DNA of 64,000 bases from Streptomyces sp. DG2A-72. Its GTDB lineage: Bacteria > Actinomycetota > Actinomycetes > Streptomycetales > Streptomycetaceae. The stretch is taken from NCBI RefSeq assembly GCF_030499575.1, contig NZ_JASTLC010000001.1, positions 1,736,001 through 1,800,000 of the forward strand. The letters are read 5' to 3'. Numbering within the stretch: position 1 is the stretch's first letter; the number at the start of each line of letters is the position of its first letter. Below are positions 1 to 64,000 of this stretch, in pieces. A program made the position numbers and the translations under genes. The notes beneath the pieces were generated by a model that had not been told where the DNA came from, made no database searches, and worked only from the letters and a program-made list of their open reading frames with translations.

Positions 1-596
1 CCCGGGGTGGCGTCGGGGTCCAGGACGAGGGCGAGCGTACCGTCCGCCTGTCCGGGGCCGAGGTAGGCACGGAGTACGGCGGGCTCGGCGGCCACGGCGG
101 CGCGTACGGCTCCGGTGACGGCGGGGTCGGCGAGCGGATCGGTGGTCGTACGGCCCTCGGCCAGCGCCAGCAGCGCGGGCCTGGTCAGCTCGTACGGCAC
201 AGGACCGGCCAGGTCCAGCACGATGGTGTCCGCCTTCTCGTGCGCCGCGGCCTGCAGTGCCTGGTGCAGAGGTACGGCGACGGGGCGGGCCTCCGGGTCC
301 CAGCGGGCCAGCGAGTCGGTGGAGGTGAAGGCGGGCAGGGCCGTGCGGGTGCCGGCCTTCAGGGTCGGTACGGCCATGTCGCTGGTCTTCTCGCGGCGCA
401 GCCCGTTCTCGTCCTCCTCGACCTCGCCGAGGACGGCCACGACGGGGACGAGGAGCCGGGCGCCCTTCAGTGCCTCGAGCACCGGCTCCACAGCGGTACG
501 GTCCTCGGCCCAGGCGGCGAGCGCCGCGCTCAGCCGGGGGTCGGCGGAGCCGTCGTCGTCGGAGAAGCCGGAGTTGGGAATGTTCTTGTTCGCCAC
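1..596 (-). CDS. SseB-family protein, C-terminus beyond the window
   Basis: Partial gene; about 198 N-terminal codons are visible and the stop lies outside the window. The protein begins MANKNIPNSGFSDDDGSADP and continues with a segment containing VLEALKGARLLVPVVAVLGE and later IVLDLAGPVPYELTRPALLAL, the pattern of actinobacterial SseB-like (enhanced serine sensitivity) proteins. No enzymatic role is established for this family. A GTG at 596 starts the canonical MANKN sequence; a second GTG two codons upstream (602) is possible. It is divergent from the beta-lactamase-like gene with about 150 bp between them. The family call rests on remembered homologues. Confidence 0.75.
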   Translation of the reverse strand, partial: MANKNIPNSGFSDDDGSADPRLSAALAAWAEDRTAVEPVLEALKGARLLVPVVAVLGEVEEDENGLRREKTSDMAVPTLKAGTRTALPAFTSTDSLARWDPEARPVAVPLHQALQAAAHEKADTIVLDLAGPVPYELTRPALLALAEGRTTTDPLADPAVTGAVRAAVAAEPAVLRAYLGPGQADGTLALVLDPDATP

Positions 597-745
597 GGTC
601 ACCGACCCTATCGGGGGGATGCTGCTGCGGTTGTGCGGCCCCGGAAACCCGGCCGTGACCCCTTCAGCGTTTTCTCAGACATCCCTGACACACATCTAAC
701 GTCCGTCTAACAGACAGCACAGCCGACTGCCCGACGATCGCGGCC

Positions 746-1729
746 ATGGAGTCTTCCAGCGCCGCCCCCCGCGCTCCGTCCCGCCGCCGCACGCTGGCGT
801 ACGCCGCCCTCGCCGCGGTCGCGGTCGTGGGCGGTACGGCAGGGGGGACCGTGTACGTGAAGGCGCAGGCGCACTCCGGTGCGGGAGCCGTATCGTCGGT
901 CTCCGGGTCGCCGTCGGTCTCGGCGAGCGAGGAGGCATCGGTGGCATCAGTGGAAGCGGTGGCGCAGCCGGTGGTGGACCAGGACGAGCTGCTGGCCGAG
1001 GCGATGGAGTCGGTGACCGTCGAGGACGGTGCCGAGGTGTCGGTGGCGGTGCTGGACCTGGCGTCCGGCGCGAGCGCCTCGTACGGGGACGGTCTCTTCG
1101 ACACCGCGAGCATCGTCAAGGTGGACATCCTGGCGGCACTGCTGCTCCAGGCACAGGACGCGGGACGTGAGCTGACCGCGGCGGAGAAGTCGTACGCCAC
1201 GGCGATGATCGAGCACAGCGACAACACCTCCGCGTCGGCCCTGTGGCGGACCATCGGGAAGGCGGCCGGGCTCGACGCGGCGAACGAGCGTCTCGGGCTC
1301 ACCGACACCGAGGGCGGCGAGGACATGCTGTGGGGGCTGACGCAGACCACGGCGGCCGATCAACTCGTGCTGCTCCAGCAGGCGTTCGGGGAGGAGGACT
1401 CGGAGCTGACCGAGGCCTCGCGGTCGTACATCCAGAGGCTGATGACGCGGATAGCCGCCGGGCAGCAGTGGGGGGTGTCGGCGGCGGCCCACGGCTCGGC
1501 GTGGGCGCTGAAGAACGGCTGGCTGCCGCGCAGCACCACCGGGCTGTGGGACATCAACAGCATCGGGCGGGTCACCGCCGACGGTCACGGGTGTCTGGTG
1601 GCAGTGCTGTCCGACGGCAACTCGACGCAGGCGAAGGGAATCTCGCTGGTCGAGGCGGCGGCGCGGGCCGCGGTCTCGGTGGTCGGCGATGAGGGGTCGA
1701 CTGCGTCCGCTTCGGCCTCGGTTTCCTGA
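746..1729 (+). CDS. secreted class-A beta-lactamase-fold serine hydrolase
   Basis: 327 aa. An RRR-led hydrophobic segment at residues 15-38 is a signal peptide or anchor, followed by a Ser/Ala/Val-rich linker to about residue 80 and then a beta-lactamase/transpeptidase-like domain. The three serine-hydrolase boxes are recognisable: S122-I-V-K125 (SxxK), S158-D-N160 (SDN) and K256-N-G258 at the KTG position. The last box deviates (N for T/S) and I see no clear omega-loop ExxLN, so beta-lactam hydrolysis is not assured. It probably acts outside the membrane on cell-wall or ester substrates. A dispersed repeat begins just after the stop codon. Confidence 0.8.
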   Translation: MESSSAAPRAPSRRRTLAYAALAAVAVVGGTAGGTVYVKAQAHSGAGAVSSVSGSPSVSASEEASVASVEAVAQPVVDQDELLAEAMESVTVEDGAEVSVAVLDLASGASASYGDGLFDTASIVKVDILAALLLQAQDAGRELTAAEKSYATAMIEHSDNTSASALWRTIGKAAGLDAANERLGLTDTEGGEDMLWGLTQTTAADQLVLLQQAFGEEDSELTEASRSYIQRLMTRIAAGQQWGVSAAAHGSAWALKNGWLPRSTTGLWDINSIGRVTADGHGCLVAVLSDGNSTQAKGISLVEAAARAAVSVVGDEGSTASASASVS

Positions 1730-1750
1730 GCGGGTCGGGCGAAGTCGGCA

Positions 1751-1825
1751 GCGCCCCGAAGGGGCGCGGGGAACTGCACGACCAGCCACGACGGCGCCGC
1801 AGACGAAAGACGGCACATCGCGGCA
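1751..1825 (+). repeat. dispersed repeat, copy 1 (short form)
   Basis: Begins with the inverted pair GCGCCCC-GAA-GGGGCGC and continues with GGGGAACTGC, GACCAGCCACGACGG and a degenerate tail ending CATCGCGG. The same order of blocks recurs at 42855, 47693 and 56601. Here it is intergenic between two convergent genes, where its hairpin could also terminate transcription. This copy is the most diverged in its second half. Confidence 0.8.
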
Positions 1826-1837
1826 CAACGCGGAGCG

Positions 1838-3004
1838 CTACGCGTCGTCGTACCGGCGCCCGCGCCACACCACGACCGCGACGACCAGCAGGACGCCGCC
1901 GAGGCTGCCCGCCAGCGGGGCGGCCCAGCTCGACGTCGTGTCCTCGGCCTCGGCGGCGTCGGGGCCCGAGCCGAAGTACTTGTCGTCGTAGGCCGCCGCG
2001 TGCAGGCGCTTCGGTTCGAGGCGGCCGGCGGCCTTGATGGCGGCGACCGGGTCGACGAGGCCGTAGCCGCGGGAGTCGTCGCGGCCGCTCGCCGGGGCGT
2101 TGCGGGCGGTGTCCTCCAGCAGCTTCTTGATCTGGGCCGGGGTCAGTCCCGGGTGGGCCGCCTTGACGAGGGCGACGGCGCCGGAGACGAAGGCCGCGGC
2201 GGCACTCGTACCCCATCCCTCGTAGTACTTGCGGTCGGGGTCGGCGATGACGATGTCGACGCCGGGGGCGCTGACGGTGGCGTACCAGCGGCGGGTGGAG
2301 AAGGCGGCGCGGGTGCCGTAGCGGTCGACGGCGGTCGCGGCGATCACGCCCGGGTAGGCGGCCGGGTAGGAGATGTGGTCGCCCTTGTCGCCGCCGTTGC
2401 CGGCGGAGGCGACGACGACGGAGCCCTTCTTGAGGGCGTACTGGACGGCTTCGTCCTCGGCGGGTTCGGGATGGGCGGACTTGGAGTCGTCGCCGAGGGA
2501 GAGGTTGATGACGTCGGCTCCGTGGTCGGCGGCCCAGCGGATGCCTTCGGCGAGGGCATTGCCGCGGGTGTTGCGGGCCTTGCCGCGGGCGGAGTCGCCG
2601 TCTTCGAGGATCACGCGGACAGGGAGGATCTTGGCTTCGGGGGCGATGCCCATGACGCCGTCGCCGTTGCCCACGCCATGGCCGTGACCGGCGATGATGC
2701 CGGCCATGGCGGTGCCGTGGCGGGCCCAGGCGCGGTCGCCCCGGTCGGCACCGAAGCCGATCATGTCCTTGCCTTCGAGGACGTTGCCGGTGAGGTCGGG
2801 GTGGTCGGACTCGACGCCGGTGTCCAGGACGGCGACGGTGACGCCCTCGCCCTTCGTGGTCTGCCAGGCCTCGTCGGTGTGCATGGCCTCCAGGGCCCAC
2901 TGCTGGGCGCGTATGCCGTCGGCGTGGGCGGCGGTGGGCGGCACCAGGGCGATGGAGGCGGCGAGCAGGACGCTGACGACGCCGGCGCGGCGGGTTGCGG
3001 TCAT
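1838..3004 (-). CDS. mycosin-like S8 serine protease, membrane-anchored
   Basis: 388 aa subtilase with an N-terminal signal (residues 8-28), catalytic D61 (LDTGV), H96 (RHGTAMAG), oxyanion N203 (SAGNGG) and S267 (GTSAAA). A single C-terminal membrane helix (about 355-377) is followed by a short basic tail. Signal, peptidase and C-terminal anchor make up the architecture of type VII secretion mycosins and related actinobacterial proteases; the active site faces outward. Its ATG overlaps the stop of the upstream Pro-rich membrane protein by 4 bp, so the two are translationally coupled. No EccB/C/D or WxG genes are nearby, so a role in ESX secretion cannot be claimed. Confidence 0.88.
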   Translation of the reverse strand: MTATRRAGVVSVLLAASIALVPPTAAHADGIRAQQWALEAMHTDEAWQTTKGEGVTVAVLDTGVESDHPDLTGNVLEGKDMIGFGADRGDRAWARHGTAMAGIIAGHGHGVGNGDGVMGIAPEAKILPVRVILEDGDSARGKARNTRGNALAEGIRWAADHGADVINLSLGDDSKSAHPEPAEDEAVQYALKKGSVVVASAGNGGDKGDHISYPAAYPGVIAATAVDRYGTRAAFSTRRWYATVSAPGVDIVIADPDRKYYEGWGTSAAAAFVSGAVALVKAAHPGLTPAQIKKLLEDTARNAPASGRDDSRGYGLVDPVAAIKAAGRLEPKRLHAAAYDDKYFGSGPDAAEAEDTTSSWAAPLAGSLGGVLLVVAVVVWRGRRYDDA

Positions 3005-5244
3005 GACGGCTGCTCCGTGGGCGAGTCGACGGTCTTGCGCAGCGCCCGTTCGACGCGGTCGGCGAGGCCCCGCGCCTCCTGGCCCAGGCCTGCCTGGGCG
3101 ACGGCCGTGGTGGCGCCGGATGCCATGGCTTTGGCGGCGGGCTCGGGCTCGTCGACGGTGCGGCCGTCGGCCCAGCCGGAGACGGCGTAGACGACGACCG
3201 GGGCGTCGGTGAGGACGGAGACGGTCCACGAGGCGCGCTGCTCGCTGCCGAACCCTGCGGCGACGGTGTCCTTCGCGGCGTACGGGCGGGGCATCAGGTC
3301 GGTACGGCTGTCCAGGCTCTCGTTCTTGAACCGGGTACGCAGGGCGGCCATGGCGGCAGAGTCGCCCTTGGTGAAGAGCAGACCGACGGTGGTGACATAG
3401 CTCTGGGTCGCGTCCGTGTAGGTGGCGCGCAGCAGGCGCTGGCAGCCAACGGGGGCGAGGGCCTTGCGCAGCAGCGGGTCGAAGGCGTCCGCGCAGCCGC
3501 TGTCCGGGGCGACGGCGACGCGGGTCCAGGTACGGTCGGCGCCGCCGGGTCCGGCGCCCTGGCCTTCGACGCTGGGCGGGAAGAGCTGATCGACCGGCAC
3601 GCTGTGCCACAGGCTCCCGGCCGCGGCGAACGCGCCGCTCGTGCCGCCCTCGCCTCCGTCGGGGAGGAGCCAACTCCCGGTCACCGCACCGCCGATCAGC
3701 CCGAGCCCGAGCACGAGGCAGGCTGCCGCCACGACGGTACGATTCCGCACCCGGCCCCCCAGCGGACGCGGACGCGCCCGGTCGTCATATCCCTCGGGCT
3801 CCCCCAACGACACGAACGGCCCTGCCGTCCCGCCCGGCGTCATGGGCGCGCTCCAGGAGAACGCGGGGTCGGGCGAGAAGGGCCGCCCAGCCGCCGGCGG
3901 CGAGTCGGGCCGCGGAGGCACACCACTCCGGCCGGACTCCCCAGAGGGCGCCGGATCCGCCGGGACCGGGCGCAGACGCGTGGTCCTCTCGGAAACGGTC
4001 TCGGCAGGTATCGGGGGCGCCACCGGACGCCGCGAGGTCTCAGCAGGCACCGCCGGCACGTCGGGACGCCGCGGGGTCTCGGGGGGCAGTGGTTGGGCGA
4101 CCGGTCGCCGCGGGGGCTCGGCGGGGGCGGCGGCCGGATGACGCGGGGGCTGGGCCGGAGCCGCGGGTACACCCGGGCGCTGCGGGGGTTGGGCGGGAGC
4201 CGCGGGTACACCCGGGCGCCGCGGCGTCTCGGCCGGAGCCACGGATGCACCCGGGCGCTGCGGGGGTTGGGCGGGAGCCGCGGGTACACCCGGGCGCCGC
4301 GGCGTCTCGGCAGGCAACGGTTGCGCGGCGGGTCGCGTCAGCGCCTCGGCGGGCGCGGGGGGTACGGCGGCCGAGCGACGCGGGGGCTGGGCCGGAGCCG
4401 CGGGTACGCCCGGTCGGTGCGGGGGCTCGGCGGGAGCCACAGGTACGCCCGGTCGGTGCGCCGGCTCGGCCGGAGCCGCGGGTACGCCCGGTCGGTGCGG
4501 GGGCTCGGCGGGAGCCACAGGTACGCCCGGTCGCCGCGGCGTCTCGGCAGGCGCCGCAGATCCACTCGGACGGTGCGGGGGCTCGGCGTTCGGTGCCGGT
4601 ACGGCCGGATGGCTCGGCGGTTGCTGTGCCGGCCGTGGCGGTGCGGCGGTGTCGGTGCCTGTCGGGCGGGCGGCAGTCTCCGTGCCTGTCGGGTGGGTGG
4701 TGGGTGGTGGGGTGTCCGGGAAGCGGGCGGAGGCCTTCGGTGGGGGCGGTGGAGCGGTGGGGGCGGTGTCCTGGGGGGACGGGCCGCGCAGGTCGGTGAG
4801 GTGGGGCTGAGTGCCGGAGGGGGCGGATGCGCCGCGTCCGTGCGTTGCGCCGTGCGCCGACGTGCCGGTGGCGTCCGGCCGGGAACTCCCGCCTTGCGAC
4901 GGCACGTCGGGCATCGGGGCGCCGCTCGATGACGCATCCGGACCCGTCCCGCGTGTCACCGTCCGGCTTTCATTCCGCACCGGGATCTCCGCCGTGCCCC
5001 GCGTCGCTGCCTCACCGTCACGCCGAAGCGGCATCTCCGCCGCACCCCGCGGCGGCGCCTGACCGGCACCACCCCGTCCCGGTGCCGCCGCCGTGCCGTT
5101 CACCGACGCCTCTGCGGACGTACCGTTCACCGGCTGCTCGGTGGATGACTGCCCGCCGGTCCCCGGCTGGTCGTAATCCGCCGGAACCGTGGGCGGCTGA
5201 GGTGGGCGTGGGGGTACGGAGGCGCGCCTCGCTTCCGTGCTCAT
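3001..5244 (-). CDS. Pro-rich repeat membrane protein coupled to the mycosin-like protease
   Basis: 747 aa. Residues 1 to about 490 are an extreme Pro/Ala/Arg-rich, low-complexity cytoplasmic region dominated by variants of a 14-residue unit of the type APAEPPHRPGVPAA. A membrane helix follows (VVAAACLVLGLGLIGGAV, roughly 505-525). The extracellular C-terminal domain of about 210 aa has two cysteines (GCADAF and VGCQRL) and no family I recognise. The topology (long disordered tail inside, globular domain outside) and the 4-bp overlap with the protease suggest a partner or substrate. Function unknown. Repeat copy number may vary between strains. Confidence 0.8.
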   Translation of the reverse strand: MSTEARRASVPPRPPQPPTVPADYDQPGTGGQSSTEQPVNGTSAEASVNGTAAAPGRGGAGQAPPRGAAEMPLRRDGEAATRGTAEIPVRNESRTVTRGTGPDASSSGAPMPDVPSQGGSSRPDATGTSAHGATHGRGASAPSGTQPHLTDLRGPSPQDTAPTAPPPPPKASARFPDTPPPTTHPTGTETAARPTGTDTAAPPRPAQQPPSHPAVPAPNAEPPHRPSGSAAPAETPRRPGVPVAPAEPPHRPGVPAAPAEPAHRPGVPVAPAEPPHRPGVPAAPAQPPRRSAAVPPAPAEALTRPAAQPLPAETPRRPGVPAAPAQPPQRPGASVAPAETPRRPGVPAAPAQPPQRPGVPAAPAQPPRHPAAAPAEPPRRPVAQPLPPETPRRPDVPAVPAETSRRPVAPPIPAETVSERTTRLRPVPADPAPSGESGRSGVPPRPDSPPAAGRPFSPDPAFSWSAPMTPGGTAGPFVSLGEPEGYDDRARPRPLGGRVRNRTVVAAACLVLGLGLIGGAVTGSWLLPDGGEGGTSGAFAAAGSLWHSVPVDQLFPPSVEGQGAGPGGADRTWTRVAVAPDSGCADAFDPLLRKALAPVGCQRLLRATYTDATQSYVTTVGLLFTKGDSAAMAALRTRFKNESLDSRTDLMPRPYAAKDTVAAGFGSEQRASWTVSVLTDAPVVVYAVSGWADGRTVDEPEPAAKAMASGATTAVAQAGLGQEARGLADRVERALRKTVDSPTEQPS
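4130..4600. repeat. in-frame tandem 42-bp-type repeats coding the Pro-rich tail
   Basis: Within the gene at 3001-5244, blocks such as GGAGCCGCGGGTACACCCGG and CTCGGCCGGAGCC recur at about 42-nt steps, coding units of about 14 residues. Several neighbouring units are near-identical at nucleotide level (for example around 4150-4310 and 4385-4530), indicating recent duplication or recombination. This is a coding minisatellite and not a CRISPR array: there are no unique spacers and the reading frame is kept throughout. Confidence 0.7.
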
Positions 5245-5416
5245 GCACCCCCCGTTTCCTCGTGCCCGGGCCTTGCGCGGGCCGGAGTCGTTCCTGCGTG
5301 CGTGCGCGCAACTCTACGGGTTGCCCCCGGTCGAACGGGAACCGGTCCACAACGCCGGGGCATCTGCCCGGAACGTCCCCCTACCCTGCGGTAATCCAGT
5401 CTGGCAGGCTTCGTTC

Positions 5417-6619
5417 ATGACTGCGCGCGCCGCCGACCGGGCCCGTTACGACCGGGCCACCGCCCATCTCGACGCCCCCCTCGCGATCGTGGACCTGGAT
5501 GCCTTCGACGCCAACGCGGAGGATCTGATCCGCCGGGCGGGCGGAAAGCCGGTCCGGGTCGCCAGCAAGTCCGTACGCTGCCGGACCCTGCTCGAACGCG
5601 CCCTCGCCAAGGACGGCTTCGCGGGCATCATGTCCTTCACCCTCGCCGAGTCCCTGTGGCTGGCGCGGTCGGGCTTCGACGACATCCTGCTGGCCTACCC
5701 GTCGGCGGACCGCGCCGGATTCGCCGAGCTGGCCGGTGATCCCAAGCTGGCCTCCGCGGTGACCGTGATGGTCGACGACCCGGCGCAGCTCGCGCTCATC
5801 GACGCCTCCCGCGACGGCGGGCGTGAAGTGGTGCGGGTGTGCCTGGAGTTGGACACGTCCCTGAAGCTGCTCGGCGGGCGCGTGCGGGTCGGGGCGCGGC
5901 GGTCTCCGCTGCACTCCCCCGCCCAAGTCGCCGACATGGCCCGTACGGTGGCCCGCCGTCCCGGCTTCAAGCTCGTGGGGATCATGGCCTACGAGGGGCA
6001 CATCGCCGGCGTCGGTGACGCGATCGCGGGCCGGCCGCTGCGCTCGCGTGCCGTCCGGCTGATGCAGGCCGCCGCCCGCCGGGAACTCGCCGAGCGGCGG
6101 GCCGAGGTGGTGCGGGCGGTGCGGGCCGTGGTGCCCGACCTGGAGTACGTCAACGGCGGCGGGACCGGCAGTGTGCAGCACACCGCCGCCGAGGACGCCG
6201 TCACGGAGATCGCGGCCGGGTCGGGACTGTATGTGCCGCGGCTGTTCGACAACTACACCTCGTTCAGCGGACGTCCGGCCGCGCTGTTCGCCCAGCCCGT
6301 GGTGCGCCGGCCCGGCGTCGGGGTCGTGACCGTCCTCGGCGGCGGCTATCCGGCGTCCGGTGCGGCCGGGCTCGATCGGCTGCCCGTGCCGTATCTGCCG
6401 GAGGGGCTGCGCTACGACCCGCAGGAGGGGCCCGGCGAGGTGCAGACGCCGCTGCTCGGGCCGCCCGCCGACGATCTGCTGATCGGCGACAAGGTGTGGT
6501 TCCGGCATGCCAAGGCCGGTGAGCTGTGCGAACGGTTCGACGCGCTGCAGCTGATCGAGGGCGACGCGGTGACGGCGACCGTACCGACGTATCGCGGCGA
6601 GGGTCTGACGTTCCTGTAG
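5417..6619 (+). CDS. PLP-dependent amino-acid deaminase/aldolase (alanine-racemase-like fold)
   Basis: 400 aa. The N-terminal alanine-racemase-type barrel carries the PLP-lysine context GKPVRVASKSVRC near residue 50 and a glycine-rich phosphate-binding stretch YVNGGGTGSV. The C-terminal part has the D-threonine-aldolase/D-serine-dehydratase-like segment ending DALQLIEGDAVTATVPTY. The family uses PLP for deamination or retro-aldol cleavage of amino acids; the substrate is not deducible. The ATG at 5417 is chosen because homology begins there. Its end is 4 bp from the convergent DUF2510 gene. Confidence 0.75.
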   Translation: MTARAADRARYDRATAHLDAPLAIVDLDAFDANAEDLIRRAGGKPVRVASKSVRCRTLLERALAKDGFAGIMSFTLAESLWLARSGFDDILLAYPSADRAGFAELAGDPKLASAVTVMVDDPAQLALIDASRDGGREVVRVCLELDTSLKLLGGRVRVGARRSPLHSPAQVADMARTVARRPGFKLVGIMAYEGHIAGVGDAIAGRPLRSRAVRLMQAAARRELAERRAEVVRAVRAVVPDLEYVNGGGTGSVQHTAAEDAVTEIAAGSGLYVPRLFDNYTSFSGRPAALFAQPVVRRPGVGVVTVLGGGYPASGAAGLDRLPVPYLPEGLRYDPQEGPGEVQTPLLGPPADDLLIGDKVWFRHAKAGELCERFDALQLIEGDAVTATVPTYRGEGLTFL

Positions 6620-6623
6620 CGCG

Positions 6624-7547
6624 TCAGTCCGTCGGGCCGATGCTGCTGCCCACGCCTCCGCCGCCGTCCTCGTCGCCGGTCACCTTGATTCCCTCGGTGA
6701 TCCGGTCCATGTCGGACAGCGGCGGCCCGTCCGCGCCCGCGTCGAACACATAGCGGACGATGACCCGGGACTCCGTGCCGACGCCGGACGGGAAGGCCAG
6801 CGACTGGACGTAACCGCCGGGGCCGTTGGCCGTGCTGACCTGCCAGCGCACGTAGTACCCGGCGCGTCCCGCCACGGCGACCTGTCCGGACCCGACGAGC
6901 TTGTGGGACTCGATGCCGCCGAAGGGGTGCCGTCCGATGCGGTCGCGGTCGTAGGCGTCACCGGCCGCATCCGGGATGTCCGCCTTGGCCAGGGCCTCGG
7001 GGGACTTCTCGTCGGTGCCGGTGACCGTGCGGGAGATGACGAGGCCGTGGCGGCAGACTCCGGCGTCGGCCGGGCAGTCGTAGGTGCCGTCGGTGGTCAT
7101 CAGGACGTCGGGCTCGGCGACGTACTGGGGGCGGGCCCAGCCGTCGATCAACGGCAGGGTGATGCCGTTGAGTTGGTCGACGACCACGGCGGGGTCGTCG
7201 GCGGACGGCTCGCTCGTGGACGGAGACGGAGTCTCGCTGGTCGGTGCCTCGGCGGTGGGCGTCGCGATCGTCGGGTCGGCGATCGGGTCCGGGCCACCGC
7301 CGCGGTCGTCCCGGCCGAGGACGACCGCGCCGGTGACGATCGCGACGACGAGGACGACGGCCGCGCTGGTGACGGCGATGGCCTTGGCGCGTCCGGAGGC
7401 CCCGCCGGCGGACGGCGGGGCCTGCGTCGGCGGCGCGGGGATCTCGGGCGTGCGCCGGTGCTCGGTCCAGGCCGTTCCGTCCCACCAGCGCTCCAGGTGC
7501 GGGGCGGAGGGGTCCCGGTACCAGCCGGGCGGGGGCGTCATGCTCAT
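6624..7547 (-). CDS. DUF2510 domain membrane protein
   Basis: 307 aa. The N-terminus carries the DUF2510 signature PPPGWYRDP then WWDGTAWTEH, a Pro-rich stretch, one membrane helix (AIAVTSAAVVLVVAIVTGAV, about 55-75), a Thr/Pro/Ser-rich linker and an extracellular domain of about 190 aa with two cysteines in DGTYDCPADAGVC, consistent with a disulfide. The domain is common in actinobacteria and its function is unknown. An internal ATG two codons downstream is an alternative start. Confidence 0.8.
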   Translation of the reverse strand: MSMTPPPGWYRDPSAPHLERWWDGTAWTEHRRTPEIPAPPTQAPPSAGGASGRAKAIAVTSAAVVLVVAIVTGAVVLGRDDRGGGPDPIADPTIATPTAEAPTSETPSPSTSEPSADDPAVVVDQLNGITLPLIDGWARPQYVAEPDVLMTTDGTYDCPADAGVCRHGLVISRTVTGTDEKSPEALAKADIPDAAGDAYDRDRIGRHPFGGIESHKLVGSGQVAVAGRAGYYVRWQVSTANGPGGYVQSLAFPSGVGTESRVIVRYVFDAGADGPPLSDMDRITEGIKVTGDEDGGGGVGSSIGPTD

Positions 7548-7571
7548 ATCCCCGCACTGTAGGGCGAAGGC

Positions 7572-8354
7572 CTACAGGGGCGTGACGTACGCCCCCGAGA
7601 TTCCGCCGTCGACGAGGAAGTCGGTGGCGTTCACGAAGGAGGAGTCGTCGCTGGCCAGGAAGGCGACCGCGGCGGCGATCTCCTCGGCCTCGGCGAACCG
7701 GCCGAGGGGGATGTGGACGAGCCGGCGTGCCGCCCGCTCCGGGTCCTTGGCGAACAGCTCCTGCAGAAGCGGGGTGTTGACCGGTCCGGGGCAGAGCGCG
7801 TTGACGCGGATGCCCTCGCGGGCGAACTGCACGCCGAGTTCGCGGGACATGGCCAGGACGCCACCCTTGGACGCCGTGTACGAGATCTGCGACGTGGCCG
7901 CGCCCATCCGGGCCACGAAGGACGCCGTGTTGATGATCGAACCCTTGCCCTGGCGCCGCATGTAGGGGATCGCGGCCTTGCAACACAGGTAGACGGAGGT
8001 GAGGTTGACCTCCTGGACGCGCTTCCAGGCCTCCAGGCCGGTCTCCAGGATGGAGTCGTCGTCGGGCGGCGAGATACCCGCGTTGTTGAAGGCGATGTCG
8101 ACACTGCCGTAGGTGTCGTACGCCGTCTTGAACAGCGCCTCGACCTGCTCGGCGTCGGTGACGTCGACCTTCACGAAGAGCCCGCCGACCTCTTCGGCAG
8201 CCGCCTTGCCGCGCTGTTCGTCCACGTCGCCGCAGACGACATGCGCGCCCTCGGAGGCGAGCCGGCGGGCGGTGGCGAGGCCGATGCCGCTGCCGGCTCC
8301 GGTGATGACGGCGGTGCGGCCGACGAGACGCCTGCAAATGTTTTCTGCGGTCAC
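7572..8354 (-). CDS. short-chain dehydrogenase/reductase of the amine-catabolic operon
   Basis: 260 aa classical SDR: nucleotide-binding GAGSGIG at residues 19-25, NNAG, and catalytic YTASK, with an intact Rossmann core to the C-terminus. It is annotated in relatives as a 3-oxoacyl-ACP-reductase-like enzyme, but the GTG start overlaps the aldehyde dehydrogenase stop by 4 bp. The operon context (glutamine-synthetase-like ligase, aldehyde dehydrogenase, SDR) points to oxidation of an alcohol or amine-derived intermediate rather than fatty-acid synthesis. Substrate unknown. Confidence 0.85.
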   Translation of the reverse strand: MTAENICRRLVGRTAVITGAGSGIGLATARRLASEGAHVVCGDVDEQRGKAAAEEVGGLFVKVDVTDAEQVEALFKTAYDTYGSVDIAFNNAGISPPDDDSILETGLEAWKRVQEVNLTSVYLCCKAAIPYMRRQGKGSIINTASFVARMGAATSQISYTASKGGVLAMSRELGVQFAREGIRVNALCPGPVNTPLLQELFAKDPERAARRLVHIPLGRFAEAEEIAAAVAFLASDDSSFVNATDFLVDGGISGAYVTPL

Positions 8355-9736
8355 TGTGCGGGGCCCTCCGTGCTGATGAAGACGTTCTTGGTTTCGGTGA
8401 AGGCGGCCAGGGCGTCCGGGCCCAGCTCGCGGCCGACGCCGGACTGCTTGAAGCCGCCGAAGGGGGTCCAGTAGCGGACCGCGGAGTGGGAGTTGACGGA
8501 CAGGTTGCCCGCCCGGACGGCCTGCGAGACGCGCAGGGCGCGGCCCAGGTCGCGGGTCCAGAGGGAGCCGGCGAGGCCGTACGGGGTGTCGTTGGCGAGG
8601 CGGATCGCGTCCTGCTCGTCGGTGAAGGGCAGCAGGACGGCGACCGGGCCGAAGATCTCCTCGCAGGCCGCCGCGGAGTCGTGCCGCTCCCCGGTCAGCA
8701 CGGTCGGCGCGAACCAGAAGCCGGGGCCGTCGGGGGCACCGCCGCGCAGGGCCGGGGCGTCCTCGGGGACGAACGACCGTACGAGGTCCAGCTGTTGACG
8801 GCTGATCAGCGGGCCCATCTGGGTCTTCTCGTCGGCGGGGTCGCCCACGACCACCGTGGACAGCGCGTCGGCGAGCAGGTCGCGGACCTCGTCGTAGACG
8901 GACTCCTGGACCAGGATCCGGGTGCGGGCGCAGCAGTCCTGGCCGCTGTTGTCGAGGAAGGAGAAGGGGTCGATCGCGCTCTTCAGGTCGGCGTCGGCGA
9001 AGACGATGTTGGGGCTCTTGCCGCCGAGTTCGAGGGTGACGGGCTTGACCAGGCGGGCGCAGCGCTCCATGACTTCGCGGCCGGTGCGGGTGGAGCCGGT
9101 GAACACGATCTTCGCCACGTCGGGGTGGTCGACGAGGGCGCGGCCCGCGACATGGCCGTATCCGGGGAGGACCTGGAACAGCCCCTCGGGCAGGCCCGCC
9201 TCCAGCGCGAGTTCGGCCAGGCGCAGCGCTGTGAGCGGGGTGGTCTCGGCCGGTTTGAGGACGACCGCGTTGCCCGCGGCGAGGGCCGGGAAGGAGCCCC
9301 AGGCGGCGATGGGCATCGGGAAGTTCCAGGGCGCGATGACGCCGACCACGCCGAGGGGTTCCTGGAAGGTGACGTTCCAGCCGCCCGGTACGGGGATCTG
9401 CTTGCCGAGGAGGCGTTCGGCGCCCCCGGCCGCGTACAGCAGCAGGTCGCGGGCGTTGCCGGCCTCCCAGCGGGCGTTGCCGAGGAGATGGCCCGCCTCA
9501 CGGACCTCCAGCTGGGCCAGCTCCTCGATGTGCGTGTCGACGGCGTCGGCGAAGCGGCGCAGCAGCCGGGCTCGGTCGGCGGGGGCGGCGGCCGCCCAGG
9601 ACCGCTGGGCGACGGCGGCGCGGGCGACGGCACGGTCCACGTCGGCCGCGTCGGCGGCGGGGACGGTGGCGACGACCTCCTCGGTCGCGGGGTTCAGTAC
9701 TTCGAGTTCGTGCTCGGCGGACAAGAAGGGCCTCAC
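8351..9736 (-). CDS. NAD(P)-dependent aldehyde dehydrogenase
   Basis: 461 aa ALDH superfamily. Visible motifs are PWNFPM, cofactor-binding FTGSTRTGRE, catalytic Glu in LELGGKSPN, and the nucleophile in NSGQDCCARTR. The GTG at 9736 overlaps the stop of the upstream GlnA-like gene as GTGA, so the two are co-translated. In the related S. coelicolor locus this enzyme is thought to oxidise the aldehyde formed after gamma-glutamylation of ethanolamine or amines. That role is inferred here from order and family only. Confidence 0.88.
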   Translation of the reverse strand: MRPFLSAEHELEVLNPATEEVVATVPAADAADVDRAVARAAVAQRSWAAAAPADRARLLRRFADAVDTHIEELAQLEVREAGHLLGNARWEAGNARDLLLYAAGGAERLLGKQIPVPGGWNVTFQEPLGVVGVIAPWNFPMPIAAWGSFPALAAGNAVVLKPAETTPLTALRLAELALEAGLPEGLFQVLPGYGHVAGRALVDHPDVAKIVFTGSTRTGREVMERCARLVKPVTLELGGKSPNIVFADADLKSAIDPFSFLDNSGQDCCARTRILVQESVYDEVRDLLADALSTVVVGDPADEKTQMGPLISRQQLDLVRSFVPEDAPALRGGAPDGPGFWFAPTVLTGERHDSAAACEEIFGPVAVLLPFTDEQDAIRLANDTPYGLAGSLWTRDLGRALRVSQAVRAGNLSVNSHSAVRYWTPFGGFKQSGVGRELGPDALAAFTETKNVFISTEGPAQ

Positions 9737-11097
9737 ATACGTTCGAAGGAGCGGCGCAGCTCCCAGTCGGTGACCGCGGCGTCGAAGGCGTCCAGCTCGA
9801 CGCGCGCCATGTTGCGGTAGTGCGCGACGACCTCGTCGCCGAAGGCCGCCTTGGCGATCGGGCTGTTCTCCCACAGCTCGGCGGCCTCGCGCAGGGTGGT
9901 GGGGACGTGCTCGAAGTCGGCGGCGTAGGCGTTGCCGGGGCAGGGCTCGGGCAGCTCCAGCTTCTGCTCGACGCCGTACAGCCCGGCCGCGACCAGTCCG
10001 GCCACCGCGAGGTGCGGGTTGACGTCGCCGCCGGGCAGCCGGTTCTCGAACCGCGTCGAGCGGCCGTGGCCGACGACGCGGAGGGCGCAGGTGCGGTTGT
10101 CGTAGCCCCAGGCGACGGCGGTGGGGGCGAAGGAGCCGGGCTGGAAGCGCTTGTAGGAGTTGATGTTGGGGGCGTAGAGGAGGGAGAAGTCGCGCAGGGC
10201 GGCCAGTTGTCCGGCGAGGAAGTGGCGCATCACCTCGGACATGCCGCCGGGGCCATCGCCGGGCATCACGTTGTTCCCGGCCGCGTCCGCGAGCGAGAGG
10301 TGGATGTGGCAGGAGTTGCCCTCGCGCTCGTTGTACTTGGCCATGAAGGTCAGGGACATGCCCTCCTGGGAGGCGATCTCCTTGGCGCCGGTCTTGTAGA
10401 CGGCGTGCTGGTCGCAGGTGACGAGGGCCTCGTCGTAGCGGAAGGCGATCTCGTGCTGGCCCGGGTTGCACTCGCCCTTGGCGGACTCGACGGTGAGGCC
10501 GGCGGCCGCCATCTCGTTGCGGATGCGGCGGAGCAGGGGCTCGATGCGGCCGGTGCCGAGGACGGAGTAGTCGATGTTGTACTGGTTCGCCGGGGTGAGC
10601 CCCCGGTAGTTCGCGTCCCAGGCCTGCTCGTAGGTGTCCTTGAAGACGATGAACTCCAGCTCCGTGCCGACCTGGGCGGTGAGGCCGAGTTCGGCGAGGC
10701 GTTCCAGCTGGCGGCGCAGTATCTGGCGCGGGGCGGCGACGACCGGGGAGCCGTCGGTCCAGGCGAGGTCGGCGATCACCATGGCCGTGCCCTCGTTCCA
10801 GGGGACGCGGCGCAGGGTGCTCAGGTCGGGGTGCATGGCGAAGTCGCCGTAGCCGCGGTCCCAGGACGACATGGCGTAGCCGTCGACGGTGTTCATCTCG
10901 GTGTCGACGGCGAGGAGGTAGTTGCAGCCCTCGGTGCCGTGGTGGAGGACCTCGTCGAGGAAGAAGCGGGCGGCGAACCGCTTGCCCTGGAGCCGCCCTT
11001 GCATATCGGGGAAGGCCAGGACGACAGTGTCGATCTCACCGCCCGCGACGAGGGCGTGCAGCTCCTCGACGCCGAGCGGGGGTGTGCGGTCTGCCAC
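9733..11097 (-). CDS. glnA4: glutamine-synthetase-like gamma-glutamyl-amine ligase (GlnA4 type)
   Basis: 454 aa of the GlnA superfamily, with an ATP/metal site around LAVDTEMNTVDGYAM, EFIVFKD and RVVGHGRSTRFENRLPGGDV. The GTG at 11097 is preceded by GGAGG at 8-nt spacing. Its neighbours (divergent FadR/GntR regulator, gamma-glutamyl hydrolase, ALDH, SDR) match my recollection of SCO1613, reported as gamma-glutamylmonoethanolamide synthetase, which lets Streptomyces use ethanolamine as nitrogen source. By that parallel it ligates glutamate to ethanolamine or a polyamine rather than to ammonia. Substrate assignment is by synteny only. Confidence 0.72.
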   Translation of the reverse strand: MADRTPPLGVEELHALVAGGEIDTVVLAFPDMQGRLQGKRFAARFFLDEVLHHGTEGCNYLLAVDTEMNTVDGYAMSSWDRGYGDFAMHPDLSTLRRVPWNEGTAMVIADLAWTDGSPVVAAPRQILRRQLERLAELGLTAQVGTELEFIVFKDTYEQAWDANYRGLTPANQYNIDYSVLGTGRIEPLLRRIRNEMAAAGLTVESAKGECNPGQHEIAFRYDEALVTCDQHAVYKTGAKEIASQEGMSLTFMAKYNEREGNSCHIHLSLADAAGNNVMPGDGPGGMSEVMRHFLAGQLAALRDFSLLYAPNINSYKRFQPGSFAPTAVAWGYDNRTCALRVVGHGRSTRFENRLPGGDVNPHLAVAGLVAAGLYGVEQKLELPEPCPGNAYAADFEHVPTTLREAAELWENSPIAKAAFGDEVVAHYRNMARVELDAFDAAVTDWELRRSFERM

Positions 11098-11196
11098 GGG
11101 AAGGGCCTCCTTCGGGCTTCTGCGCGCTGGTTTCGACCAGGCCGAGAGCCATAAGGTATTGCCGAGAACCATTGCTTGGGAAGGGGGCACGGCCAT

Positions 11197-11931
11197 ATGC
11201 CGGTCGATCGCGACGGCACCGCTCAGGACGGGCTGGCCCCGGTGCTGCGGCCGGTGCGCGCGGGCAACGGTTTCGAGGAGGCGCTGGAGCAGATCCTCCA
11301 GGTCGTCCGCCTCGGCCTGGTGCCCGGCGGCGAGCGGCTGCCCGCCGAGCGGGAGCTGGCGGAGCGGCTCGGCATCAGCCGGGTCACCCTGCGCGAGGTG
11401 CTCAAGGTGCTCCAGGACCAGGGGCTCGTCGAGTCTCGCCGCGGGCGGTACGGCGGGACCTTCGTGCTGCCGCGCAAGGACGGCGGCGGCGAGGACGAGC
11501 TGCGGCGACGGGTCGCCGAGGTCGACATCGAGGACATGCTCCGCTTCCGTGAGGTGCTGGAGGTCGGCGCGGCCGGCCTGTGCGCCGCGCACGGCCTGAC
11601 CGACGAGCAGACCGCCCGGCTCCGCGAGGCCCTCGCCCGCACGCAGGACGCTCCGCTGTCCGACTACCGCCGGCTGGACACACTGCTCCACCTCACCCTG
11701 GCCGAGCTGTGCGGGTCACCGTCGCTCACCGCGCAGTACGCGGCGGTCCGGGCCACGGTCAACGACCTGCTGGACTGCATCCCCCTCCTCGTCCGCAACC
11801 TCGAGCATTCCCAGCGGCAGCACCTCGCGATCGTCGAGGCGGTGCTGGACGGGGACGCGGACGGGGCGCGGGAGATGATGCGGGAGCACTGCGGGGGGAC
11901 GGCGGCGCTGTTGCGGGGGTTCCTGACCTGA
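11197..11931 (+). CDS. FadR/GntR-family transcriptional regulator
   Basis: 244 aa. The winged HTH at about residues 25-90 contains PAERELAERLGISRVTLREVLKVL and is followed by an all-helical FCD ligand domain with metal-ligand-type histidines (DTLLHLTLAELCG, LEHSQRQHLAIVEA). The ATG at 11197 has an AAGGGGGC Shine-Dalgarno-like stretch upstream. It is transcribed divergently from glnA4 across 99 bp, so it most likely controls both itself and the amine operon. The effector is unknown, plausibly a gamma-glutamyl compound. Confidence 0.87.
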   Translation: MPVDRDGTAQDGLAPVLRPVRAGNGFEEALEQILQVVRLGLVPGGERLPAERELAERLGISRVTLREVLKVLQDQGLVESRRGRYGGTFVLPRKDGGGEDELRRRVAEVDIEDMLRFREVLEVGAAGLCAAHGLTDEQTARLREALARTQDAPLSDYRRLDTLLHLTLAELCGSPSLTAQYAAVRATVNDLLDCIPLLVRNLEHSQRQHLAIVEAVLDGDADGAREMMREHCGGTAALLRGFLT

Positions 11932-12004
11932 GGGTGGGCTTGCTGTTGGAGGATGGTTACGGCAATGGTGTGAGCGCGATCCATTGACGGGAGCGGGAGG
12001 ACGT

Positions 12005-12691
12005 ATGACCGGCAGGCCGTTGATCGGCATCAGTACATATCTGGAGGCCGGGACCCGTTGGGGCGTGTGGGAGCTGGAGGCCGCGCTGCTGCCCGCCGGG
12101 TATCCGCGGCTCGTGCAGGCGGCGGGCGGGCTGGCCGCGATGCTGCCGCCGGACGAGCCCTCGCTCGCCGCATCGGCCGTGGCGCGGCTCGACGGGCTGG
12201 TGATCGCGGGCGGGCCGGATGTCGAGCCGGTTCGCTACGGCGCCGAGCGCGACGCCCGGACCGGGCCGCCGGCGCGGGCGCGTGACGCCTGGGAACTCGC
12301 GCTGATCGAGGCCGCGTTGCGGGCCCGCGTGCCGTTGCTGGGCATCTGCCGGGGCATGCAGCTGCTGAATGTCGCTCTCGGCGGGACGCTCGTGCAGCAT
12401 CTCGACGGGCATGCGGAGGTGGTCGGTGTGTTCGGGCGGCATTCGGTCAAGCCCGTGCCGGGGACGTTGTACGCGGGTGTCGTCCCGGAGGAGACGGCCG
12501 TGCCGACGTATCACCATCAGTCCGTGGACCGGCTGGGGGCCGGGCTCGTGGCGTCGGCGCATGCGGCGGACGGGACCGTGGAGGCGGTGGAACTTCCTTC
12601 CGTTGGGTGGGTGTTGGGGGTGCAGTGGCATCCGGAGATGGGCGAGGATCTGCGCGTCATGGGCGCGTTGGTGCGTGCGGCTGCTTCCTGA
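12005..12691 (+). CDS. gamma-glutamyl-gamma-aminobutyrate hydrolase family (peptidase C26, PuuD-like)
   Basis: 228 aa class-I glutamine-amidotransferase fold. The nucleophile elbow is PLLGICRGMQLLN (Cys), with catalytic His-Glu in GVQWHPEMG. The ATG at 12005 has GGGAGG at 5-nt spacing. It hydrolyses gamma-glutamyl amides and would release product and glutamate at the end of the gamma-glutamylation route begun by the GlnA4-like ligase. It lies 73 bp downstream of the FadR gene on the same strand and is probably co-transcribed. Confidence 0.85.
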   Translation: MTGRPLIGISTYLEAGTRWGVWELEAALLPAGYPRLVQAAGGLAAMLPPDEPSLAASAVARLDGLVIAGGPDVEPVRYGAERDARTGPPARARDAWELALIEAALRARVPLLGICRGMQLLNVALGGTLVQHLDGHAEVVGVFGRHSVKPVPGTLYAGVVPEETAVPTYHHQSVDRLGAGLVASAHAADGTVEAVELPSVGWVLGVQWHPEMGEDLRVMGALVRAAAS

Positions 12692-12739
12692 GCCAGGCGA
12701 GGGTTGTGGAGTGCGCGAAGGGTTTTCGCCCCCGCCGCC

Positions 12740-12900
12740 CCTACCGGTCCCATCCCCCAGGGGCTTCGCCCCTTCGACCCCACCAGGGGCTCCGCCCCTG
12801 GACCCCGTTCGGGGGCCAGCCCCCGGACCCCCGCCAGCCCCCGGACCCCCGCTCCTCAAACGCCGGAGGGGCTGAAAAAGATCCCGCCGGAGGGGCTGGA
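12740..12900. repeat. cluster of GC-rich palindromes and tandem units (intergenic)
   Basis: Between the C26 hydrolase and the LysR gene lies a non-coding block with a perfect 8-3-8 palindrome at 12783-12801 (CCAGGGGC/GCCCCTGG), another AGGGGC-TTC-GCCCCT hairpin just upstream, an 18-bp unit CCAGCCCCCGGACCCCCG repeated head-to-tail (12816-12833 and 12834-12851), and CGCCGGAGGGGCTG repeated at 12861 and 12885. Such blocks are a widespread Streptomyces intergenic repeat type and could act as a bidirectional terminator. Confidence 0.75.
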
Positions 12901-12928
12901 TTGTGCGGCAGGGGCTGGACTGGCTGGG

Positions 12929-13855
12929 CTACCCCCGCGTCAGCGACAGCAAGTCCCTCGCCGGGCCCGTCGGGCGGTGGCCCGTTGGCCAGACTGCTCG
13001 GAGGTCTCTTGCCAGGGAGACCTTCTCGAGTGGGACGCGCACCAGTCGGCGCATGGAGAGTTCCTCGCCGACCGCCAGTTCGCTGAGGACCGCGGGGCCC
13101 GCGCCGCTTACCGCCGCTGCCTTTACCGCCGTGGTGGAGGAGAGTTCGATCAGGGGTCTGGCGAGGCCGCCCAGGGCTGCGTCGAGGACCTGGCGGGTGC
13201 CGGAGCCCTTCTCGCGGAGGATGAGGGGGGTTGCCGCCAGTTCAGCCGCCGCCAGGGGGCGTCGGCGGCGGGCCCAGGGGTGGTTGGGGGCCGTGACGAC
13301 GATCAGGTGGTCGTGGGCTATGACCACCGAGTCGAGGCTGGTCGGGACGGACAGGCCTTCTACGAAGCCCAGGTCGGCTTCGTCGGAGAGCAGGCGTTGT
13401 GCCACCGCTGCCGAGTTGCCCGCGTGGAGGGACACCGCGGTGTCGGGGCGGGCGGCGCGCAGGGCCAGGAGCCAGCCCGGCAGGAGGTATTCGGCGATCG
13501 TCATGCTGGCCGCGACCCTGAGGCGTGAGTCCCTTCGGTCGCGCAGTGCCTGGGCGCCCGCGTCGAAGGCCTCGGCCGCCTCGACGATTCTGCGGGCCCA
13601 GTCCGTCACCAGTGCGCCGGCGTCGGTGAGGCGGGAGCCGCGTGGGGAACGGTCCACCAAGGCCACGCCCAGCTGGCGTTCCATCGAGCGGATCCGGCTG
13701 CTCGCCGCGGGCTGGGTGATGCCCATTTCGCGGGCCGCTCCGCCGAGGCTGCCGAGCCGTGCGACCGCCAGCAGCAGTTCCAGGGCTCCCAAGTCCGGCA
13801 CCCGGTGGGCGAGGAGGGCCGGAGGGCGGTGGGGTTCTTCCGTGGCGCTGCTCAT
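12929..13855 (-). CDS. LysR-family transcriptional regulator
   Basis: 308 aa. The HTH at about residues 24-80 includes LGSLGGAAREMGITQPAASS, followed by a two-lobed periplasmic-binding-like effector domain (LRVAASMTIAEYLLPGWL, then GAGPAVLSELAV). It is divergent from the TDT transporter across 70 bp, the usual LysR-target arrangement, so it probably controls that exporter. The effector is unknown; TDT substrates such as C4-dicarboxylates or sulfite are candidates. Confidence 0.88.
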   Translation of the reverse strand: MSSATEEPHRPPALLAHRVPDLGALELLLAVARLGSLGGAAREMGITQPAASSRIRSMERQLGVALVDRSPRGSRLTDAGALVTDWARRIVEAAEAFDAGAQALRDRRDSRLRVAASMTIAEYLLPGWLLALRAARPDTAVSLHAGNSAAVAQRLLSDEADLGFVEGLSVPTSLDSVVIAHDHLIVVTAPNHPWARRRRPLAAAELAATPLILREKGSGTRQVLDAALGGLARPLIELSSTTAVKAAAVSGAGPAVLSELAVGEELSMRRLVRVPLEKVSLARDLRAVWPTGHRPTGPARDLLSLTRG

Positions 13856-13925
13856 AAGGTCAGTTTATGCCCTCATAGACACGCGCCCTCTGGTCGGCGA
13901 CCTTCCGCGACGGCACCGTGGCTGT

Positions 13926-15092
<1,167 letters not shown>

Positions 15093-15734
15093 GGTGGCGT
15101 CCGTCGACCAGTGCACAGGGCAGGTCCGGGAAGGCCTCCGGTCCGTCGTCCGGCGTGAAGCGGTACGGCTCGTCCGGGAGCACCACCAAGTCGGGGGCAG
15201 CCGCGCACAGTTCGGCCACGGGGATGCGGGGGTAGCGCTCGGGGTGGGTCGCGTACAGGTTGTCCACGCCGAGGCGGGACAGTACGTCGCCCGCGAAGGT
15301 GTCCCGGCCCAGGACCATCCATGGGCGGCGCCAGATGGGGACGACCGCCGTCGTGCGGGTCTGTGGGGCCGGGAGCGCGGACCAGGACGTCTCCGCCTCG
15401 TCCAGCCAGCGGGGGCGGCTCTTCGCGCCGCAGGCGGTCAGCGTCCGCTCCAGTTCGCTGAACGCCTGCGGCACGCTCCGCACCTCGGTGACCAGGACGG
15501 CGATGCCTCTGGAGCGCAGGGCCTGGAGGTCCGGTGCCTGGTTCTCCTCCTCGTTGGCGACGACCAGGTCGGGACGGAGCGCGGTGATCCGGCCGATCGC
15601 CGGGTTCTTGGTGCCGCCGACGCGGGGCACGTCCAGGTCCGCCGGACGGGTGCACCAGTCGGTGGCGCCGACGAGGGTCCCTGGCAGTGTCCGGGCGACG
15701 GCCTCGGTGAGCGACGGGACGAGGGAGACGACTC

Positions 15735-16301
15735 TCACCGGCGCGGCCGGTCCCGGACGGCCTCGATGTGCTCGGCCACCGCGACGACGACCACCCGGGT
15801 GTCCGGCTCGGTGGCGCGCCAGCGGTGACGCACCCCGCCGGTGAGGTACAACGTGTCGCCACGGCCCAGGCGGTAGGCGCGGCCCTCCGCCTCGATCTCC
15901 ACCGCTCCGTCGGCCACGTACATCAACTGGTCGTTGCGGTACTGGAATTCGCGGCCCGCGTCATGGTCGCCGGTGAACTCCGAGGCGTGCATCTGGTGGT
16001 GACCGCGCACCAGGGAACGCGTGCTGGGTTCCGGACCCGGTTCGCACTCCGCGCGGACGACGTCGACGCTGCACGCCGGGTCGGCGGCGGCGAGGAGTTC
16101 GACGGCGGTGGTGCGCAGGGCGTCGGCCATCTTCTCCAGGGAGCTTCTGCTGGGGCGTGCGCGGTCGTTCTCGACCTGGCTCAGGAACGGGACCGACAGG
16201 CCGCTGCGCTCGGCCACGACGGCGAGCGTGAGCTCCAGCGCCCGCCGCCGCCGCCGCACGGCCGCGCCCACGCGAAGCGGTTGTTCTTTGTGGTCGCCCA
16301 T
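15735..16301 (-). CDS. XRE-family regulator with C-terminal cupin
   Basis: 188 aa. The HTH_3 domain at residues 12-66 includes LAVVAERSGLSVPFLSQVENDRARPS, followed by a cupin_2 barrel (QLMYVADGAVEIEAEGRAYRLGRGDTLYLTGGVRHRW). This architecture senses a small ligand through the cupin. The ATG at 16301 is preferred over an upstream in-frame start because family members begin near MGDHKEQPLRVG and a GGAGG run lies upstream. It heads a two-gene operon with the BtuF-like protein. Confidence 0.85.
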   Translation of the reverse strand: MGDHKEQPLRVGAAVRRRRRALELTLAVVAERSGLSVPFLSQVENDRARPSRSSLEKMADALRTTAVELLAAADPACSVDVVRAECEPGPEPSTRSLVRGHHQMHASEFTGDHDAGREFQYRNDQLMYVADGAVEIEAEGRAYRLGRGDTLYLTGGVRHRWRATEPDTRVVVVAVAEHIEAVRDRPRR

Positions 16302-16458
16302 CGCTCCGGCTCCCTCCTTCGCCTTCGCTCGTCGGTCCGCTGCCGGTGCACCGCCATCCGGGCGCACTCCTTCTGATGAGTTCTCTGCACCCTACGCATG
16401 TTCGGCAAACCGTTTCATGCGCCTGTCACATCGCCGACACACAGAGTGCCGGGCGACC

Positions 16459-16695
16459 TCACAGTTCTCGCCAGTAGATCAGCTCTGCGGATTCTCCGGG
16501 CGCGGATTCCTCCTTAGGGGCGAAGAGGCCGACCAGGAGGGCCGGGTGACCGTGGACAGGGCCCTGACCCTGGTTCAGCACGAATGGGGTGCTGTTCAGT
16601 TCAATGCGCGCGCGGTCCCCCGTGTTCCCGGGCTCGGGGGCGACGTAGCGCTGTGTGGTTGTCCGGATTCTTTTCGTGGGCGGAGACAGAGAACG
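16459..16695 (-). other. possible small open frame or remnant without normal start
   Basis: On the minus strand an open frame of about 75 codons ends at 16459 and reads KRIRTTTQRYVAPEPGN and later GHPALLVGLFAPKEESAPG. Composition looks protein-like, but no ATG, GTG or TTG precedes it before the strong hairpin at 16695-16733; only a CTG is present. It could be a degraded gene or a small protein with a rare start. I do not recognise it. Confidence 0.25.
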
Positions 16696-16733
16696 GCGCG
16701 CGCCCCGGTCCGTCAGGTGCCGGGGCGCGCGCC
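16695..16733 (-). terminator. hairpin terminator after the betaine transporter operon
   Basis: Perfect 14-bp stem (GGCGCGCGCCCCGG and its complement) around an 11-nt loop, starting 3 nt after the stop of the permease/binding-protein gene. The following minus-strand sequence is only weakly T-rich, as is usual in Streptomyces. Confidence 0.8.
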
Positions 16734-16736
16734 GGG

Positions 16737-19358
16737 TCAGGTCGCCGGCTGGGCGGCCGGAGTCATCCGGTCCACCATGTCCGGGTGCTCCTTGAGCCAG
16801 GCGGCGACGGCCTCCTCCTCGTGGCCCTGCCCGCGGTTCTTGATCTCCTGCTCCAGGGTGCCGAGCTCGTCCTCGCTCATCTTGAAGTTCTTGATCCACT
16901 TCGTGAGCTGCGGGTACCGCTCGGGGAAGTCCTGGTTGGAGATGGTGCGGATGGTGTTGCCCTCGCCGAAGTACTTCTCCGGGTCGGCGAGCTTGGTCAG
17001 CTTGTACTCGCTGTACGCCCAGTGCGGCGACCACAGGACGACGGCGATCGGCTCCCGCTTGGCGTAGGCCCGCTTGAGCTCGGCCAGCATCGCCGGCGTG
17101 GAGCCGTCGACGACGTCGTACTCCTTGTCGAGGCCGTACCCGGGCAGGACCTTCGTCTTGAGGAGGTTCATCTCGCCGGTGCCCGGCTCGATGCCGATGA
17201 TCTTCCCGTCGAAGGTGCCGGCCTTGCCCTTGAGGTCCTCGAGGGAGTCGATGCCCTTCACATACGAGGGGACGGCGACTTCCAGTGACGTCGGCTCGTA
17301 CCAGGTGCCCAGGTCGTTGAGCTTGTCCTTGTGCTGATCCCAGTAGTTCGACTGGGCGTAGGGCAGCCAGGCGTCGAAGTTGAGATCGAGGTCGCCGGAG
17401 GCCAGGCCGGTGTAGACCGGGCCGACGTCCATCTGCTTGAGGTTCAGCTTGTAGCCGCGCCGTTCCAGGACGTTCTTCCACAGGTAGGTGACGGCGACGT
17501 CCTCGTCCCAGGGGAACCAGGCCACGTCCAGGGGACGCTTCGCCTCGGCCGGGCCCGCGGTGCTCTGCACCGGGGCCAGCTTGTCGACGACACCCGGGTT
17601 CGACTTCAGCCAGGTGCGTACGGCTTGCTGCTGCTTGCCCTGGCCGGCCTTGTTGATCTCCGACTCCAGGCTGGTGAGCTGTTCCTCGCTCAGCTTGAAG
17701 TTCTTCAGCCACTGGCTGACGACCGGGTTCTCCTGGGTGAAGCCCTTGCGCGCGAGGGTGTGCACGCCGTCGCCCGAGCCCCAGGCGCCCTTCGGGTCCT
17801 TGAGCTTCTTCAGCTTGTAGTCGCTGTACGCCCAGTGCGGCGACCAGAGCGTGACGACGATCGGTTCCTGCTTGGCGTAGGCGCGCTTGAGCTGTGCCAG
17901 CATCGCCGGCGTGGAGCTGTCGACGACCTTGTACTCCTTGTCGAGGCCGTACTCCTTGAGGACCTTGCTCTTGAGCAGGCTCATCATGCCGGCGCTGGAC
18001 TCGATGCCGGTGATCTTGCCGCCGAACTCCGCGGCCTTGCCCTTGAGGTCGTCGAGAGAGTCGACGTCCTTCATGTAGGCGGGCACGCTCAGCTCCAGAG
18101 AGGTGGGGCCGTACCAGGCGCCCAGGTCCTCCAGCTGCTTGCCGTACTTCTTCCAGTACTGCTCGTGCGTGACCGGCAGCCAGGAGTCGGTCTGGAAGTC
18201 GATGTCGCCCTGGGAGAGCGAGGTGTAGAGCGGTCCGGCCTCGAACTGCTTGGTCTCCACCTCGTAGCCGCGCTGCTCCAGCACCTCCTTCCAGAGGTAG
18301 GTGGAGGCGACGCCCTCGTCCCAGGGGATGTAGCCGATGCTGATCTTCTTGCCCTGGCCGACGTTCGTGCCGGAGGCGACCGGTTCGGTCTTGTCGCCGC
18401 CGAAGACGCCCATGCCGCCCGCGACGAGCGCGAGGACGACGACGCCGACCACGGCGACGGCCGGGCGGGGACGGTACGACCAGATCTTCAGGCCCTGCGC
18501 GGCACGCAGCCGGGCGGCGGCCCGGCGGCCGAGCGGCGAGACCTGGGTGCCCAGCGCGCTGGTCATGCGGTCGAGGTAGATCGCGAGGATCACGATGGCG
18601 ATGCCCGCTTCGGCGCCCAGGCCTACGTTGAGCTGGCCGATCGCCTCGTTCACGTCACCGCCGAGGCCGTCGGCGCCGACCATGCCGGCGATTGCGGCCA
18701 TGGACAGGCCGAGCATGATGACCTGGTTCACACCGGCCATCACGGTGGGCAGCGCCAGCGGGAACTGGACGCGCATCAGGGTGTCGCGCGGGGTGGTGCC
18801 GAACGCCTCGGCGGCCTCGACCAGTTCCTTGTCGACCTGGCGGATGCCCAGCTCGGTCATGCGCACGCCGGGGGCGAGCGCGAAGATCAGGGTGGCGACG
18901 ATGCCCGCGGCGGCGCCGCTGCCGAAGAAGAGGATCGCCGGGATGAGGTAGACCATCGCCGGCAGCGTCTGCATCAGGTCCAGCACGGGCCGTACGACCG
19001 CGCTGACCCGGTTCGAGCGGGCCGCCCAGATGCCCACGGGCACCGAGAGGACGAGCGCGATGACGGTGGCGACGAAGACGAGTGACAGCGTCATCATCGC
19101 GTTCTCCCACAACTCCAGGGAGATGATGAAGGCGAATCCCGCGAAGGTGAGGATGCCGGCGAGCGTGCCGCGCAGCCAGAAGGCGATCACCGCGAAGATG
19201 CCCGCGAGGAGCAGCGGCTCGGGCGCCTGCAGCACGGAGTCGACGCCCTCGTAGGCGCCGCGGAAGACCTCTTCGAGGAAGTCGAAGAGCCATCCCAGGT
19301 GGGTGGTGAGCCAGTCGACCGCGTCGTTGACCCAGGAGCCGAACTCGATCCTAGGCAC
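16737..19358 (-). CDS. proW: glycine-betaine ABC permease fused to two substrate-binding domains
   Basis: 873 aa, much longer than a standard ProW/OpuAB. Residues about 45-310 form the permease with the EAA-type loop ELVEAAEAFGTTPRDTLMRVQFPLALP. An anchor helix near 325-345 is followed by two OpuAC-like binding domains in tandem (about 350-600 and 620-865). Each repeats the set WDE-GVASTYLWK or DVAVTYLWK, TSLE, STPAMLA-LKRAYAK and LWSPHWAYS, where the Trp residues form the betaine cage. It imports glycine betaine or proline for osmoprotection with the overlapping ATPase gene. The GTG start overlaps that gene by 8 bp. SCO1620 is similarly long, as I recall. Confidence 0.88.
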   Translation of the reverse strand: MPRIEFGSWVNDAVDWLTTHLGWLFDFLEEVFRGAYEGVDSVLQAPEPLLLAGIFAVIAFWLRGTLAGILTFAGFAFIISLELWENAMMTLSLVFVATVIALVLSVPVGIWAARSNRVSAVVRPVLDLMQTLPAMVYLIPAILFFGSGAAAGIVATLIFALAPGVRMTELGIRQVDKELVEAAEAFGTTPRDTLMRVQFPLALPTVMAGVNQVIMLGLSMAAIAGMVGADGLGGDVNEAIGQLNVGLGAEAGIAIVILAIYLDRMTSALGTQVSPLGRRAAARLRAAQGLKIWSYRPRPAVAVVGVVVLALVAGGMGVFGGDKTEPVASGTNVGQGKKISIGYIPWDEGVASTYLWKEVLEQRGYEVETKQFEAGPLYTSLSQGDIDFQTDSWLPVTHEQYWKKYGKQLEDLGAWYGPTSLELSVPAYMKDVDSLDDLKGKAAEFGGKITGIESSAGMMSLLKSKVLKEYGLDKEYKVVDSSTPAMLAQLKRAYAKQEPIVVTLWSPHWAYSDYKLKKLKDPKGAWGSGDGVHTLARKGFTQENPVVSQWLKNFKLSEEQLTSLESEINKAGQGKQQQAVRTWLKSNPGVVDKLAPVQSTAGPAEAKRPLDVAWFPWDEDVAVTYLWKNVLERRGYKLNLKQMDVGPVYTGLASGDLDLNFDAWLPYAQSNYWDQHKDKLNDLGTWYEPTSLEVAVPSYVKGIDSLEDLKGKAGTFDGKIIGIEPGTGEMNLLKTKVLPGYGLDKEYDVVDGSTPAMLAELKRAYAKREPIAVVLWSPHWAYSEYKLTKLADPEKYFGEGNTIRTISNQDFPERYPQLTKWIKNFKMSEDELGTLEQEIKNRGQGHEEEAVAAWLKEHPDMVDRMTPAAQPAT

Positions 19359-20439
19359 GGGCCGTCACCTTCTCTCCGCCCTTGTCGCGCGGGGAGTCGC
19401 ACGGCGCGGGGGCCCCGGTCTCGTCACCGAGGAAGCCGACGAGCCGCTGGCGCGGTACGACGCCGACCAGCTTGCCCTTCCCGTCGAGCACGGCGACGGG
19501 GTGGGAGAGCCGGGCGCTGATGGCGCACAGTTCGGCGAACGGCGTCTCGGGCGTTGCCGTCGCGCACTGACAGTCGGCCTCATCGCCGCGCAGCTCCGTG
19601 TCCATGACGGAGGACGCGGTCAGGACGCGGGAACGGTCGACGTCCTTGGTGAAGGAGGCGACGTAGTCGTCGGCGGGGCGCACCAGGATGTCCTCGGCGG
19701 TGCCGATCTGGACGATGCTGCCGTCGCGCATGACGGCGATGCGATCGCCCAGGCGCATGGCCTCGTTGAGGTCGTGGGTGATGAAGACGATGGTCTTCTT
19801 CAGGCGCTGCTGGAGCGTCAGGAGCTGGTCCTGCATATCGCGGCGGATCAGCGGGTCGAGCGCGCTGAACGACTCGTCCATCAGCAGCAGATCGGCGTCC
19901 GTGGCCAGGGCTCGGGCCAGGCCCACGCGCTGCTGCATACCACCGGACAGCTCGTCGGGCCAGGACTTCTCCCAGCCGGCCAGGCCGCACATCTCCAGCG
20001 CCTCGGTGGCGCGCTTCTCCCGCTCGGCGCGGGGCACTCCCTGTACGGCGAGGCCGTAGGCGGCGTTCTCCAGGACACTGCGGTGCGGGAACAGCGCGAA
20101 GTGCTGGAACACCATGCTGATCTTGTTCGCGCGGACCTCACGCAGTTCCCGGGCGCCGAGAGCGGTCAGGTCCTGTCCGTCGAACCGGACCTGTCCCGCA
20201 GTCGGCTCCAGGAGCCCGTTGAGCATGCGCAGCAACGTGGACTTGCCTGAACCCGACAGGCCCATCACAACGAATATCTGTCCGGGTTCCACGGTGAAGG
20301 ACGCGTCGACCACGGCAGCGGTGGTGCCGTCGGCCCGCAGTTCGTCCCGGTCGGCACCTTGCCGGAGCCGGTCGACTGCTTGATCCGGTCGTCTGCCGAA
20401 CACCTTGTACAGATGCTCTGCCTCAAGGGTTGATGACAC
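19351..20439 (-). CDS. proV: glycine-betaine/proline ABC transporter ATPase
   Basis: 362 aa. Walker A is GLSGSGKST, the signature is LSGGMQQRVGLARAL and Walker B is LLLMDESFSALDP, followed by the H-loop FITHDLNEA; there is a C-terminal CBS-like region (about 275-350) of the type that senses ionic strength in OpuA-type systems. The GTG at 20439 is used because VSSTLEAEHLYKVFG is the family start. It is first gene of the two-gene osmoprotectant operon, divergent from the exonuclease gene across about 230 bp that must hold the osmoregulated promoter. Confidence 0.9.
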   Translation of the reverse strand: MSSTLEAEHLYKVFGRRPDQAVDRLRQGADRDELRADGTTAAVVDASFTVEPGQIFVVMGLSGSGKSTLLRMLNGLLEPTAGQVRFDGQDLTALGARELREVRANKISMVFQHFALFPHRSVLENAAYGLAVQGVPRAEREKRATEALEMCGLAGWEKSWPDELSGGMQQRVGLARALATDADLLLMDESFSALDPLIRRDMQDQLLTLQQRLKKTIVFITHDLNEAMRLGDRIAVMRDGSIVQIGTAEDILVRPADDYVASFTKDVDRSRVLTASSVMDTELRGDEADCQCATATPETPFAELCAISARLSHPVAVLDGKGKLVGVVPRQRLVGFLGDETGAPAPCDSPRDKGGEKVTARA

Positions 20440-20669
20440 GCGTATCTCTCTGCTCGGGGGCCAGGAAACGGGCGGCGCCGGCGCTAAGAAGTTGAAATGC
20501 GCAACCGGCCTCGCTCCGAGGCGGCGCCTGCCCGCGCCATGGCAGGTCAAACGCTTGAGTGGTCCAGTTCACAAGGCCTTTACTTATGTGCCGTGAACGC
20601 AATGAGCTGGGCATATGGGTGATGCATCCGGGTGACTGTCGGTGCCGTACGGCATGATGGCGAGCCGTG

Positions 20670-21587
20670 ATGGGACGACTGATGCTCCTCGACACCGCCT
20701 CGCTCTATTTCCGCGCCTATTTCGGCGTTCCGGACTCCGTGAAGGCCCCGGACGGCACGCCGGTGAACGCCGTGCGCGGGCTGCTGGAGTTCATCGACCG
20801 TCTGGTCAAGGACCACCGTCCGGACGCTCTGGTGGCCTGCATGGACGCCGACTGGCGGCCGCAGTGGCGGGTCGACCTGATCCCCTCGTACAAGGCGCAC
20901 CGCGTGGCCGAGGAGCATGAGGTCGGCCCCGACGAGGAGGTCGTGCCCGACACGCTCTCGCCACAGGTGCCGGTCATCGAGGACGTCCTGGACGCGCTCG
21001 GCATCGCGCGCGTGGGCGTCGAGGGGTACGAGGCGGACGACGTGATCGGCACGTTCACCGCCCGCGCCACCGGCCCGGTCGACATCGTCACCGGCGACCG
21101 CGACCTGTACCAGCTGGTGGACGACGCGCGCGGGGTGCGAGTGCTGTATCCCCTCAAGGGCGTCGGCACGCTCCAGCTCACCGACGAGGCGTGGCTGCGC
21201 GAGAAGTATGGCGTCGACGGGAGGGGGTACGCGGATCTGGCGACGCTGCGCGGGGACCCGAGCGACGGCCTGCCCGGCGTGCCCGGCATCGGCGAGAAGA
21301 CAGCGGCCAAGCTGCTCACCGAGTTCGGGGACCTGGCCGGGATCATGGCCGCGGTCGACGACCCGAAGGCGAAGCTCACCCCGTCCCAGCGCAAACGGCT
21401 CGACGAGTCGCGGCCGTACGTCGCGGTGGCGCCGACGGTCGTGAAGGTCGCGGACGACGTCCCACTGCCGGACGTCGACACGACCCTGCCGCGTACGCCG
21501 CGCGATCCGGCGGCGCTGGAGAAACTCGCGGCCCGCTGGGGTCTGGGCGGATCGCTGCAGCGGCTGTTGACGACACTTGATACATGA
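20670..21587 (+). CDS. 5'-3' exonuclease (PIN-like plus H3TH)
   Basis: 305 aa. The N-terminal 5'-nuclease domain has acidic metal ligands in MLLDTASLYFRAYF, ACMDADWR, EADDVIG and VTGDRDLYQ; the helix-hairpin DNA-binding segment reads LPGVPGIGEKTAAKLLTEFG. It resembles the isolated exonuclease domain of DNA polymerase I and probably acts in DNA repair or RNA-primer removal. A GTG immediately precedes the ATG at 20670 and could equally be the start. Confidence 0.87.
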   Translation: MGRLMLLDTASLYFRAYFGVPDSVKAPDGTPVNAVRGLLEFIDRLVKDHRPDALVACMDADWRPQWRVDLIPSYKAHRVAEEHEVGPDEEVVPDTLSPQVPVIEDVLDALGIARVGVEGYEADDVIGTFTARATGPVDIVTGDRDLYQLVDDARGVRVLYPLKGVGTLQLTDEAWLREKYGVDGRGYADLATLRGDPSDGLPGVPGIGEKTAAKLLTEFGDLAGIMAAVDDPKAKLTPSQRKRLDESRPYVAVAPTVVKVADDVPLPDVDTTLPRTPRDPAALEKLAARWGLGGSLQRLLTTLDT

Positions 21588-21675
21588 CAGGCACCGTCGT
21601 GTGATGCATGCCATATCGGCGTGAAGTACTCAGAAATTCTTCACGCGCGAGGTGTTAACTGGGGGGAAGTGCTAA

Positions 21676-21691
21676 CTTAGGCAAACCTAAG
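21676..21691 (+). promoter_or_regulatory. IdeR/DmdR iron box
   Basis: Perfect inverted repeat CTTAGG-CAAA-CCTAAG, the core of the actinobacterial iron-box consensus, 22 bp before the start of the siderophore-interacting protein gene. DmdR1/IdeR with Fe(II) would repress here and release on iron limitation. Confidence 0.85.
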
Positions 21692-21713
21692 CTAAGGGAA
21701 CAGGGAGGCCGCC

Positions 21714-22559
21714 ATGGCAGAACGTCCGGCCCGCAAGCCGCGGAAGCCCCATGCCGCACAGGTCGTGCGTACCGAACGGCTGACCCCTCATATGCAGCGA
21801 GTCGTTCTCGGCGGCGACGGGCTCGCGGACTTCGCGGCGGGCACCTGCACCGACCACTATGTGAAGCTCCTGTTCCCGACCGGGGGCGCGACCTACCCGG
21901 AGCCCTTCGACCTGGACCGGATCCGGGCCGAATTCCCCCGCGAGCAGTGGCCGGTGACCCGCACGTACACCGTGCGGCACTGGGACGCGGAGCACCGCGA
22001 GCTGACGCTGGACTTCGTCATTCACGGCGACGAGGGGCTGGCCGGGCCCTGGGCGATGCGGGTGCAGCCCGGCGAGACCGTGCGGTTCATGGGCCCCGGC
22101 GGCGCCTATGCCCCCGACGCGAGCGCCGACTGGCATCTGTTCGTAGGTGACGAGAGCGCGCTGCCCGCCATCGCCTGCGCTCTGGAGGCCCTGCCCGCCG
22201 GCGCCAAGACCTTCGCCTTCGTCGAGGTCTCCGGCCCCGAGGAGGAGCAGAAGGTGGACTCCGACGTGGAGATCATCTGGCTGCACCGCGGGGACCGGCC
22301 CATCGGCGAGGCGCTGGTGGAGGCCGTACGGGCGCTGGAGTTCCCCGAGGGCCGGGTGCACGCGTTCGTGCACGGCGAGGCGGCCTTCGTGAAGGAGCTG
22401 CGCGCGCTGCTGCGGGTCGAGCGGCAGATCGCGCGGGAGGACCTCTCGATCTCCGGCTACTGGCGGCTCGGCCACAACGAGGACGGCTGGCAGGCGGCCA
22501 AGCGGGAGTGGAACGCGCGCATCGAGGCGGAGCAGGAGGGTGCGGCGCCGGCCGCATGA
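21714..22559 (+). CDS. siderophore-interacting protein (FAD ferric-siderophore reductase)
   Basis: 281 aa SIP/ViuB family: FAD-binding segment WPVTRTYTVRHWD, then HGDEGLAGPWAM and MGPGGAYAPD, and a C-terminal NAD(P)H-type domain (LFVGDESALPAIA) ending ISGYWRLGHNEDGW. It releases iron from imported ferric siderophores by reduction in the cytoplasm. The iron box directly upstream supports iron-limited expression. A good terminator follows. Confidence 0.92.
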   Translation: MAERPARKPRKPHAAQVVRTERLTPHMQRVVLGGDGLADFAAGTCTDHYVKLLFPTGGATYPEPFDLDRIRAEFPREQWPVTRTYTVRHWDAEHRELTLDFVIHGDEGLAGPWAMRVQPGETVRFMGPGGAYAPDASADWHLFVGDESALPAIACALEALPAGAKTFAFVEVSGPEEEQKVDSDVEIIWLHRGDRPIGEALVEAVRALEFPEGRVHAFVHGEAAFVKELRALLRVERQIAREDLSISGYWRLGHNEDGWQAAKREWNARIEAEQEGAAPAA

Positions 22560-22571
22560 CAACGGACCAGG

Positions 22572-22604
22572 GCGGCCCGCGCGTTGATGGCGCGGGCCGC
22601 TTTT
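22572..22604 (+). terminator. intrinsic terminator after the siderophore-interacting protein gene
   Basis: An 11-bp perfect stem (GCGGCCCGCGC and its complement) with a 7-nt loop is followed directly by TTTT, a textbook Rho-independent terminator 12 bp past the stop codon. Confidence 0.88.
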
Positions 22605-22611
22605 CGCGGTC

Positions 22612-22790
22612 TCAGACCGACCGCTGGTAGGACCGGAACGTCCGGATCGACAGCCACACCGCCGCGACCGCCAGGGCCAGCAGCGCGCCGCCGTGGCTGA
22701 GTACGTCGCCCCAGTCGGGGTGGTCGGACAGGGCTGAACGGCCCGCGACCATCGCCCAGTCGAGCGGGTTGAAGTCGGCGATGTGCCGTG
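22612..22790 (-). pseudogene. 3' remnant of an ABC-2 type permease gene
   Basis: A minus-strand frame of about 58 codons ends at 22612 and reads HIADFNPLDWAMVAGRSAL and then ALLALAVAAVWLSIRTF up to RSYQRSV, the typical last loop and last membrane helix of ABC-2 permeases of the daunorubicin-efflux type. There is no start and the rest of the gene is absent: the homology stops near 22790, where unrelated sequence leading into an IS-like fragment begins. No ATPase partner is present in the window. Confidence 0.7.
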
Positions 22791-22856
22791 GGAGAGCGCC
22801 GTAAAGGCGCTGGACGGAAGGTCAGCGAGCAGCAGGAAACGTGGCCGAGTGTGCGC

Positions 22857-23289
22857 TCACATACTCCTCCGCGCAGGCGAGTCATCCACCTCGGCCTCCT
22901 CATCTGGACGCGGAGCAAAGTTAATGGTCACTTTCATGGAGGGAAGCCGGTACGCGGGCGTCAGAGGGGTGCCCTCATACTCGCCCAGCCTGAGGATCGC
23001 CTTCTCCCGGATCCCCTCCTTGAGCCATCTGCTGGCGTTGTTGTAGATGGTCTGCCAGCGTCCGAACTCCTCATCGGGGAGCTCATTCCAGCAAATCCCA
23101 TTGCGCAGCTTGTAGAGCGCGGCGTCCATGACGAGACGGCGGTCCACTGCGCGCCCCCTCAGCTTCGGAAACCGGGAAGAAGGCCTGCACCCGCTCCCGC
23201 TGATCGTCAGTGAGGCGGTCAGGAATGGTGAGCCCATGCTTCTCGAACCAGGCTTCAAACGGATTCGAATGGATCGACGCCAAGGGCAT
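22857..23289 (-). pseudogene. frameshifted IS5-type transposase N-terminal fragment
   Basis: The frame starting at 23289 (MPLASIHSNPFEAWFEKHGL, then LTDDQRERVQAFFPV) shifts near 23170 into the frame RGRAVDRRLVMDAALYKLRN, ICWNELPDEEFGRWQTIYN, running to a stop at 22857. Dropping one T in the GTTTCCG run would restore the continuous reading FFPVPKLRGRAVDRR. The domain is the IS4/IS5 helical N-terminal region (DUF4096-like); no DDE catalytic part is present, so it cannot transpose by itself. It abuts the truncated ABC-2 permease, suggesting an insertion followed by decay. Confidence 0.65.
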
Positions 23290-23348
23290 GAGAAAGTGGG
23301 CCCGTCGTGGACATGCCGACGTGACGCACCCGAAACAGGCTCCCCCTA

Positions 23349-23370
23349 ATTTCTGTCACCCGACAGGAAC
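23349..23370 (+). promoter_or_regulatory. second copy of the TetR-type operator, upstream of the APC permease
   Basis: Half-sites ATTTCTGTCA and CGACAGGAAC around a CC centre, preceded by CCTA. This matches 17 of 22 positions, with identical spacing, of the perfect palindrome at 36205-36226 in front of the DUF1989/carboxylase operon. It lies 33 bp before the GTG start of the permease, so a repressor bound here would block transcription. Confidence 0.65.
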
Positions 23371-23403
23371 TCCGCCCCTTCCCCGCCGAAGGCAGGTGCC
23401 GCC

Positions 23404-24957
23404 GTGGCCTCCCCCTCAGGAACCCCCTCCGACGTACGTCCCGATCCCCTGGAGTCCTCCGACGACCGGGCCCTCGCCGCGTTCGGCTACCGCCAGGAGC
23501 TGCACCGCAGCCTCGGCCAGTACGCCTCGTTCGCGGCCGGGTTCTCCTTCATCTCCGTACTGACGACCGTCTTCCAGTTCTTCGCGTTCGGGTACGCGTT
23601 CGGCGGCCCCGTCTTCTTCTGGGCCTGGCCGGCGGTGCTGATCGGGCAGCTGCTGGTGGCCGCCTGCTTCGCGGAGCTGGCGGCGCGTTATCCGATCTCG
23701 GGCGCGATCTATCAGTGGTCGTCGCGCCTGTCGAACCTCACCTTCGGCTGGTTCGCCGGCTGGATCATGGTGATCGGGCAGATCGTGGTGGTCGCCGCGG
23801 CGGCGCTCGCCCTGCAGGTGGTCCTGCCCGCCATCTGGTCCGGCTTCCAGCTGATCGGCGACGACCCGGCACCCACCTCGGCGAGCGGCGCGGCCAACGC
23901 GGCGCTCCTCGGCGTGCTCCTGCTGTCCCTGACGACCTTGGTGAACGTCCTCGACAACCGTGTGCTGTCGCTGGTCAACCGCGTCGGCGTCACCGCCGAG
24001 ATCATCGGCGCCGTCCTCATCATCGTCCTGCTGTTCACCCACTCCGAGCGCTCCCCCGGCATCACCTTCGAGACCGGGACCGCCGCCGAGTCGGGTCTGG
24101 TGGGGGCGCTGCTGGTGGGCTCGTTCACGGCGGCGTACGTGATGATCGGATTCGACAGCGCGGGCGAGATGAGCGAGGAGACACGCCGGCCGCGGCGCAC
24201 CGCGCCCCGTACGATCCTCACCGCGCTCGGCTCGGCCGGCCTGCTCGGCGGCCTGATCATCCTCGGCGGTCTGCTGGCCGCGCCCAGCCTCACCGACGGC
24301 CGGCTCGGGGTCGAGGGCATGAGCTACGTCCTCACCAGCAGCCTCGGCGACGGCGTCGGCCGGGCCCTGCTCGTCGACGTGGTGGTGGCGATCACCGTGG
24401 CGACCCTGGCCATCCAGACTTCGGCCTGCCGAATGCTGTTCTCCATGGCCCGCGACGGCCAGCTGCCCTTCGCCGGTCGCCTCGCGAAGGTCAACCCACG
24501 CACCGGCATGCCCGTGGCGCCCGCCCTGGTGGTCGGCGTCCTCGCGGCAGCCCTGCTGCTGCTCAACTTCGGCTCCCCGGAGGCATTCCTGGCCATCGGC
24601 ACCACCTGCATCGTGATGCTCTATCTCGCCTACGCCATGGTCACCGGCCCCCTGCTGCTGCGCCGCCTGCGCGGCGACTTCCCGGCCGGCGGCACCGACG
24701 AGCAGGGCCGCCCCCTGTTCTCCCTCGGCCGTTGGGGCATCCCGGTCAACGCCCTCGCCCTGCTGTACGGCCTGTTCATGACGGTCAACCTGGCGTGGCC
24801 ACGGGCGGCGGTGTACGACCCGGCGGGCGGGCACTGGTACTTCCAGTGGTTCACGGTGTTGTTCCTGGGCGCCACGGTCGTCGTTGGCGCGGCATTCCGG
24901 GCGTACCGCGGTCTCAGGGCTGTGTCGACGACGGCCGTACCGGAGACGGCCGTTTAG
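23404..24957 (+). CDS. APC-family permease linked to the urea/guanidine carboxylase regulon
   Basis: 517 aa with about 12 membrane helices; family features include SFISVLTTVFQFFAFGYAFG, ARYPISGAIYQWSSRL and FDSAGEMSEETRRPRRTAP. This subgroup is often annotated as urea-carboxylase-related amino-acid permease. A near-copy of the operator of the carboxylase operon 13 kb away sits just upstream, which supports that assignment. It probably imports the nitrogen compound processed by the DUF1989/carboxylase/allophanate-hydrolase enzymes. The GTG start is chosen by the homologous start and the operator distance. Confidence 0.8.
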   Translation: MASPSGTPSDVRPDPLESSDDRALAAFGYRQELHRSLGQYASFAAGFSFISVLTTVFQFFAFGYAFGGPVFFWAWPAVLIGQLLVAACFAELAARYPISGAIYQWSSRLSNLTFGWFAGWIMVIGQIVVVAAAALALQVVLPAIWSGFQLIGDDPAPTSASGAANAALLGVLLLSLTTLVNVLDNRVLSLVNRVGVTAEIIGAVLIIVLLFTHSERSPGITFETGTAAESGLVGALLVGSFTAAYVMIGFDSAGEMSEETRRPRRTAPRTILTALGSAGLLGGLIILGGLLAAPSLTDGRLGVEGMSYVLTSSLGDGVGRALLVDVVVAITVATLAIQTSACRMLFSMARDGQLPFAGRLAKVNPRTGMPVAPALVVGVLAAALLLLNFGSPEAFLAIGTTCIVMLYLAYAMVTGPLLLRRLRGDFPAGGTDEQGRPLFSLGRWGIPVNALALLYGLFMTVNLAWPRAAVYDPAGGHWYFQWFTVLFLGATVVVGAAFRAYRGLRAVSTTAVPETAV

Positions 24958-24975
24958 GACGACCGGCCTGTCCGG

Positions 24976-25560
24976 TCAGTCGCCCTTCACGCGCGCGTGC
25001 AGGTGCATGTCGTGCCCCCCGTCCGCGTGGAGGACGGCACTGCGCTTGGTGCCCTCCAGGGCGAAGCCCATCTTGGTCGCGACGCGGCGGGACGCCTCGT
25101 TGCGGACGGCGTGTATGAGCTCGAGGCGGTGGAAACCGATGTCGTCCAGGGCCCAGCGGGCCAGGGTGGTCGTGGCGCGGGCGATGATGCTCTGGCCGCG
25201 GGCTTCGATGACGGTCCGGTAGGCGACTTCGGCCGTGCCCTCGTCGAGCCGTATCTCGCGCAGTGCCACACGGCCCAGCAGACGGTCGAAGTCCGCGTCC
25301 ACAACGGCCCACTGTGCGGTTCGCTCCTCCCCCCAGTCCTTGTGCCGACCCTCGATCCAGCCGCCGACCTCCTCCGCGGAATCGGCGGCCTTCGCGTGCC
25401 ACTGCTGCAGAATGGGGCCCTGGAAGATGGCATGCGCGGCGGGCGCGTCTGTGGCCGTCCAGGGGCGCAGGACCAGGCCGTCACCGGTGGCGATGGCGGG
25501 CTGGGGGGGGGTGCCGGAGAGGGTGTCTCGGGTGAGGACGAGGTCGATGAGGAAGGGCAT
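24976..25560 (-). CDS. GNAT-family N-acetyltransferase
   Basis: 194 aa of the RimJ/RimL-like acetyltransferase_3 type: LVLRPWTATDAPAAHAIF, LLGRVALREIRLDEGTAEVAYRT, the acetyl-CoA loop ARGQSIIARATTTLARWAL, and GFHRLELIHAVRNEASRRVATKMGF. It transfers acetyl from acetyl-CoA to an unknown amine, often a protein N-terminus or small molecule. The ATG at 25560 has GGCAGG at 9-nt spacing; another ATG three codons upstream lacks a site. Confidence 0.85.
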   Translation of the reverse strand: MPFLIDLVLTRDTLSGTPPQPAIATGDGLVLRPWTATDAPAAHAIFQGPILQQWHAKAADSAEEVGGWIEGRHKDWGEERTAQWAVVDADFDRLLGRVALREIRLDEGTAEVAYRTVIEARGQSIIARATTTLARWALDDIGFHRLELIHAVRNEASRRVATKMGFALEGTKRSAVLHADGGHDMHLHARVKGD

Positions 25561-25701
25561 GCACGGCATCCTGCCAACGGGGGGTAGAGCCCAACGGAAT
25601 TTCGGGAGGCGACGGGCTCACGGGCTCTTGCGGGCTGCCGGCGCCGGTCCGCACGCCGAGGACGCCCGGCCCCAGCCGGGAGCCCTCGGCTGTCCGGGCT
25701 G

Positions 25702-27081
25702 TCAGCACGGACCGCGTTGTGCGGTGTGGCGTGACGCCTTCGTGGTACGCCGCGCCAGTCTCAGATGCAGGCGGCGCGGATGCATGACTGTTGCCAACGG
25801 GGTCGGCCGGACATCCGTGCCGGGAGCGCACTCCACCTGCCACCGGTTCGCGATGGTGGCGAGCGCCAGTGTCGCCTCGGCCAGGGCGTAGGCATCGCCT
25901 ATGCACTTGCGGGCGCCGGCACCGAAGGTGGCGAACGACCCGCGGGGCAGATCGGCGGCGCGGTCCGGCAGCCAACGGTCCGGAGTGAAGCCCGTCGGGT
26001 CGGCGTGAACCGCCGCCTGGCGGTGCACTACCGGCGGGCTGATCACCAGCGTCGTCCCCGGCTCCAGGCGCCGACCGGCCAGTTCCACCTGCGATGCGGT
26101 GATTCTCGTGTACAGCCACGCGGGCGGATACAACCGGAGGGATTCGGTGATCATCCGGTTGGTAAAAGGCAGTTCGGGCAGGTCGCTCCAGCCTGCCGGG
26201 CGCCCTCCGAGCACTGCGTCGGTCTCTTCGTGGACTTTGCGGACGGCCTCCGGGTGCTTGGACATCAGGTACAGGGTCCAGGTCAGGTTCGCGGCAACGG
26301 TCTCGGATCCGCCGAACAGCATGGTGATGACCTGGTCGTGAACCTCGTCGTCGGTCAGACCCGCTCCGCCACCCTCGTCGCGGGCGGACACCAGCATCGA
26401 GAGCAGATCTCCGTGGTCCCTGCCGCCGCGCCGGTAGTCCGCCATGATGCGGTCCACCGTGCCGTGCAGGTGATCAAGTGCCCGCTCGTAGCGGTGGTTC
26501 GCGGGCAGAGGCAGTCGCTGCCACGCCCTCGGCAGGAACATGCGTTGGAAGAGCCCGCCGAGCGCGGTCTCGAAGGAACGCTGGATGCTGTCCACGGCGC
26601 CGTCGTCGACGTGGGCGGTGAACAGCGTACGGACCGCGGCGCGCAATGCGAAGCCGTACAGCACCGGGAAGGCATCGATGACCTGGCCTTCACGCCAGGA
26701 CTCGGTCAGCGCGGTGCTCTCCTGCTCCATCACTTCCGCGTATTGCTGAAGCCGTGCCCGGTGAAAGGCGGGCTGGAGCAGTCGGCGCTGCCTGCGGTGG
26801 TCTCGGTGCGGGCAGCTGCCCAGTCCGTTGCCGACGATGTCCCGGAGCCGGTCGAAGAGCGCGCCGCCCTTGTCGAAGACGCGGTCCTCCATGAGGACTT
26901 GCCGCAGCAGTTCGGGATGGCAGGGTACGTACGCGCGGGTTGGGCCGATCCGGATCTCGACCAGGTCGCCGTAAACGGGCAGCGAATCGAGGAACTCGAC
27001 CGGCCGCCGCATCAGCTGGAGCGCATGCCCCACAAGGGGCAGCGCCCTGGGGGCCGTCCCGGTGACGAAGTTGGTGGCCAT
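25702..27081 (-). CDS. cytochrome P450 of the sesquiterpene locus
   Basis: 459 aa complete P450: I-helix LFGGSETVAANLT, ExxR at E313-R316 (ESLR), heme loop FATFGAGARKCIGDA with Cys393. The N-terminus (APRALPLVGHALQLMRRP) and the region DIVGNGLGSCPHRDHRRQ resemble the CYP183/PtlI class that oxidises pentalenene. It starts 16 bp downstream of the terpene synthase stop, with GGAGG before its ATG, so the two are an operon. Inferred role: oxidation of the hydrocarbon made by the cyclase. Redox partners are not local. Confidence 0.88.
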   Translation of the reverse strand: MATNFVTGTAPRALPLVGHALQLMRRPVEFLDSLPVYGDLVEIRIGPTRAYVPCHPELLRQVLMEDRVFDKGGALFDRLRDIVGNGLGSCPHRDHRRQRRLLQPAFHRARLQQYAEVMEQESTALTESWREGQVIDAFPVLYGFALRAAVRTLFTAHVDDGAVDSIQRSFETALGGLFQRMFLPRAWQRLPLPANHRYERALDHLHGTVDRIMADYRRGGRDHGDLLSMLVSARDEGGGAGLTDDEVHDQVITMLFGGSETVAANLTWTLYLMSKHPEAVRKVHEETDAVLGGRPAGWSDLPELPFTNRMITESLRLYPPAWLYTRITASQVELAGRRLEPGTTLVISPPVVHRQAAVHADPTGFTPDRWLPDRAADLPRGSFATFGAGARKCIGDAYALAEATLALATIANRWQVECAPGTDVRPTPLATVMHPRRLHLRLARRTTKASRHTAQRGPC

Positions 27082-27097
27082 GGGCTCTTCCTCCCCC

Positions 27098-28105
27098 CTA
27101 CGCACTCTGCGCAGCCGGAAGCGCATAGCGGTTGGTACCCACGCTCCACGCGTAACTGCCGGATATCCAGGTACCCAGGGCTTCGGTGAACCTCGCCACG
27201 GCGTCACGTTCCCGTCCGGTCAGGTCCAGCGGGGCACACAGCCGAGGTACCTGCGCGTACAGGCTGGTGAAGTCGGCCAGTTGCCGGTCGAATATTCGCA
27301 CCGCTTCGTCGATCGCCTCGTCGCGGCGCAGCTTCCCATGGTGCTCCAGCAGCAGGACGAGGTTGTGCGTGTCACGATGCGACTCCTCCCGCTCCACCCC
27401 GTGGACGTCGTTCACCACGGCGATCACGTCGGATGCTGTGTACCTCAACCGCCTCATCCACGCGCTGTCCTGTACGCGGGCCGGCACTTCGAACCCGCCG
27501 ACACGCTCGGCCATGTCGAGGAACGGCTCCACCCCCACGCTGATGCAGCGCAGAGCGCGGTAACTGTCGATGTCGAGGATGATGCCGTTGCGGTGGTTGT
27601 GATCCTCCAGCGGGAAGGTGGCGAAGAAGTCTGCCCAGTTCCGGGCCGATCGTGCCTGCCAGTCGTGCGTCATGCCCTCGCACAGCTCTTGCCACAGACG
27701 AAGCCAGACCCGGACGAACGGCGTAGGGCGGCGTAAAGGCCTGCTCCAGGCGGGCGCTGCGGGGGCGGAAGTTCCTTGCGCGGGCCTCGTGACGGCCGTC
27801 ATGTCCTCGATGATCCTGGCGACCAGGCCCGGTGCCCGCTCTCCCGGCCCTGACAGCTGGTCGTCCATCACGAATGCCAGCCCCAGCGTGTCGGAGGCCA
27901 GATCCAGCGCCGCGCCCACCGCGTAAGGGTAGGTGAGACTCGCCAGCCCGATGTGATCCACCGTGCGGAGGAACGCTTCCAGCGCCCCGGGCCCACTCAC
28001 CAGGCCGTCATCCCGCATCCATGCGCACCCGCGGGCATGGCAGCGCTTTCGGTCCGGGCTGGTACGAGCCGGAAACGGAATCGAGAATTGAATTTCCTGT
28101 GACAT
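27098..28105 (-). CDS. class I sesquiterpene cyclase, pentalenene-synthase-like
   Basis: 335 aa. It opens MSQEIQFSIPFPAR like pentalenene synthase. The aspartate motif is D81-D82-Q-L-S, without the usual third acidic residue. The NSE triad is N232-D-V-H-G236-V-E-R-E240, with Gly where Ser is usual, and the C-terminal RY pair is in GTNRY. FPP is the likely substrate. The gene contains one TTA codon (Leu124, 27734-27736 on the plus strand), implying dependence on the bldA leucyl-tRNA. Nearby precursor genes are decayed, so FPP must come from elsewhere. Variant motifs leave activity and product uncertain. Confidence 0.85.
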   Translation of the reverse strand: MSQEIQFSIPFPARTSPDRKRCHARGCAWMRDDGLVSGPGALEAFLRTVDHIGLASLTYPYAVGAALDLASDTLGLAFVMDDQLSGPGERAPGLVARIIEDMTAVTRPAQGTSAPAAPAWSRPLRRPTPFVRVWLRLWQELCEGMTHDWQARSARNWADFFATFPLEDHNHRNGIILDIDSYRALRCISVGVEPFLDMAERVGGFEVPARVQDSAWMRRLRYTASDVIAVVNDVHGVEREESHRDTHNLVLLLEHHGKLRRDEAIDEAVRIFDRQLADFTSLYAQVPRLCAPLDLTGRERDAVARFTEALGTWISGSYAWSVGTNRYALPAAQSA

Positions 28106-28129
28106 GTCTTTCCCCTGTTGCATGTGTTG

Positions 28130-28215
28130 TCGAAAGCTCCCACGCAGTGGCCAGGCGCAGGCGCAAGGGCATCGAGCAGTTCGGTGGAAGTGCCGGCGAG
28201 GGCCGCACCGATACG
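28130..28215 (-). pseudogene. short polyprenyl-synthase-like remnant
   Basis: In one minus frame just upstream of the cyclase start the sequence reads RRIGAALAGTSTELLDALA, a close match to the conserved HIGAALAG..LLD helix of Streptomyces polyprenyl diphosphate synthases, and then loses similarity. There is no start or stop of its own. It is apparently a leftover of an isoprenoid-precursor gene that once adjoined the cyclase. Confidence 0.45.
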
Positions 28216-28374
28216 TCGGGGGGCGTTCACAGGTGCACTTGAGCGGGCTGTCGGAGGGCAGAAAGCGGTAGGGCAGGCCAAGAGTGACCATCGCCGTGGG
28301 AGTACCGGCGTTCTGTCGACCGACAGCGTTGTCCGGGAAAGCCGGACGACTTTGGACAGGTCGCGGACGCGGAC

Positions 28375-28527
28375 CACCGGAGCGACACCATGGGCGGAGA
28401 AAACGACAGCGCGTTCGGGCCGCCCGTATCGTTTCAGGTCCCGCTCCGCGGTCTGGATGGCGCGGACGACGCCGGCGCAGAAACCGCAGAGGACGGCCGG
28501 CAATACACGTACGCTGGGTGGGGTCAT
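28375..28527 (-). pseudogene. IspH (LytB) remnant with internal deletion
   Basis: The frame beginning at 28527 reads VLCGFCAGVVRAIQTAERDL, the IspH N-terminus with its Fe-S cysteine (GFCAGV), then jumps from RYGRPE directly to RAVVFSAHGVAPVVR, a segment that in intact enzymes lies about 40 residues further on. Similarity ends soon after. It is therefore a truncated, internally deleted copy of 4-hydroxy-3-methylbut-2-enyl diphosphate reductase, not functional. Confidence 0.6.
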
Positions 28528-28560
28528 GCGCCCCTCCGTGTGGTCGTGTCCACCAGGCCG

Positions 28561-29110
28561 CTACAGGCCCGGGACGGTGGCCGGGGACAGGGACGTGGGG
28601 GTGTTGAGGAGGGCCAGGACGGCGTCGCTGCTTCGGGCAATCATGTCCTCGACGTGGGCAGGCCCGGTGGCGGTGGGGAGTGCGCGGATGTGGGCGGCGT
28701 CAGCCTAGGTCAGCTCCGCGCGGCAGACCAGGCGGCGCAACGCGTCCGCGTGGGGCGGTGGCCGCCTACCGCAGGGCGAGGGCGAGCGGGGCCGTGGTCT
28801 GACGTCGCGCAGATCGTCCAGGCGGGACGTGCGGTGACGTCCGGGTCCCCGAAAACGCCGAGCAACCCTTCGCGCAGTTGGAAGGCCTCGCCCAGGGTCA
28901 GCGCGTAGGCGGTGAGGGTGTCGAGGAGGCTTGGGTCGACGCCGGCCAGGACGGCGCCGATGTGCAGGAGGGCGTTCGATCGTGTACCTGGCACCGTTGA
29001 AACGGGCGATCTCGCCCACGGCGCACACCTTGGCCACCAGAAACTCGCGGATCTCGCCTGCCAGTCCGACAAGCCGCTCCGTCGGCAATGCCTTCACCGC
29101 GGTTGGAACG
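28561..29110 (-). pseudogene. polyprenyl diphosphate synthase pseudogene
   Basis: Reading the minus strand from about 29110 gives EIREFLVAKVCAVGEIARFN and GARYTIERP, then a shift to another frame with LLHIGAVLAGVDPSLLDTL and LTLGEAFQLREGLLGVFGDP, then back to RLDDLRDV and HADALRRLVCRAELT. Next comes an in-frame TAG (28705-28707), and the same frame resumes with ADAAHIRAL, EDMIARSSDAVLALL and a final stop at 28561. This is the C-terminal half of an FPP/GGPP synthase with at least two frameshifts and one nonsense codon (probably GAG to TAG). The first aspartate motif is missing. Confidence 0.7.
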
Positions 29111-29531
29111 CACGACTCCGACAACGCCTGTCCCGCAGTTGGTCTCTGATCCACAGACATCACCCCACGCGCTCGGCCGACAGGAAGAGCACGCCGCGCC
29201 AAGGCCGCTTGTACGACTTGGACGAGTTCTACAGTGTGCCAGGCGTAAGCCCATGGCGGGAGGCGCACGCATGTACGTACTTGATGCGTACACGGCCCAC
29301 GCAGTGCGCCCCCGAAGAAGACCCGCACTGCGTACTTCCACAGGACGCGCATCTCGCTTCACACCCGCATACGCCCCACCGAAACGAGACAAGTCCTTGC
29401 TCTCATCGCCGGGACATCAAGGATCCTGGCAGCGTTCCGGCATTGGCTGTCCCGGCTGGGCTCACGGTTCTTTGCCGGGCTGACACCGCCTCGTCGCCTC
29501 GCTGTCGGTGCCCTTCATAGACTTGATCGTG
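29111..29531. other. intergenic stretch with no gene seen
   Basis: About 420 bp between the polyprenyl synthase pseudogene and the RluA gene. Codon bias is poor in all six frames and no family motif is apparent. It probably includes further decayed sequence of the terpene locus and the promoter of the RluA gene. Confidence 0.5.
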
Positions 29532-30473
29532 ATGAGACGCCGTAGCCCGCCCCCGCCCTCTCCCCTGCCGCAGCGCAACGGGGTGGATCCGGTGCGGGTG
29601 CGGTTGCCGAGCGGGGACGCGTGGACGACCGTGCGGGATCATCTCGTGGCGCGGCTTGCGGCCGGGGCCAGGGTGATCGACGAGATGCTGGACGCGGGGC
29701 GGATCGTGGACGCCACCGGGCGTCCGGTATCCAGGGACATGGCGTACGTGCCGGGGATGTTTGTGTGGTTCCACCGGGAGCTGGCCGACGAGGAACGGGT
29801 ACCGTTCGCGGTCGACGTCGTGTACCGGGACGAGCACGTGGTGGTGGCCGACAAACCACACTTCCTGGCCACCACGCCGCGCGGCAGCCATGTCGCCGAG
29901 ACGGCCCTGGCGCGACTGCGGCGGGAGCTGGGCGTCCCGACGCTGAGCGCGGCGCACCGGCTGGACCGGCTGACGGCCGGGCTGGTGCTGTTCACCGTGC
30001 GGCCCGAGGAGCGCGGCGCGTACCAGTCGCTGTTCCGTGACAAGCGGGTGGCGAAGGAGTACGAGGCGGTGGCCCCGTACGACCTCGCACTGGACCTGCC
30101 AGTCACCCTGCGCAGCCGGATCGTCAAGGAGCGCGGGGTGGTGGCGGCCCGCGAGATCGTGGGCACGCCCAACGCCGTCAGCCGGGTCGAGTTGCTGGAG
30201 CACCGGAACGGGCGTGCCCGGTACAGGTTGACACCGCGTACCGGGCAGACGCACCAGCTGAGGGTGCACATGAGCGCCCTTGGGGTGCCGATCCTCGGCG
30301 ATCCCCTCTATCCGGTGGTGACCGGCCCCGTGGCGGCCGGTGACTTCCGGCGTCCGCTCCAACTGCTCGCGCGGGTGCTGGAGTTCACCGATCCGATCAC
30401 GGGGTGCGAGCACCGGTTCGTCAGCCCGCGTGTGCTGCGGGCCTGGTCGTCGTACGACGAGTGGGACGGGTAG
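29532..30473 (+). CDS. RluA-family pseudouridine synthase
   Basis: 313 aa. The catalytic loop is HRLDRLTAGLVLF (Asp nucleophile), with VVYRDEHVVVADKPHFLATTPRG before it and TGQTHQLRVHMSALGVPILGDPLYP after it. The enzyme isomerises uridine to pseudouridine in rRNA or tRNA. The ATG at 29532 follows directly on an in-frame GTG. Its 3' end is 18 bp from the convergent conservon P450. It corresponds to SCO1625 by position, as I recall. Confidence 0.9.
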   Translation: MRRRSPPPPSPLPQRNGVDPVRVRLPSGDAWTTVRDHLVARLAAGARVIDEMLDAGRIVDATGRPVSRDMAYVPGMFVWFHRELADEERVPFAVDVVYRDEHVVVADKPHFLATTPRGSHVAETALARLRRELGVPTLSAAHRLDRLTAGLVLFTVRPEERGAYQSLFRDKRVAKEYEAVAPYDLALDLPVTLRSRIVKERGVVAAREIVGTPNAVSRVELLEHRNGRARYRLTPRTGQTHQLRVHMSALGVPILGDPLYPVVTGPVAAGDFRRPLQLLARVLEFTDPITGCEHRFVSPRVLRAWSSYDEWDG

Positions 30474-30491
30474 CCCCGGTGGCCAGTCGGT

Positions 30492-31970
30492 TCAGTCGCC
30501 GCGCCACCAGCGCAGGAGGCGCCGGAACACCCCCGGCTGATCGGCCGGCTCGGGCGCCGGCGTCGGCGTCGGAGCGGAGGGCACCGGAGCGGGGGGTTCC
30601 GGAGCAGCCGTCTGCGGCTGTGGCGTGCTGAACTGCCAGTTGCTGGGGCGCTGTGACTGCACCGGATGTGCGGGGAGCGCCATAACGTCCTGCTGGGGCT
30701 TGGGCGCGAACTCCACGGGCAGTTCCACCAGGTGCCGGTTCGAGATGGACGCCCGCCAGCGCAGTTCGTGCTCCTCGCAGGCGAGTTCGACGTCGGGAAG
30801 GCGCGTCAGCAGCGCGTCGACGCCGACGTCGGCGATGGCGCGGCCGATGTCCTGGCCCGGGCATTCGTGGGGACCGCCGCTGAAGGCGAGGTGGGAGCGG
30901 TTGCCCTGCATGTTGACCGTGGGGTCGGGACGGACGCGCGGGTCGACGTTGCCCGGTTCAATTCCCATGAGGAGGCCGTCGCCTCTGCGGATGCGCTGAC
31001 CGCCCAGCTCGGTCTCCTGCTTGGCGAAGTAGCCCAAGAGGGTGCTGAAGGGCGGCTCGTCCCATAGGGACTGCTCGACCGCCTGGGGCACCGTCATCTG
31101 GCCGCCGCTGAGCTGGGCACGGAATCGCGGGTCGGTGAGCACCACTCGCAGTACGTTGGCAAGGAGGTTGGCGGTGGCCTCGTACGCGACGATCAGGACG
31201 ACGCGCAGGTGCTGGCTGACCTCCTCGTCGGTCAGCCGCGCCGGATGATTGATGAGGTGGCTGGTGAAGTCGTCCTTGGGTTCGGCACGACGGCGGGCGG
31301 TGAGCCGCATCAGGACGTCCATGATGTACGCGTTGCTGGCGATGGCGGTCTCGGTGCCCTTGGGCAGGTCGCGGGCGGCCTCCACGATCCGGTCGTTGTA
31401 CTCCTCGGGCATACCGAGGATCTCGCACATCACCATCATCGGCAGACGCTCGGCGAACTGGCTTACCAGGTCGGCCTTGCCCTCCTCGCAGAACTTGTTG
31501 ACGAGGTCCTGGGTCGCGCGGTTGATGTGGCGGCGGATACGGCGGTGGTCGATGGTCGACATGGCGCCGGTGACCGCGCCACGCAGCCGCAGGTGCTCGT
31601 CGCCCTCGGCGTGGCAGCAGATGGGCTGCCAGGCGAGGTGCGGCATGAGCGGGTGATCGGGCCTGACGGTGCCGTCCTGCAGCGAGGTCCACAACCGGGT
31701 GTCACGGCTGTACTGCGAGGGCGTGCGCACCATGTGCATGTTCTCGCTGTGGCCGAGGACCACCCAGATCGGCACGTCCTCGTGCAGTAGTGCTGGAGCC
31801 ACGGGGCCGTGCTCGGCACGGAGCTTCTCGTACACGGCTTCCAGGTCCTCCGCCTCGGGGCCGTACAGCCGGCGCAGCCCGCCGGGGCCGATGCCGTGTG
31901 CAGGGCAGCCGGGGGGCGGGGTGGCCGTGGGCTCGTCCGTACCAGTCGGGGAGAGAGGTTCAGGCGTCAC
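30492..31970 (-). CDS. cvnE: conservon cytochrome P450 of CYP157 type lacking ExxR
   Basis: 492 aa. The heme loop LAFSGGPHECPGQD carries Cys370. The K-helix where ExxR is expected reads E299-Q-S-L-W303, the ExxR-less form described for the CYP157 family. A Pro-rich tail (about 445-480) precedes a basic C-terminus RRLLRWWRGD. It is the last gene of the five-gene conservon (sensor-like ATPase, roadblock, DUF742, GTPase, P450), equivalent to rarE/SCO1626 by synteny. Activity and substrate are unknown; a signalling or scaffold role with the GTPase is possible. Confidence 0.88.
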   Translation of the reverse strand: MTPEPLSPTGTDEPTATPPPGCPAHGIGPGGLRRLYGPEAEDLEAVYEKLRAEHGPVAPALLHEDVPIWVVLGHSENMHMVRTPSQYSRDTRLWTSLQDGTVRPDHPLMPHLAWQPICCHAEGDEHLRLRGAVTGAMSTIDHRRIRRHINRATQDLVNKFCEEGKADLVSQFAERLPMMVMCEILGMPEEYNDRIVEAARDLPKGTETAIASNAYIMDVLMRLTARRRAEPKDDFTSHLINHPARLTDEEVSQHLRVVLIVAYEATANLLANVLRVVLTDPRFRAQLSGGQMTVPQAVEQSLWDEPPFSTLLGYFAKQETELGGQRIRRGDGLLMGIEPGNVDPRVRPDPTVNMQGNRSHLAFSGGPHECPGQDIGRAIADVGVDALLTRLPDVELACEEHELRWRASISNRHLVELPVEFAPKPQQDVMALPAHPVQSQRPSNWQFSTPQPQTAAPEPPAPVPSAPTPTPAPEPADQPGVFRRLLRWWRGD

Positions 31971-32066
31971 GATGGTCGCTCCGAAGCTGAAGTGATTCCG
32001 GTGTACAGGAGGTGATGGGGTCCCCGGGTTCAGGCGGTTCGGCGAAGCCGGGAACGTGGGGGAGGT

Positions 32067-32103
32067 CGTGCGTGCGGCTCATGGAACGTGAGCCGCACGC
32101 ACG
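32067..32103. promoter_or_regulatory. 15-bp perfect hairpin between cvnD and the P450 gene
   Basis: Arms CGTGCGTGCGGCTCA and TGAGCCGCACGCACG around a 7-nt loop, inside a 180-bp gap in an operon whose other genes overlap. There is no T-run on either side. It could act as an attenuator, partial terminator or RNA-stability element that sets the P450 level apart from cvnA-D. Confidence 0.65.
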
Positions 32104-32150
32104 GTTCGGGGACGGGGTACGGCGGCCGTACGGCTCGACCGTTGCGTGGG

Positions 32151-32771
32151 TCACGCAGGGGCCTTCGCGGTCGCCAGCGCATGCAGGAAGTGCATCAGGG
32201 TCATCAGGACGTCGCGGCTGGAGGCCCGGCGGCGTGCGTCGCACTCGACGATGGGGATCTCCTCGGGCAGGTCGAGTGCCGTACGGAGTTCGGAGATGGG
32301 GTAACGGGGCGCGTCCGGGAAGCTGTTGATGGCCACCACGAAGGGCACTCCGCACTCCTCCAGTCGCCCTATGACGTCGAAGCTGACCTCGAGGCGGCGG
32401 GTGTCGACCAGCACGACCGCGCCCAGCGCACCCTCGAACAACCCGTTCCACAGGAACCAGAAGCGTTGCTGGCCGGGGGTGCCGAAGAGGTACAGCACGA
32501 GCTGATCGGTGATGCTGATGCGGCCGAAGTCCATCGCGACGGTGGTGGCCGTCTTGGATTCCGAGCCGAAGTTGTCGTCGATGCCGACGCCGGCCTGCGT
32601 CATGGTCTCTTCGGTGGTCAGTGGCCTGATCTCGCTGACCGAGCCGACCATGGTCGTCTTGCCGACGCCGAACCCGCCCACGATCACGATCTTGACCGCG
32701 GCCTCGGCCGTGTGCGGCAGCTGGTCCTCGGTCCGTGGACCGGGGATGATGTCAGAGCTTTTGAAGTCCAT
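32151..32771 (-). CDS. cvnD: conservon Ras-like GTPase
   Basis: 206 aa. The P-loop is GGFGVGKTTMV (residues 33-43); the G3 region is LFGTPGQQRFW, and a degenerate G4 INSFPD replaces NKxD, all typical of CvnD proteins. It binds GTP at the membrane-associated conservon complex with CvnA-C. It overlaps the upstream DUF742 gene by 20 bp. It is equivalent to rarD in the cvn9 set by synteny. Confidence 0.92.
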   Translation of the reverse strand: MDFKSSDIIPGPRTEDQLPHTAEAAVKIVIVGGFGVGKTTMVGSVSEIRPLTTEETMTQAGVGIDDNFGSESKTATTVAMDFGRISITDQLVLYLFGTPGQQRFWFLWNGLFEGALGAVVLVDTRRLEVSFDVIGRLEECGVPFVVAINSFPDAPRYPISELRTALDLPEEIPIVECDARRRASSRDVLMTLMHFLHALATAKAPA

Positions 32772-33153
32772 GCATCACCGCTTCGAGAATTGAACGGTCG
32801 GCGACGGCCTGGCGCACGATCGGGGCGCGCGCCGTCACCAGTCCGGCCGTCAGCATGTCGGTGAGCAGGACCGTCATCATGCTGAACGGCAGGTTGAGAT
32901 AGGCCGAGAGCTCGGCCACGGACAGAGGGGCGGCACAGAGCCGGAGCAACGCCGACTGTTCCGGCGTGGCGGAAGGCGGGGGGTCGGCGCGCGCCACGAT
33001 TAAGGTGACGAGGTCGATGTCCGCGTCACGCTCGCCGCCGTCCGGGCCGGCCACCACGAAGAGCCGTTCCGGCTTCTTCTGGTTCCCGGGCTTGGCGGGC
33101 GGTGGAGGCGGTTGTTCCTTGGGGTATCGCCGCTGGCGTTGCGGAGGACTCAT
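32752..33153 (-). CDS. cvnC: conservon DUF742 protein with a TTA codon
   Basis: 133 aa. A Pro/Lys-rich N-terminus is followed by the DUF742 winged-helix-like core (ERLFVVAGPD, CAAPLSVAELSAYLNLPFSM, VLLTDMLTAGLV). The ATG overlaps the roadblock gene stop as ATGA. Leu51 is encoded by TTA (33001-33003 on the plus strand), so translation should need the bldA tRNA and be delayed to late growth. Homologue of rarC in the cvn9 conservon by synteny. Confidence 0.9.
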   Translation of the reverse strand: MSPPQRQRRYPKEQPPPPPAKPGNQKKPERLFVVAGPDGGERDADIDLVTLIVARADPPPSATPEQSALLRLCAAPLSVAELSAYLNLPFSMMTVLLTDMLTAGLVTARAPIVRQAVADRSILEAVMHGLQKL

Positions 33154-33557
33154 ACGGTCTGCCCGTTGCGCCGGGGCGGACTGGTGAGATGGGCGCCGAT
33201 GCGGGCGACGAGGTCGGACATACGGTTGCTCATGCGGCCGGGTTCGGCGAACGTGTCGGAGAGCACGGCGAGATAGGCGTTGGAACCGGCGGCCATCAAA
33301 TAGAAGTAGCCGCCTTTGATCTCGATGAGGACCATCTTCATCGTGCCGTCGCTGTTCGGGATCTCCGAGGCGACGGCGCTCGCCAGACTCTGCAGGCCGG
33401 CGCAGGCCGCGGCGACGCGGTCGGCGGTGTCCGGGTCGCCACCGTAGCGGGCGATGCGCAGTCCGTCGGCGGAGAGCACCACGATCATCTGGATGCCCGG
33501 TACGCCGTCGTGGAGCTCCTTGAGCATCCAGTCGAAGTTGGCGCGCTGCTGGATCAC
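33150..33557 (-). CDS. cvnB: conservon roadblock/LC7 protein
   Basis: 135 aa roadblock/LC7 fold (FDWMLKELHDGVPGIQMIVVL, GLQSLASAVASEI, YFYLMAAGSNAYLAVLSD), a family that regulates small GTPases such as the CvnD encoded two genes downstream. The GTG start overlaps the cvnA stop by 4 bp and its stop overlaps cvnC by 4 bp, so stoichiometric coupled translation is expected. Confidence 0.92.
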   Translation of the reverse strand: MIQQRANFDWMLKELHDGVPGIQMIVVLSADGLRIARYGGDPDTADRVAAACAGLQSLASAVASEIPNSDGTMKMVLIEIKGGYFYLMAAGSNAYLAVLSDTFAEPGRMSNRMSDLVARIGAHLTSPPRRNGQTV

Positions 33558-35164
33558 TTGAGGTCCCCCTCGTCGTCGGCCTCGGGGCGGGCCGGTTGGG
33601 TTCGCGGTTTGAGTGTGAGCGGGTCGGGCTTGCCCTTGAGTCCCTCCCAGAACGCCTCGACCCAGGCTCCGGGAACGGACTCGTCCTCATCCGGCTCGGG
33701 CTCGGGCTCGGGCTCGGACTTGGGTGTCGACCAGATGGTCGGACGGCCCTCCCGTTCGGCCTGCTCGATGGCCGCCTGCTCGGCGAGCCGCTTGCTGAGC
33801 GGGGTCTTGACCCGGCTGCGGCGCTGGGGCAGCCCGCCTGCGGTCCATTCGGTGACGACGGGGACGTCGTCCTCCATGGAGACCCCTGCGGGGATCTTCG
33901 GGCTGGTGGGGCGCCGCTTCTTGGGGGCGCGCTTGGGACCTTCGAGCACATCGGGGCCCTCGGCCTTGGGCGCCGATCCGGCGCCGATGCCGTGGGCGAG
34001 TCCGGGCGCGGGGTCGGTGGTCATCATCTCGCGCGGCACCACGAGGATGGCGCGGACGCCGCCGTAGGCGGAGGACCGCAGCGAGACCCGCATGCTGTAG
34101 GCCGTGCAGAGGCGGCCGACGACAGCCAGGCCCAGGCGCGGGGACTCGCCGAGGTCCTGGAGGTCGGTGCCCTGCTGGGCGCGCTCGAGCATGCCCTCGA
34201 CCTTGGCGCGGGCCTCCTCGCTGAGGCTGACACCGGCGTCCTCGATCTCGATCGCGACACCGGTCTGCACCTCGGTGGCGGTGACGTGCACCTTGCTCTG
34301 CGGCGGCGAGTAGCGCGTGGCGTTGTCGAGGAGTTCGGCCGCGGCGTGGATGACCGGCTCGACGGAGATGCCGGCGATGTTGACCTGGGCGATGGAGTCC
34401 AGGCTGATGCGGCGGTACTCCAGGATCCGGGACATCGCACCACGCAGCACGCTGTACAGCGGAACGGGTTCGGGCCACTGGCGGCCGGGGCGGCCACCAC
34501 CGAGCACGGAGATGGAGTCGGCGAGGCGGCCGATCAGCATGGTGCCGTGGTCGATGCGCAGCAGGTCGTCGAAGACCTCGGGGTTGCGGCCGTGGTCCTC
34601 CTCCATCTCCCGCAGTTCCACGGCCTGTTGGTGAACGATCGCCTGGACGCGGCGGGCGATGTCGACGAAGGAGCGCTGGGCGGAGTCGCGCAGGGCTTCC
34701 TCGTGGTCGACGATGTCGAGCATCGACTCCACCAACCCCAGCTGCACCCGGGAGAGTTGGGCACCGGACGGGTCCGTCCCTGCGAGGTCCCGCATCACCT
34801 CATAGGAGGAAACGCCACAGCGCAGCCGATGGATCGCGGCGGGCGTGATCTCCGTGGCGAGGCGGGTCATCTCCTCGTCGTGGGCGGCGATACGCCGTTC
34901 CAGATGCGCGGTGTGACGGGCGTGCTCGGCCCGCACGTCCCGCAAGGCACGGCCGCGGCGCACCGCTTCGGCTGCCGTCGCGATCACCAGCAGCGTGGCG
35001 ACGGCGCCGCACCAGCCGACGGCCGTCCGGGCCGGCCCGGTCACCAGGGCGACGGCGGCTCCGGTCGCCGCGGCCATCACTATGGCGGGCAACAACAGCA
35101 CGCGCGCGTAGGGCAGTTCACGTCGACGAGGTGGAGAGGCGGGAGGAGTGTGAACGCTCACCAT
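33554..35164 (-). CDS. cvnA: conservon sensor-kinase-like membrane protein
   Basis: 536 aa. Two closely spaced N-terminal membrane helices (about 20-60) are followed by a coiled region, then a GHKL ATPase domain with N-box HAAAELLDNATRYSPPQ and later boxes EDAGVSLSEEA and LGLAVVGRLCTAY; no canonical phospho-acceptor H-box is evident. A charged Glu/Pro-rich tail (EPEPEPEPDEDE) ends the protein. The ATG at 35164 is preceded by AGAGGG. In S. coelicolor the rar/cvn9 operon influences the onset of aerial mycelium; the same role is inferred here. Confidence 0.9.
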   Translation of the reverse strand: MVSVHTPPASPPRRRELPYARVLLLPAIVMAAATGAAVALVTGPARTAVGWCGAVATLLVIATAAEAVRRGRALRDVRAEHARHTAHLERRIAAHDEEMTRLATEITPAAIHRLRCGVSSYEVMRDLAGTDPSGAQLSRVQLGLVESMLDIVDHEEALRDSAQRSFVDIARRVQAIVHQQAVELREMEEDHGRNPEVFDDLLRIDHGTMLIGRLADSISVLGGGRPGRQWPEPVPLYSVLRGAMSRILEYRRISLDSIAQVNIAGISVEPVIHAAAELLDNATRYSPPQSKVHVTATEVQTGVAIEIEDAGVSLSEEARAKVEGMLERAQQGTDLQDLGESPRLGLAVVGRLCTAYSMRVSLRSSAYGGVRAILVVPREMMTTDPAPGLAHGIGAGSAPKAEGPDVLEGPKRAPKKRRPTSPKIPAGVSMEDDVPVVTEWTAGGLPQRRSRVKTPLSKRLAEQAAIEQAEREGRPTIWSTPKSEPEPEPEPDEDESVPGAWVEAFWEGLKGKPDPLTLKPRTQPARPEADDEGDLK

Positions 35165-35478
35165 GTAGGCCCTCTGAAACGAATCGGCGGGGTGTCGGGG
35201 GAGCTTGCAGGGGGTACGTCTTGGAGTTGTCAGGATCTTCTGCATGTTTGGGAACAAGCGCACGAATATGTGCCAACTCGGTGCGCTGCGGGCGAGCTTA
35301 GTCCGACCGGATCATCGCTGTGTCATATTCAGCAAGCACCTGAAATGGGGCGCGGGACAGGAGTAATCTCGGCCCCATTTACACGCTCAGAGATCATTCG
35401 CACACGATGCGTCACCACGTACGGCCGTACGAAGAACACTCACCGTGACGGGTGAAGATCGGCTTCCGTGGGCGGCGC
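35165..35478. other. upstream region of the conservon operon
   Basis: About 310 bp without a gene, more AT-rich than its surroundings between about 35210 and 35400. It must hold the cvnA promoter. The inverted repeat CGTACGGCCGTACG at 35418-35431 is the only clear structural element I see. Confidence 0.5.
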
Positions 35479-36105
35479 TCAGATTCCGGCGATCCGCAGC
35501 GCCGCGTCCGCCGCGGCCTCGGCGAACACCGAAACGGGACGCTCGGGTTCGGAGCGGTGGACCAGGATGACGCCTTCGATCAGCCCGAACAGCAGATCCG
35601 TCCGCAATTCGAGCTCAGTCTTGGCGAGTTGGCCGCCGACGTCCGTGGCGGCGAGCAACTGCCGGTAGGCGTCCTTGAGTTCGGCGCGAACGGCATGGAA
35701 ACCGGCGAACCGCTCGGCCCGCACCTCCGGCAGCAGATACAGGCCGCCGAGATTGTGCGGGCCGCCGCACAGCAGCTCCACGTCGGCGCGGCACAGCTCC
35801 CAGAGCCGATCCTCGGCCGGGGTGGTGTCGTCGGCGAGCAGTTCCCGCGCGTAAGTCAGCGACGGGGCGACCGTGGACTCCAGGAGCGCGGCGAGCAGTT
35901 CTTCCTTGCCGGAGACGTAGTGGTACATGGACGCCTGCCGCATGCCCGCACGCTCGGCGACGGCCCGGGTGGTGGTGGCCGCGTAGCCGCGCATGGTGAA
36001 CAACTCGGCGGCGGCGGCGAGGAGTTCGTCACGCGGCTCGAGCCCGCTGTCGGGCCGCCGCTCGGCCCGCGGTCTGCCGACGCGTCGTCCCCTGCTCGTG
36101 CCCAT
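35479..36105 (-). CDS. TetR-family repressor of the DUF1989/carboxylase operon
   Basis: 208 aa. The N-terminal TetR HTH (residues 20-65: LLAAAAELFTMRGYAATTTR, AVAERAGMRQASMYHYVSGK) is followed by a helical ligand-binding region. The ATG at 36105 is preferred over an upstream start because the arm MGTSRGRRVGRPR directly precedes the HTH. It is divergent from the operon, with the perfect 22-bp palindrome between the two starts; TetR proteins typically bind such palindromes and release them with pathway ligand. A second site lies at 23349. Confidence 0.88.
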   Translation of the reverse strand: MGTSRGRRVGRPRAERRPDSGLEPRDELLAAAAELFTMRGYAATTTRAVAERAGMRQASMYHYVSGKEELLAALLESTVAPSLTYARELLADDTTPAEDRLWELCRADVELLCGGPHNLGGLYLLPEVRAERFAGFHAVRAELKDAYRQLLAATDVGGQLAKTELELRTDLLFGLIEGVILVHRSEPERPVSVFAEAAADAALRIAGI

Positions 36106-36204
36106 CCGCCGATCCTCGCATATTGACGCAGGTCGCGATCTCTGTGAGGAATCGGTAACTGGGCGGAAGCACCCGGGCAATGCCGGTGACGCGCCCCGTG
36201 CCTA

Positions 36205-36226
36205 ATTTCTGTCGAGCGACAGAAAT
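36205..36226 (+). promoter_or_regulatory. perfect 10-2-10 palindromic operator
   Basis: Half-sites ATTTCTGTCG and CGACAGAAAT separated by AG, located 27 bp before the first operon gene and about 100 bp from the TetR start. Length and symmetry fit a TetR-family operator. The sequence recurs with a few changes at 23349-23370 in front of the APC permease. Confidence 0.8.
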
Positions 36227-36253
36227 CAAAGACACCGGAGCCGGAGGTCCGCG

Positions 36254-37090
36254 ATGACAGCAGGGAAGGCAACAGCGACCACTTACGGAGCCCGTGCGCA
36301 TGCGCGCGCCCAGGAGGGCACGCGTACCGAGGCCATGCCTGTCGTCCCGGCCACCGACTGGCCCGAGCCGCCTCGCGAGGCGGGCCGGCTGGTGTGGGCG
36401 GAGACGGTGGCGGGCGGCAACTACACACACCGGGCGCTGGCCCGCGGCACCGAGCTGCTCCTGACCGACCTGCGCGGCGACGCCTGCGCGCATCTGCTGC
36501 TGTACGTCGCCGACCGGCCGTGGGAGCGGCTGAACGTCGCCGACACGGTCAAGGTCCAGTGGAACGCCTACCTCGGCGAGGGCCTGCTACTCCTCTCCGA
36601 CCAGGGCCGCGTCCTCGCCTCGCTGATCGCCGACACCTCCGGGCGGCACGACGCGCTCTGCGGCACCTCCACCCTCGTACGCAACACCGAGCGGTACGGC
36701 GACGGTGCCCCGCAGTCCGGCTCACCGGCCGGACGTGAGCTGTTCAAGCTGGCCGCCGCGAAGCACGGCCTCGAACCGCGCGACCTGCCGCCGTCGCTGT
36801 CGTTCTTCCAGGGCGTGGAGGTGCGCGAGGACGGCGCCCTGGACTTCACCGGCTCGGCCGGCCCGGGCGGCAGGGTGACGCTGCGCGCCGAGCAGGACGT
36901 CACGGTGCTGATCGCCAACGTGCCCCATCCGGTCGACCCGCGGGACGACTACGTCAGCACCCCGCTGGAGGTGCTCGCCTGGCGCGCCGAGCCGACCAAG
37001 GCCGGCGACCCTCTGTGGGACGCCTCCCCCGAGGGCCGCCGCGCCTTCCTCAACACCGCCGAATTCCTTGCCGCGAGGGGGCTCGCATGA
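36254..37090 (+). CDS. DUF1989 protein, urea-amidolyase-associated protein 1 type
   Basis: 278 aa. The DUF1989 core shows VWAETVAGGNYTHRALARGT, LTDLRGDACAHLLLY, SGRHDALCGTST and a C-terminal TLRAEQDVTVLIANVPHP. In bacteria such pairs next to a biotin carboxylase have been shown to be subunits of carboxyguanidine deiminase rather than urea enzymes. The Cys and His in GRHDALCGTS are candidate metal or catalytic residues. First gene of a tightly overlapped four-gene operon with the palindrome just upstream; its stop overlaps the next ATG by 4 bp. Confidence 0.85.
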   Translation: MTAGKATATTYGARAHARAQEGTRTEAMPVVPATDWPEPPREAGRLVWAETVAGGNYTHRALARGTELLLTDLRGDACAHLLLYVADRPWERLNVADTVKVQWNAYLGEGLLLLSDQGRVLASLIADTSGRHDALCGTSTLVRNTERYGDGAPQSGSPAGRELFKLAAAKHGLEPRDLPPSLSFFQGVEVREDGALDFTGSAGPGGRVTLRAEQDVTVLIANVPHPVDPRDDYVSTPLEVLAWRAEPTKAGDPLWDASPEGRRAFLNTAEFLAARGLA

Positions 37091-37679
37091 AGACCGTCGT
37101 TCCCGCACGCGCCGCCTGGTCGTCGGTCGTCCGGACAGGCGAGACACTCACCATCACCGACCTGCACGGCAACCAGGCCGTCGACTTCCTGGTGTACGAC
37201 GCCCACGACACGTCGGTCCGCTACAGCGCGCCCGACACGATCCACGCACAGGGCAACATCTTTCTCACCACCGGCAGTGTGCTGATGTCCAACGAGCACA
37301 CGCCGCTCATGACCGTGGTCGCCGACGACGTGGGCCGGCACGACACGGTCGGTGGCGCCTGCTCCAAGGAGTCGAACACGCTCCGGTACGGCCACCACAC
37401 CTGGTCGCAGCACGCGTGCGTGGACAACTTCCTGGCGGAGGGCTCGAAGTACGGGCTGGGCAAGCGGGATCTGGTCTCCAACATCAACTGGTACATGAAC
37501 GTGCCGGTCGAGAAGGACGGCACCCTCGGCATCGTCGACGGCATCTCGGCACCCGGCCTCTCCCTCACCCTCCGCGCCGAACGCGATGTGCTGGTCCTCG
37601 TCTCCAACTGCCCGCAGATCAACAACCCTTGCAACGGCTTCGCTCCGACGGCGGTGGAGATGACGATCGGGGAGCCCGC

Positions 37680-37683
<4 letters not shown>
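37087..37683 (+). CDS. DUF1989 protein, urea-amidolyase-associated protein 2 type
   Basis: 198 aa, the second DUF1989 subunit: TLTITDLHGNQAVDFLVYDA, VGRHDTVGGACSKESNT and VSNCPQINNPCNGFAPT. It probably forms a hetero-oligomer with the preceding protein and removes ammonia from carboxyguanidine to give allophanate. Its GTG-overlapped end (4 bp) couples it to the carboxylase gene. Which subunit is catalytic cannot be decided from sequence alone. Confidence 0.85.
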
Positions 37684-41192
<3,509 letters not shown>

Positions 41193-41204
41193 GGAGCACA
41201 AGCA

Positions 41205-42863
41205 ATGCCGACCGTCATGTCCCGTGTTCGCGCCGCCTACGCCCGTATCGAGGCCGTGGACCGCCCCGAGATCTGGATCGACCTGCGGCCACGGGAGGAG
41301 GCCGAGGCGGAGGCCGCCGCGCTCGACGCACGGGTGGCCCGCGGTGAGCGGCTGCCTCTCGCGGGGCGCCTCTTCGCCGCCAAGGGCAACATCGACGTGG
41401 CCGGGCTGCCGACCACGGCGGGCTGTCCGTCGTACGCCTACCGGCCGGAGGCGGACGCTCCGGTGGTCGCCCGGCTGCGTGCGGCCGGTGCGCTGGTCCT
41501 GGGCACCACGAACCTGGACCAGTTCGCGACGGGCCTGGTGGGCACCCGCTCCCCCTACGGCGCCGTGCGCCATGCGTACGACCCGGCGCGGATCAGCGGC
41601 GGTTCCAGTTCCGGATCGGCGGTCGCCGTGGCGCTGGGCTTGGTCGACTTCGCCCTCGGCACGGACACCGCGGGCTCGGGCCGGGTGCCGGCCGCCTTCA
41701 ACGGCATCGTCGGCCTCAAACCCACCCGTGGCCTGGTCCCGACGGAGGGGGTCGTCCCGGCGTGTGCCTCGCTCGACTGCGTGACGGTGCTCGCGCGGAC
41801 GCTCCCGGAAGCCGAGCACGCGATGTCGTACATGACCACGCTGCCCCAGCAGCTCCCCCAACGCCCGCCGGGCCCCTGGCGGATCGCGGTCGCCTCGCCG
41901 CGGCAGCTCGGCGAGCTGGATCCGGGCTGGGCGGAGGCGTACGAGGCGGCCGTACGGCAGGTCGTCGAGGCAGGCGCGGAGGTGCGGACGATCGACCTCA
42001 CCCCCTTCACGGAAGCCGCCGCGATGCTCTACGAGGGCGCCTTCGTGGCCGAGCGCTACACCGCCGTGGGGAGTTTTATCGACAAGTTGCTCTCCGAAGG
42101 CGGCGCCGGTCTCGATCCCACCGTCGCCGGCATCATCACCCGCGCCCGCGACATCCCGGCCCACCAGCTCTACGCGGACCAGGAGCGGCTCGCTGCCCTG
42201 CGTGCCCAGGCCGAAGCCGAACTCGCCGACGCGGACGCCCTGTTGCTGCCCACCACACCCGGCCACCCCACCCTCGCCGAGGTCGCCGCCGATCCCCGGG
42301 GTGCCAACGCCCGCCTGGGCCGCTTCACCAACTCCACCAACCTGTTCGACCTGGCGGCGGTGGCCGTCCCGGCGGGCGAGGTGAACGGCCTCCCCTTCGG
42401 CGTGATGCTGATCGGCCCGGCGTTCACCGACGAGCGGCTGGCGCGGATCGCCGGGCTGCTGCAGCCGGAAATCCGGCTCGCGGTCGTCGGCGCCCATCTG
42501 TCGGGCCAGCCCCTGAACCCGCAACTCCTCGCGCTGGGCGCCCGGTTGGACCGTACGACCACCACCGCCCCCGTCTACCGCCTGCACGCACTCGCGACCA
42601 CCCCGCCCAAGCCGGGCCTCGTCCACGTCAGCGAAGCCGGCGCCGCCGTCGAAACCGAGGTGTGGCGCCTCCCGGCCGAAGGCCTGGGCCGCCTGCTGGC
42701 CGCACTCCCCCGCCCGATGGCGCTGGGCAGCGTCGAACTGGCCGACGGCAGCCACGTCCCCGGTTTCCTGTGCGAGCCGGGCGCGCTCGACGGGGCGGCG
42801 GACATCACGTCGTACGGGGGCTGGCGCGCGTATCTCAGCGCGTCGGGCGCTATCGCGCCCTGA
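41205..42863 (+). CDS. allophanate hydrolase (AtzF-like)
   Basis: 552 aa. The amidase-signature domain has the Ser-cisSer-Lys triad at K60 (AAKGNIDV), S134 (GGSSSGS) and S158 (GTDTAGSGR), with the same spacing as in AtzF. The C-terminal domain of about 120 aa (TAPVYRLHALATTPPKPGLV onward) is the allophanate-hydrolase-specific domain that decarboxylates the intermediate. It completes the pathway to ammonia and CO2. It lies 12 bp after the carboxylase stop, same operon. Its last codons run into the inverted pair of a dispersed repeat. Confidence 0.92.
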   Translation: MPTVMSRVRAAYARIEAVDRPEIWIDLRPREEAEAEAAALDARVARGERLPLAGRLFAAKGNIDVAGLPTTAGCPSYAYRPEADAPVVARLRAAGALVLGTTNLDQFATGLVGTRSPYGAVRHAYDPARISGGSSSGSAVAVALGLVDFALGTDTAGSGRVPAAFNGIVGLKPTRGLVPTEGVVPACASLDCVTVLARTLPEAEHAMSYMTTLPQQLPQRPPGPWRIAVASPRQLGELDPGWAEAYEAAVRQVVEAGAEVRTIDLTPFTEAAAMLYEGAFVAERYTAVGSFIDKLLSEGGAGLDPTVAGIITRARDIPAHQLYADQERLAALRAQAEAELADADALLLPTTPGHPTLAEVAADPRGANARLGRFTNSTNLFDLAAVAVPAGEVNGLPFGVMLIGPAFTDERLARIAGLLQPEIRLAVVGAHLSGQPLNPQLLALGARLDRTTTTAPVYRLHALATTPPKPGLVHVSEAGAAVETEVWRLPAEGLGRLLAALPRPMALGSVELADGSHVPGFLCEPGALDGAADITSYGGWRAYLSASGAIAP

Positions 42864-42952
42864 AGGGGCGCGGGGCTGTATCGATATGCGGCTCCGCCGC
42901 GTGGGCGCGACCAGCCACGACGGGCCGGCAGACAAACGACAGCCCATCGCGG
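42855..42952 (+). repeat. dispersed repeat, copy 2 (long form)
   Basis: GCGCCC-TGA-AGGGGCGC overlaps the stop codon of the allophanate hydrolase gene, followed by an extra block GCTGTATCGATATGCGG CTCCGCCGCGTGG absent from the other copies, then the shared GCGCGACCAGCCACGACGGG, CCGGCAGACAAACGACAG and CCCATCGCGG. It sits at the end of the operon and may serve as a terminator structure. Confidence 0.85.
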
Positions 42953-43067
42953 AGCGCTCCGCGCAGCCGCCGCTTTAGCCTCGGTCACGACCATCGGAGG
43001 CCGCAGCACCCTGCCCGCTCACCAGGGAACCCCAGGCCATCCCGGGGATTCAGGGAGGACGCCTCCG

Positions 43068-45272
43068 ATGACCAGCTCGCCCCCGCCCACCCCACCGGAC
43101 AGCAGTCGTACGACCCGTGCGCTCACCGCCCGGCCACGCCTCACCCTTCTGCTCGTGCTGCTGCTCACCGCGGCGGCCGTGCTGCTCGGCAAGGGGGTCG
43201 CGGACCGGCTCGGCAGCGGTGGCTCACAGATCCCGGGCTCCGAATCGACTTACGCCACCGCTCAGTTGGAGAAGCGCTTTCCCGCGTCCCAGCCGAATCT
43301 GCTGCTGCTCGTCAGCGCGGAGAACGGCGTCGACGACCCGAAGGTGACCGCCGAAGCCCGCTCCCTCGCCCGGGATCTGGCCCAGGAACCCGGCGTCGGC
43401 GGCGTCGTCTCGTACTGGGACGGCGACAACGGCAAAGACCCGGCGCTGCGTGCGAAGGACGGCGGCGAGGCGCTGATCACCGCGCATCTGAGTGGCAACG
43501 AGGATGCGGTCGACGACACCCTCAAGGCGCTGGAGCCGCGTTACGGCGGCGAACACGGTGTGGTGGACGTGGAGTTGGGCGGTCCGGCCGCCGTGCGGCA
43601 CGCCTCGCAGGAGGTGATCGCCGAGGATCTCGTCCGGGCCGAGATGATCGCGCTGCCGCTCACCCTCGTCCTGCTGGTGATCGTGTTCGGCAGCGCGGTC
43701 GCGGCGCTGCTGCCGCTGCTGGTGGGGATCGTGGCGATCCTCGGCACGAACGCGGTACTGCGGATCGTCACCGAGTTCACCGATGTCTCGGTGTATGCGC
43801 AGAACCTGACGACGGCACTGGGGCTCGGGCTCGCGATCGACTACGCCCTGCTCATCGTGCGACGCCATCGCGAGGAGCTGGCGGCGGGGCTGGAGCCCCG
43901 GGCGGCGGTGATCGCGACGCTGCGGACGGCCGGCCGGACCGTGCTGTTCTCCGCGCTGACCGTCGCCGCGTGTCTGGCGTCGATGTTCGTGTTCCAGCAG
44001 TACTTCCTGAAGTCGTTCGCGTACGCCGGGATCGCCGTCGTACTGATCGCGGCGGCGGCCTCGTTGATCGCGCTGCCTGCGGTGCTGGTGCTGCTCGGCC
44101 ACCGGGTGAACGCGCTGCGGGTGCCGCTCGCCCGGAAGGAGACGGGAGAACCCGGTGCGGCATGGGGACGGCTCGCCCGGCTCGTGATGCGCCGTGCCCC
44201 GTACTTCCTCGTCGGTACGGTGGCCGTCCTCGTGGCCCTCGGGCTGCCGTTCAAGGACGTCCACTTCGGCACGGCGGACGACCGGCAGCTGCCCGAGTCC
44301 GCCGGTCCGCGGGTCGTGCAGCAGCAGCTGAGGGAGGAGTTCCCGGCGAGTCCGGGCAGCGCGCTCAGTGTGCTCATCGAGGGTTCCACGGACCGGGCGG
44401 CGGTCGCCGAGTACAGCCGTCAGGTGTCCGCGCTGCCGCATGTCGTCCAAGTGACCGGTCCCGCCGGGCAGTTCGTGAAGGGTGCGCGGGCCGGTGCGGG
44501 CGAGCAGCCGGGGTACCTCACCGTGATGCACTCGGGTGAGGCCACCTCGCGCTCCAGCCTGGACCTGGTCGACGAGATCCGTGATGTCCCGGCGCCCTTC
44601 GACACCTCGGTGACGGGTCCGGCCGCCGTCCTCGCCGACACCCAGGACGGCACCGCCGAACGCCTCCCCTGGGCGCTGGGCATCATTGTCGCCGCCACCC
44701 TGATCCTGGTCTTCCTGTTCACCGGCAGCGTGCTGCTGCCGGTCCTCGCGATCCTGCTCAACGCCCTGAGCCTGACCGCCATGTTCGGGGCGATGGTGTG
44801 GGTTTTCCAGCAGGGCCATCTGTCGGGGCCGCTCGGCTTCACGCCCACGGGTGACATCGAAACCGCACTCCCCGTGCTGATGTTCTGTGTGGCGTTCGGA
44901 CTCTCCATGGACTACGGGGTGTTCCTGATCTCCCGGATCAAGGAGGAGTACGAGACCGGCGGCGACCACCGGGCCGCGATCGCTGACGGCATCCGGCGCA
45001 CCGGCGGGCTGATCACGGCGGCGGCGCTGATCCTGGCCGTGGTGATGGTCGCGATCGGCACCTCACGGGTCACGAACATCAAGATGCTGGGCCTGGGCGT
45101 GGGGCTCGCGGTGCTGATGGACGCCATGGTCGTGCGCAGCCTGCTGGTACCCGCCGTACTGCGGCTGACCGGCCGGGCCACCTGGTGGGCGCCGGGCGCG
45201 CTGCGGAAGCTGCACCGGCGCGCGGGAATGACCGAAAACCCCGCAGACACACGCGAGTTGGTGACTCAATAG
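43068..45272 (+). CDS. MMPL/RND-family membrane transporter
   Basis: 734 aa with about 12 membrane helices in two repeats, each with a large extracellular loop. MMPL signature segments are LGLGLAIDYALLIVRRHREEL in the first half and AFGLSMDYGVFLISRIKEEY in the second, the paired Asp-Tyr motifs that couple to protons. It likely exports a lipid or small molecule. The ATG follows GGGAGGACG. Adjacent two-component genes may regulate it, but no site is visible. Confidence 0.88.
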   Translation: MTSSPPPTPPDSSRTTRALTARPRLTLLLVLLLTAAAVLLGKGVADRLGSGGSQIPGSESTYATAQLEKRFPASQPNLLLLVSAENGVDDPKVTAEARSLARDLAQEPGVGGVVSYWDGDNGKDPALRAKDGGEALITAHLSGNEDAVDDTLKALEPRYGGEHGVVDVELGGPAAVRHASQEVIAEDLVRAEMIALPLTLVLLVIVFGSAVAALLPLLVGIVAILGTNAVLRIVTEFTDVSVYAQNLTTALGLGLAIDYALLIVRRHREELAAGLEPRAAVIATLRTAGRTVLFSALTVAACLASMFVFQQYFLKSFAYAGIAVVLIAAAASLIALPAVLVLLGHRVNALRVPLARKETGEPGAAWGRLARLVMRRAPYFLVGTVAVLVALGLPFKDVHFGTADDRQLPESAGPRVVQQQLREEFPASPGSALSVLIEGSTDRAAVAEYSRQVSALPHVVQVTGPAGQFVKGARAGAGEQPGYLTVMHSGEATSRSSLDLVDEIRDVPAPFDTSVTGPAAVLADTQDGTAERLPWALGIIVAATLILVFLFTGSVLLPVLAILLNALSLTAMFGAMVWVFQQGHLSGPLGFTPTGDIETALPVLMFCVAFGLSMDYGVFLISRIKEEYETGGDHRAAIADGIRRTGGLITAAALILAVVMVAIGTSRVTNIKMLGLGVGLAVLMDAMVVRSLLVPAVLRLTGRATWWAPGALRKLHRRAGMTENPADTRELVTQ

Positions 45273-45410
45273 CACCAACACGGCTTCTGTGGCTGAGCGT
45301 TACCATACATCTACCCTCCGCACAAATCCCTCACAAAACAGCCATGGGGCGGGGCTACACTCCGGGCCACATGTGGCGGACCTGCTGTCCGCGTCTGCCT
45401 GGGGGGTGGA

Positions 45411-46019
45411 TTGATTCGGATCCTGCTGGCCGAGGACGTCTCCATGGTGCGTGGTGCCCTCGTGGCGCTGCTCAACCTGGAGCCCGACCTGGAGGTGGTC
45501 GCTGAGGTCGAATCGGGGGACAAGGTGCTCGACGCCGCGCTCGTCTCCCGGCCCGACGTCGCGGTCCTCGACCTCGACCTGCCCGGCACCGACGGCATCA
45601 CGGCGGCGGCGCAGCTGCACGAGCGGCTGCCCGGCTGCCGTACCGTCATCCTCACCAGCCTCGGCAAGCCCGGCACCCTGCGCCGGGCCCTGGCGGAGCG
45701 GGTCACCGGATTCGTCCTGAAGGACTCGCCCGCCTCCTATCTCGCCGAAGTGGTCCGCAAGGCCGCCGAAGGTGAGCGGGTCGTCGACCCGGAGCTGGCG
45801 CTGTCCGCCTTCTCCGACGGCGAGTCGCCGCTCACCGAGCGCGAGACGGAGATCCTGCGCTGGGCGGCGCGGGGCGCCGACGCGACGGACATCGCCGAGG
45901 CGCTGCACCTGTCCGCGGGCACCGTGCGGAACTACCTCACCTCCGTCGTCGCCAAGCTCAACGCGCGCAACCGGCTGGATGCGGTGCGGATCGCGCAGGA
46001 GTCGGGCTGGTTGCTGTAG
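45411..46019 (+). CDS. NarL/DesR-type response regulator
   Basis: 202 aa. The receiver domain has acidic pocket E9-D10, phospho-Asp in VAVLDLDLPGTDG, T/S in VILTSLG and K in FVLKDSPAS; the C-terminal LuxR-type HTH is LTERETEILRWAARGADATD and LSAGTVRNYL. A TTG start is used, with a GGGGGGTGGA run just before. It is convergent with a histidine kinase 28 bp away, presumably its partner. Confidence 0.88.
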   Translation: MIRILLAEDVSMVRGALVALLNLEPDLEVVAEVESGDKVLDAALVSRPDVAVLDLDLPGTDGITAAAQLHERLPGCRTVILTSLGKPGTLRRALAERVTGFVLKDSPASYLAEVVRKAAEGERVVDPELALSAFSDGESPLTERETEILRWAARGADATDIAEALHLSAGTVRNYLTSVVAKLNARNRLDAVRIAQESGWLL

Positions 46020-46047
46020 CCACCCGAGCTGCGCCGCCCGAAGTGCG

Positions 46048-47217
46048 CTACCCGAAGTGCGCCGGCGCCTCCGCGGTCACCCGGTACCACCCCCGTTCGT
46101 CGGTGTCCACGGTGAGCCGGCCGCCGATCGCCGCGAGCCGCTCGGCGAGGTTGGCGAGACCTCCCGAGCCGCTGCCCTCCAGACACGGGAAGGGACCCGA
46201 ACGCACCGCCCCCGCCCCGTCGTTGGTGATGACCAGCCGCACGAACCCCCCGTCCGTGCGCCGGGTCTCGATCCGGCACTCGGTGGCCTTGCTGTGCCGG
46301 ACGATGTTGGTGACGCCCTCCCGCAGCACCGTCGCCAGGACCGTTCCGACGGGCCCCTGGCTCTCGCAGCGCAGGTCCACGCCGGTGCGGATGTCGGCCG
46401 CGGTGAGCAGTGAACGCGCCGACTCGGCCTCCAGGGTGAGCGACAGATCGCGGTAGCCGCGCGCCACGGTGCGGACGTCGGACAGCGCCTGGCGGGCCAC
46501 CACCAGCAGTCCGTCCAGCTCCTCCCGGGACCGCTCGGGGTGCTGCCGTACCAGCCGCTGGGCGAGGTCTCCCTTGAGGGTGATCGCGGAGAGGCTGTAG
46601 CCGAGCAGGTCGTGCAGGTCGCGGGCGTAGCGGCGGCGCTCCTGCTCGACCGCGCGCCAGGCCAGCATCTCCCGCTCCTCACGGGCGGTCAGCACCAGCC
46701 GGCTCAGACGGGCGGTGCCGTACACCACGAGGGCGACCACGGCGGTGGACCAGCCCGCGTACAGCCAGTTCGCGGGTCCGGCGCCCTCGCCGATGGCGGC
46801 GGCGCACCCCCCGGCGACGGCGAGCGCGGCGAGCACGCGGCCCGTGCGCGCCGCCACCGTCAGCAGCAGTGAGCCGGCGAAGTATCCGGCCATGCCGGGC
46901 CACACCGGTCCCGGCGCGACGACGGGCAGGAAACCGAGGACGCCTTGCGCGGTGAGCGTCAGCCCCAGCCGGTGCCCGTGGATCCGGCGCCGTACGGGCA
47001 GGCTGAGCAGCAGGAACAGGACATACGTCCCGATGAGCGCGGCCACTGAGAGCGCGGCGGCGGCCGGGCCCGGGTCCTCGGCGGCGATGGCGCATACGCC
47101 CAGAGGCAGGAACACGACAGGAACGATCAGGACGGCGCGCGTGGCGTGCTCCGGCGCGGTCGGTGTGGCGGTCGAGCGCTCGGGCATGCCAAGCGCCCGT
47201 TCGGCCGGTGCGGGCAT
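46048..47217 (-). CDS. DesK-type sensor histidine kinase
   Basis: 389 aa. Five or six membrane helices (about 25-190) are followed by the HisKA_3 box ERRRYARDLHDLLGYSLSAI with the phospho-acceptor His, and a GHKL ATPase domain (LREGVTNIVRHSKATECRI, SGGLANLAERLAAIGG). The ATG at 47217 has GGGGGAG at 5-nt spacing. It faces the NarL-type regulator tail-to-tail, so the pair is not an operon. Confidence 0.87.
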   Translation of the reverse strand: MPAPAERALGMPERSTATPTAPEHATRAVLIVPVVFLPLGVCAIAAEDPGPAAAALSVAALIGTYVLFLLLSLPVRRRIHGHRLGLTLTAQGVLGFLPVVAPGPVWPGMAGYFAGSLLLTVAARTGRVLAALAVAGGCAAAIGEGAGPANWLYAGWSTAVVALVVYGTARLSRLVLTAREEREMLAWRAVEQERRRYARDLHDLLGYSLSAITLKGDLAQRLVRQHPERSREELDGLLVVARQALSDVRTVARGYRDLSLTLEAESARSLLTAADIRTGVDLRCESQGPVGTVLATVLREGVTNIVRHSKATECRIETRRTDGGFVRLVITNDGAGAVRSGPFPCLEGSGSGGLANLAERLAAIGGRLTVDTDERGWYRVTAEAPAHFG

Positions 47218-47453
47218 CGGACTCCCCCAGAGTCTCCCCAACTCAGGTCCAGACGGGGCGGATGGTAGGCGAGGCGGAGTCCCGGCCGACAGTGCGCATC
47301 TGTACCCCGCCGTAGTGCGCCATATCACCCATGTGGGTGCGTGACGGATTCACATCGCCTTCGTGCCGAGGTCACTGGTGCCCGGCGCACACCTGCTGCC
47401 ACCGTCAAAGGGGCATTCCACGCGGGGTGCGGTACCACTGGGGGGAAAACGTG

Positions 47454-48350
47454 ATGGACATCGCCTTACTCGGACCACTCGGCGCTCGGATCGGGCAGGC
47501 GTCAGTCGTCCCGAGCGCCGCGAAACCACGCAAGGTCCTGGCGCTGCTCGGGCTCGACTGCGGGCGCCCGGTGAGTGTTTCGATACTGGTGGACGAGCTG
47601 TGGGGGGACCGGCCGCCGCGTTCGGCCGAGGCCACGCTCCACACGTATGTGAAACAGCTCCGCCGGCTCATCGCACAGGCTCTCGAACCGGACGCGCCCC
47701 GAAGGGGCGCGGGGAACTGCGCGACCAGCCACGACGGGCCGGCAGACAAACGACAGCCCATCGCGGCACGTCCCGCAGAGCGCCTGGGCCCTCGGGACCT
47801 GCTGCGGCGCGTCCCGGGGGGCTATCTGCTCGATGTCCCCGCCGAGTCGACGGACGCCGCCCGCTTCGAACACCTCGCCACGGCGGGGCGGCAGGCGATC
47901 GAGAAGGGCGTGGACGACGAGGGCTGTGCGCTGCTGATGCGGGCGCTCAGGCTGTGGCGGGGCCCCGTACTCGCCGACGTGGAGCCGGGGTTCGTGCTGC
48001 GGGCGGAGGCCTTGCGGCTGGAGGAGCTGCGGATGGCGGCCCTGGAGGAGCGCTTCGACGCGGAGCTGCGGCTCGGTCGGCACCGGGTCGTGCTCGGTGA
48101 ACTCGCCTCGCTCGCCTCCCGGTTCCCGCTGCACGAGGCCCTGCACGCGCAGCTGATCCTCGCCCTGCACCGCAGCGGCCGCTCCTGGCAGGCCCTGGAG
48201 ACGTTCCGCGCGCTGCGCCGCACCCTCGCCGACGAGCTGGGCCTCGAACCGTCGTCCCGGCTGCGGGAGTTGCACGAGGCCGTGCTGCGCGGGGATCCGG
48301 CGCTGGACAGCGAGGGGACCTGGTTGCCGCGACCATTGGCGGCCCGGTGA
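47454..48350 (+). CDS. SARP-type pathway activator with TTA codon and repeat-derived insert
   Basis: 298 aa. An OmpR-like winged helix (MDIALLGPLGARIG, PRKVLALLGLDCGRPVSVSI, SAEATLHTYVKQLRRLIAQ, GGYLLDV) is followed by a bacterial transcriptional activation domain (residues 130-285). The fifth codon is TTA (47466-47468), so expression should depend on bldA. Residues about 80-105 (PRRGAGNCATSHDGPADKRQ) are encoded by a dispersed repeat inserted in the wing just before GGYLLDV. It lies at the head of the biosynthetic cluster and is its probable activator. A GTG directly before the ATG is an alternative start. Confidence 0.87.
   Translation: MDIALLGPLGARIGQASVVPSAAKPRKVLALLGLDCGRPVSVSILVDELWGDRPPRSAEATLHTYVKQLRRLIAQALEPDAPRRGAGNCATSHDGPADKRQPIAARPAERLGPRDLLRRVPGGYLLDVPAESTDAARFEHLATAGRQAIEKGVDDEGCALLMRALRLWRGPVLADVEPGFVLRAEALRLEELRMAALEERFDAELRLGRHRVVLGELASLASRFPLHEALHAQLILALHRSGRSWQALETFRALRRTLADELGLEPSSRLRELHEAVLRGDPALDSEGTWLPRPLAAR
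47693..47768 (+). repeat. dispersed repeat, copy 3, inside the SARP gene
   Basis: GCGCCCC-GAA-GGGGCGC, GGGGAACTGCGCGACCAGCC, ACGACGGGCC, GGCAGACAAACGACAGCCCA, TCGCGG. Copy 3 is near-identical to the second half of copy 2. It is in frame with the SARP and is read as RRGAGNCATSHDGPAD. Confidence 0.9.
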
Positions 48351-49186
48351 CGGAGTACCTGTCGCGTCCACCGCGTCCCGGCGCGGCCGGCCGGCTGCTG
48401 TGCTTCCCGTACGCGGGCGGGGGCGCCTCCGCCTACGTCCGCTGGGAGCGGGGGCTGGCCCGGCGGGGCGCCGCGGTGGACGTCCTGCCGGTACGGCTGC
48501 CCGGCCGCGAGGGCCGGATCGCCGAACCCCGCCACAGCGAACTGGCCCCGCTCATCGTCGAGTTGGACGCGGAGCTCAGCCCCGTGCTGGACGCGGACGG
48601 GCCGCCGGTGCTGCTGTACGGGCACAGCATGGGCGCGCTGCTCGCGTACGAGGTCGTACGGCGTCGTCAGTCGCGCGGTGCCCGGCTGCCGAGTGCCGCG
48701 CTGCTCGCCGCGTACCGCGCCCCGCACCTGCCCCCGCCGCGCATCGGCGGCCCGGACGCGTCCGACGAGGAGCTGACCCGGGAACTGGCCGCGCTGGGCG
48801 GGCTGCCGCCGGTGCTGCTCGGGCATCCGGAGTGGCTGCTGGCGCTGCTGCCGATAGTGCGGGACGACCTCCGGCTGTGCGCCGACGCGGAGGGGACGGC
48901 CGATCGGGTGGACGTCCCGCTGCATCTGTTCGCCGGGGAGACGGACGAGTTGGTGCCGCGTGGGGAGGTCCGGGAGTGGCGGATGTGCGCGGCCCGCGGC
49001 TGGGAGCTGTGGACGGTGCCGGGCGGTCACTTCTTCCTCCGCACGCACGAGCCCGCGCTGCTCGACGTGGTGGCGGCGGTGGTACGCCGGTACCTCACGC
49101 CGCCGCATCCCGCACCGGCTGAGCCACCGCATCCCGTACGCCGGCCGGAGCCCGACCCCGCCGCCTCCGCACCCGAAGGACCCTGA
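48347..49186 (+). CDS. type II thioesterase
   Basis: 279 aa alpha/beta hydrolase: LLCFPYAGGGASAYVRW, nucleophile GHSMG (S94), Asp in LFAGETDELV and His in PGGHFFL, the set found in editing thioesterases of PKS/NRPS clusters. It removes aberrant acyl groups from carrier proteins. The GTG start overlaps the SARP stop, so regulator and editing enzyme are co-translated. The Pro-rich tail overlaps the convergent transporter gene by 92 bp. Confidence 0.88.
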   Translation: MTEYLSRPPRPGAAGRLLCFPYAGGGASAYVRWERGLARRGAAVDVLPVRLPGREGRIAEPRHSELAPLIVELDAELSPVLDADGPPVLLYGHSMGALLAYEVVRRRQSRGARLPSAALLAAYRAPHLPPPRIGGPDASDEELTRELAALGGLPPVLLGHPEWLLALLPIVRDDLRLCADAEGTADRVDVPLHLFAGETDELVPRGEVREWRMCAARGWELWTVPGGHFFLRTHEPALLDVVAAVVRRYLTPPHPAPAEPPHPVRRPEPDPAASAPEGP

Positions 49187-49808
49187 TCGCCGTGACCCCG
49201 CCGGCCGCGGTCAGCGGCACGTCGGCCCAGAACGTCCAACGCCAGTGGGACGCGGGCACGCAGGCCCCGGCGACCAGCCCCGCCGTCACCCCGGCGAGCA
49301 GCACGGCGCCCCACACCACCAGCAGCCGGTTCGTGTGCACCGGCACCACGAGCAGCGCGGCGGCGGTCAGCGCGGCCGCCCCCGCACCCTGCGCCGCCCG
49401 CAGCGCGAGGAAGGCCCCGGCATCCGGTACGAGCGTGCAGGCGACGGAGGCCTGCGCGAACAGCCACAGCCCGATGAGCAGCATCACCAGCGGCCCGGTG
49501 CGCCGGCCGAGACGCCGAGCGGGCAGCACGAGGGCACCGAGCCCGACGACGTAGGCGATGACGGCCCAGGGCAGCCAGGTCGTCGGCAACCCGTTCGCGG
49601 CATGCAGTTCGGCCCCGAGCACGGCGACGACCGCTCCGGCACCGGCGATGACGAGCTGATGCAGGGCGAGGGCGGCGAGAAGCACCGGGCCCTGCCGCTC
49701 AGGCCCGCAGCCCGCACCGGTGCGACGGCTGCGCTCGGCCGCGTCGGAGCCCGCGTCGCCGACCCGCCTCACCACAGCCCCGCCACCCGGCTCCTCAGCC
49801 CCTGACAT
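49095..49808 (-). CDS. half-length MFS transporter (N-terminal six helices)
   Basis: 237 aa with six hydrophobic helices and MFS features: motif-A-like LPARRLGRRTGP between helices 2 and 3, LRAAQGAGAAALTAA in helix 4 and WRWTFWADVPL before helix 6, all typical of the first half of DHA2 drug exporters, which have 12-14 helices. The gene stops there, and no second half follows on either strand. It may be a truncated gene or a naturally small exporter working as a dimer. Its start overlaps the monooxygenase stop by 14 bp. Confidence 0.7.
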   Translation of the reverse strand: MSGAEEPGGGAVVRRVGDAGSDAAERSRRTGAGCGPERQGPVLLAALALHQLVIAGAGAVVAVLGAELHAANGLPTTWLPWAVIAYVVGLGALVLPARRLGRRTGPLVMLLIGLWLFAQASVACTLVPDAGAFLALRAAQGAGAAALTAAALLVVPVHTNRLLVVWGAVLLAGVTAGLVAGACVPASHWRWTFWADVPLTAAGGVTAIRVLRVRRRRGRAPAGVRDAVAQPVRDAAA

Positions 49809-51045
49809 CCTGCTGCACCTTGGCCACCCGCTCCCCCGGCTTCTGCACCTGGAAATACGCGCCCGCGAGGACCTTGTGGGTGAGGCGTTCGCTGTGGTCG
49901 ACGGCTCGGTAGAGGGTGCGGCGCCAGCCACCGCCGAGTCGGCCGCCGAGGGAGAAGAGGCGTTCCTGGCGCAGTTGGAGAGCGCGGGAGCGGGCGACGG
50001 AGGCCTCGCGGGCGCGCTGGAAGCGGTCGGTCGCGTGGGTGAGCGCGGCCGGGCCCTCAGGGAGCGCGTCCTCCAGGAGCGGCGCCAGCGTCACCGCGTC
50101 GATGATGGCGTGGTTGACGCCCTGGCCGAGGATCGGCGTGAGGGTGTGCGCGGCGTCGCCGATGAGGACGAGGCCGGGGGCCGACCAACGCGGCACCACG
50201 GTCGTGAAGATGTCGAGCATGGATGTGTCCGACCAGCCACGGATGTGGTTGCGAACGGTGTCCGACAGTTCGGGTGCGAGCAGATCGAGCCGCTGGTGCA
50301 GCAAGGGCAGCCCGTGCTTACGGATCTCCTTCAGGCCACCCTTGGGAATGTTGAACCCGACGCGCACACTGTCGGGCCGGGTCGGGATGAACAGCCCGTG
50401 CTGGTCGCCCCGGATGCGCACCCGGTACGTACGGTCGTCCCAACTGTCGTACGGAAACGGCAGCTTGAGCCAGACGACGTCCCGGTCGAGCGGCATCACC
50501 TGCGCGTGAAGCCCCGACATCTCCCGCACCTTGCTGAACCGTCCGTCCGCGCCGACGGTGAGCGTGGCGTGGACGGTCGTCGCGCCGTCGGGCGTGCGGG
50601 CCCGTACGCCGGTGACCTTGCCCCCGTCCCGGAGGAGCTCCGTGGCGGTCGCCCCCTGGATCAGCGTGAACGAGGCGTGTTCGGCGCCGGCTTCGGCGAG
50701 CGTCGACAGCAGGGTGTGCTGCGGCAGCTCGACCGGGAAGGGGTGCGGGTACTGGAAGCGGTCGAAGTCGGCGCGGAGCACGGTGTGCCCGGAGTCCTCG
50801 ATCTCGAACCGGTGCATCTGGACGTAGGCGCCGTCGAGCCGGTCGAGGATGCCCAGCTCGTCGAGGAGCCACACCGAGTCGGGTGACACGGACTCCCCGC
50901 GGAACGAGCGGTTGAAGTGCTTGGACGCCTCCAGCACGACGACGTCGACCCCGCGCCGGGCGAGTTCCACGGCGAGGGTGAGCCCGGCGGGCCCGCCACC
51001 CACCACACAGACCTGGGTACGCAGTTCACGCCCTGTTTCGTCCAT
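49795..51045 (-). CDS. FAD-dependent monooxygenase
   Basis: 416 aa group-A flavoprotein: Rossmann GGGPAGLTLAVELARRGVDV (residues 16 onward), RGESVSP, DG motif VGADGRFSKVRE and GD motif LIGDAAHTLTPILGQGVNHA. It would hydroxylate or epoxidise a cluster intermediate. It is transcribed opposite to the main biosynthetic genes with the half-MFS gene behind it, leaving a 121-bp divergent promoter region before the FkbH gene. Confidence 0.88.
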   Translation of the reverse strand: MDETGRELRTQVCVVGGGPAGLTLAVELARRGVDVVVLEASKHFNRSFRGESVSPDSVWLLDELGILDRLDGAYVQMHRFEIEDSGHTVLRADFDRFQYPHPFPVELPQHTLLSTLAEAGAEHASFTLIQGATATELLRDGGKVTGVRARTPDGATTVHATLTVGADGRFSKVREMSGLHAQVMPLDRDVVWLKLPFPYDSWDDRTYRVRIRGDQHGLFIPTRPDSVRVGFNIPKGGLKEIRKHGLPLLHQRLDLLAPELSDTVRNHIRGWSDTSMLDIFTTVVPRWSAPGLVLIGDAAHTLTPILGQGVNHAIIDAVTLAPLLEDALPEGPAALTHATDRFQRAREASVARSRALQLRQERLFSLGGRLGGGWRRTLYRAVDHSERLTHKVLAGAYFQVQKPGERVAKVQQDVRG

Positions 51046-51166
51046 CGTCCCGCCTTCCCTGGGCCGTACGGTCGAGGCCCACCCTCCGCAGCCGGCCTTG
51101 CGCCCGCCTTGCGTGTCCGCGGCCCGCACAAGGGACCGTTAAGGCGCGGCTCGCAGGCTCCCTGGC

Positions 51167-53065
51167 ATGACCACCGAGACGACGGCGGCGGCCGGTCCAC
51201 TCGACCGGCTGCGCTTGATGCACTCCGACGGCAGCCTGGCGGCACGCCGGCACGATCTGCCCGCGCTGCTCGACCGGCTGGCCACCGGCGACGAGCCGGA
51301 GGCGGCGCTGCGGACGGCGGGACGGCTCATCGGATCCGTCCGCGACCAGCTCGCCGGGGCCGGGACCGAGACGCTCACCGTGTCGATCGACGGCAGCGGC
51401 ACGCTGGACGGCCTGGTGCCTTCGCTGACCGCGGAACTGGCCCGGCACCGCCTGCTGCTCAGCCCGCTCACCGGTGACCACGGCGCCTGGGTACGGGCCC
51501 TGCTGGACGCAGACAGCCCCGTGTACGCGCCCGGCACCGCCCTCGCCCTGTGTGTGCTCGACGCCTCGGTGGTCTTCGACTCACTGCCGACGCCCTGGAC
51601 GGCGAAGGACGCCATGGCGGCGGCGCGGGACTTCCTCGCCCGCCTCGACCACCTCACCGCCCACCACGCCCGTCACGGCCAAGGCACCCTCGTCCTCAAC
51701 ACCCTCCCGCTCCTGCGCGAGCACACCCACCAGCTGGTCGACCACCGATCGCGTGCCGAACTGAGCACGGCATGGCGGGAGTTGAACGCGGGGATCCTCC
51801 GGCTCGCAACCACCCACCCCCGCACCCACACCATCGACCTGGAGCCCCTGGCGAACGCGAGCGGCCCGGTCCGCGACACCCGCCTCGCCGGATACGCCCG
51901 CGCCCGCCTCGGCTCCGACCTGCTCGCCGGGTACGCCCGCGAGGTCGCCCATCTGGCCCGCACCCTGCGCGGCCGTACCAAGAAGGTCCTGGTCCTGGAC
52001 GCCGACAACACCCTGTGGGACGGCGTCCTCGGCGACGCGGGTCCCGAGGGCATCGCCGCCGCGTCCACTCTGCGCGGCGAGGCGTTCGGCCGGTTCCAGC
52101 GGGTGATACGGCAGCTCGGCGCCCAGGGCGTGCTGCTCGCCGTCTGCTCCAAGAACGACCAGGAACCGCTCGCCCACGTCCTGCGTACCCACCCCGACAT
52201 GGCCCTGTCCGAGGACGACTTCACCGTCGTACGAGGGGACTGGGGGCCCAAGGACGAGGGGTTGCGGGCGATCGCCGAGCGGCTCGGGCTCGGGGTGGAC
52301 AGTCTCGTCTTCGCGGACGACTCCCCGTTCGAGCGGGCGCAGGTCTCGGCCGCGCTGCCGGACGTGTCGGTCGTACCGCTGGACGACGAACCGGCCCTGC
52401 ACGCCGAACGCCTTCTCGCCGACGGCTGGTTCGACGTGCCGGAGCTGACGGAGACGGACCGGCAGCGCGGCGCGCAGTACCGCAGCGAGGGCGAGCGGCG
52501 GGAGCTGCTGGAGAGCGCCGAGTCGTACGAGGACTTCCTCGCGCGCCTCGAAGTGGCCGTCGAGGTGGCGCCGCTGCGACCGCACGAGGTGGCCCGGGTC
52601 GCCCAACTCACCCAGCGCACCAACCAGTTCAATCTCGCGACGCGCCGTATGACGGCGGACGAGGTGACCGAGGCGGCCGAGTCGGGGCTGGTCCTCACCG
52701 TCTGCGCCCGTGACCGGTTCGGCGACAACGGCCTGGTCGGGGCGGTGTTCGTGTCGTATGAGGACGACGGCTGGCGTATCGACAACGCGCTGCTCAGTTG
52801 CCGGGTCTTCGGCCGTCGTATCGAACATGCGCTGGTGGGCGGGGTGCTGGCACTGGCTGCCCGGGAGGCCGGGGTGGCCGTGGTGCGCGGGCGGTTCCGG
52901 CCCACCGCGAAGAACCACCGTTTCGCGGACTTCTATCTCTCGCTCGGCTTCGAACCGTACGGCCCGCCGCAGGCCGACGGGACGGCCGAGTACCGGCATG
53001 CACTGCGGGACCTGCCCGCTGTGCCGTGTCACATCACACTCACCGTGACAGGGGGACGGCCGTGA
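51167..53065 (+). CDS. FkbH-like HAD-superfamily glyceryl-ACP synthase
   Basis: 632 aa. The N-terminal region of about 265 aa is SGNH-like; the HAD-IIIC core carries D278-A-D280-N-T282 (VLDADNTLWDGVLGD), VCSKND and VFADDSPFE; the C-terminal GNAT-like domain includes VARVAQLTQRTNQFNLATRR. Such proteins dephosphorylate 1,3-bisphosphoglycerate and load glyceryl onto an ACP, giving the C3 unit of tetronates. The second ACP of this cluster (62543) is the probable partner. First gene of a long overlapped operon; its stop overlaps the FAAL start by 4 bp. Confidence 0.88.
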   Translation: MTTETTAAAGPLDRLRLMHSDGSLAARRHDLPALLDRLATGDEPEAALRTAGRLIGSVRDQLAGAGTETLTVSIDGSGTLDGLVPSLTAELARHRLLLSPLTGDHGAWVRALLDADSPVYAPGTALALCVLDASVVFDSLPTPWTAKDAMAAARDFLARLDHLTAHHARHGQGTLVLNTLPLLREHTHQLVDHRSRAELSTAWRELNAGILRLATTHPRTHTIDLEPLANASGPVRDTRLAGYARARLGSDLLAGYAREVAHLARTLRGRTKKVLVLDADNTLWDGVLGDAGPEGIAAASTLRGEAFGRFQRVIRQLGAQGVLLAVCSKNDQEPLAHVLRTHPDMALSEDDFTVVRGDWGPKDEGLRAIAERLGLGVDSLVFADDSPFERAQVSAALPDVSVVPLDDEPALHAERLLADGWFDVPELTETDRQRGAQYRSEGERRELLESAESYEDFLARLEVAVEVAPLRPHEVARVAQLTQRTNQFNLATRRMTADEVTEAAESGLVLTVCARDRFGDNGLVGAVFVSYEDDGWRIDNALLSCRVFGRRIEHALVGGVLALAAREAGVAVVRGRFRPTAKNHRFADFYLSLGFEPYGPPQADGTAEYRHALRDLPAVPCHITLTVTGGRP

Positions 53066-54819
53066 CCAGCACACCGCTCCGCTTCGCACCGGCGCAGGCG
53101 GACACGTTCACCCGCGTCGTCCTGGAGCGCGCCGCCGCGCACCCGGAGCGCACCGCGTTCATCTACCTCCCGGACCGCTCGGACGCCACCGAACCCGAGC
53201 AACTGACCTACGGAGACCTGGACATACAGGCGCGCAGCGTGGCGGCCTGGCTGCAGGAACGGCGCGCGACCGGCCGCCCGGTGCTGCTGCTGCATCCGCC
53301 GGGCCCGGAGTTCCTGGCGGCGTTCGCGGGCTGCCTGTACGCCGGAGCCGTCGCCGTACCGGCCCCGCTCCCCACGGACCAGGGCGAGCAACTCGCCCGC
53401 GTGGGCGGCATATTGCGGGACTCGGATGCCGTGGCCGTCCTCACGACGTCCACGTACGCGCCCCTCCTCCAGGCCTGGCTGGACTCCCTCGAACTGCCCC
53501 ACGTCCACACCCTGGCCACCGACGCGGCAGGCCTCACTCACGCCCCCGACCCGGAGCAGTGGCGCGCGGCGACCGTCCGCCCGGACGATCTCGCCTTCCT
53601 CCAGTACACCTCCGGCTCGACCAGCGACCCCAAGGGCGTCATGGTCACCCATGCCAACCTGCTCGCCAACGAGGCGGCGATCCACCGCTGGAGCGGCACC
53701 AGGGAGCACATGGTCGTCGGCGGCTGGCTGCCGCACTACCACGACCTCGGGCTGATCGGTCATCTCCTCCAGCCGCTGTACGCGGGCGGCGTCGCGGTCC
53801 AGATGTCGCCGCTGTCGTTCCTGAAGCGCCCCCGGCGCTGGCTGGAGATGATCGGCACCTACCAGGTCGAGGGGTCGGGGGCGCCCGACTTCGCGTTCGA
53901 GCTGTGCACCCGGCGTATCACCGACGAGCAGTTGGAGCAGCTCGACCTGTCCAGCTGGCGGGTCGCCCCGAACGGCGCCGAGCCGGTACGCGCCGAAACC
54001 CTGCGGACCTTCGCCGAGCGGTTCGCCCCGGCCGGCTTCCGCGCCGAGGCGTTCACCCCGTGCTACGGCCTCGCGGAGACGACGCTGCTCGTCACGGGCG
54101 CCGACGCGGCTGCCGACCCGACCGTTCTGACCGTCGACTCCGCCGCCCTCGAACAGGGCGTCCTGGCCGAGGGCGAGGACCGGACCCTGGTCTCCAGTGG
54201 CACCGTCCGCGACTGCGAGGTGCGGATCTGCGACCCGGAGACGGGCGGCGAGCTGCGGGACGGGCGGGTCGGCGAGGTGTGGGTGCGCGGGCCGAGCGTC
54301 ACGGCCGGTTACTACGGCAACCAGGCGGCCACCGCGGAGTGCTTCCGCCCGGACGGCTGGGTGCGCACGGGCGATCTGGGCGTCCTGGACGGCGGCGAGC
54401 TGTATGTCACCGGCCGGATCAAGGAGGTCGTGGTCCTCGCGGGCCGCAACCTCTACCCGCACGACGTCGAGCGTGCCGCCAGGGCCGCCGATCCCTCGCT
54501 GGCCCGGGGCGCGGGCGCCGCCTTCGGCGTCACGGCGGGCGACCGCGAGCATCTGGTCCTGATCCTGGAGGTCCGTCTCGCGGCCGTCCCCGACGGGGAC
54601 CTGCACCAGGTCGCGACCGCCGTCCAGCACACCCTCGGCCGGGAGTTCGCGCTCCCCGTGGGCAGCGTCCTGCTCGTCCGCCCCGGCTCGGTCCGCCGCA
54701 CGACCAGCGGAAAGGTCCGCCGCGGGGTGATGCGGGAGCTGTTCCTCAAGGGCGAGGTGACACCACTGTACGAGGTGCTGGACCCGGCGGTCCGGGCCGT
54801 ACGGGAGGGCACTTCATGA
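53062..54819 (+). CDS. fatty-acyl-AMP ligase (FAAL)
   Basis: 585 aa acyl-adenylating enzyme of the FAAL type: P-loop QYTSGSTSDPKGVMVTHANL, GGWLPHYHDLGLIG, YGLAETTLLVTG, VRTGDLGVL and the C-terminal GRNLYPHDVE. The FAAL-specific insertion is expected after VRGPSVTAGYY. It activates a free fatty acid as acyl-AMP and transfers it to a carrier protein, most simply the ACP at 58348. It is in frame-overlap with both neighbours, implying a fixed stoichiometry. It would supply the starter chain. Confidence 0.9.
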   Translation: MTSTPLRFAPAQADTFTRVVLERAAAHPERTAFIYLPDRSDATEPEQLTYGDLDIQARSVAAWLQERRATGRPVLLLHPPGPEFLAAFAGCLYAGAVAVPAPLPTDQGEQLARVGGILRDSDAVAVLTTSTYAPLLQAWLDSLELPHVHTLATDAAGLTHAPDPEQWRAATVRPDDLAFLQYTSGSTSDPKGVMVTHANLLANEAAIHRWSGTREHMVVGGWLPHYHDLGLIGHLLQPLYAGGVAVQMSPLSFLKRPRRWLEMIGTYQVEGSGAPDFAFELCTRRITDEQLEQLDLSSWRVAPNGAEPVRAETLRTFAERFAPAGFRAEAFTPCYGLAETTLLVTGADAAADPTVLTVDSAALEQGVLAEGEDRTLVSSGTVRDCEVRICDPETGGELRDGRVGEVWVRGPSVTAGYYGNQAATAECFRPDGWVRTGDLGVLDGGELYVTGRIKEVVVLAGRNLYPHDVERAARAADPSLARGAGAAFGVTAGDREHLVLILEVRLAAVPDGDLHQVATAVQHTLGREFALPVGSVLLVRPGSVRRTTSGKVRRGVMRELFLKGEVTPLYEVLDPAVRAVREGTS

Positions 54820-56558
54820 CGGAGCACTCCCCCTACCGTCTCGCCGAGGAGCTGGAGCACGCCCTCGGCGACCCCACCGACCCGCGCACCACGTTCTCCT
54901 ACGCCACCTGCCTGGACCTCGACGCCCGCGAGGAGTTCCCGGACCAGATCTGCCGGGACCTCGACGCCTGGGGCCTGCCCGACTACTACGTGCCGGTCCG
55001 CCACGGCGGCCGGCTGCGGGACTACGAGCATGCGCTCCAGCTCGTCCGGACGGTCGCCCGGCGCGATCTGACGGTGGCCGTCGCGCACGGCAAGACGTAC
55101 CTGGGCGCGGTGTGCGTGTGGGTCGCGGGCAGCGACGAGCAGGCTGCTCGGCTCGGCGCGGACGTGCGTGCCGGGGTGCCGGTCTCGCTCGCGCTCACCG
55201 AACGGGCGCACGGCAGCGACCTGTTGGCGGGTGAGGTGACCGCGCACCGGACCGACGGCGGCTGGCGGCTGCACGGCGAGAAGTGGCTGATCAACAACGC
55301 CACCCGCGGCACCCTCCTCTCCGTCCTGGCCCGCACGGACCCGGCGGGCGGCCCCCGCGGCTTCAGCGTCCTGCTCACCGACAAGCGTGAGCTGGCACCG
55401 GCCGCGTACCGCTCCCTGCCCAAGGTGCCCACGCACGGCATCCGCGGCGCCGACATCTCCGGGATCGTCCTGGACGGCGCCCAGGTGGGCCCGCACGCCC
55501 TGGTGGGAGCCGAGGGCACCGGCATCGAGACGGTACTCAAAGCCCTCCAGCTCACCCGCACCATGTGCGCCTCCCTCTCCCTCGGCGCCGCCGACCACGG
55601 TCTGCAGATCGCCCTCGGCTTCGCCCGCGAACGCCGCCTGTACGGCCGTAGCCTCGCCGAACTCCCGCAGGCACGGCACGTGTTGGCGTCCGCAGCGGCC
55701 GACGTCCTCGCCCATGAGGCACTCGCGCTCGTCGCGTCCCGCATGGTCCACACCGCCACGGACGAGCTGTCGCTGATCGCGGCGGTGACGAAGTACCTGC
55801 TGCCGACCGGGACGGAAGACGTGCTCTCCGCACTCGGCGGGGTGCTCGGGGCGCGGGCGTTCCTGGTGTCGGGGCAGGGCGTCGGACCGTACGGCATGTT
55901 CCAGAAGGTCGAACGCGACCATCGGATCGTCGGCCTCTTCGACGGGAACACGCTGGTCAATCTGACCTCGCTGGTGCAGCAGTTCCGTTCGCTGATACGG
56001 CACTGGAGGCGCGGTACGGCCGACCCCACCCCCGCACTCGCGGCCTGCGAACTGGCCGTCCTGCTCCCGGAGTTGGAGCCGTCGCGGCTGTCGCTCAAGG
56101 CACGGAACGGCAGTTCACTGCTGGCCGCGCTGCCGGGGTGGGTCGAGGAGCTGCGGGCCGCGGAGCAACCCGCCCTGAAATGCGCGGTGGACGCGGCACT
56201 GCGTCTGCTGGAGGTCACCGATCGGCTGCACGACCGGATGGCCGACTTCGCCGACGTGGTCGCCGATGTCCCTGAGGACGCCTTCGACCTGGCCCGCCGC
56301 TACTGCCTGTGCGTCACGGCCGCCGCCTGTCTCGGGCTGTGGGTGGGCAACACGCGCGGCGCCGCCGGGGAGGAGGGGCTGTGGCGGGACGGGGTGTGGC
56401 TGCGGGCCGTGCTGGACCGGCTGCTCGTACGGCTGGGTGAGGAGCCGGCGGACGCCGGTGACGCGTACGACGAGCTGCTGGACGAGGCGTTCTCCGCGTA
56501 TGAGCGTGGGCGGCTGTTCTCGCTGCTGCGGCTCGATTTGATGCGGAGGGCCATGTAA
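54816..56558 (+). CDS. acyl-CoA-dehydrogenase-like flavoprotein, catalytic partner
   Basis: 580 aa, longer than the usual 380-400. The ACAD core (60-400) has ALTERAHGSDL, INNATRG, FARERRLYGRSLAELP and GLFDGNTLVNL, where the catalytic Glu loop (YEGT in the family) reads F-D376-G-N-T, with Asp in place of Glu. A helical C-terminal extension of about 180 aa follows. In FAAL-linked pathways such enzymes desaturate ACP-bound acyl chains. Its stop overlaps the next start as TAATG. Confidence 0.85.
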   Translation: MTEHSPYRLAEELEHALGDPTDPRTTFSYATCLDLDAREEFPDQICRDLDAWGLPDYYVPVRHGGRLRDYEHALQLVRTVARRDLTVAVAHGKTYLGAVCVWVAGSDEQAARLGADVRAGVPVSLALTERAHGSDLLAGEVTAHRTDGGWRLHGEKWLINNATRGTLLSVLARTDPAGGPRGFSVLLTDKRELAPAAYRSLPKVPTHGIRGADISGIVLDGAQVGPHALVGAEGTGIETVLKALQLTRTMCASLSLGAADHGLQIALGFARERRLYGRSLAELPQARHVLASAAADVLAHEALALVASRMVHTATDELSLIAAVTKYLLPTGTEDVLSALGGVLGARAFLVSGQGVGPYGMFQKVERDHRIVGLFDGNTLVNLTSLVQQFRSLIRHWRRGTADPTPALAACELAVLLPELEPSRLSLKARNGSSLLAALPGWVEELRAAEQPALKCAVDAALRLLEVTDRLHDRMADFADVVADVPEDAFDLARRYCLCVTAAACLGLWVGNTRGAAGEEGLWRDGVWLRAVLDRLLVRLGEEPADAGDAYDELLDEAFSAYERGRLFSLLRLDLMRRAM

Positions 56559-58318
56559 TGCGTGACCTGAGAGGCCCTGACAAATTCGGCTACGGTTCTG
56601 CAGCCCCGCAAAGGGGCGCGGGGAACTGCGCGACCAGCCACAACGGACCCGCGGACGATCAACCACCCATCGCCGAGCGGGCCGCCGCGCTCGCGCAAGC
56701 CTTCGGGGACCCCTACGACCCGGAAAACCCGCTCGGCCAACAGCAGTTGTCCGCGGCCGGCGAACGCGGTGAGCTGAGCACGGACGGCGAGGCGCTGCTC
56801 GACGCGTTCGGGCTCGGCGCCGAGTACGTGCCGGTGGAGCTGGGCGGCCGACTGGTCCGGCTGGACGGTCTGGTGCGGGTGCTGCGCGAGGTCTTCCGCC
56901 GGGATGTGGGGCTGGGCCTCGGGCACGGAGTCACGTCGTTCATGGCGGCGGTGAACGTCTGGGCGGCGGGCTCGCCCGAGCAGCGTGACCGGCTCGCGCG
57001 GCTGCTGCCGGCCGGCGGCAAGGTGTCCGTCGCTTACCACGAGCTGGCGCACGGCAACGACTTCCTGCGCATGGACTTCACCGCACGTCCGGGGCGCGGC
57101 GGTTACCGCCTGTTCGGGGCGAAGGAGGTCATCAACAACGCGGACCGGGCGCGGGCCTGGGTGCTGTTCGCCCGTACCGACCCGGCGCCGGGCAGCCGCA
57201 GCCACTCGGTGCTGCTCGCGGGCCCGGACGAGTTGCCGACGGACCGCTGGCAGCCGCTGCCCCGCTACCGTACGGCGGGCGTGCGCGGCTGCCGGATCTC
57301 CGGGCTCGCCTTCCGGGACTGCCTGGTGCCCGCGTCGGCCCTGGTCGGCGAGGAGGGGCGGGGCGGCGAGGTGGCGCTGCGGTCGTTCCAGGTGACGCGG
57401 AGCGCGCTGCCGGGGATGGCGATCGGGACGGCGGACAGCTGTCTGCGGACGGTGCTGCGGTTCGCGCTCGGACGGCGCCTGTACCGCCGTAACGTCATCC
57501 AACTCCCGCACGCCGCCGCCGTGTTGACCAACGCGTTCGCCGACCTGCTGCTCTGCGACAGCCTGTCGCTGGCTGCCGCGCGCACGGTCCATCTGCTGCC
57601 CGAGCAGGCCAGTGTCACCTCGGCGGCCGTGAAGTACCTGGTGCCGAAGCTGCTCACGGACAGCGTGCGCGAGCTGTCGGTGGTGCTCGGCGCCCGGTTC
57701 TACGTCCGCGAGGGCGAGCACGCCGCTTTCGGCCGGCATGTGCGGGACCTGCCGGTGCTGTCGCTCGGCCACGCGGGACCGACGGCGTGCCTGGCGACGC
57801 TGGTGCCCCAGCTGCGGAGGCTGGCGACCGCACCTCAACTCTCCGGCATTGATGGGCTGTTCACGGTCGAGGACGACGACGTCCCGGCCGGGATCCCCTT
57901 CGACCGGCTCACGCTCACCGCGACCGGCGACCCGCTCACCGCACTGCTCATGGACACGGACGCACCGGTCCAGGATCTGCTGCGGGACCTGGCCGCGGAG
58001 TTGGCCGACGTCCACCGCGCCTGCCGTGCCCTGCCTCCGGCCGACCGCACTCCGCTCGCCTCCCCGGCCGCGTTCGCCCTGGCCGCACGGTATGCCGAAC
58101 TGCTCGGCGCCGCTGCCGCCGTCGGCGTTTGGCACAACGCCCGCGGCGGGTTCCTCGCGGACCCGGTGTGGCTGGGCGCGGCCCTGCACCGCTCGGCGCG
58201 CCGCCTGGGCCTGCGGGAGGGCGGGATTCCCGCAATGTACGCGCAGCCGCTCCGGGCCGAACTGCTCCGCAGATACGAGGAGTCGCGGCCGTTCGATCTC
58301 TACGACGCCCACGCGTGA
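56558..58318 (+). CDS. acyl-CoA-dehydrogenase-like paralogue with repeat-derived N-terminus
   Basis: 586 aa, paralogous to the preceding protein (shared AYHELAHGND, INNADRARAW, LGRRLYRRNVIQLP). The catalytic loop is replaced by G404-H-A-G-P-T, leaving no Glu/Asp base, so on its own it should not dehydrogenate; it may be the second subunit of a heteromeric enzyme. Residues about 15-40 (APQRGAGNCATSHNGPADDQ) come from a dispersed repeat, and homology to its partner begins only at about residue 40. No downstream ATG or GTG would give a start after the repeat without losing conserved sequence. Confidence 0.82.
   Translation: MRDLRGPDKFGYGSAAPQRGAGNCATSHNGPADDQPPIAERAAALAQAFGDPYDPENPLGQQQLSAAGERGELSTDGEALLDAFGLGAEYVPVELGGRLVRLDGLVRVLREVFRRDVGLGLGHGVTSFMAAVNVWAAGSPEQRDRLARLLPAGGKVSVAYHELAHGNDFLRMDFTARPGRGGYRLFGAKEVINNADRARAWVLFARTDPAPGSRSHSVLLAGPDELPTDRWQPLPRYRTAGVRGCRISGLAFRDCLVPASALVGEEGRGGEVALRSFQVTRSALPGMAIGTADSCLRTVLRFALGRRLYRRNVIQLPHAAAVLTNAFADLLLCDSLSLAAARTVHLLPEQASVTSAAVKYLVPKLLTDSVRELSVVLGARFYVREGEHAAFGRHVRDLPVLSLGHAGPTACLATLVPQLRRLATAPQLSGIDGLFTVEDDDVPAGIPFDRLTLTATGDPLTALLMDTDAPVQDLLRDLAAELADVHRACRALPPADRTPLASPAAFALAARYAELLGAAAAVGVWHNARGGFLADPVWLGAALHRSARRLGLREGGIPAMYAQPLRAELLRRYEESRPFDLYDAHA
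56601..56677 (+). repeat. dispersed repeat, copy 4, inside the second dehydrogenase gene
   Basis: CAGCCCCGCAAAGGGGCGCG, GGGAACTGCGCGACCAGCCA, CAACGGACCC, GCGGACGATCAACC, ACCCATCGCCGAGCGG. The left inverted arm is less complete than in other copies. It is read in the same frame as copy 3 (RGAGNCATSHNGPAD). Confidence 0.88.
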
Positions 58319-58347
58319 ACCCTGCTGCTCTCACTCTGGAGAACCCC

Positions 58348-58614
58348 ATGTCCTTGCCCACCGTCCCCACGGAGCAGTCCCTGATCGACTGGCTCACCAC
58401 GCGGGTCGGCGCCTATCTGCGGCGCGACCCGGCCGAGATCGACCCGACGGTGCCGCTCGCCGAGTACGGCCTGGACTCGGTGGCCGCGCTCAGTCTCTGC
58501 GGTGATGTGGAGGACCACTTCGGCATCCCCGTGGACCCCACGGCCGCCTGGGACTTCCCGACCGTGCGGGCGCTCGCCGGCCACCTCTGGAAAGAGCTGG
58601 AGAACGCCGGATGA
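58348..58614 (+). CDS. acyl carrier protein 1
   Basis: 88 aa ACP with attachment Ser44 in YGLDSVAALSL. Probable acceptor of the FAAL-activated fatty acid and substrate for the dehydrogenase pair, from which the chain passes to the PKS ketosynthase. It lies 29 bp after the dehydrogenase gene with GGAG before the ATG; its stop overlaps the PKS ATG by 4 bp. Confidence 0.9.
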   Translation: MSLPTVPTEQSLIDWLTTRVGAYLRRDPAEIDPTVPLAEYGLDSVAALSLCGDVEDHFGIPVDPTAAWDFPTVRALAGHLWKELENAG

Positions 58615-61484
58615 GCGCAGTTGCCGTAACCGGTCTCGACTGCCGTTTCCCGGGTGCCGAGGATCCGTACCGCTTCTGGGAGTTGCTGATACGGGGCGGC
58701 GACGGCATCAGCCGGGTGCCGCGTGAGCGCTGGGACCCCGGGGTGACGGGCGGCCCCGGCGAGGGCGGCTTCCTCGCGGACGCGGACGCTTTCGACAACG
58801 CCTTCTTCACCATCACCCCGCGCGAGGCGGCGTCCATGGATCCGCAGCAGCGGCTGATGCTGCAGTGCGCGTGGCGGGCCTTCGAGGACGCGGGCGTCGC
58901 GCCGCACCGGCTGGCGGGGACGGCGACCGGTGTGTTCGTCGGGGTGATGGGCAGCGAGTGGGCACAGCTGACACTGACCGACCTGCCGGGGATCACCCCG
59001 CAGATCGGTTCCGGAAACGGCTACTGCATGATCGCCAACCGGGTCTCGTACCACCTGGACCTCAAGGGCCCGTGCCTGGCCGTCGACACGGCGTGCTCGT
59101 CGTCGCTGGTCGCGGTGCATCTGGCGGTGAACGCCCTGCTGTCCGGCGAGTGCGACCGGGCCCTGGCGGGCGGCGTCAACATCGCGCTGACGCCCGCGCT
59201 CGGCCTGTTCTACGAGCGGGCGGGGCTCGCGGCGCCGGACGGCCGCTGCAAGCCGTTCAGCGCGGGGGCGAACGGCATCGGGCGCGGGGAAGGCGTCGGG
59301 GCGGTCGTGCTGCGGCGCCTGGAGGACGCGCTGGCCGACGGCGATCACGTGTACGCGGTGATCCGTGGGACGGCCGTCAACCAGGACGGGCGGAGCAACG
59401 GGCTGACCGCGCCGAGCCGTTGGTCGCAGCAGGAGGTGATGGCGGCGGCGTTCCGCAGGGCGGGCGTGGAGCCCGGCGACGTGGTCTTCACCGAGGGGCA
59501 CGGCACCGGGACCGCTCTCGGCGACATGATCGAGGCGAAGGCCCTCGGCGCCTGGCACGCCGGCCGCGCCCGCCCGATGGCCCTAGGCTCCGTCAAGGGC
59601 AACCTCGGCCACACGGAGGGCGCCGCCGGGATCGCCGGCCTCATCAAGGTCGCCCTCGCCCTGCACCACCGCACGGTCCCGGTCAGCCGCTTCGCCGCGC
59701 ACGAGAACCCCGGGCTCCGCCTGGCGGAGAAGGGGCTGAGGCTCCTGAAGTCACCGCTGAGGCTGTCCGGTCCGGCGCTGGCGGGCCTGAGCAGCTTCGG
59801 CATGGGCGGCACGAACGCACACGCCGTCCTGGAGTCGGCGCCCTCAGTCCGTACGACGGCTTCGGCGCCGCCCGCGCTCGGCGCCCATGTCTTCACCCTC
59901 ACCGCACCCGACGCGCCCGCGCTGCGCCGCAACCTCGCCGCCCAGGCCGAGGCGATCGGCCGACGCCAGTCACCGGTCGGGCCGTTGTGCCGGGCCTCGC
60001 ATCGGGTCAAGTCGGGGCATGCGGTGCGGGCGGCGGTCGTGGTGGGGGCGGAGGAGGGCAGTTCGCGGCTGGCGGAGGCGCTGCGCGACGAACGGCCCAT
60101 GGCTGCTCAGCAAGCCCCGCTCATCGCCGCCCTGTTCACCGGCCAGGGTGCCCAGTTCCCCACCATGGGCGCCCAGCTCTACCGTTCGTCCTCGCTCTAC
60201 CGCCGTCACCTGGACGCGGCCGACGCGGCGCTGCTGCCGTACACCGAGACGTCCGTACGCGACCTGCTGCTGCGCGGCGACCCGGCCGTGCACCGTACGC
60301 GCTGGGCGCAACCGGCCCTGTTCGCCGTCGGTTACGCGCTGGGCGCCGCGCTCGCGGATGCCGGTGTGCGCCCGGCGCTGCTGCTCGGGCACAGCGTGGG
60401 TGAGTTCGCGGCGGCGGTGCATGCCGAGGCGCTGTCGCTGGCGGACGCGGCCCGGCTGATCGCCGCGCGGGGCGCGCTGATGGAGCAACTCCCGGACGGT
60501 GGCGGCATGCTGGCCGTCCATGCGCCCGCGGACCGGCTGCACGAGCTGGTCGAGCGGGAGCCCCTGGTCGGCTTCGCCGCCTTCAACGGCCCCCGGTCCA
60601 CAGTGCTTTCCGGCGACCTCGCCGCCCTGGACCGCATCGCGTCCGCCCTCGACGGCGTCCGGGTGCGCCGCCTGGAGGTCTCGCACGCCTTCCACTCACC
60701 GCTCATGCGGCCGGTCCTCGAACCGTTCCACCGCATCGCCGAGGAGACGGCGGGCGGCGTCCCGCGCATCCCGTTCTACTCGACCGTGCGCGGCAAGGTC
60801 CTGGAGTCGGAGCCGCTGGACGCCGCGTACTGGACGGAACACATCAGCGCCCCGGTCCTGTTCGCGGACGCCGCCGCCCAGCTCCTGGACGAGCGCCCCA
60901 CCCACGTCGTCGAACTCGGCCCCCGCCCGGTCCTGACCGCCCTGGCCCGCCGTATCGCGACCGGCCACCCGCCGGTCCCGCTGCACCCCCTGCCGGGCGA
61001 GGCTGCGACCGGGACGGAGCTGGCGGCGACGGTCGCCGCCCTGTACCGGGCGGGCCTGGACGTGGACTGGCCCGCGCAGGACGAGGGACCGACGCGACAG
61101 CTGCTGCCGTACACCTTCGCCACGGACGGACGCTTCTGGCGCGGCGGCCTGCCGACTCCGCCTCCGCCCGTGATCGAGGCGGAACCGGAGGAGGTTTCAC
61201 GCACCGACTCGATCGAGATCCACGTCCTCGAAGCCGTCGCCGGACTCGGCGGCTACGACGTCTCCGCGCTCTCCCCGCACTCGCGTCCGCAGGAGGACCT
61301 CGGCCTGGACTCGGTCACGTTGATCGAGTTGAAGGCGCGTGTCGAGGCCCGGCTGCCGTCGCTGGGGCCGCTGCCGGTGGAGGAGCTGCTCGGCCATCTG
61401 TCCACGCTCGGCGACCTGATCGCGTACGTCACCGCGCGCGCCGCACAAGGTGGCGTCGCCTCATCGACGGAGTCCGCCCTATGA
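58611..61484 (+). CDS. single-module type I PKS (KS-AT-ACP)
   Basis: 957 aa. KS at 1-425 with C162 (VDTACSSSL), H297 (EGHGTGT) and H334 (GNLGHTEGA). AT at 505-790 with S595 (GHSVGEF) and HAFH at 692-695, which predicts malonyl-CoA. ACP at 865-950 with S901 (LGLDSVTLIE). No KR, DH, ER or TE, so one round gives a beta-ketoacyl-ACP, the substrate required for tetronate formation. The KS is probably fed by ACP1. The gene overlaps both ACP1 and the KASIII-like gene by 4 bp. Confidence 0.92.
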   Translation: MSAVAVTGLDCRFPGAEDPYRFWELLIRGGDGISRVPRERWDPGVTGGPGEGGFLADADAFDNAFFTITPREAASMDPQQRLMLQCAWRAFEDAGVAPHRLAGTATGVFVGVMGSEWAQLTLTDLPGITPQIGSGNGYCMIANRVSYHLDLKGPCLAVDTACSSSLVAVHLAVNALLSGECDRALAGGVNIALTPALGLFYERAGLAAPDGRCKPFSAGANGIGRGEGVGAVVLRRLEDALADGDHVYAVIRGTAVNQDGRSNGLTAPSRWSQQEVMAAAFRRAGVEPGDVVFTEGHGTGTALGDMIEAKALGAWHAGRARPMALGSVKGNLGHTEGAAGIAGLIKVALALHHRTVPVSRFAAHENPGLRLAEKGLRLLKSPLRLSGPALAGLSSFGMGGTNAHAVLESAPSVRTTASAPPALGAHVFTLTAPDAPALRRNLAAQAEAIGRRQSPVGPLCRASHRVKSGHAVRAAVVVGAEEGSSRLAEALRDERPMAAQQAPLIAALFTGQGAQFPTMGAQLYRSSSLYRRHLDAADAALLPYTETSVRDLLLRGDPAVHRTRWAQPALFAVGYALGAALADAGVRPALLLGHSVGEFAAAVHAEALSLADAARLIAARGALMEQLPDGGGMLAVHAPADRLHELVEREPLVGFAAFNGPRSTVLSGDLAALDRIASALDGVRVRRLEVSHAFHSPLMRPVLEPFHRIAEETAGGVPRIPFYSTVRGKVLESEPLDAAYWTEHISAPVLFADAAAQLLDERPTHVVELGPRPVLTALARRIATGHPPVPLHPLPGEAATGTELAATVAALYRAGLDVDWPAQDEGPTRQLLPYTFATDGRFWRGGLPTPPPPVIEAEPEEVSRTDSIEIHVLEAVAGLGGYDVSALSPHSRPQEDLGLDSVTLIELKARVEARLPSLGPLPVEELLGHLSTLGDLIAYVTARAAQGGVASSTESAL

Positions 61485-62521
61485 CCGTGCCCGCACCTCC
61501 CGCCGTCCCCACCGTCCATGTAGCCGCCGCCGGTTCCGCATTGCCCGGCGCGCCCGTCGACAACGCCTCGCTGGCCGCGTCGCTGGGCGTCAACGAGGAG
61601 TGGATCGACCACTTCATCGGCACCCGCACCCGTCACTTCGCCCGCGATCTGAGCACCGGAGAGGTCCGCTGGTCCCTGGCCGACCTGTGCGCGGAGGCCA
61701 CCTCGCAGGCGATCGAGTGCTCCGGCACCGACCCGGCCGACATCGAGTTCATCGTCCTGGGCACGGCGACGCCGGACCATCTGATGCCGGCCACCGTCAA
61801 CGAGATCGCCGACCGCCTCGGCCTGGACCAAATCCCCACCTATCAGCTCCAGTCGGGCTGCGCGGGCGCCGTGCAGGCCCTCGCGCTCGCCCACACCTTC
61901 ATCAGCAGCGGCACCCACCGCACCGGCCTCGCCATCGGCGGCGACGTCTGCACCAAGCATCTCGACCTGCGCCGCGACCTCGCCTCCGCGGCCCCCGGCG
62001 ACCTGGTCAACTGCGTGCTGTTCGGCGACGGCGCGGGCGCCGCCGTCATCGGCGCCGACGCCGGTGAACGGCCGGTCGCCCTGCGCCGCACCCTCAACCG
62101 CTGTACGGGGCTGGGCCGCAGCCCCGGCCAGATCATCGACTGGTTCGGGCTCGCCGACCGGCACGACCAGCGCCAGGTGCTCACCGAGGACTACAAGGCG
62201 ATCGAGGGCTCGGTGCCCGCCATGGCCGTGGAGATCCTCTGGGAGCTCCTGGACGACCTGGGCTGGTCGGCCGAGGACCTGGACTTCCTTCTGCCGCCGC
62301 AGCTGTCGGGCCGTATGACCCGGCTGATCACCGAGCAGCTGGGGCTGCCGGCCGCGCGCGAGATCTCCTGCGTCGCGGACACCGGCAACAACGGCAACGC
62401 ACTGCCCTTCCTCCAGCTTCAGCAGCTGATGAAGGAGATCGCGGGCGGCCAGAAGGCCCTCGCCGTCGCGGTCGAGTCAAGCAAGTGGATCAAGGCGGGG
62501 TTCGCCTTGGAAGGACTGTAG
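61481..62521 (+). CDS. KASIII-like tetronate-forming condensing enzyme
   Basis: 346 aa FabH fold with nucleophile C127 (QSGCAGAVQAL). The segment that in FabH is PHQAN reads L-P272-P273-Q274-L-S, so the catalytic His is missing; an Asn remains in DTGNNGNA. Homologues in tetronate clusters join glyceryl-ACP to a beta-ketoacyl chain forming the C-C and C-O bonds, a reaction that needs no malonyl decarboxylation, which would explain the lost His. Located between the PKS and the glyceryl-ACP candidate. Confidence 0.85.
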   Translation: MTVPAPPAVPTVHVAAAGSALPGAPVDNASLAASLGVNEEWIDHFIGTRTRHFARDLSTGEVRWSLADLCAEATSQAIECSGTDPADIEFIVLGTATPDHLMPATVNEIADRLGLDQIPTYQLQSGCAGAVQALALAHTFISSGTHRTGLAIGGDVCTKHLDLRRDLASAAPGDLVNCVLFGDGAGAAVIGADAGERPVALRRTLNRCTGLGRSPGQIIDWFGLADRHDQRQVLTEDYKAIEGSVPAMAVEILWELLDDLGWSAEDLDFLLPPQLSGRMTRLITEQLGLPAAREISCVADTGNNGNALPFLQLQQLMKEIAGGQKALAVAVESSKWIKAGFALEGL

Positions 62522-62542
62522 AGCCGTGGAAGGACGGTAGAG

Positions 62543-62806
62543 ATGCCCACAGAGACCCACCCGCTGCCCCTGGCCGAGTTCGCGCGCCTGGTGCGCGGCG
62601 AGACCGGCCTCCCCCTCGGCACGACACCCGCCGAGGAAACGGCCCTGCTCGACGCCGACTTCGACGAACTGCCCGAGTGGGACTCCATGTACCTGCTGAA
62701 GCTGGTGACCGCCCTGGAGCACACCCTCGGCCGCCCCGTCCCGGTCGGCCGCCTCCTCGAAGCCCGCAGCCTCCGTCAGATCCACGAGCTGGTGATCACG
62801 ACATGA
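62543..62806 (+). CDS. acyl carrier protein 2, probable glyceryl-ACP
   Basis: 87 aa with attachment Ser48 in LPEWDSMYLLKLV. The E-W-D-S-M context is typical of stand-alone ACPs that work with FkbH-like proteins. It probably carries glyceryl delivered by the FkbH homologue to the KASIII-like enzyme. It starts 21 bp after the KASIII stop, and its end overlaps the E2-like gene by 4 bp. Confidence 0.87.
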   Translation: MPTETHPLPLAEFARLVRGETGLPLGTTPAEETALLDADFDELPEWDSMYLLKLVTALEHTLGRPVPVGRLLEARSLRQIHELVITT

Positions 62807-63663
62807 GCACTTCCTTGACAACCACTCATCCGGTACGCGCCCGCCGCCACACCCTCTACTTCCTGGAGTACGCCGCCCGCCAGCGCCCGGTGTTCCTGGA
62901 CACGGACGTCGACATGGGCGCCGTCCACGCCCACCGCGCCGCCGCCGAACGCCGCTACTCGACGGTGACGTACGTCCTGTACGCGGCGGGCCGTGTCCTG
63001 CACCGCCACCCCGAGGCCAACGCCGTCCTGGCGCCGCGCCGCCTGCGCGCCCCGCGCATCGTGCGTTTCCCGTCGGTCACCGGCAAGCTCGCGCTCGACG
63101 CCAAGTCGGCCGGGGGCGAGCGCGTCGTACTGTCCGCGCTGATCCCCGTCCTGGAGTCGGCGACTCTGGACTCCATCCAGGACCAGGTCGACCGCTACCG
63201 CTCGCCCGACGTCGCCACCCTCCCGGAGTTCGGTGGCGTACGGGCCCTCGTGCGGCTCCCGGTGTGGCTGGGCCGCGCCGCCTTCGCGCACGCCCTGCGC
63301 AGTGCCCGGCGACGTCCTTCGGTCCTCGGCACGGTCTCCGTCAGCTCCCTCGGCCACCGCCCGGTGGACGGCTTCCACTCCACGGGCGGTACGGCGGTGA
63401 CCCTCACCTGCGGCCGGACGACCCCCCGTCCGGTGGTCCGCGAGGACGGCACCATCGAGGCCGCCCCCGTCATGCGCCTCGGTCTCGCCTTCGACCACCG
63501 CGTCCTCGACGGCGCCGCCGCGGCGGACGTCCTCGGGGAGCTGACGGATGCGCTGGAGCACGGCAGTTGGGAGGCCACGTCCGATGCACCCCCACGCCTT
63601 GCACCCGTCGCCGAGCTGCGCTCCCCCACCCCCTCCCGTGCCCCTCACCGCCCGGCCGGCTGA
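62803..63663 (+). CDS. E2-type (2-oxoacid dehydrogenase) acyltransferase
   Basis: 286 aa catalytic domain of the dihydrolipoyl acyltransferase family with the active-site motif DHRVLDG (H232), but no lipoyl or peripheral-subunit-binding domain. In agglomerin/RK-682-type tetronate pathways this kind of enzyme acetylates the primary alcohol of the hydroxymethyl tetronate before elimination to the exocyclic methylene. No Agg5-like eliminating hydrolase is seen within the window. The 3' end overlaps the next gene by 80 bp. Confidence 0.87.
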   Translation: MSTSLTTTHPVRARRHTLYFLEYAARQRPVFLDTDVDMGAVHAHRAAAERRYSTVTYVLYAAGRVLHRHPEANAVLAPRRLRAPRIVRFPSVTGKLALDAKSAGGERVVLSALIPVLESATLDSIQDQVDRYRSPDVATLPEFGGVRALVRLPVWLGRAAFAHALRSARRRPSVLGTVSVSSLGHRPVDGFHSTGGTAVTLTCGRTTPRPVVREDGTIEAAPVMRLGLAFDHRVLDGAAAADVLGELTDALEHGSWEATSDAPPRLAPVAELRSPTPSRAPHRPAG

Positions 63664-64000
63664 GGCCGCTCGGCTGCTCGCGCAGGGGGCGGTCGTGGCG
63701 TACGGCTCCGTGTCCGACTGGGCCGACCGGGCGCCGTCGCTGCGGGGCGCGGACGCGGCCAGGCTCCGCGGGCCGGCGCATCCCGAGGTCCGGGCGCGCT
63801 TCCTGGCGGCACGGGCCCTGCTCCACCACATCCTCGGGGCCACGGACCTCGCCTACGACCCCGGGGGCCGCCCCCGCCTCTGCGGACCCGCGTCCCGTTA
63901 CGCCGTCAGCCTCAGCCACACCGACGGCCTGGTCCTCGTGGGCCTGTGCGAGCGCACCGCCGCCCGCCTCACCATCGGCGTCGACCTGGAACGCACCGAC
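63584..64000 (+). CDS. 4'-phosphopantetheinyl transferase, C-terminus beyond the window
   Basis: At least 139 codons, still open at the window edge. The Sfp-like order is seen: VRARFLAARALLHHILG, AYDPGGRPRLCGPASRYAVS, LSHTDGLVLVGL and IGVDLERTD, the last holding the Mg-binding Asp-x-Glu. It would attach the phosphopantetheine arm to the three carrier domains of this cluster. The ATG at 63584 lies inside the E2-like gene; a GTG at 63638 with homology starting right after is the alternative. Confidence 0.85.
   Translation, partial: MHPHALHPSPSCAPPPPPVPLTARPAEAARLLAQGAVVAYGSVSDWADRAPSLRGADAARLRGPAHPEVRARFLAARALLHHILGATDLAYDPGGRPRLCGPASRYAVSLSHTDGLVLVGLCERTAARLTIGVDLERTD

What the first reader, a model, noticed from the sequence alone, without database searches (positions are those of the whole stretch)
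47454..64000. Candidate undescribed tetronate pathway built from FAAL, dehydrogenase pair and one-module PKS
Seen: FkbH-like protein, FAAL, two ACAD paralogues, ACP, KS-AT-ACP, KASIII-like protein, ACP, E2 acyltransferase and PPTase, in one strand direction with 1-4 bp overlaps at most junctions (29 and 21 bp gaps before the two ACPs), headed by SARP, thioesterase and monooxygenase. Known: FkbH, ACP, KASIII and E2 acyltransferase are the tetronate set (agglomerin, RK-682 type). Inferred: a free fatty acid is activated by FAAL on ACP1, desaturated by the ACAD pair, extended once with malonyl and condensed with glyceryl-ACP to a 3-acyl tetronate, possibly acetylated and then oxidised. The combination with FAAL and the ACAD pair is one I do not recognise as a described cluster.
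Basis: partly seen in the sequence, partly recalled or inferred. Interest (0 to 1): 0.88.

Follow-up and report, generated by a model that had tools for sequence, protein, structure and literature searches.

The report
Fatty-acid-fed tetronate gene cluster
This stretch of a Streptomyces chromosome most likely makes a small ring-shaped, antibiotic-like lipid (an acyl tetronate) from an ordinary fatty acid, and relatives of it turn out to be widespread in Streptomyces.

Summary
FkbH, FAAL, two acyl-CoA-dehydrogenase-like proteins (ACAD1/2), ACP1, KS-AT-ACP, KASIII, ACP2, E2 and PPTase form one tightly packed operon (51167-64288). Just past the window lies the predicted Agg5-type hydrolase (AbyA5-like, E 3e-90, ATGA overlap), then a second SARP. 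SARP1 and thioesterase are linked; the monooxygenase is linked but on the opposite strand. The KASIII falls inside the tetronate clade and shares its altered active site (His lost, 57 of 57 rows). So the predicted product, a 3-(alk-2-enoyl)-5-methylidene tetronate, is well founded but untested. It is not a one-off: in 199 genomes of the genus I found 43 tetronate KASIII genes; by my sorting 31 sit in FAAL-type clusters, 17 with the ACAD pair. A relative in strain HM190 is apparently already called highly similar to the RK-682 cluster in print. FAAL-ACAD-ACAD-ACP matches the rotihibin lipid cassette. New points: ACAD1 has an invariant Asp, and ACAD2 no carboxylate, at the usual catalytic Glu site, suggesting one hetero-oligomeric desaturase; and a sister lineage seems to have the pathway split between two distant loci. 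Verdict: new variant of a known kind.

The parts
47454..48350 (+). SARP1 regulator (BTAD domain), with an in-frame copy of a genome-wide repeat in its linker
   Evidence: Pfam BTAD 5.5e-43; linkage to TEII/FMO kept in G122, G128, G159, though flanking kinase/regulator/MMPL genes are also kept there
48347..49186 (+). Type II thioesterase
   Evidence: Pfam Thioesterase 3.4e-28; linked in 3 of 3 near relatives examined; also in L018 and type III loci
49095..49931 (-). Half-length MFS-like ORF (bounds uncertain), convergent with TEII
   Evidence: Pfam MFS_1, profile 5-187 of 347; similar match in G122 and G128, not found in G159
49795..51129 (-). FAD monooxygenase (FAD_binding_3), possible tailoring enzyme
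   Evidence: Pfam FAD_binding_3 2.7e-41; best PDB match 8uiu E 2e-39; linked homologues at 51-80% identity in L032, L040, L041 (=L089), L052, L060, L090, L091 and 93% in G122
51167..53065 (+). FkbH-type glyceryl-ACP synthase
   Evidence: NCBIfam FkbH TIGR01686 6.9e-89
53062..54819 (+). Fatty acyl-AMP ligase (FAAL)
   Evidence: PDB 7r7f E 2e-142, then FadD23/FadD28/FadD32-type FAALs
54816..56558 (+). ACAD1, long acyl-CoA-dehydrogenase-like protein with Asp at the catalytic Glu position
   Evidence: Pfam ACAD domains; FDG in 43 of 43 distinct sequences
56558..58318 (+). ACAD2, paralogue with GHAG at the catalytic Glu position
   Evidence: Pfam ACAD domains; GHAG in 44 of 45 distinct sequences, the exception (L093) not linked to a KASIII
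58348..58614 (+). ACP1 (predicted acyl carrier for FAAL/ACAD)
   Evidence: Pfam PP-binding 7.2e-17
58611..61484 (+). One-module PKS, KS-AT-ACP; AT has HAFH (malonyl-type motif, recalled)
   Evidence: Pfam KS, AT, PP-binding, no KR/DH/ER
61481..62521 (+). KASIII-like tetronate-forming enzyme (PPQLSGRM in place of HQAN)
   Evidence: PDB 5by7 E 2e-120; tree and motifs
62543..62806 (+). ACP2 (predicted glyceryl carrier)
   Evidence: Pfam PP-binding 3e-5; ACP2 match beside KASIII, FkbH or E2 in many loci
62803..63663 (+). E2-type acyltransferase, predicted Agg4-like
   Evidence: Pfam 2-oxoacid_dh 6.9e-15; homologues in other tetronate loci; PDB matches only generic E2 proteins
63584..64000 (+). PPTase, cut by the window end (true end 64288, start uncertain). 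Beyond it, outside the window: AbyA5-type hydrolase at 64285-65343 (+, L004:4285-5343) and SARP2 at 65234-66268 (-, L004:5234-6268)
   Evidence: PPTase Pfam ACPS 1.7e-16; hydrolase to PDB 5no5 AbyA5 E 3.4e-90, ATGA overlap with PPTase; SARP2 Pfam BTAD 7e-49, SARP on the strand opposite to KASIII in 28 of 39 named loci

Best explanation
An operon for a lipid-derived 3-acyl-5-methylidene tetronate. FAAL adenylates a free fatty acid and loads it on ACP1; ACAD1/ACAD2 together introduce an alpha,beta double bond (by analogy to rotihibin, cis-2); the KS-AT-ACP module adds one malonyl unit without reduction, giving a 3-oxo-4-enoyl thioester; FkbH makes glyceryl-ACP2; the KASIII-like enzyme joins the two and closes the tetronate ring; E2 acetylates the 5-hydroxymethyl and the AbyA5-like hydrolase eliminates acetate to leave an exocyclic methylidene; the monooxygenase may oxidise the product. 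Shown by sequence: enzyme families, clade membership of the KASIII, absence of reductive PKS domains, conserved gene order. Inferred: every chemical step, chain length, number and geometry of double bonds, the role of the monooxygenase.
For: KASIII is in one clade with KASIIIs of classical-type clusters and PDB 5by7 against six FabH-type rows (SH-aLRT 100, quick tree, 63 rows); Cys and Asn are kept and the HQAN His lost in 57 of 57 tetronate rows, while 5 of 6 FabH-type rows have HQAN. Hydrolase E 3.4e-90 to AbyA5. E2/hydrolase acetylation-elimination and the FkbH/KASIII roles are stated for tetronates in PMC5819245, PMC7489565 and PMC4979870 (passages). The FAAL-ACAD-ACAD-ACP order equals rthH-rthI-rthJ-rthK of rotihibin, whose lipid is given as cis-2-decenoic acid (PMC8552735, passages); published RthH/RthI/RthJ peptides were found in that S. 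scabiei locus and RthI/RthJ show Asp and a GH motif at the same site. FAAL, ACAD pair, ACP1, PKS and KASIII occur in this order in 32 of 39 named loci and in 14 of 43 sampled regions.
Against: No product is known for any type I cluster in what I read. Neither ACAD has the canonical or the IVD-type catalytic Glu, so desaturation is not assured. E2 and hydrolase are not always together: the hydrolase is found without a detected E2 in L007, L038, L039, L052, L066, L067, L070-L072, L085, L087, L088, L090, L091, and E2 without a detected hydrolase in L024, L028, L034, L035, L044, L055. The monooxygenase is seen in only 3 of 39 named loci, whose stretch mostly does not reach its upstream place, and not in L058, whose stretch does. 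The KASIII tree was a quick search with long-branch warnings, and one own-genome FabH-type row (L095) also lacks HQAN. Ramoplanin-type pairs are recalled to give two double bonds, so one is not certain.
Confidence: 0.8

Rival explanations
1. The cluster is an RK-682-type cluster already characterised: product a saturated 3-acyl-5-hydroxymethyl tetronate, with ACADs, E2 and hydrolase not acting on it.
For: HM190's cluster 10 is called highly similar to the Streptomyces sp. 88-682 cluster (PMC7333363, passages); HM190 has one tetronate KASIII at E <= 1e-30 and it lies in a type I locus (L043). S. fildesensis So13.3 is said to have clusters above 50% gene similarity to known ones including RK-682 (PMC6522549, passage).
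Against: The window has FkbH first and carries E2 and an AbyA5-like hydrolase, while RkD-RkE-RkF are KASIII-FkbH-ACP by the papers; that order is seen in my types II, III and most of V, not in type I. RK-682 structure (hydroxymethyl, saturated acyl) is recalled. The RK-682 paper was not held, so its gene list was not seen.
Confidence: 0.12
2. FkbH and ACP2 supply a glycerate-derived extender (methoxymalonyl type) and the cluster makes a short polyketide lipid rather than a tetronate.
For: FkbH proteins also serve methoxymalonyl-ACP pathways (PMC7489565, passage).
Against: The methoxymalonyl partners (two dehydrogenases and an O-methyltransferase) are not among the operon's genes; the KASIII is in the tetronate clade and the hydrolase is AbyA5-like.
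Confidence: 0.03
3. The two ACADs act one after the other to give a 2,4-dienoyl chain (ramoplanin-like), rather than as one hetero-oligomeric enzyme giving one double bond.
For: Rotihibin authors suggest one ACAD makes the first double bond and the second may make a further, non-essential one (PMC8552735, passage); ramoplanin precedent cited there. Type II clusters keep only the ACAD2-like protein (9 of 9 with GHAG), which argues that it can work alone.
Against: ACAD2 has no carboxylate at either usual base position in 44 of 45 distinct sequences; rotihibin's lipid is given with one double bond.
Confidence: 0.3

Closest known systems
RK-682 cluster (Streptomyces sp. 88-682)
   Same: 3-acyl tetronate logic: FkbH (RkE), ACPs (RkC, RkF), KASIII (RkD) by the papers; a strain with a type I locus (HM190) has a cluster reported as highly similar
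   Different: Order KASIII-FkbH-ACP inferred from the lettering; no E2/hydrolase expected for its hydroxymethyl product (structure recalled); full gene list not seen
Agglomerin cluster (Pantoea agglomerans, seven genes)
   Same: FkbH/ACP/KASIII plus Agg4-type E2 and Agg5-type hydrolase (roles) on a fatty chain
   Different: Seven open reading frames, 8 kb (PMC11350110, passage); no FAAL, ACAD pair or PKS module known to me there (recalled)
Abyssomicin/spirotetronate clusters (AbyA1-A5 set)
   Same: Homologous five-gene glycerate set; hydrolase closest in PDB to AbyA5, KASIII to 5by7
   Different: Acyl chain made by large modular PKSs (passages); here by FAAL plus one module
Rotihibin lipid cassette RthH-RthK (and ramoplanin/enduracidin-type)
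   Same: FAAL-ACAD-ACAD-ACP in the same order; Asp and GH motifs at the same site of the two ACADs
   Different: Feeds an NRPS, not a PKS/tetronate pathway; RthI is 48% identical to ACAD1 over the matched part

Membership tests
Tetronate biosynthesis clusters | FkbH-like glyceryl transferase in the cluster | tested here: met
   TIGR01686 6.9e-89. The tree holds only tetronate-linked FkbHs and does not test membership
Tetronate biosynthesis clusters | Discrete ACP for glycerate | tested here: met
   ACP2, PP-binding 3e-5; which ACP carries glycerate is inferred from position
Tetronate biosynthesis clusters | KASIII/FabH-like enzyme of the tetronate clade | tested here: met
   Clade support 100 against six FabH-type rows; PPQL in place of HQAN in 57 of 57
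Tetronate biosynthesis clusters | Tetronate product | not testable with these tools
   No metabolite data
Exocyclic-methylidene tetronates (agglomerin/abyssomicin type) | E2-type acyltransferase (Agg4/AbyA4) | tested here: met
   Pfam 2-oxoacid_dh 6.9e-15; homologous to E2s of classical-type loci; not compared with Agg4 or AbyA4 by name
Exocyclic-methylidene tetronates (agglomerin/abyssomicin type) | Agg5/AbyA5-type hydrolase | tested here: met
   AbyA5 E 3.4e-90, starting 285 bases past the window in the same operon
RK-682-type cluster | Gene order KASIII-FkbH-ACP (RkD-RkE-RkF, order inferred from lettering) | tested here: not met
   Window order is FkbH ... KASIII-ACP2-E2; roles from PMC5819245 and PMC4979870 passages
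RK-682-type cluster | Full gene set of the 88-682 cluster | not testable with these tools
   Paper not held; I had no copy of its sequence
FAAL-ACAD-ACAD-ACP unsaturated-acyl cassette (rotihibin type) | Four genes in that order, homologous | tested here: met
   (published RthH/I/J peptides located; gene order of rthH-K from the table seen)
FAAL-ACAD-ACAD-ACP unsaturated-acyl cassette (rotihibin type) | alpha,beta-unsaturated acyl product | not testable with these tools
   No metabolite data
Canonical acyl-CoA dehydrogenases | Catalytic Glu at the MCAD/SCAD or IVD position | tested here: not met
   Asp in ACAD1 (43 of 43), GHAG in ACAD2 (44 of 45), T or S at the IVD position in both

The most novel reading that the evidence does not exclude
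ACAD1 and ACAD2 form one carrier-protein-dependent, hetero-oligomeric desaturase in which an Asp in ACAD1 replaces the usual Glu base and ACAD2 is a non-catalytic (or His-based) partner; this enzyme is shared by lipopeptide and tetronate pathways. In addition, in the S. phaeochromogenes lineage the tetronate pathway runs in trans from two distant loci, the lipid half having lost its own FkbH-ACP2-E2 and using a trio of classical-tetronate-cluster ancestry.
Probability: 0.35. Interest if true: 0.65.

Novelty: new variant of a known kind. Interest (0 to 1): 0.5.

Why it matters
In a sample of 199 genomes of the genus, FAAL-fed one-module tetronate clusters (31 of 43 KASIII hits, by my sorting) outnumber the classical or unresolved rest (12 of 43), while the tetronates I know as characterised are mostly of the classical modular-PKS kind (recalled). 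The clusters fall into a few architectures that differ in the desaturation genes and in the E2/hydrolase pair, so acyl unsaturation and ring tailoring can be predicted and tested cluster by cluster. The altered catalytic site of the dehydrogenase pair makes the question of how ACP-bound 2-enoyl lipids arise in lipopeptides and tetronates directly testable.

Tried and rejected
Considered and rejected: a unique, undescribed cluster; membership in RK-682 proper (order and E2/hydrolase differ; gene list not seen); methoxymalonyl use of FkbH (no partner genes); foxicin as a relative (FkbH is a domain of an NRPS/PKS there, PMC5318452, passages and abstract).

Led nowhere: paper searches for tetronate with fatty acyl-AMP ligase (0 papers), acyltetronic acid with acyl-CoA dehydrogenase (none of the 20 listed held 'acyltetronic acid'), dienoyl tetronic acids, RK-682 gene names (listing mostly unrelated). 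NCBIfam gave no pathway-specific name apart from FkbH. AlphaFold jobs were not used: a single-chain model would not settle whether the two ACADs associate.

Rows dropped or doubled: L045 (28% KASIII, Helicobacteraceae) left out of the 40 named loci. The named loci were found by exact peptide words of the window's KASIII, so they lean to close relatives. Identical ACAD rows were merged (48 to 43, 50 to 45). The ACAD2 row lacking GHAG is L093, a locus not linked to a KASIII, whose match ends at query residue 354. In the 199-genome sorting G028 and G116 have the ACADs on another contig or about 20 kb away; L069 (G168) is a short contig; L079 and L086 were placed with type V by the KASIII tree. 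L094 comes from outside that sample and L093 is a second region of G070.

Full report
WHAT IS THERE. The window is part of a 10.58 Mb genome (G000, contig 1, 1736001-1800000), of the genus Streptomyces judging by its nearest named relatives. From 51167 the plus strand carries FkbH, FAAL, ACAD1, ACAD2, ACP1, a KS-AT-ACP protein, KASIII, ACP2, an E2-type acyltransferase and a PPTase. Past the window the PPTase ends at 64288 and a FrsA-like alpha/beta hydrolase starts at 64285 with an ATGA overlap; it matches AbyA5 (PDB 5no5) at E 3.4e-90. A second SARP follows on the minus strand, then genes that I read as housekeeping. Upstream, SARP1 and a type II thioesterase are on the plus strand, but the FAD monooxygenase and a half-length MFS-like ORF are on the minus strand. 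SARP1, thioesterase and monooxygenase are linked to the cluster in three of three near relatives whose upstream stretch I fetched (G122, G128, G159); the MFS-like ORF was found in two of these three. The kinase and response regulator and the MMPL gene further upstream are kept there too, so linkage alone does not prove that SARP1 belongs. The monooxygenase has better support: homologues stand inside the operon in L032, L040, L041, L090 and L091. It is absent from L058, whose stretch covers the place.

IS IT A TETRONATE PATHWAY? In a 63-row KASIII tree (quick IQ-TREE, SH-aLRT only, with long-branch warnings) the window protein, PDB 5by7 (recalled to be AbyA1) and KASIIIs of classical-type clusters form one clade against six FabH-type rows (100). 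All 57 tetronate rows lack the HQAN histidine (PPQL at that place) and keep the Cys and Asn; five of the six FabH-type rows have HQAN. The roles of FkbH, ACP and KASIII in tetronate formation, and the acetylation-elimination by Agg4/Agg5-type enzymes, are stated in PMC5819245, PMC7489565 and PMC4979870 (passages). The PKS has KS, AT and ACP but no reductive domain in Pfam, so it should deliver a 3-oxo thioester, which the KASIII needs; the AT motif HAFH is malonyl-type (motif meaning recalled).

THE LIPID CASSETTE. The ligase is a FAAL (PDB 7r7f E 2e-142, then FadD23/28/32 types). FAAL-ACAD1-ACAD2-ACP1 also occurs away from tetronate genes, near large ORFs with condensation-domain motifs (motif scan only): in G128, G159 and G184 all four genes are adjacent; in G175 the FAAL lies about 12 kb away in opposite orientation; in G049 only a short ACAD2 fragment matched. 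In S. scabiei 87.22 the published tryptic peptides of RthH, RthI and RthJ (rotihibin cluster, PMC8552735, passages) sit in one such unit, RthI being 48% identical to ACAD1 over the matched part. That paper gives cis-2-decenoic acid as the rotihibin lipid and attributes desaturation to RthI/RthJ. By analogy I predict an alk-2-enoyl-ACP1 and, after one malonyl extension and ring closure, a 3-(alk-2-enoyl) tetronate.

AN ODD ACTIVE SITE. Aligned with SCAD-type chains, the catalytic Glu (YEGT motif; role recalled) is replaced by Asp in ACAD1 (FDG, 43 of 43 distinct sequences) and by GHAG in ACAD2 (44 of 45; the exception, L093, is not linked to a KASIII and its match ends early) and in the single ACAD of type II clusters (9 of 9). 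The alternative IVD-type position holds T or S in all of these. Rotihibin RthI and RthJ show Asp and a GHI motif at the same site, and the five other ACAD1 relatives also have FDG. The simplest reading is one hetero-oligomeric enzyme with ACAD1 as catalytic subunit, as known for mycobacterial steroid FadE pairs (recalled). Against it, type II clusters keep only the ACAD2-like protein, so that protein may have a function of its own.

HOW COMMON IS IT? Of 199 genomes of the genus (own included) 39 have a tetronate-type KASIII at E <= 1e-60, 43 genes in all. I fetched a stretch round each of the other 42 and sorted them by the genes found, with FAAL and ACAD searches of the same 39 genomes and the KASIII tree. 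Type I, window-like: 14 (in 12 the FAAL and ACAD pair are on the stretch; in G028 they are on another contig and in G116 the pair is about 20 kb off). Type IV, ACAD pair with the monooxygenase before the hydrolase: 3 (E2 found in one). Type II, single ACAD, no E2 or hydrolase found: 8. Type III, no ACAD or E2 found, hydrolase present: 6 (one, G168, on a short contig that shows no hydrolase, placed by the tree). Type V, classical set without FAAL nearby, or unresolved: 12. Thus 31 of 43 are FAAL-type and 17 of 43 have the ACAD pair. In the named set (40 loci; one unrelated locus dropped; leaning to close relatives) 32 of 39 hold FAAL, ACAD pair, ACP1, PKS and KASIII on one stretch, all 32 in the same order and strand. 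The types are my own sorting.

IS IT KNOWN? PMC7333363 (passages) says that strain HM190's cluster 10 is a 2H-furan PKS highly similar to the Streptomyces sp. 88-682 (RK-682) cluster. HM190 has one tetronate KASIII at E <= 1e-30 and it lies in a type I locus (L043); that cluster 10 is L043 is my inference. PMC6522549 (passage) reports a similar RK-682 label for another strain. The RK-682 paper itself was not held. I found no paper describing a tetronate cluster with FAAL and an ACAD pair in the listings; that library holds only open-licence papers and some listings were capped.

A SPLIT PATHWAY IN A SISTER LINEAGE. In G128 the locus lacks FkbH, ACP2 and E2: the monooxygenase is followed by FAAL, and KASIII directly by the hydrolase. 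S. phaeochromogenes NRRL B-1248 (L007) shows the same from ACAD2 onward, where its contig begins. Each genome has one tetronate KASIII (E <= 1e-60, E <= 1e-30) and one FkbH (E <= 1e-30); the FkbH lies elsewhere, about 7.1 Mb away in G128 and on another contig in S. phaeochromogenes, with ACP2 and E2 matches beside it. The distant FkbH and E2 group with those of classical-type clusters, not with type I. Between the two species dN/dS over the matched parts is 0.22 for FkbH, 0 for E2, 0.26 for ACP2, 0.05 for KASIII, 0.05 for ACP1 and 0.31 for the hydrolase, so both halves look maintained, though few changes were counted. In G128 the two loci together make up one full set apart from the PPTase, which I did not pursue. 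Whether they work together is untested.

VERDICT. Observation confirmed with a strand correction; the pathway reading is mostly supported; the claim of an unrecognised, isolated combination is not. It is a new variant of a known kind, with the unusual dehydrogenase pair and the split lineage as the parts most worth following.

Noticed in passing
L007, L052/L109 (lipid half); L107:8386-11041, L108:8833-11503 (FkbH-ACP2-E2): Tetronate pathway apparently split over two distant loci in two species, with complementary gene sets; the distant FkbH and E2 have classical-type ancestry. The L007 contig begins inside ACAD2.
   Followed up: partly
window 47706-47732 and 56615-56641 (pattern hits): A genome-wide repeat (236 hits within 3 mismatches, reversed-pattern control 0) lies in frame inside SARP1 and at the 5' end of ACAD2. 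A copy at the ACAD2 start is shared with GESEQ-35 (L006) but not seen in G128; the SARP1 copy is not seen in G122.
   Followed up: partly
L038, L039, L066, L067, L070-L072: Type III clusters carry the AbyA5-like hydrolase but no detectable E2 acetyltransferase and little room for one beside it; what the hydrolase does there is unclear.
   Followed up: no
L024, L028, L034, L035, L044, L055: Type I clusters with E2 but no detected hydrolase between PPTase and SARP, which would predict an acetylated or otherwise different ring.
   Followed up: no
L018/L058: Cluster whose ACAD pair sits about 20 kb away on the same contig instead of beside FAAL.
   Followed up: no
window 49095-49931 (-): Half-length MFS-like ORF overlapping the thioesterase end, matching only the first half of the family profile, with a similar match in G122 and G128.
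   Followed up: no
L037:14009-16870, L060:14585-17437, L004:6287-9142: The cluster sits beside what reads as the same DEAD-box helicase gene in the window's genome, L037 and L060, suggesting an old, vertically kept chromosomal position.
   Followed up: partly
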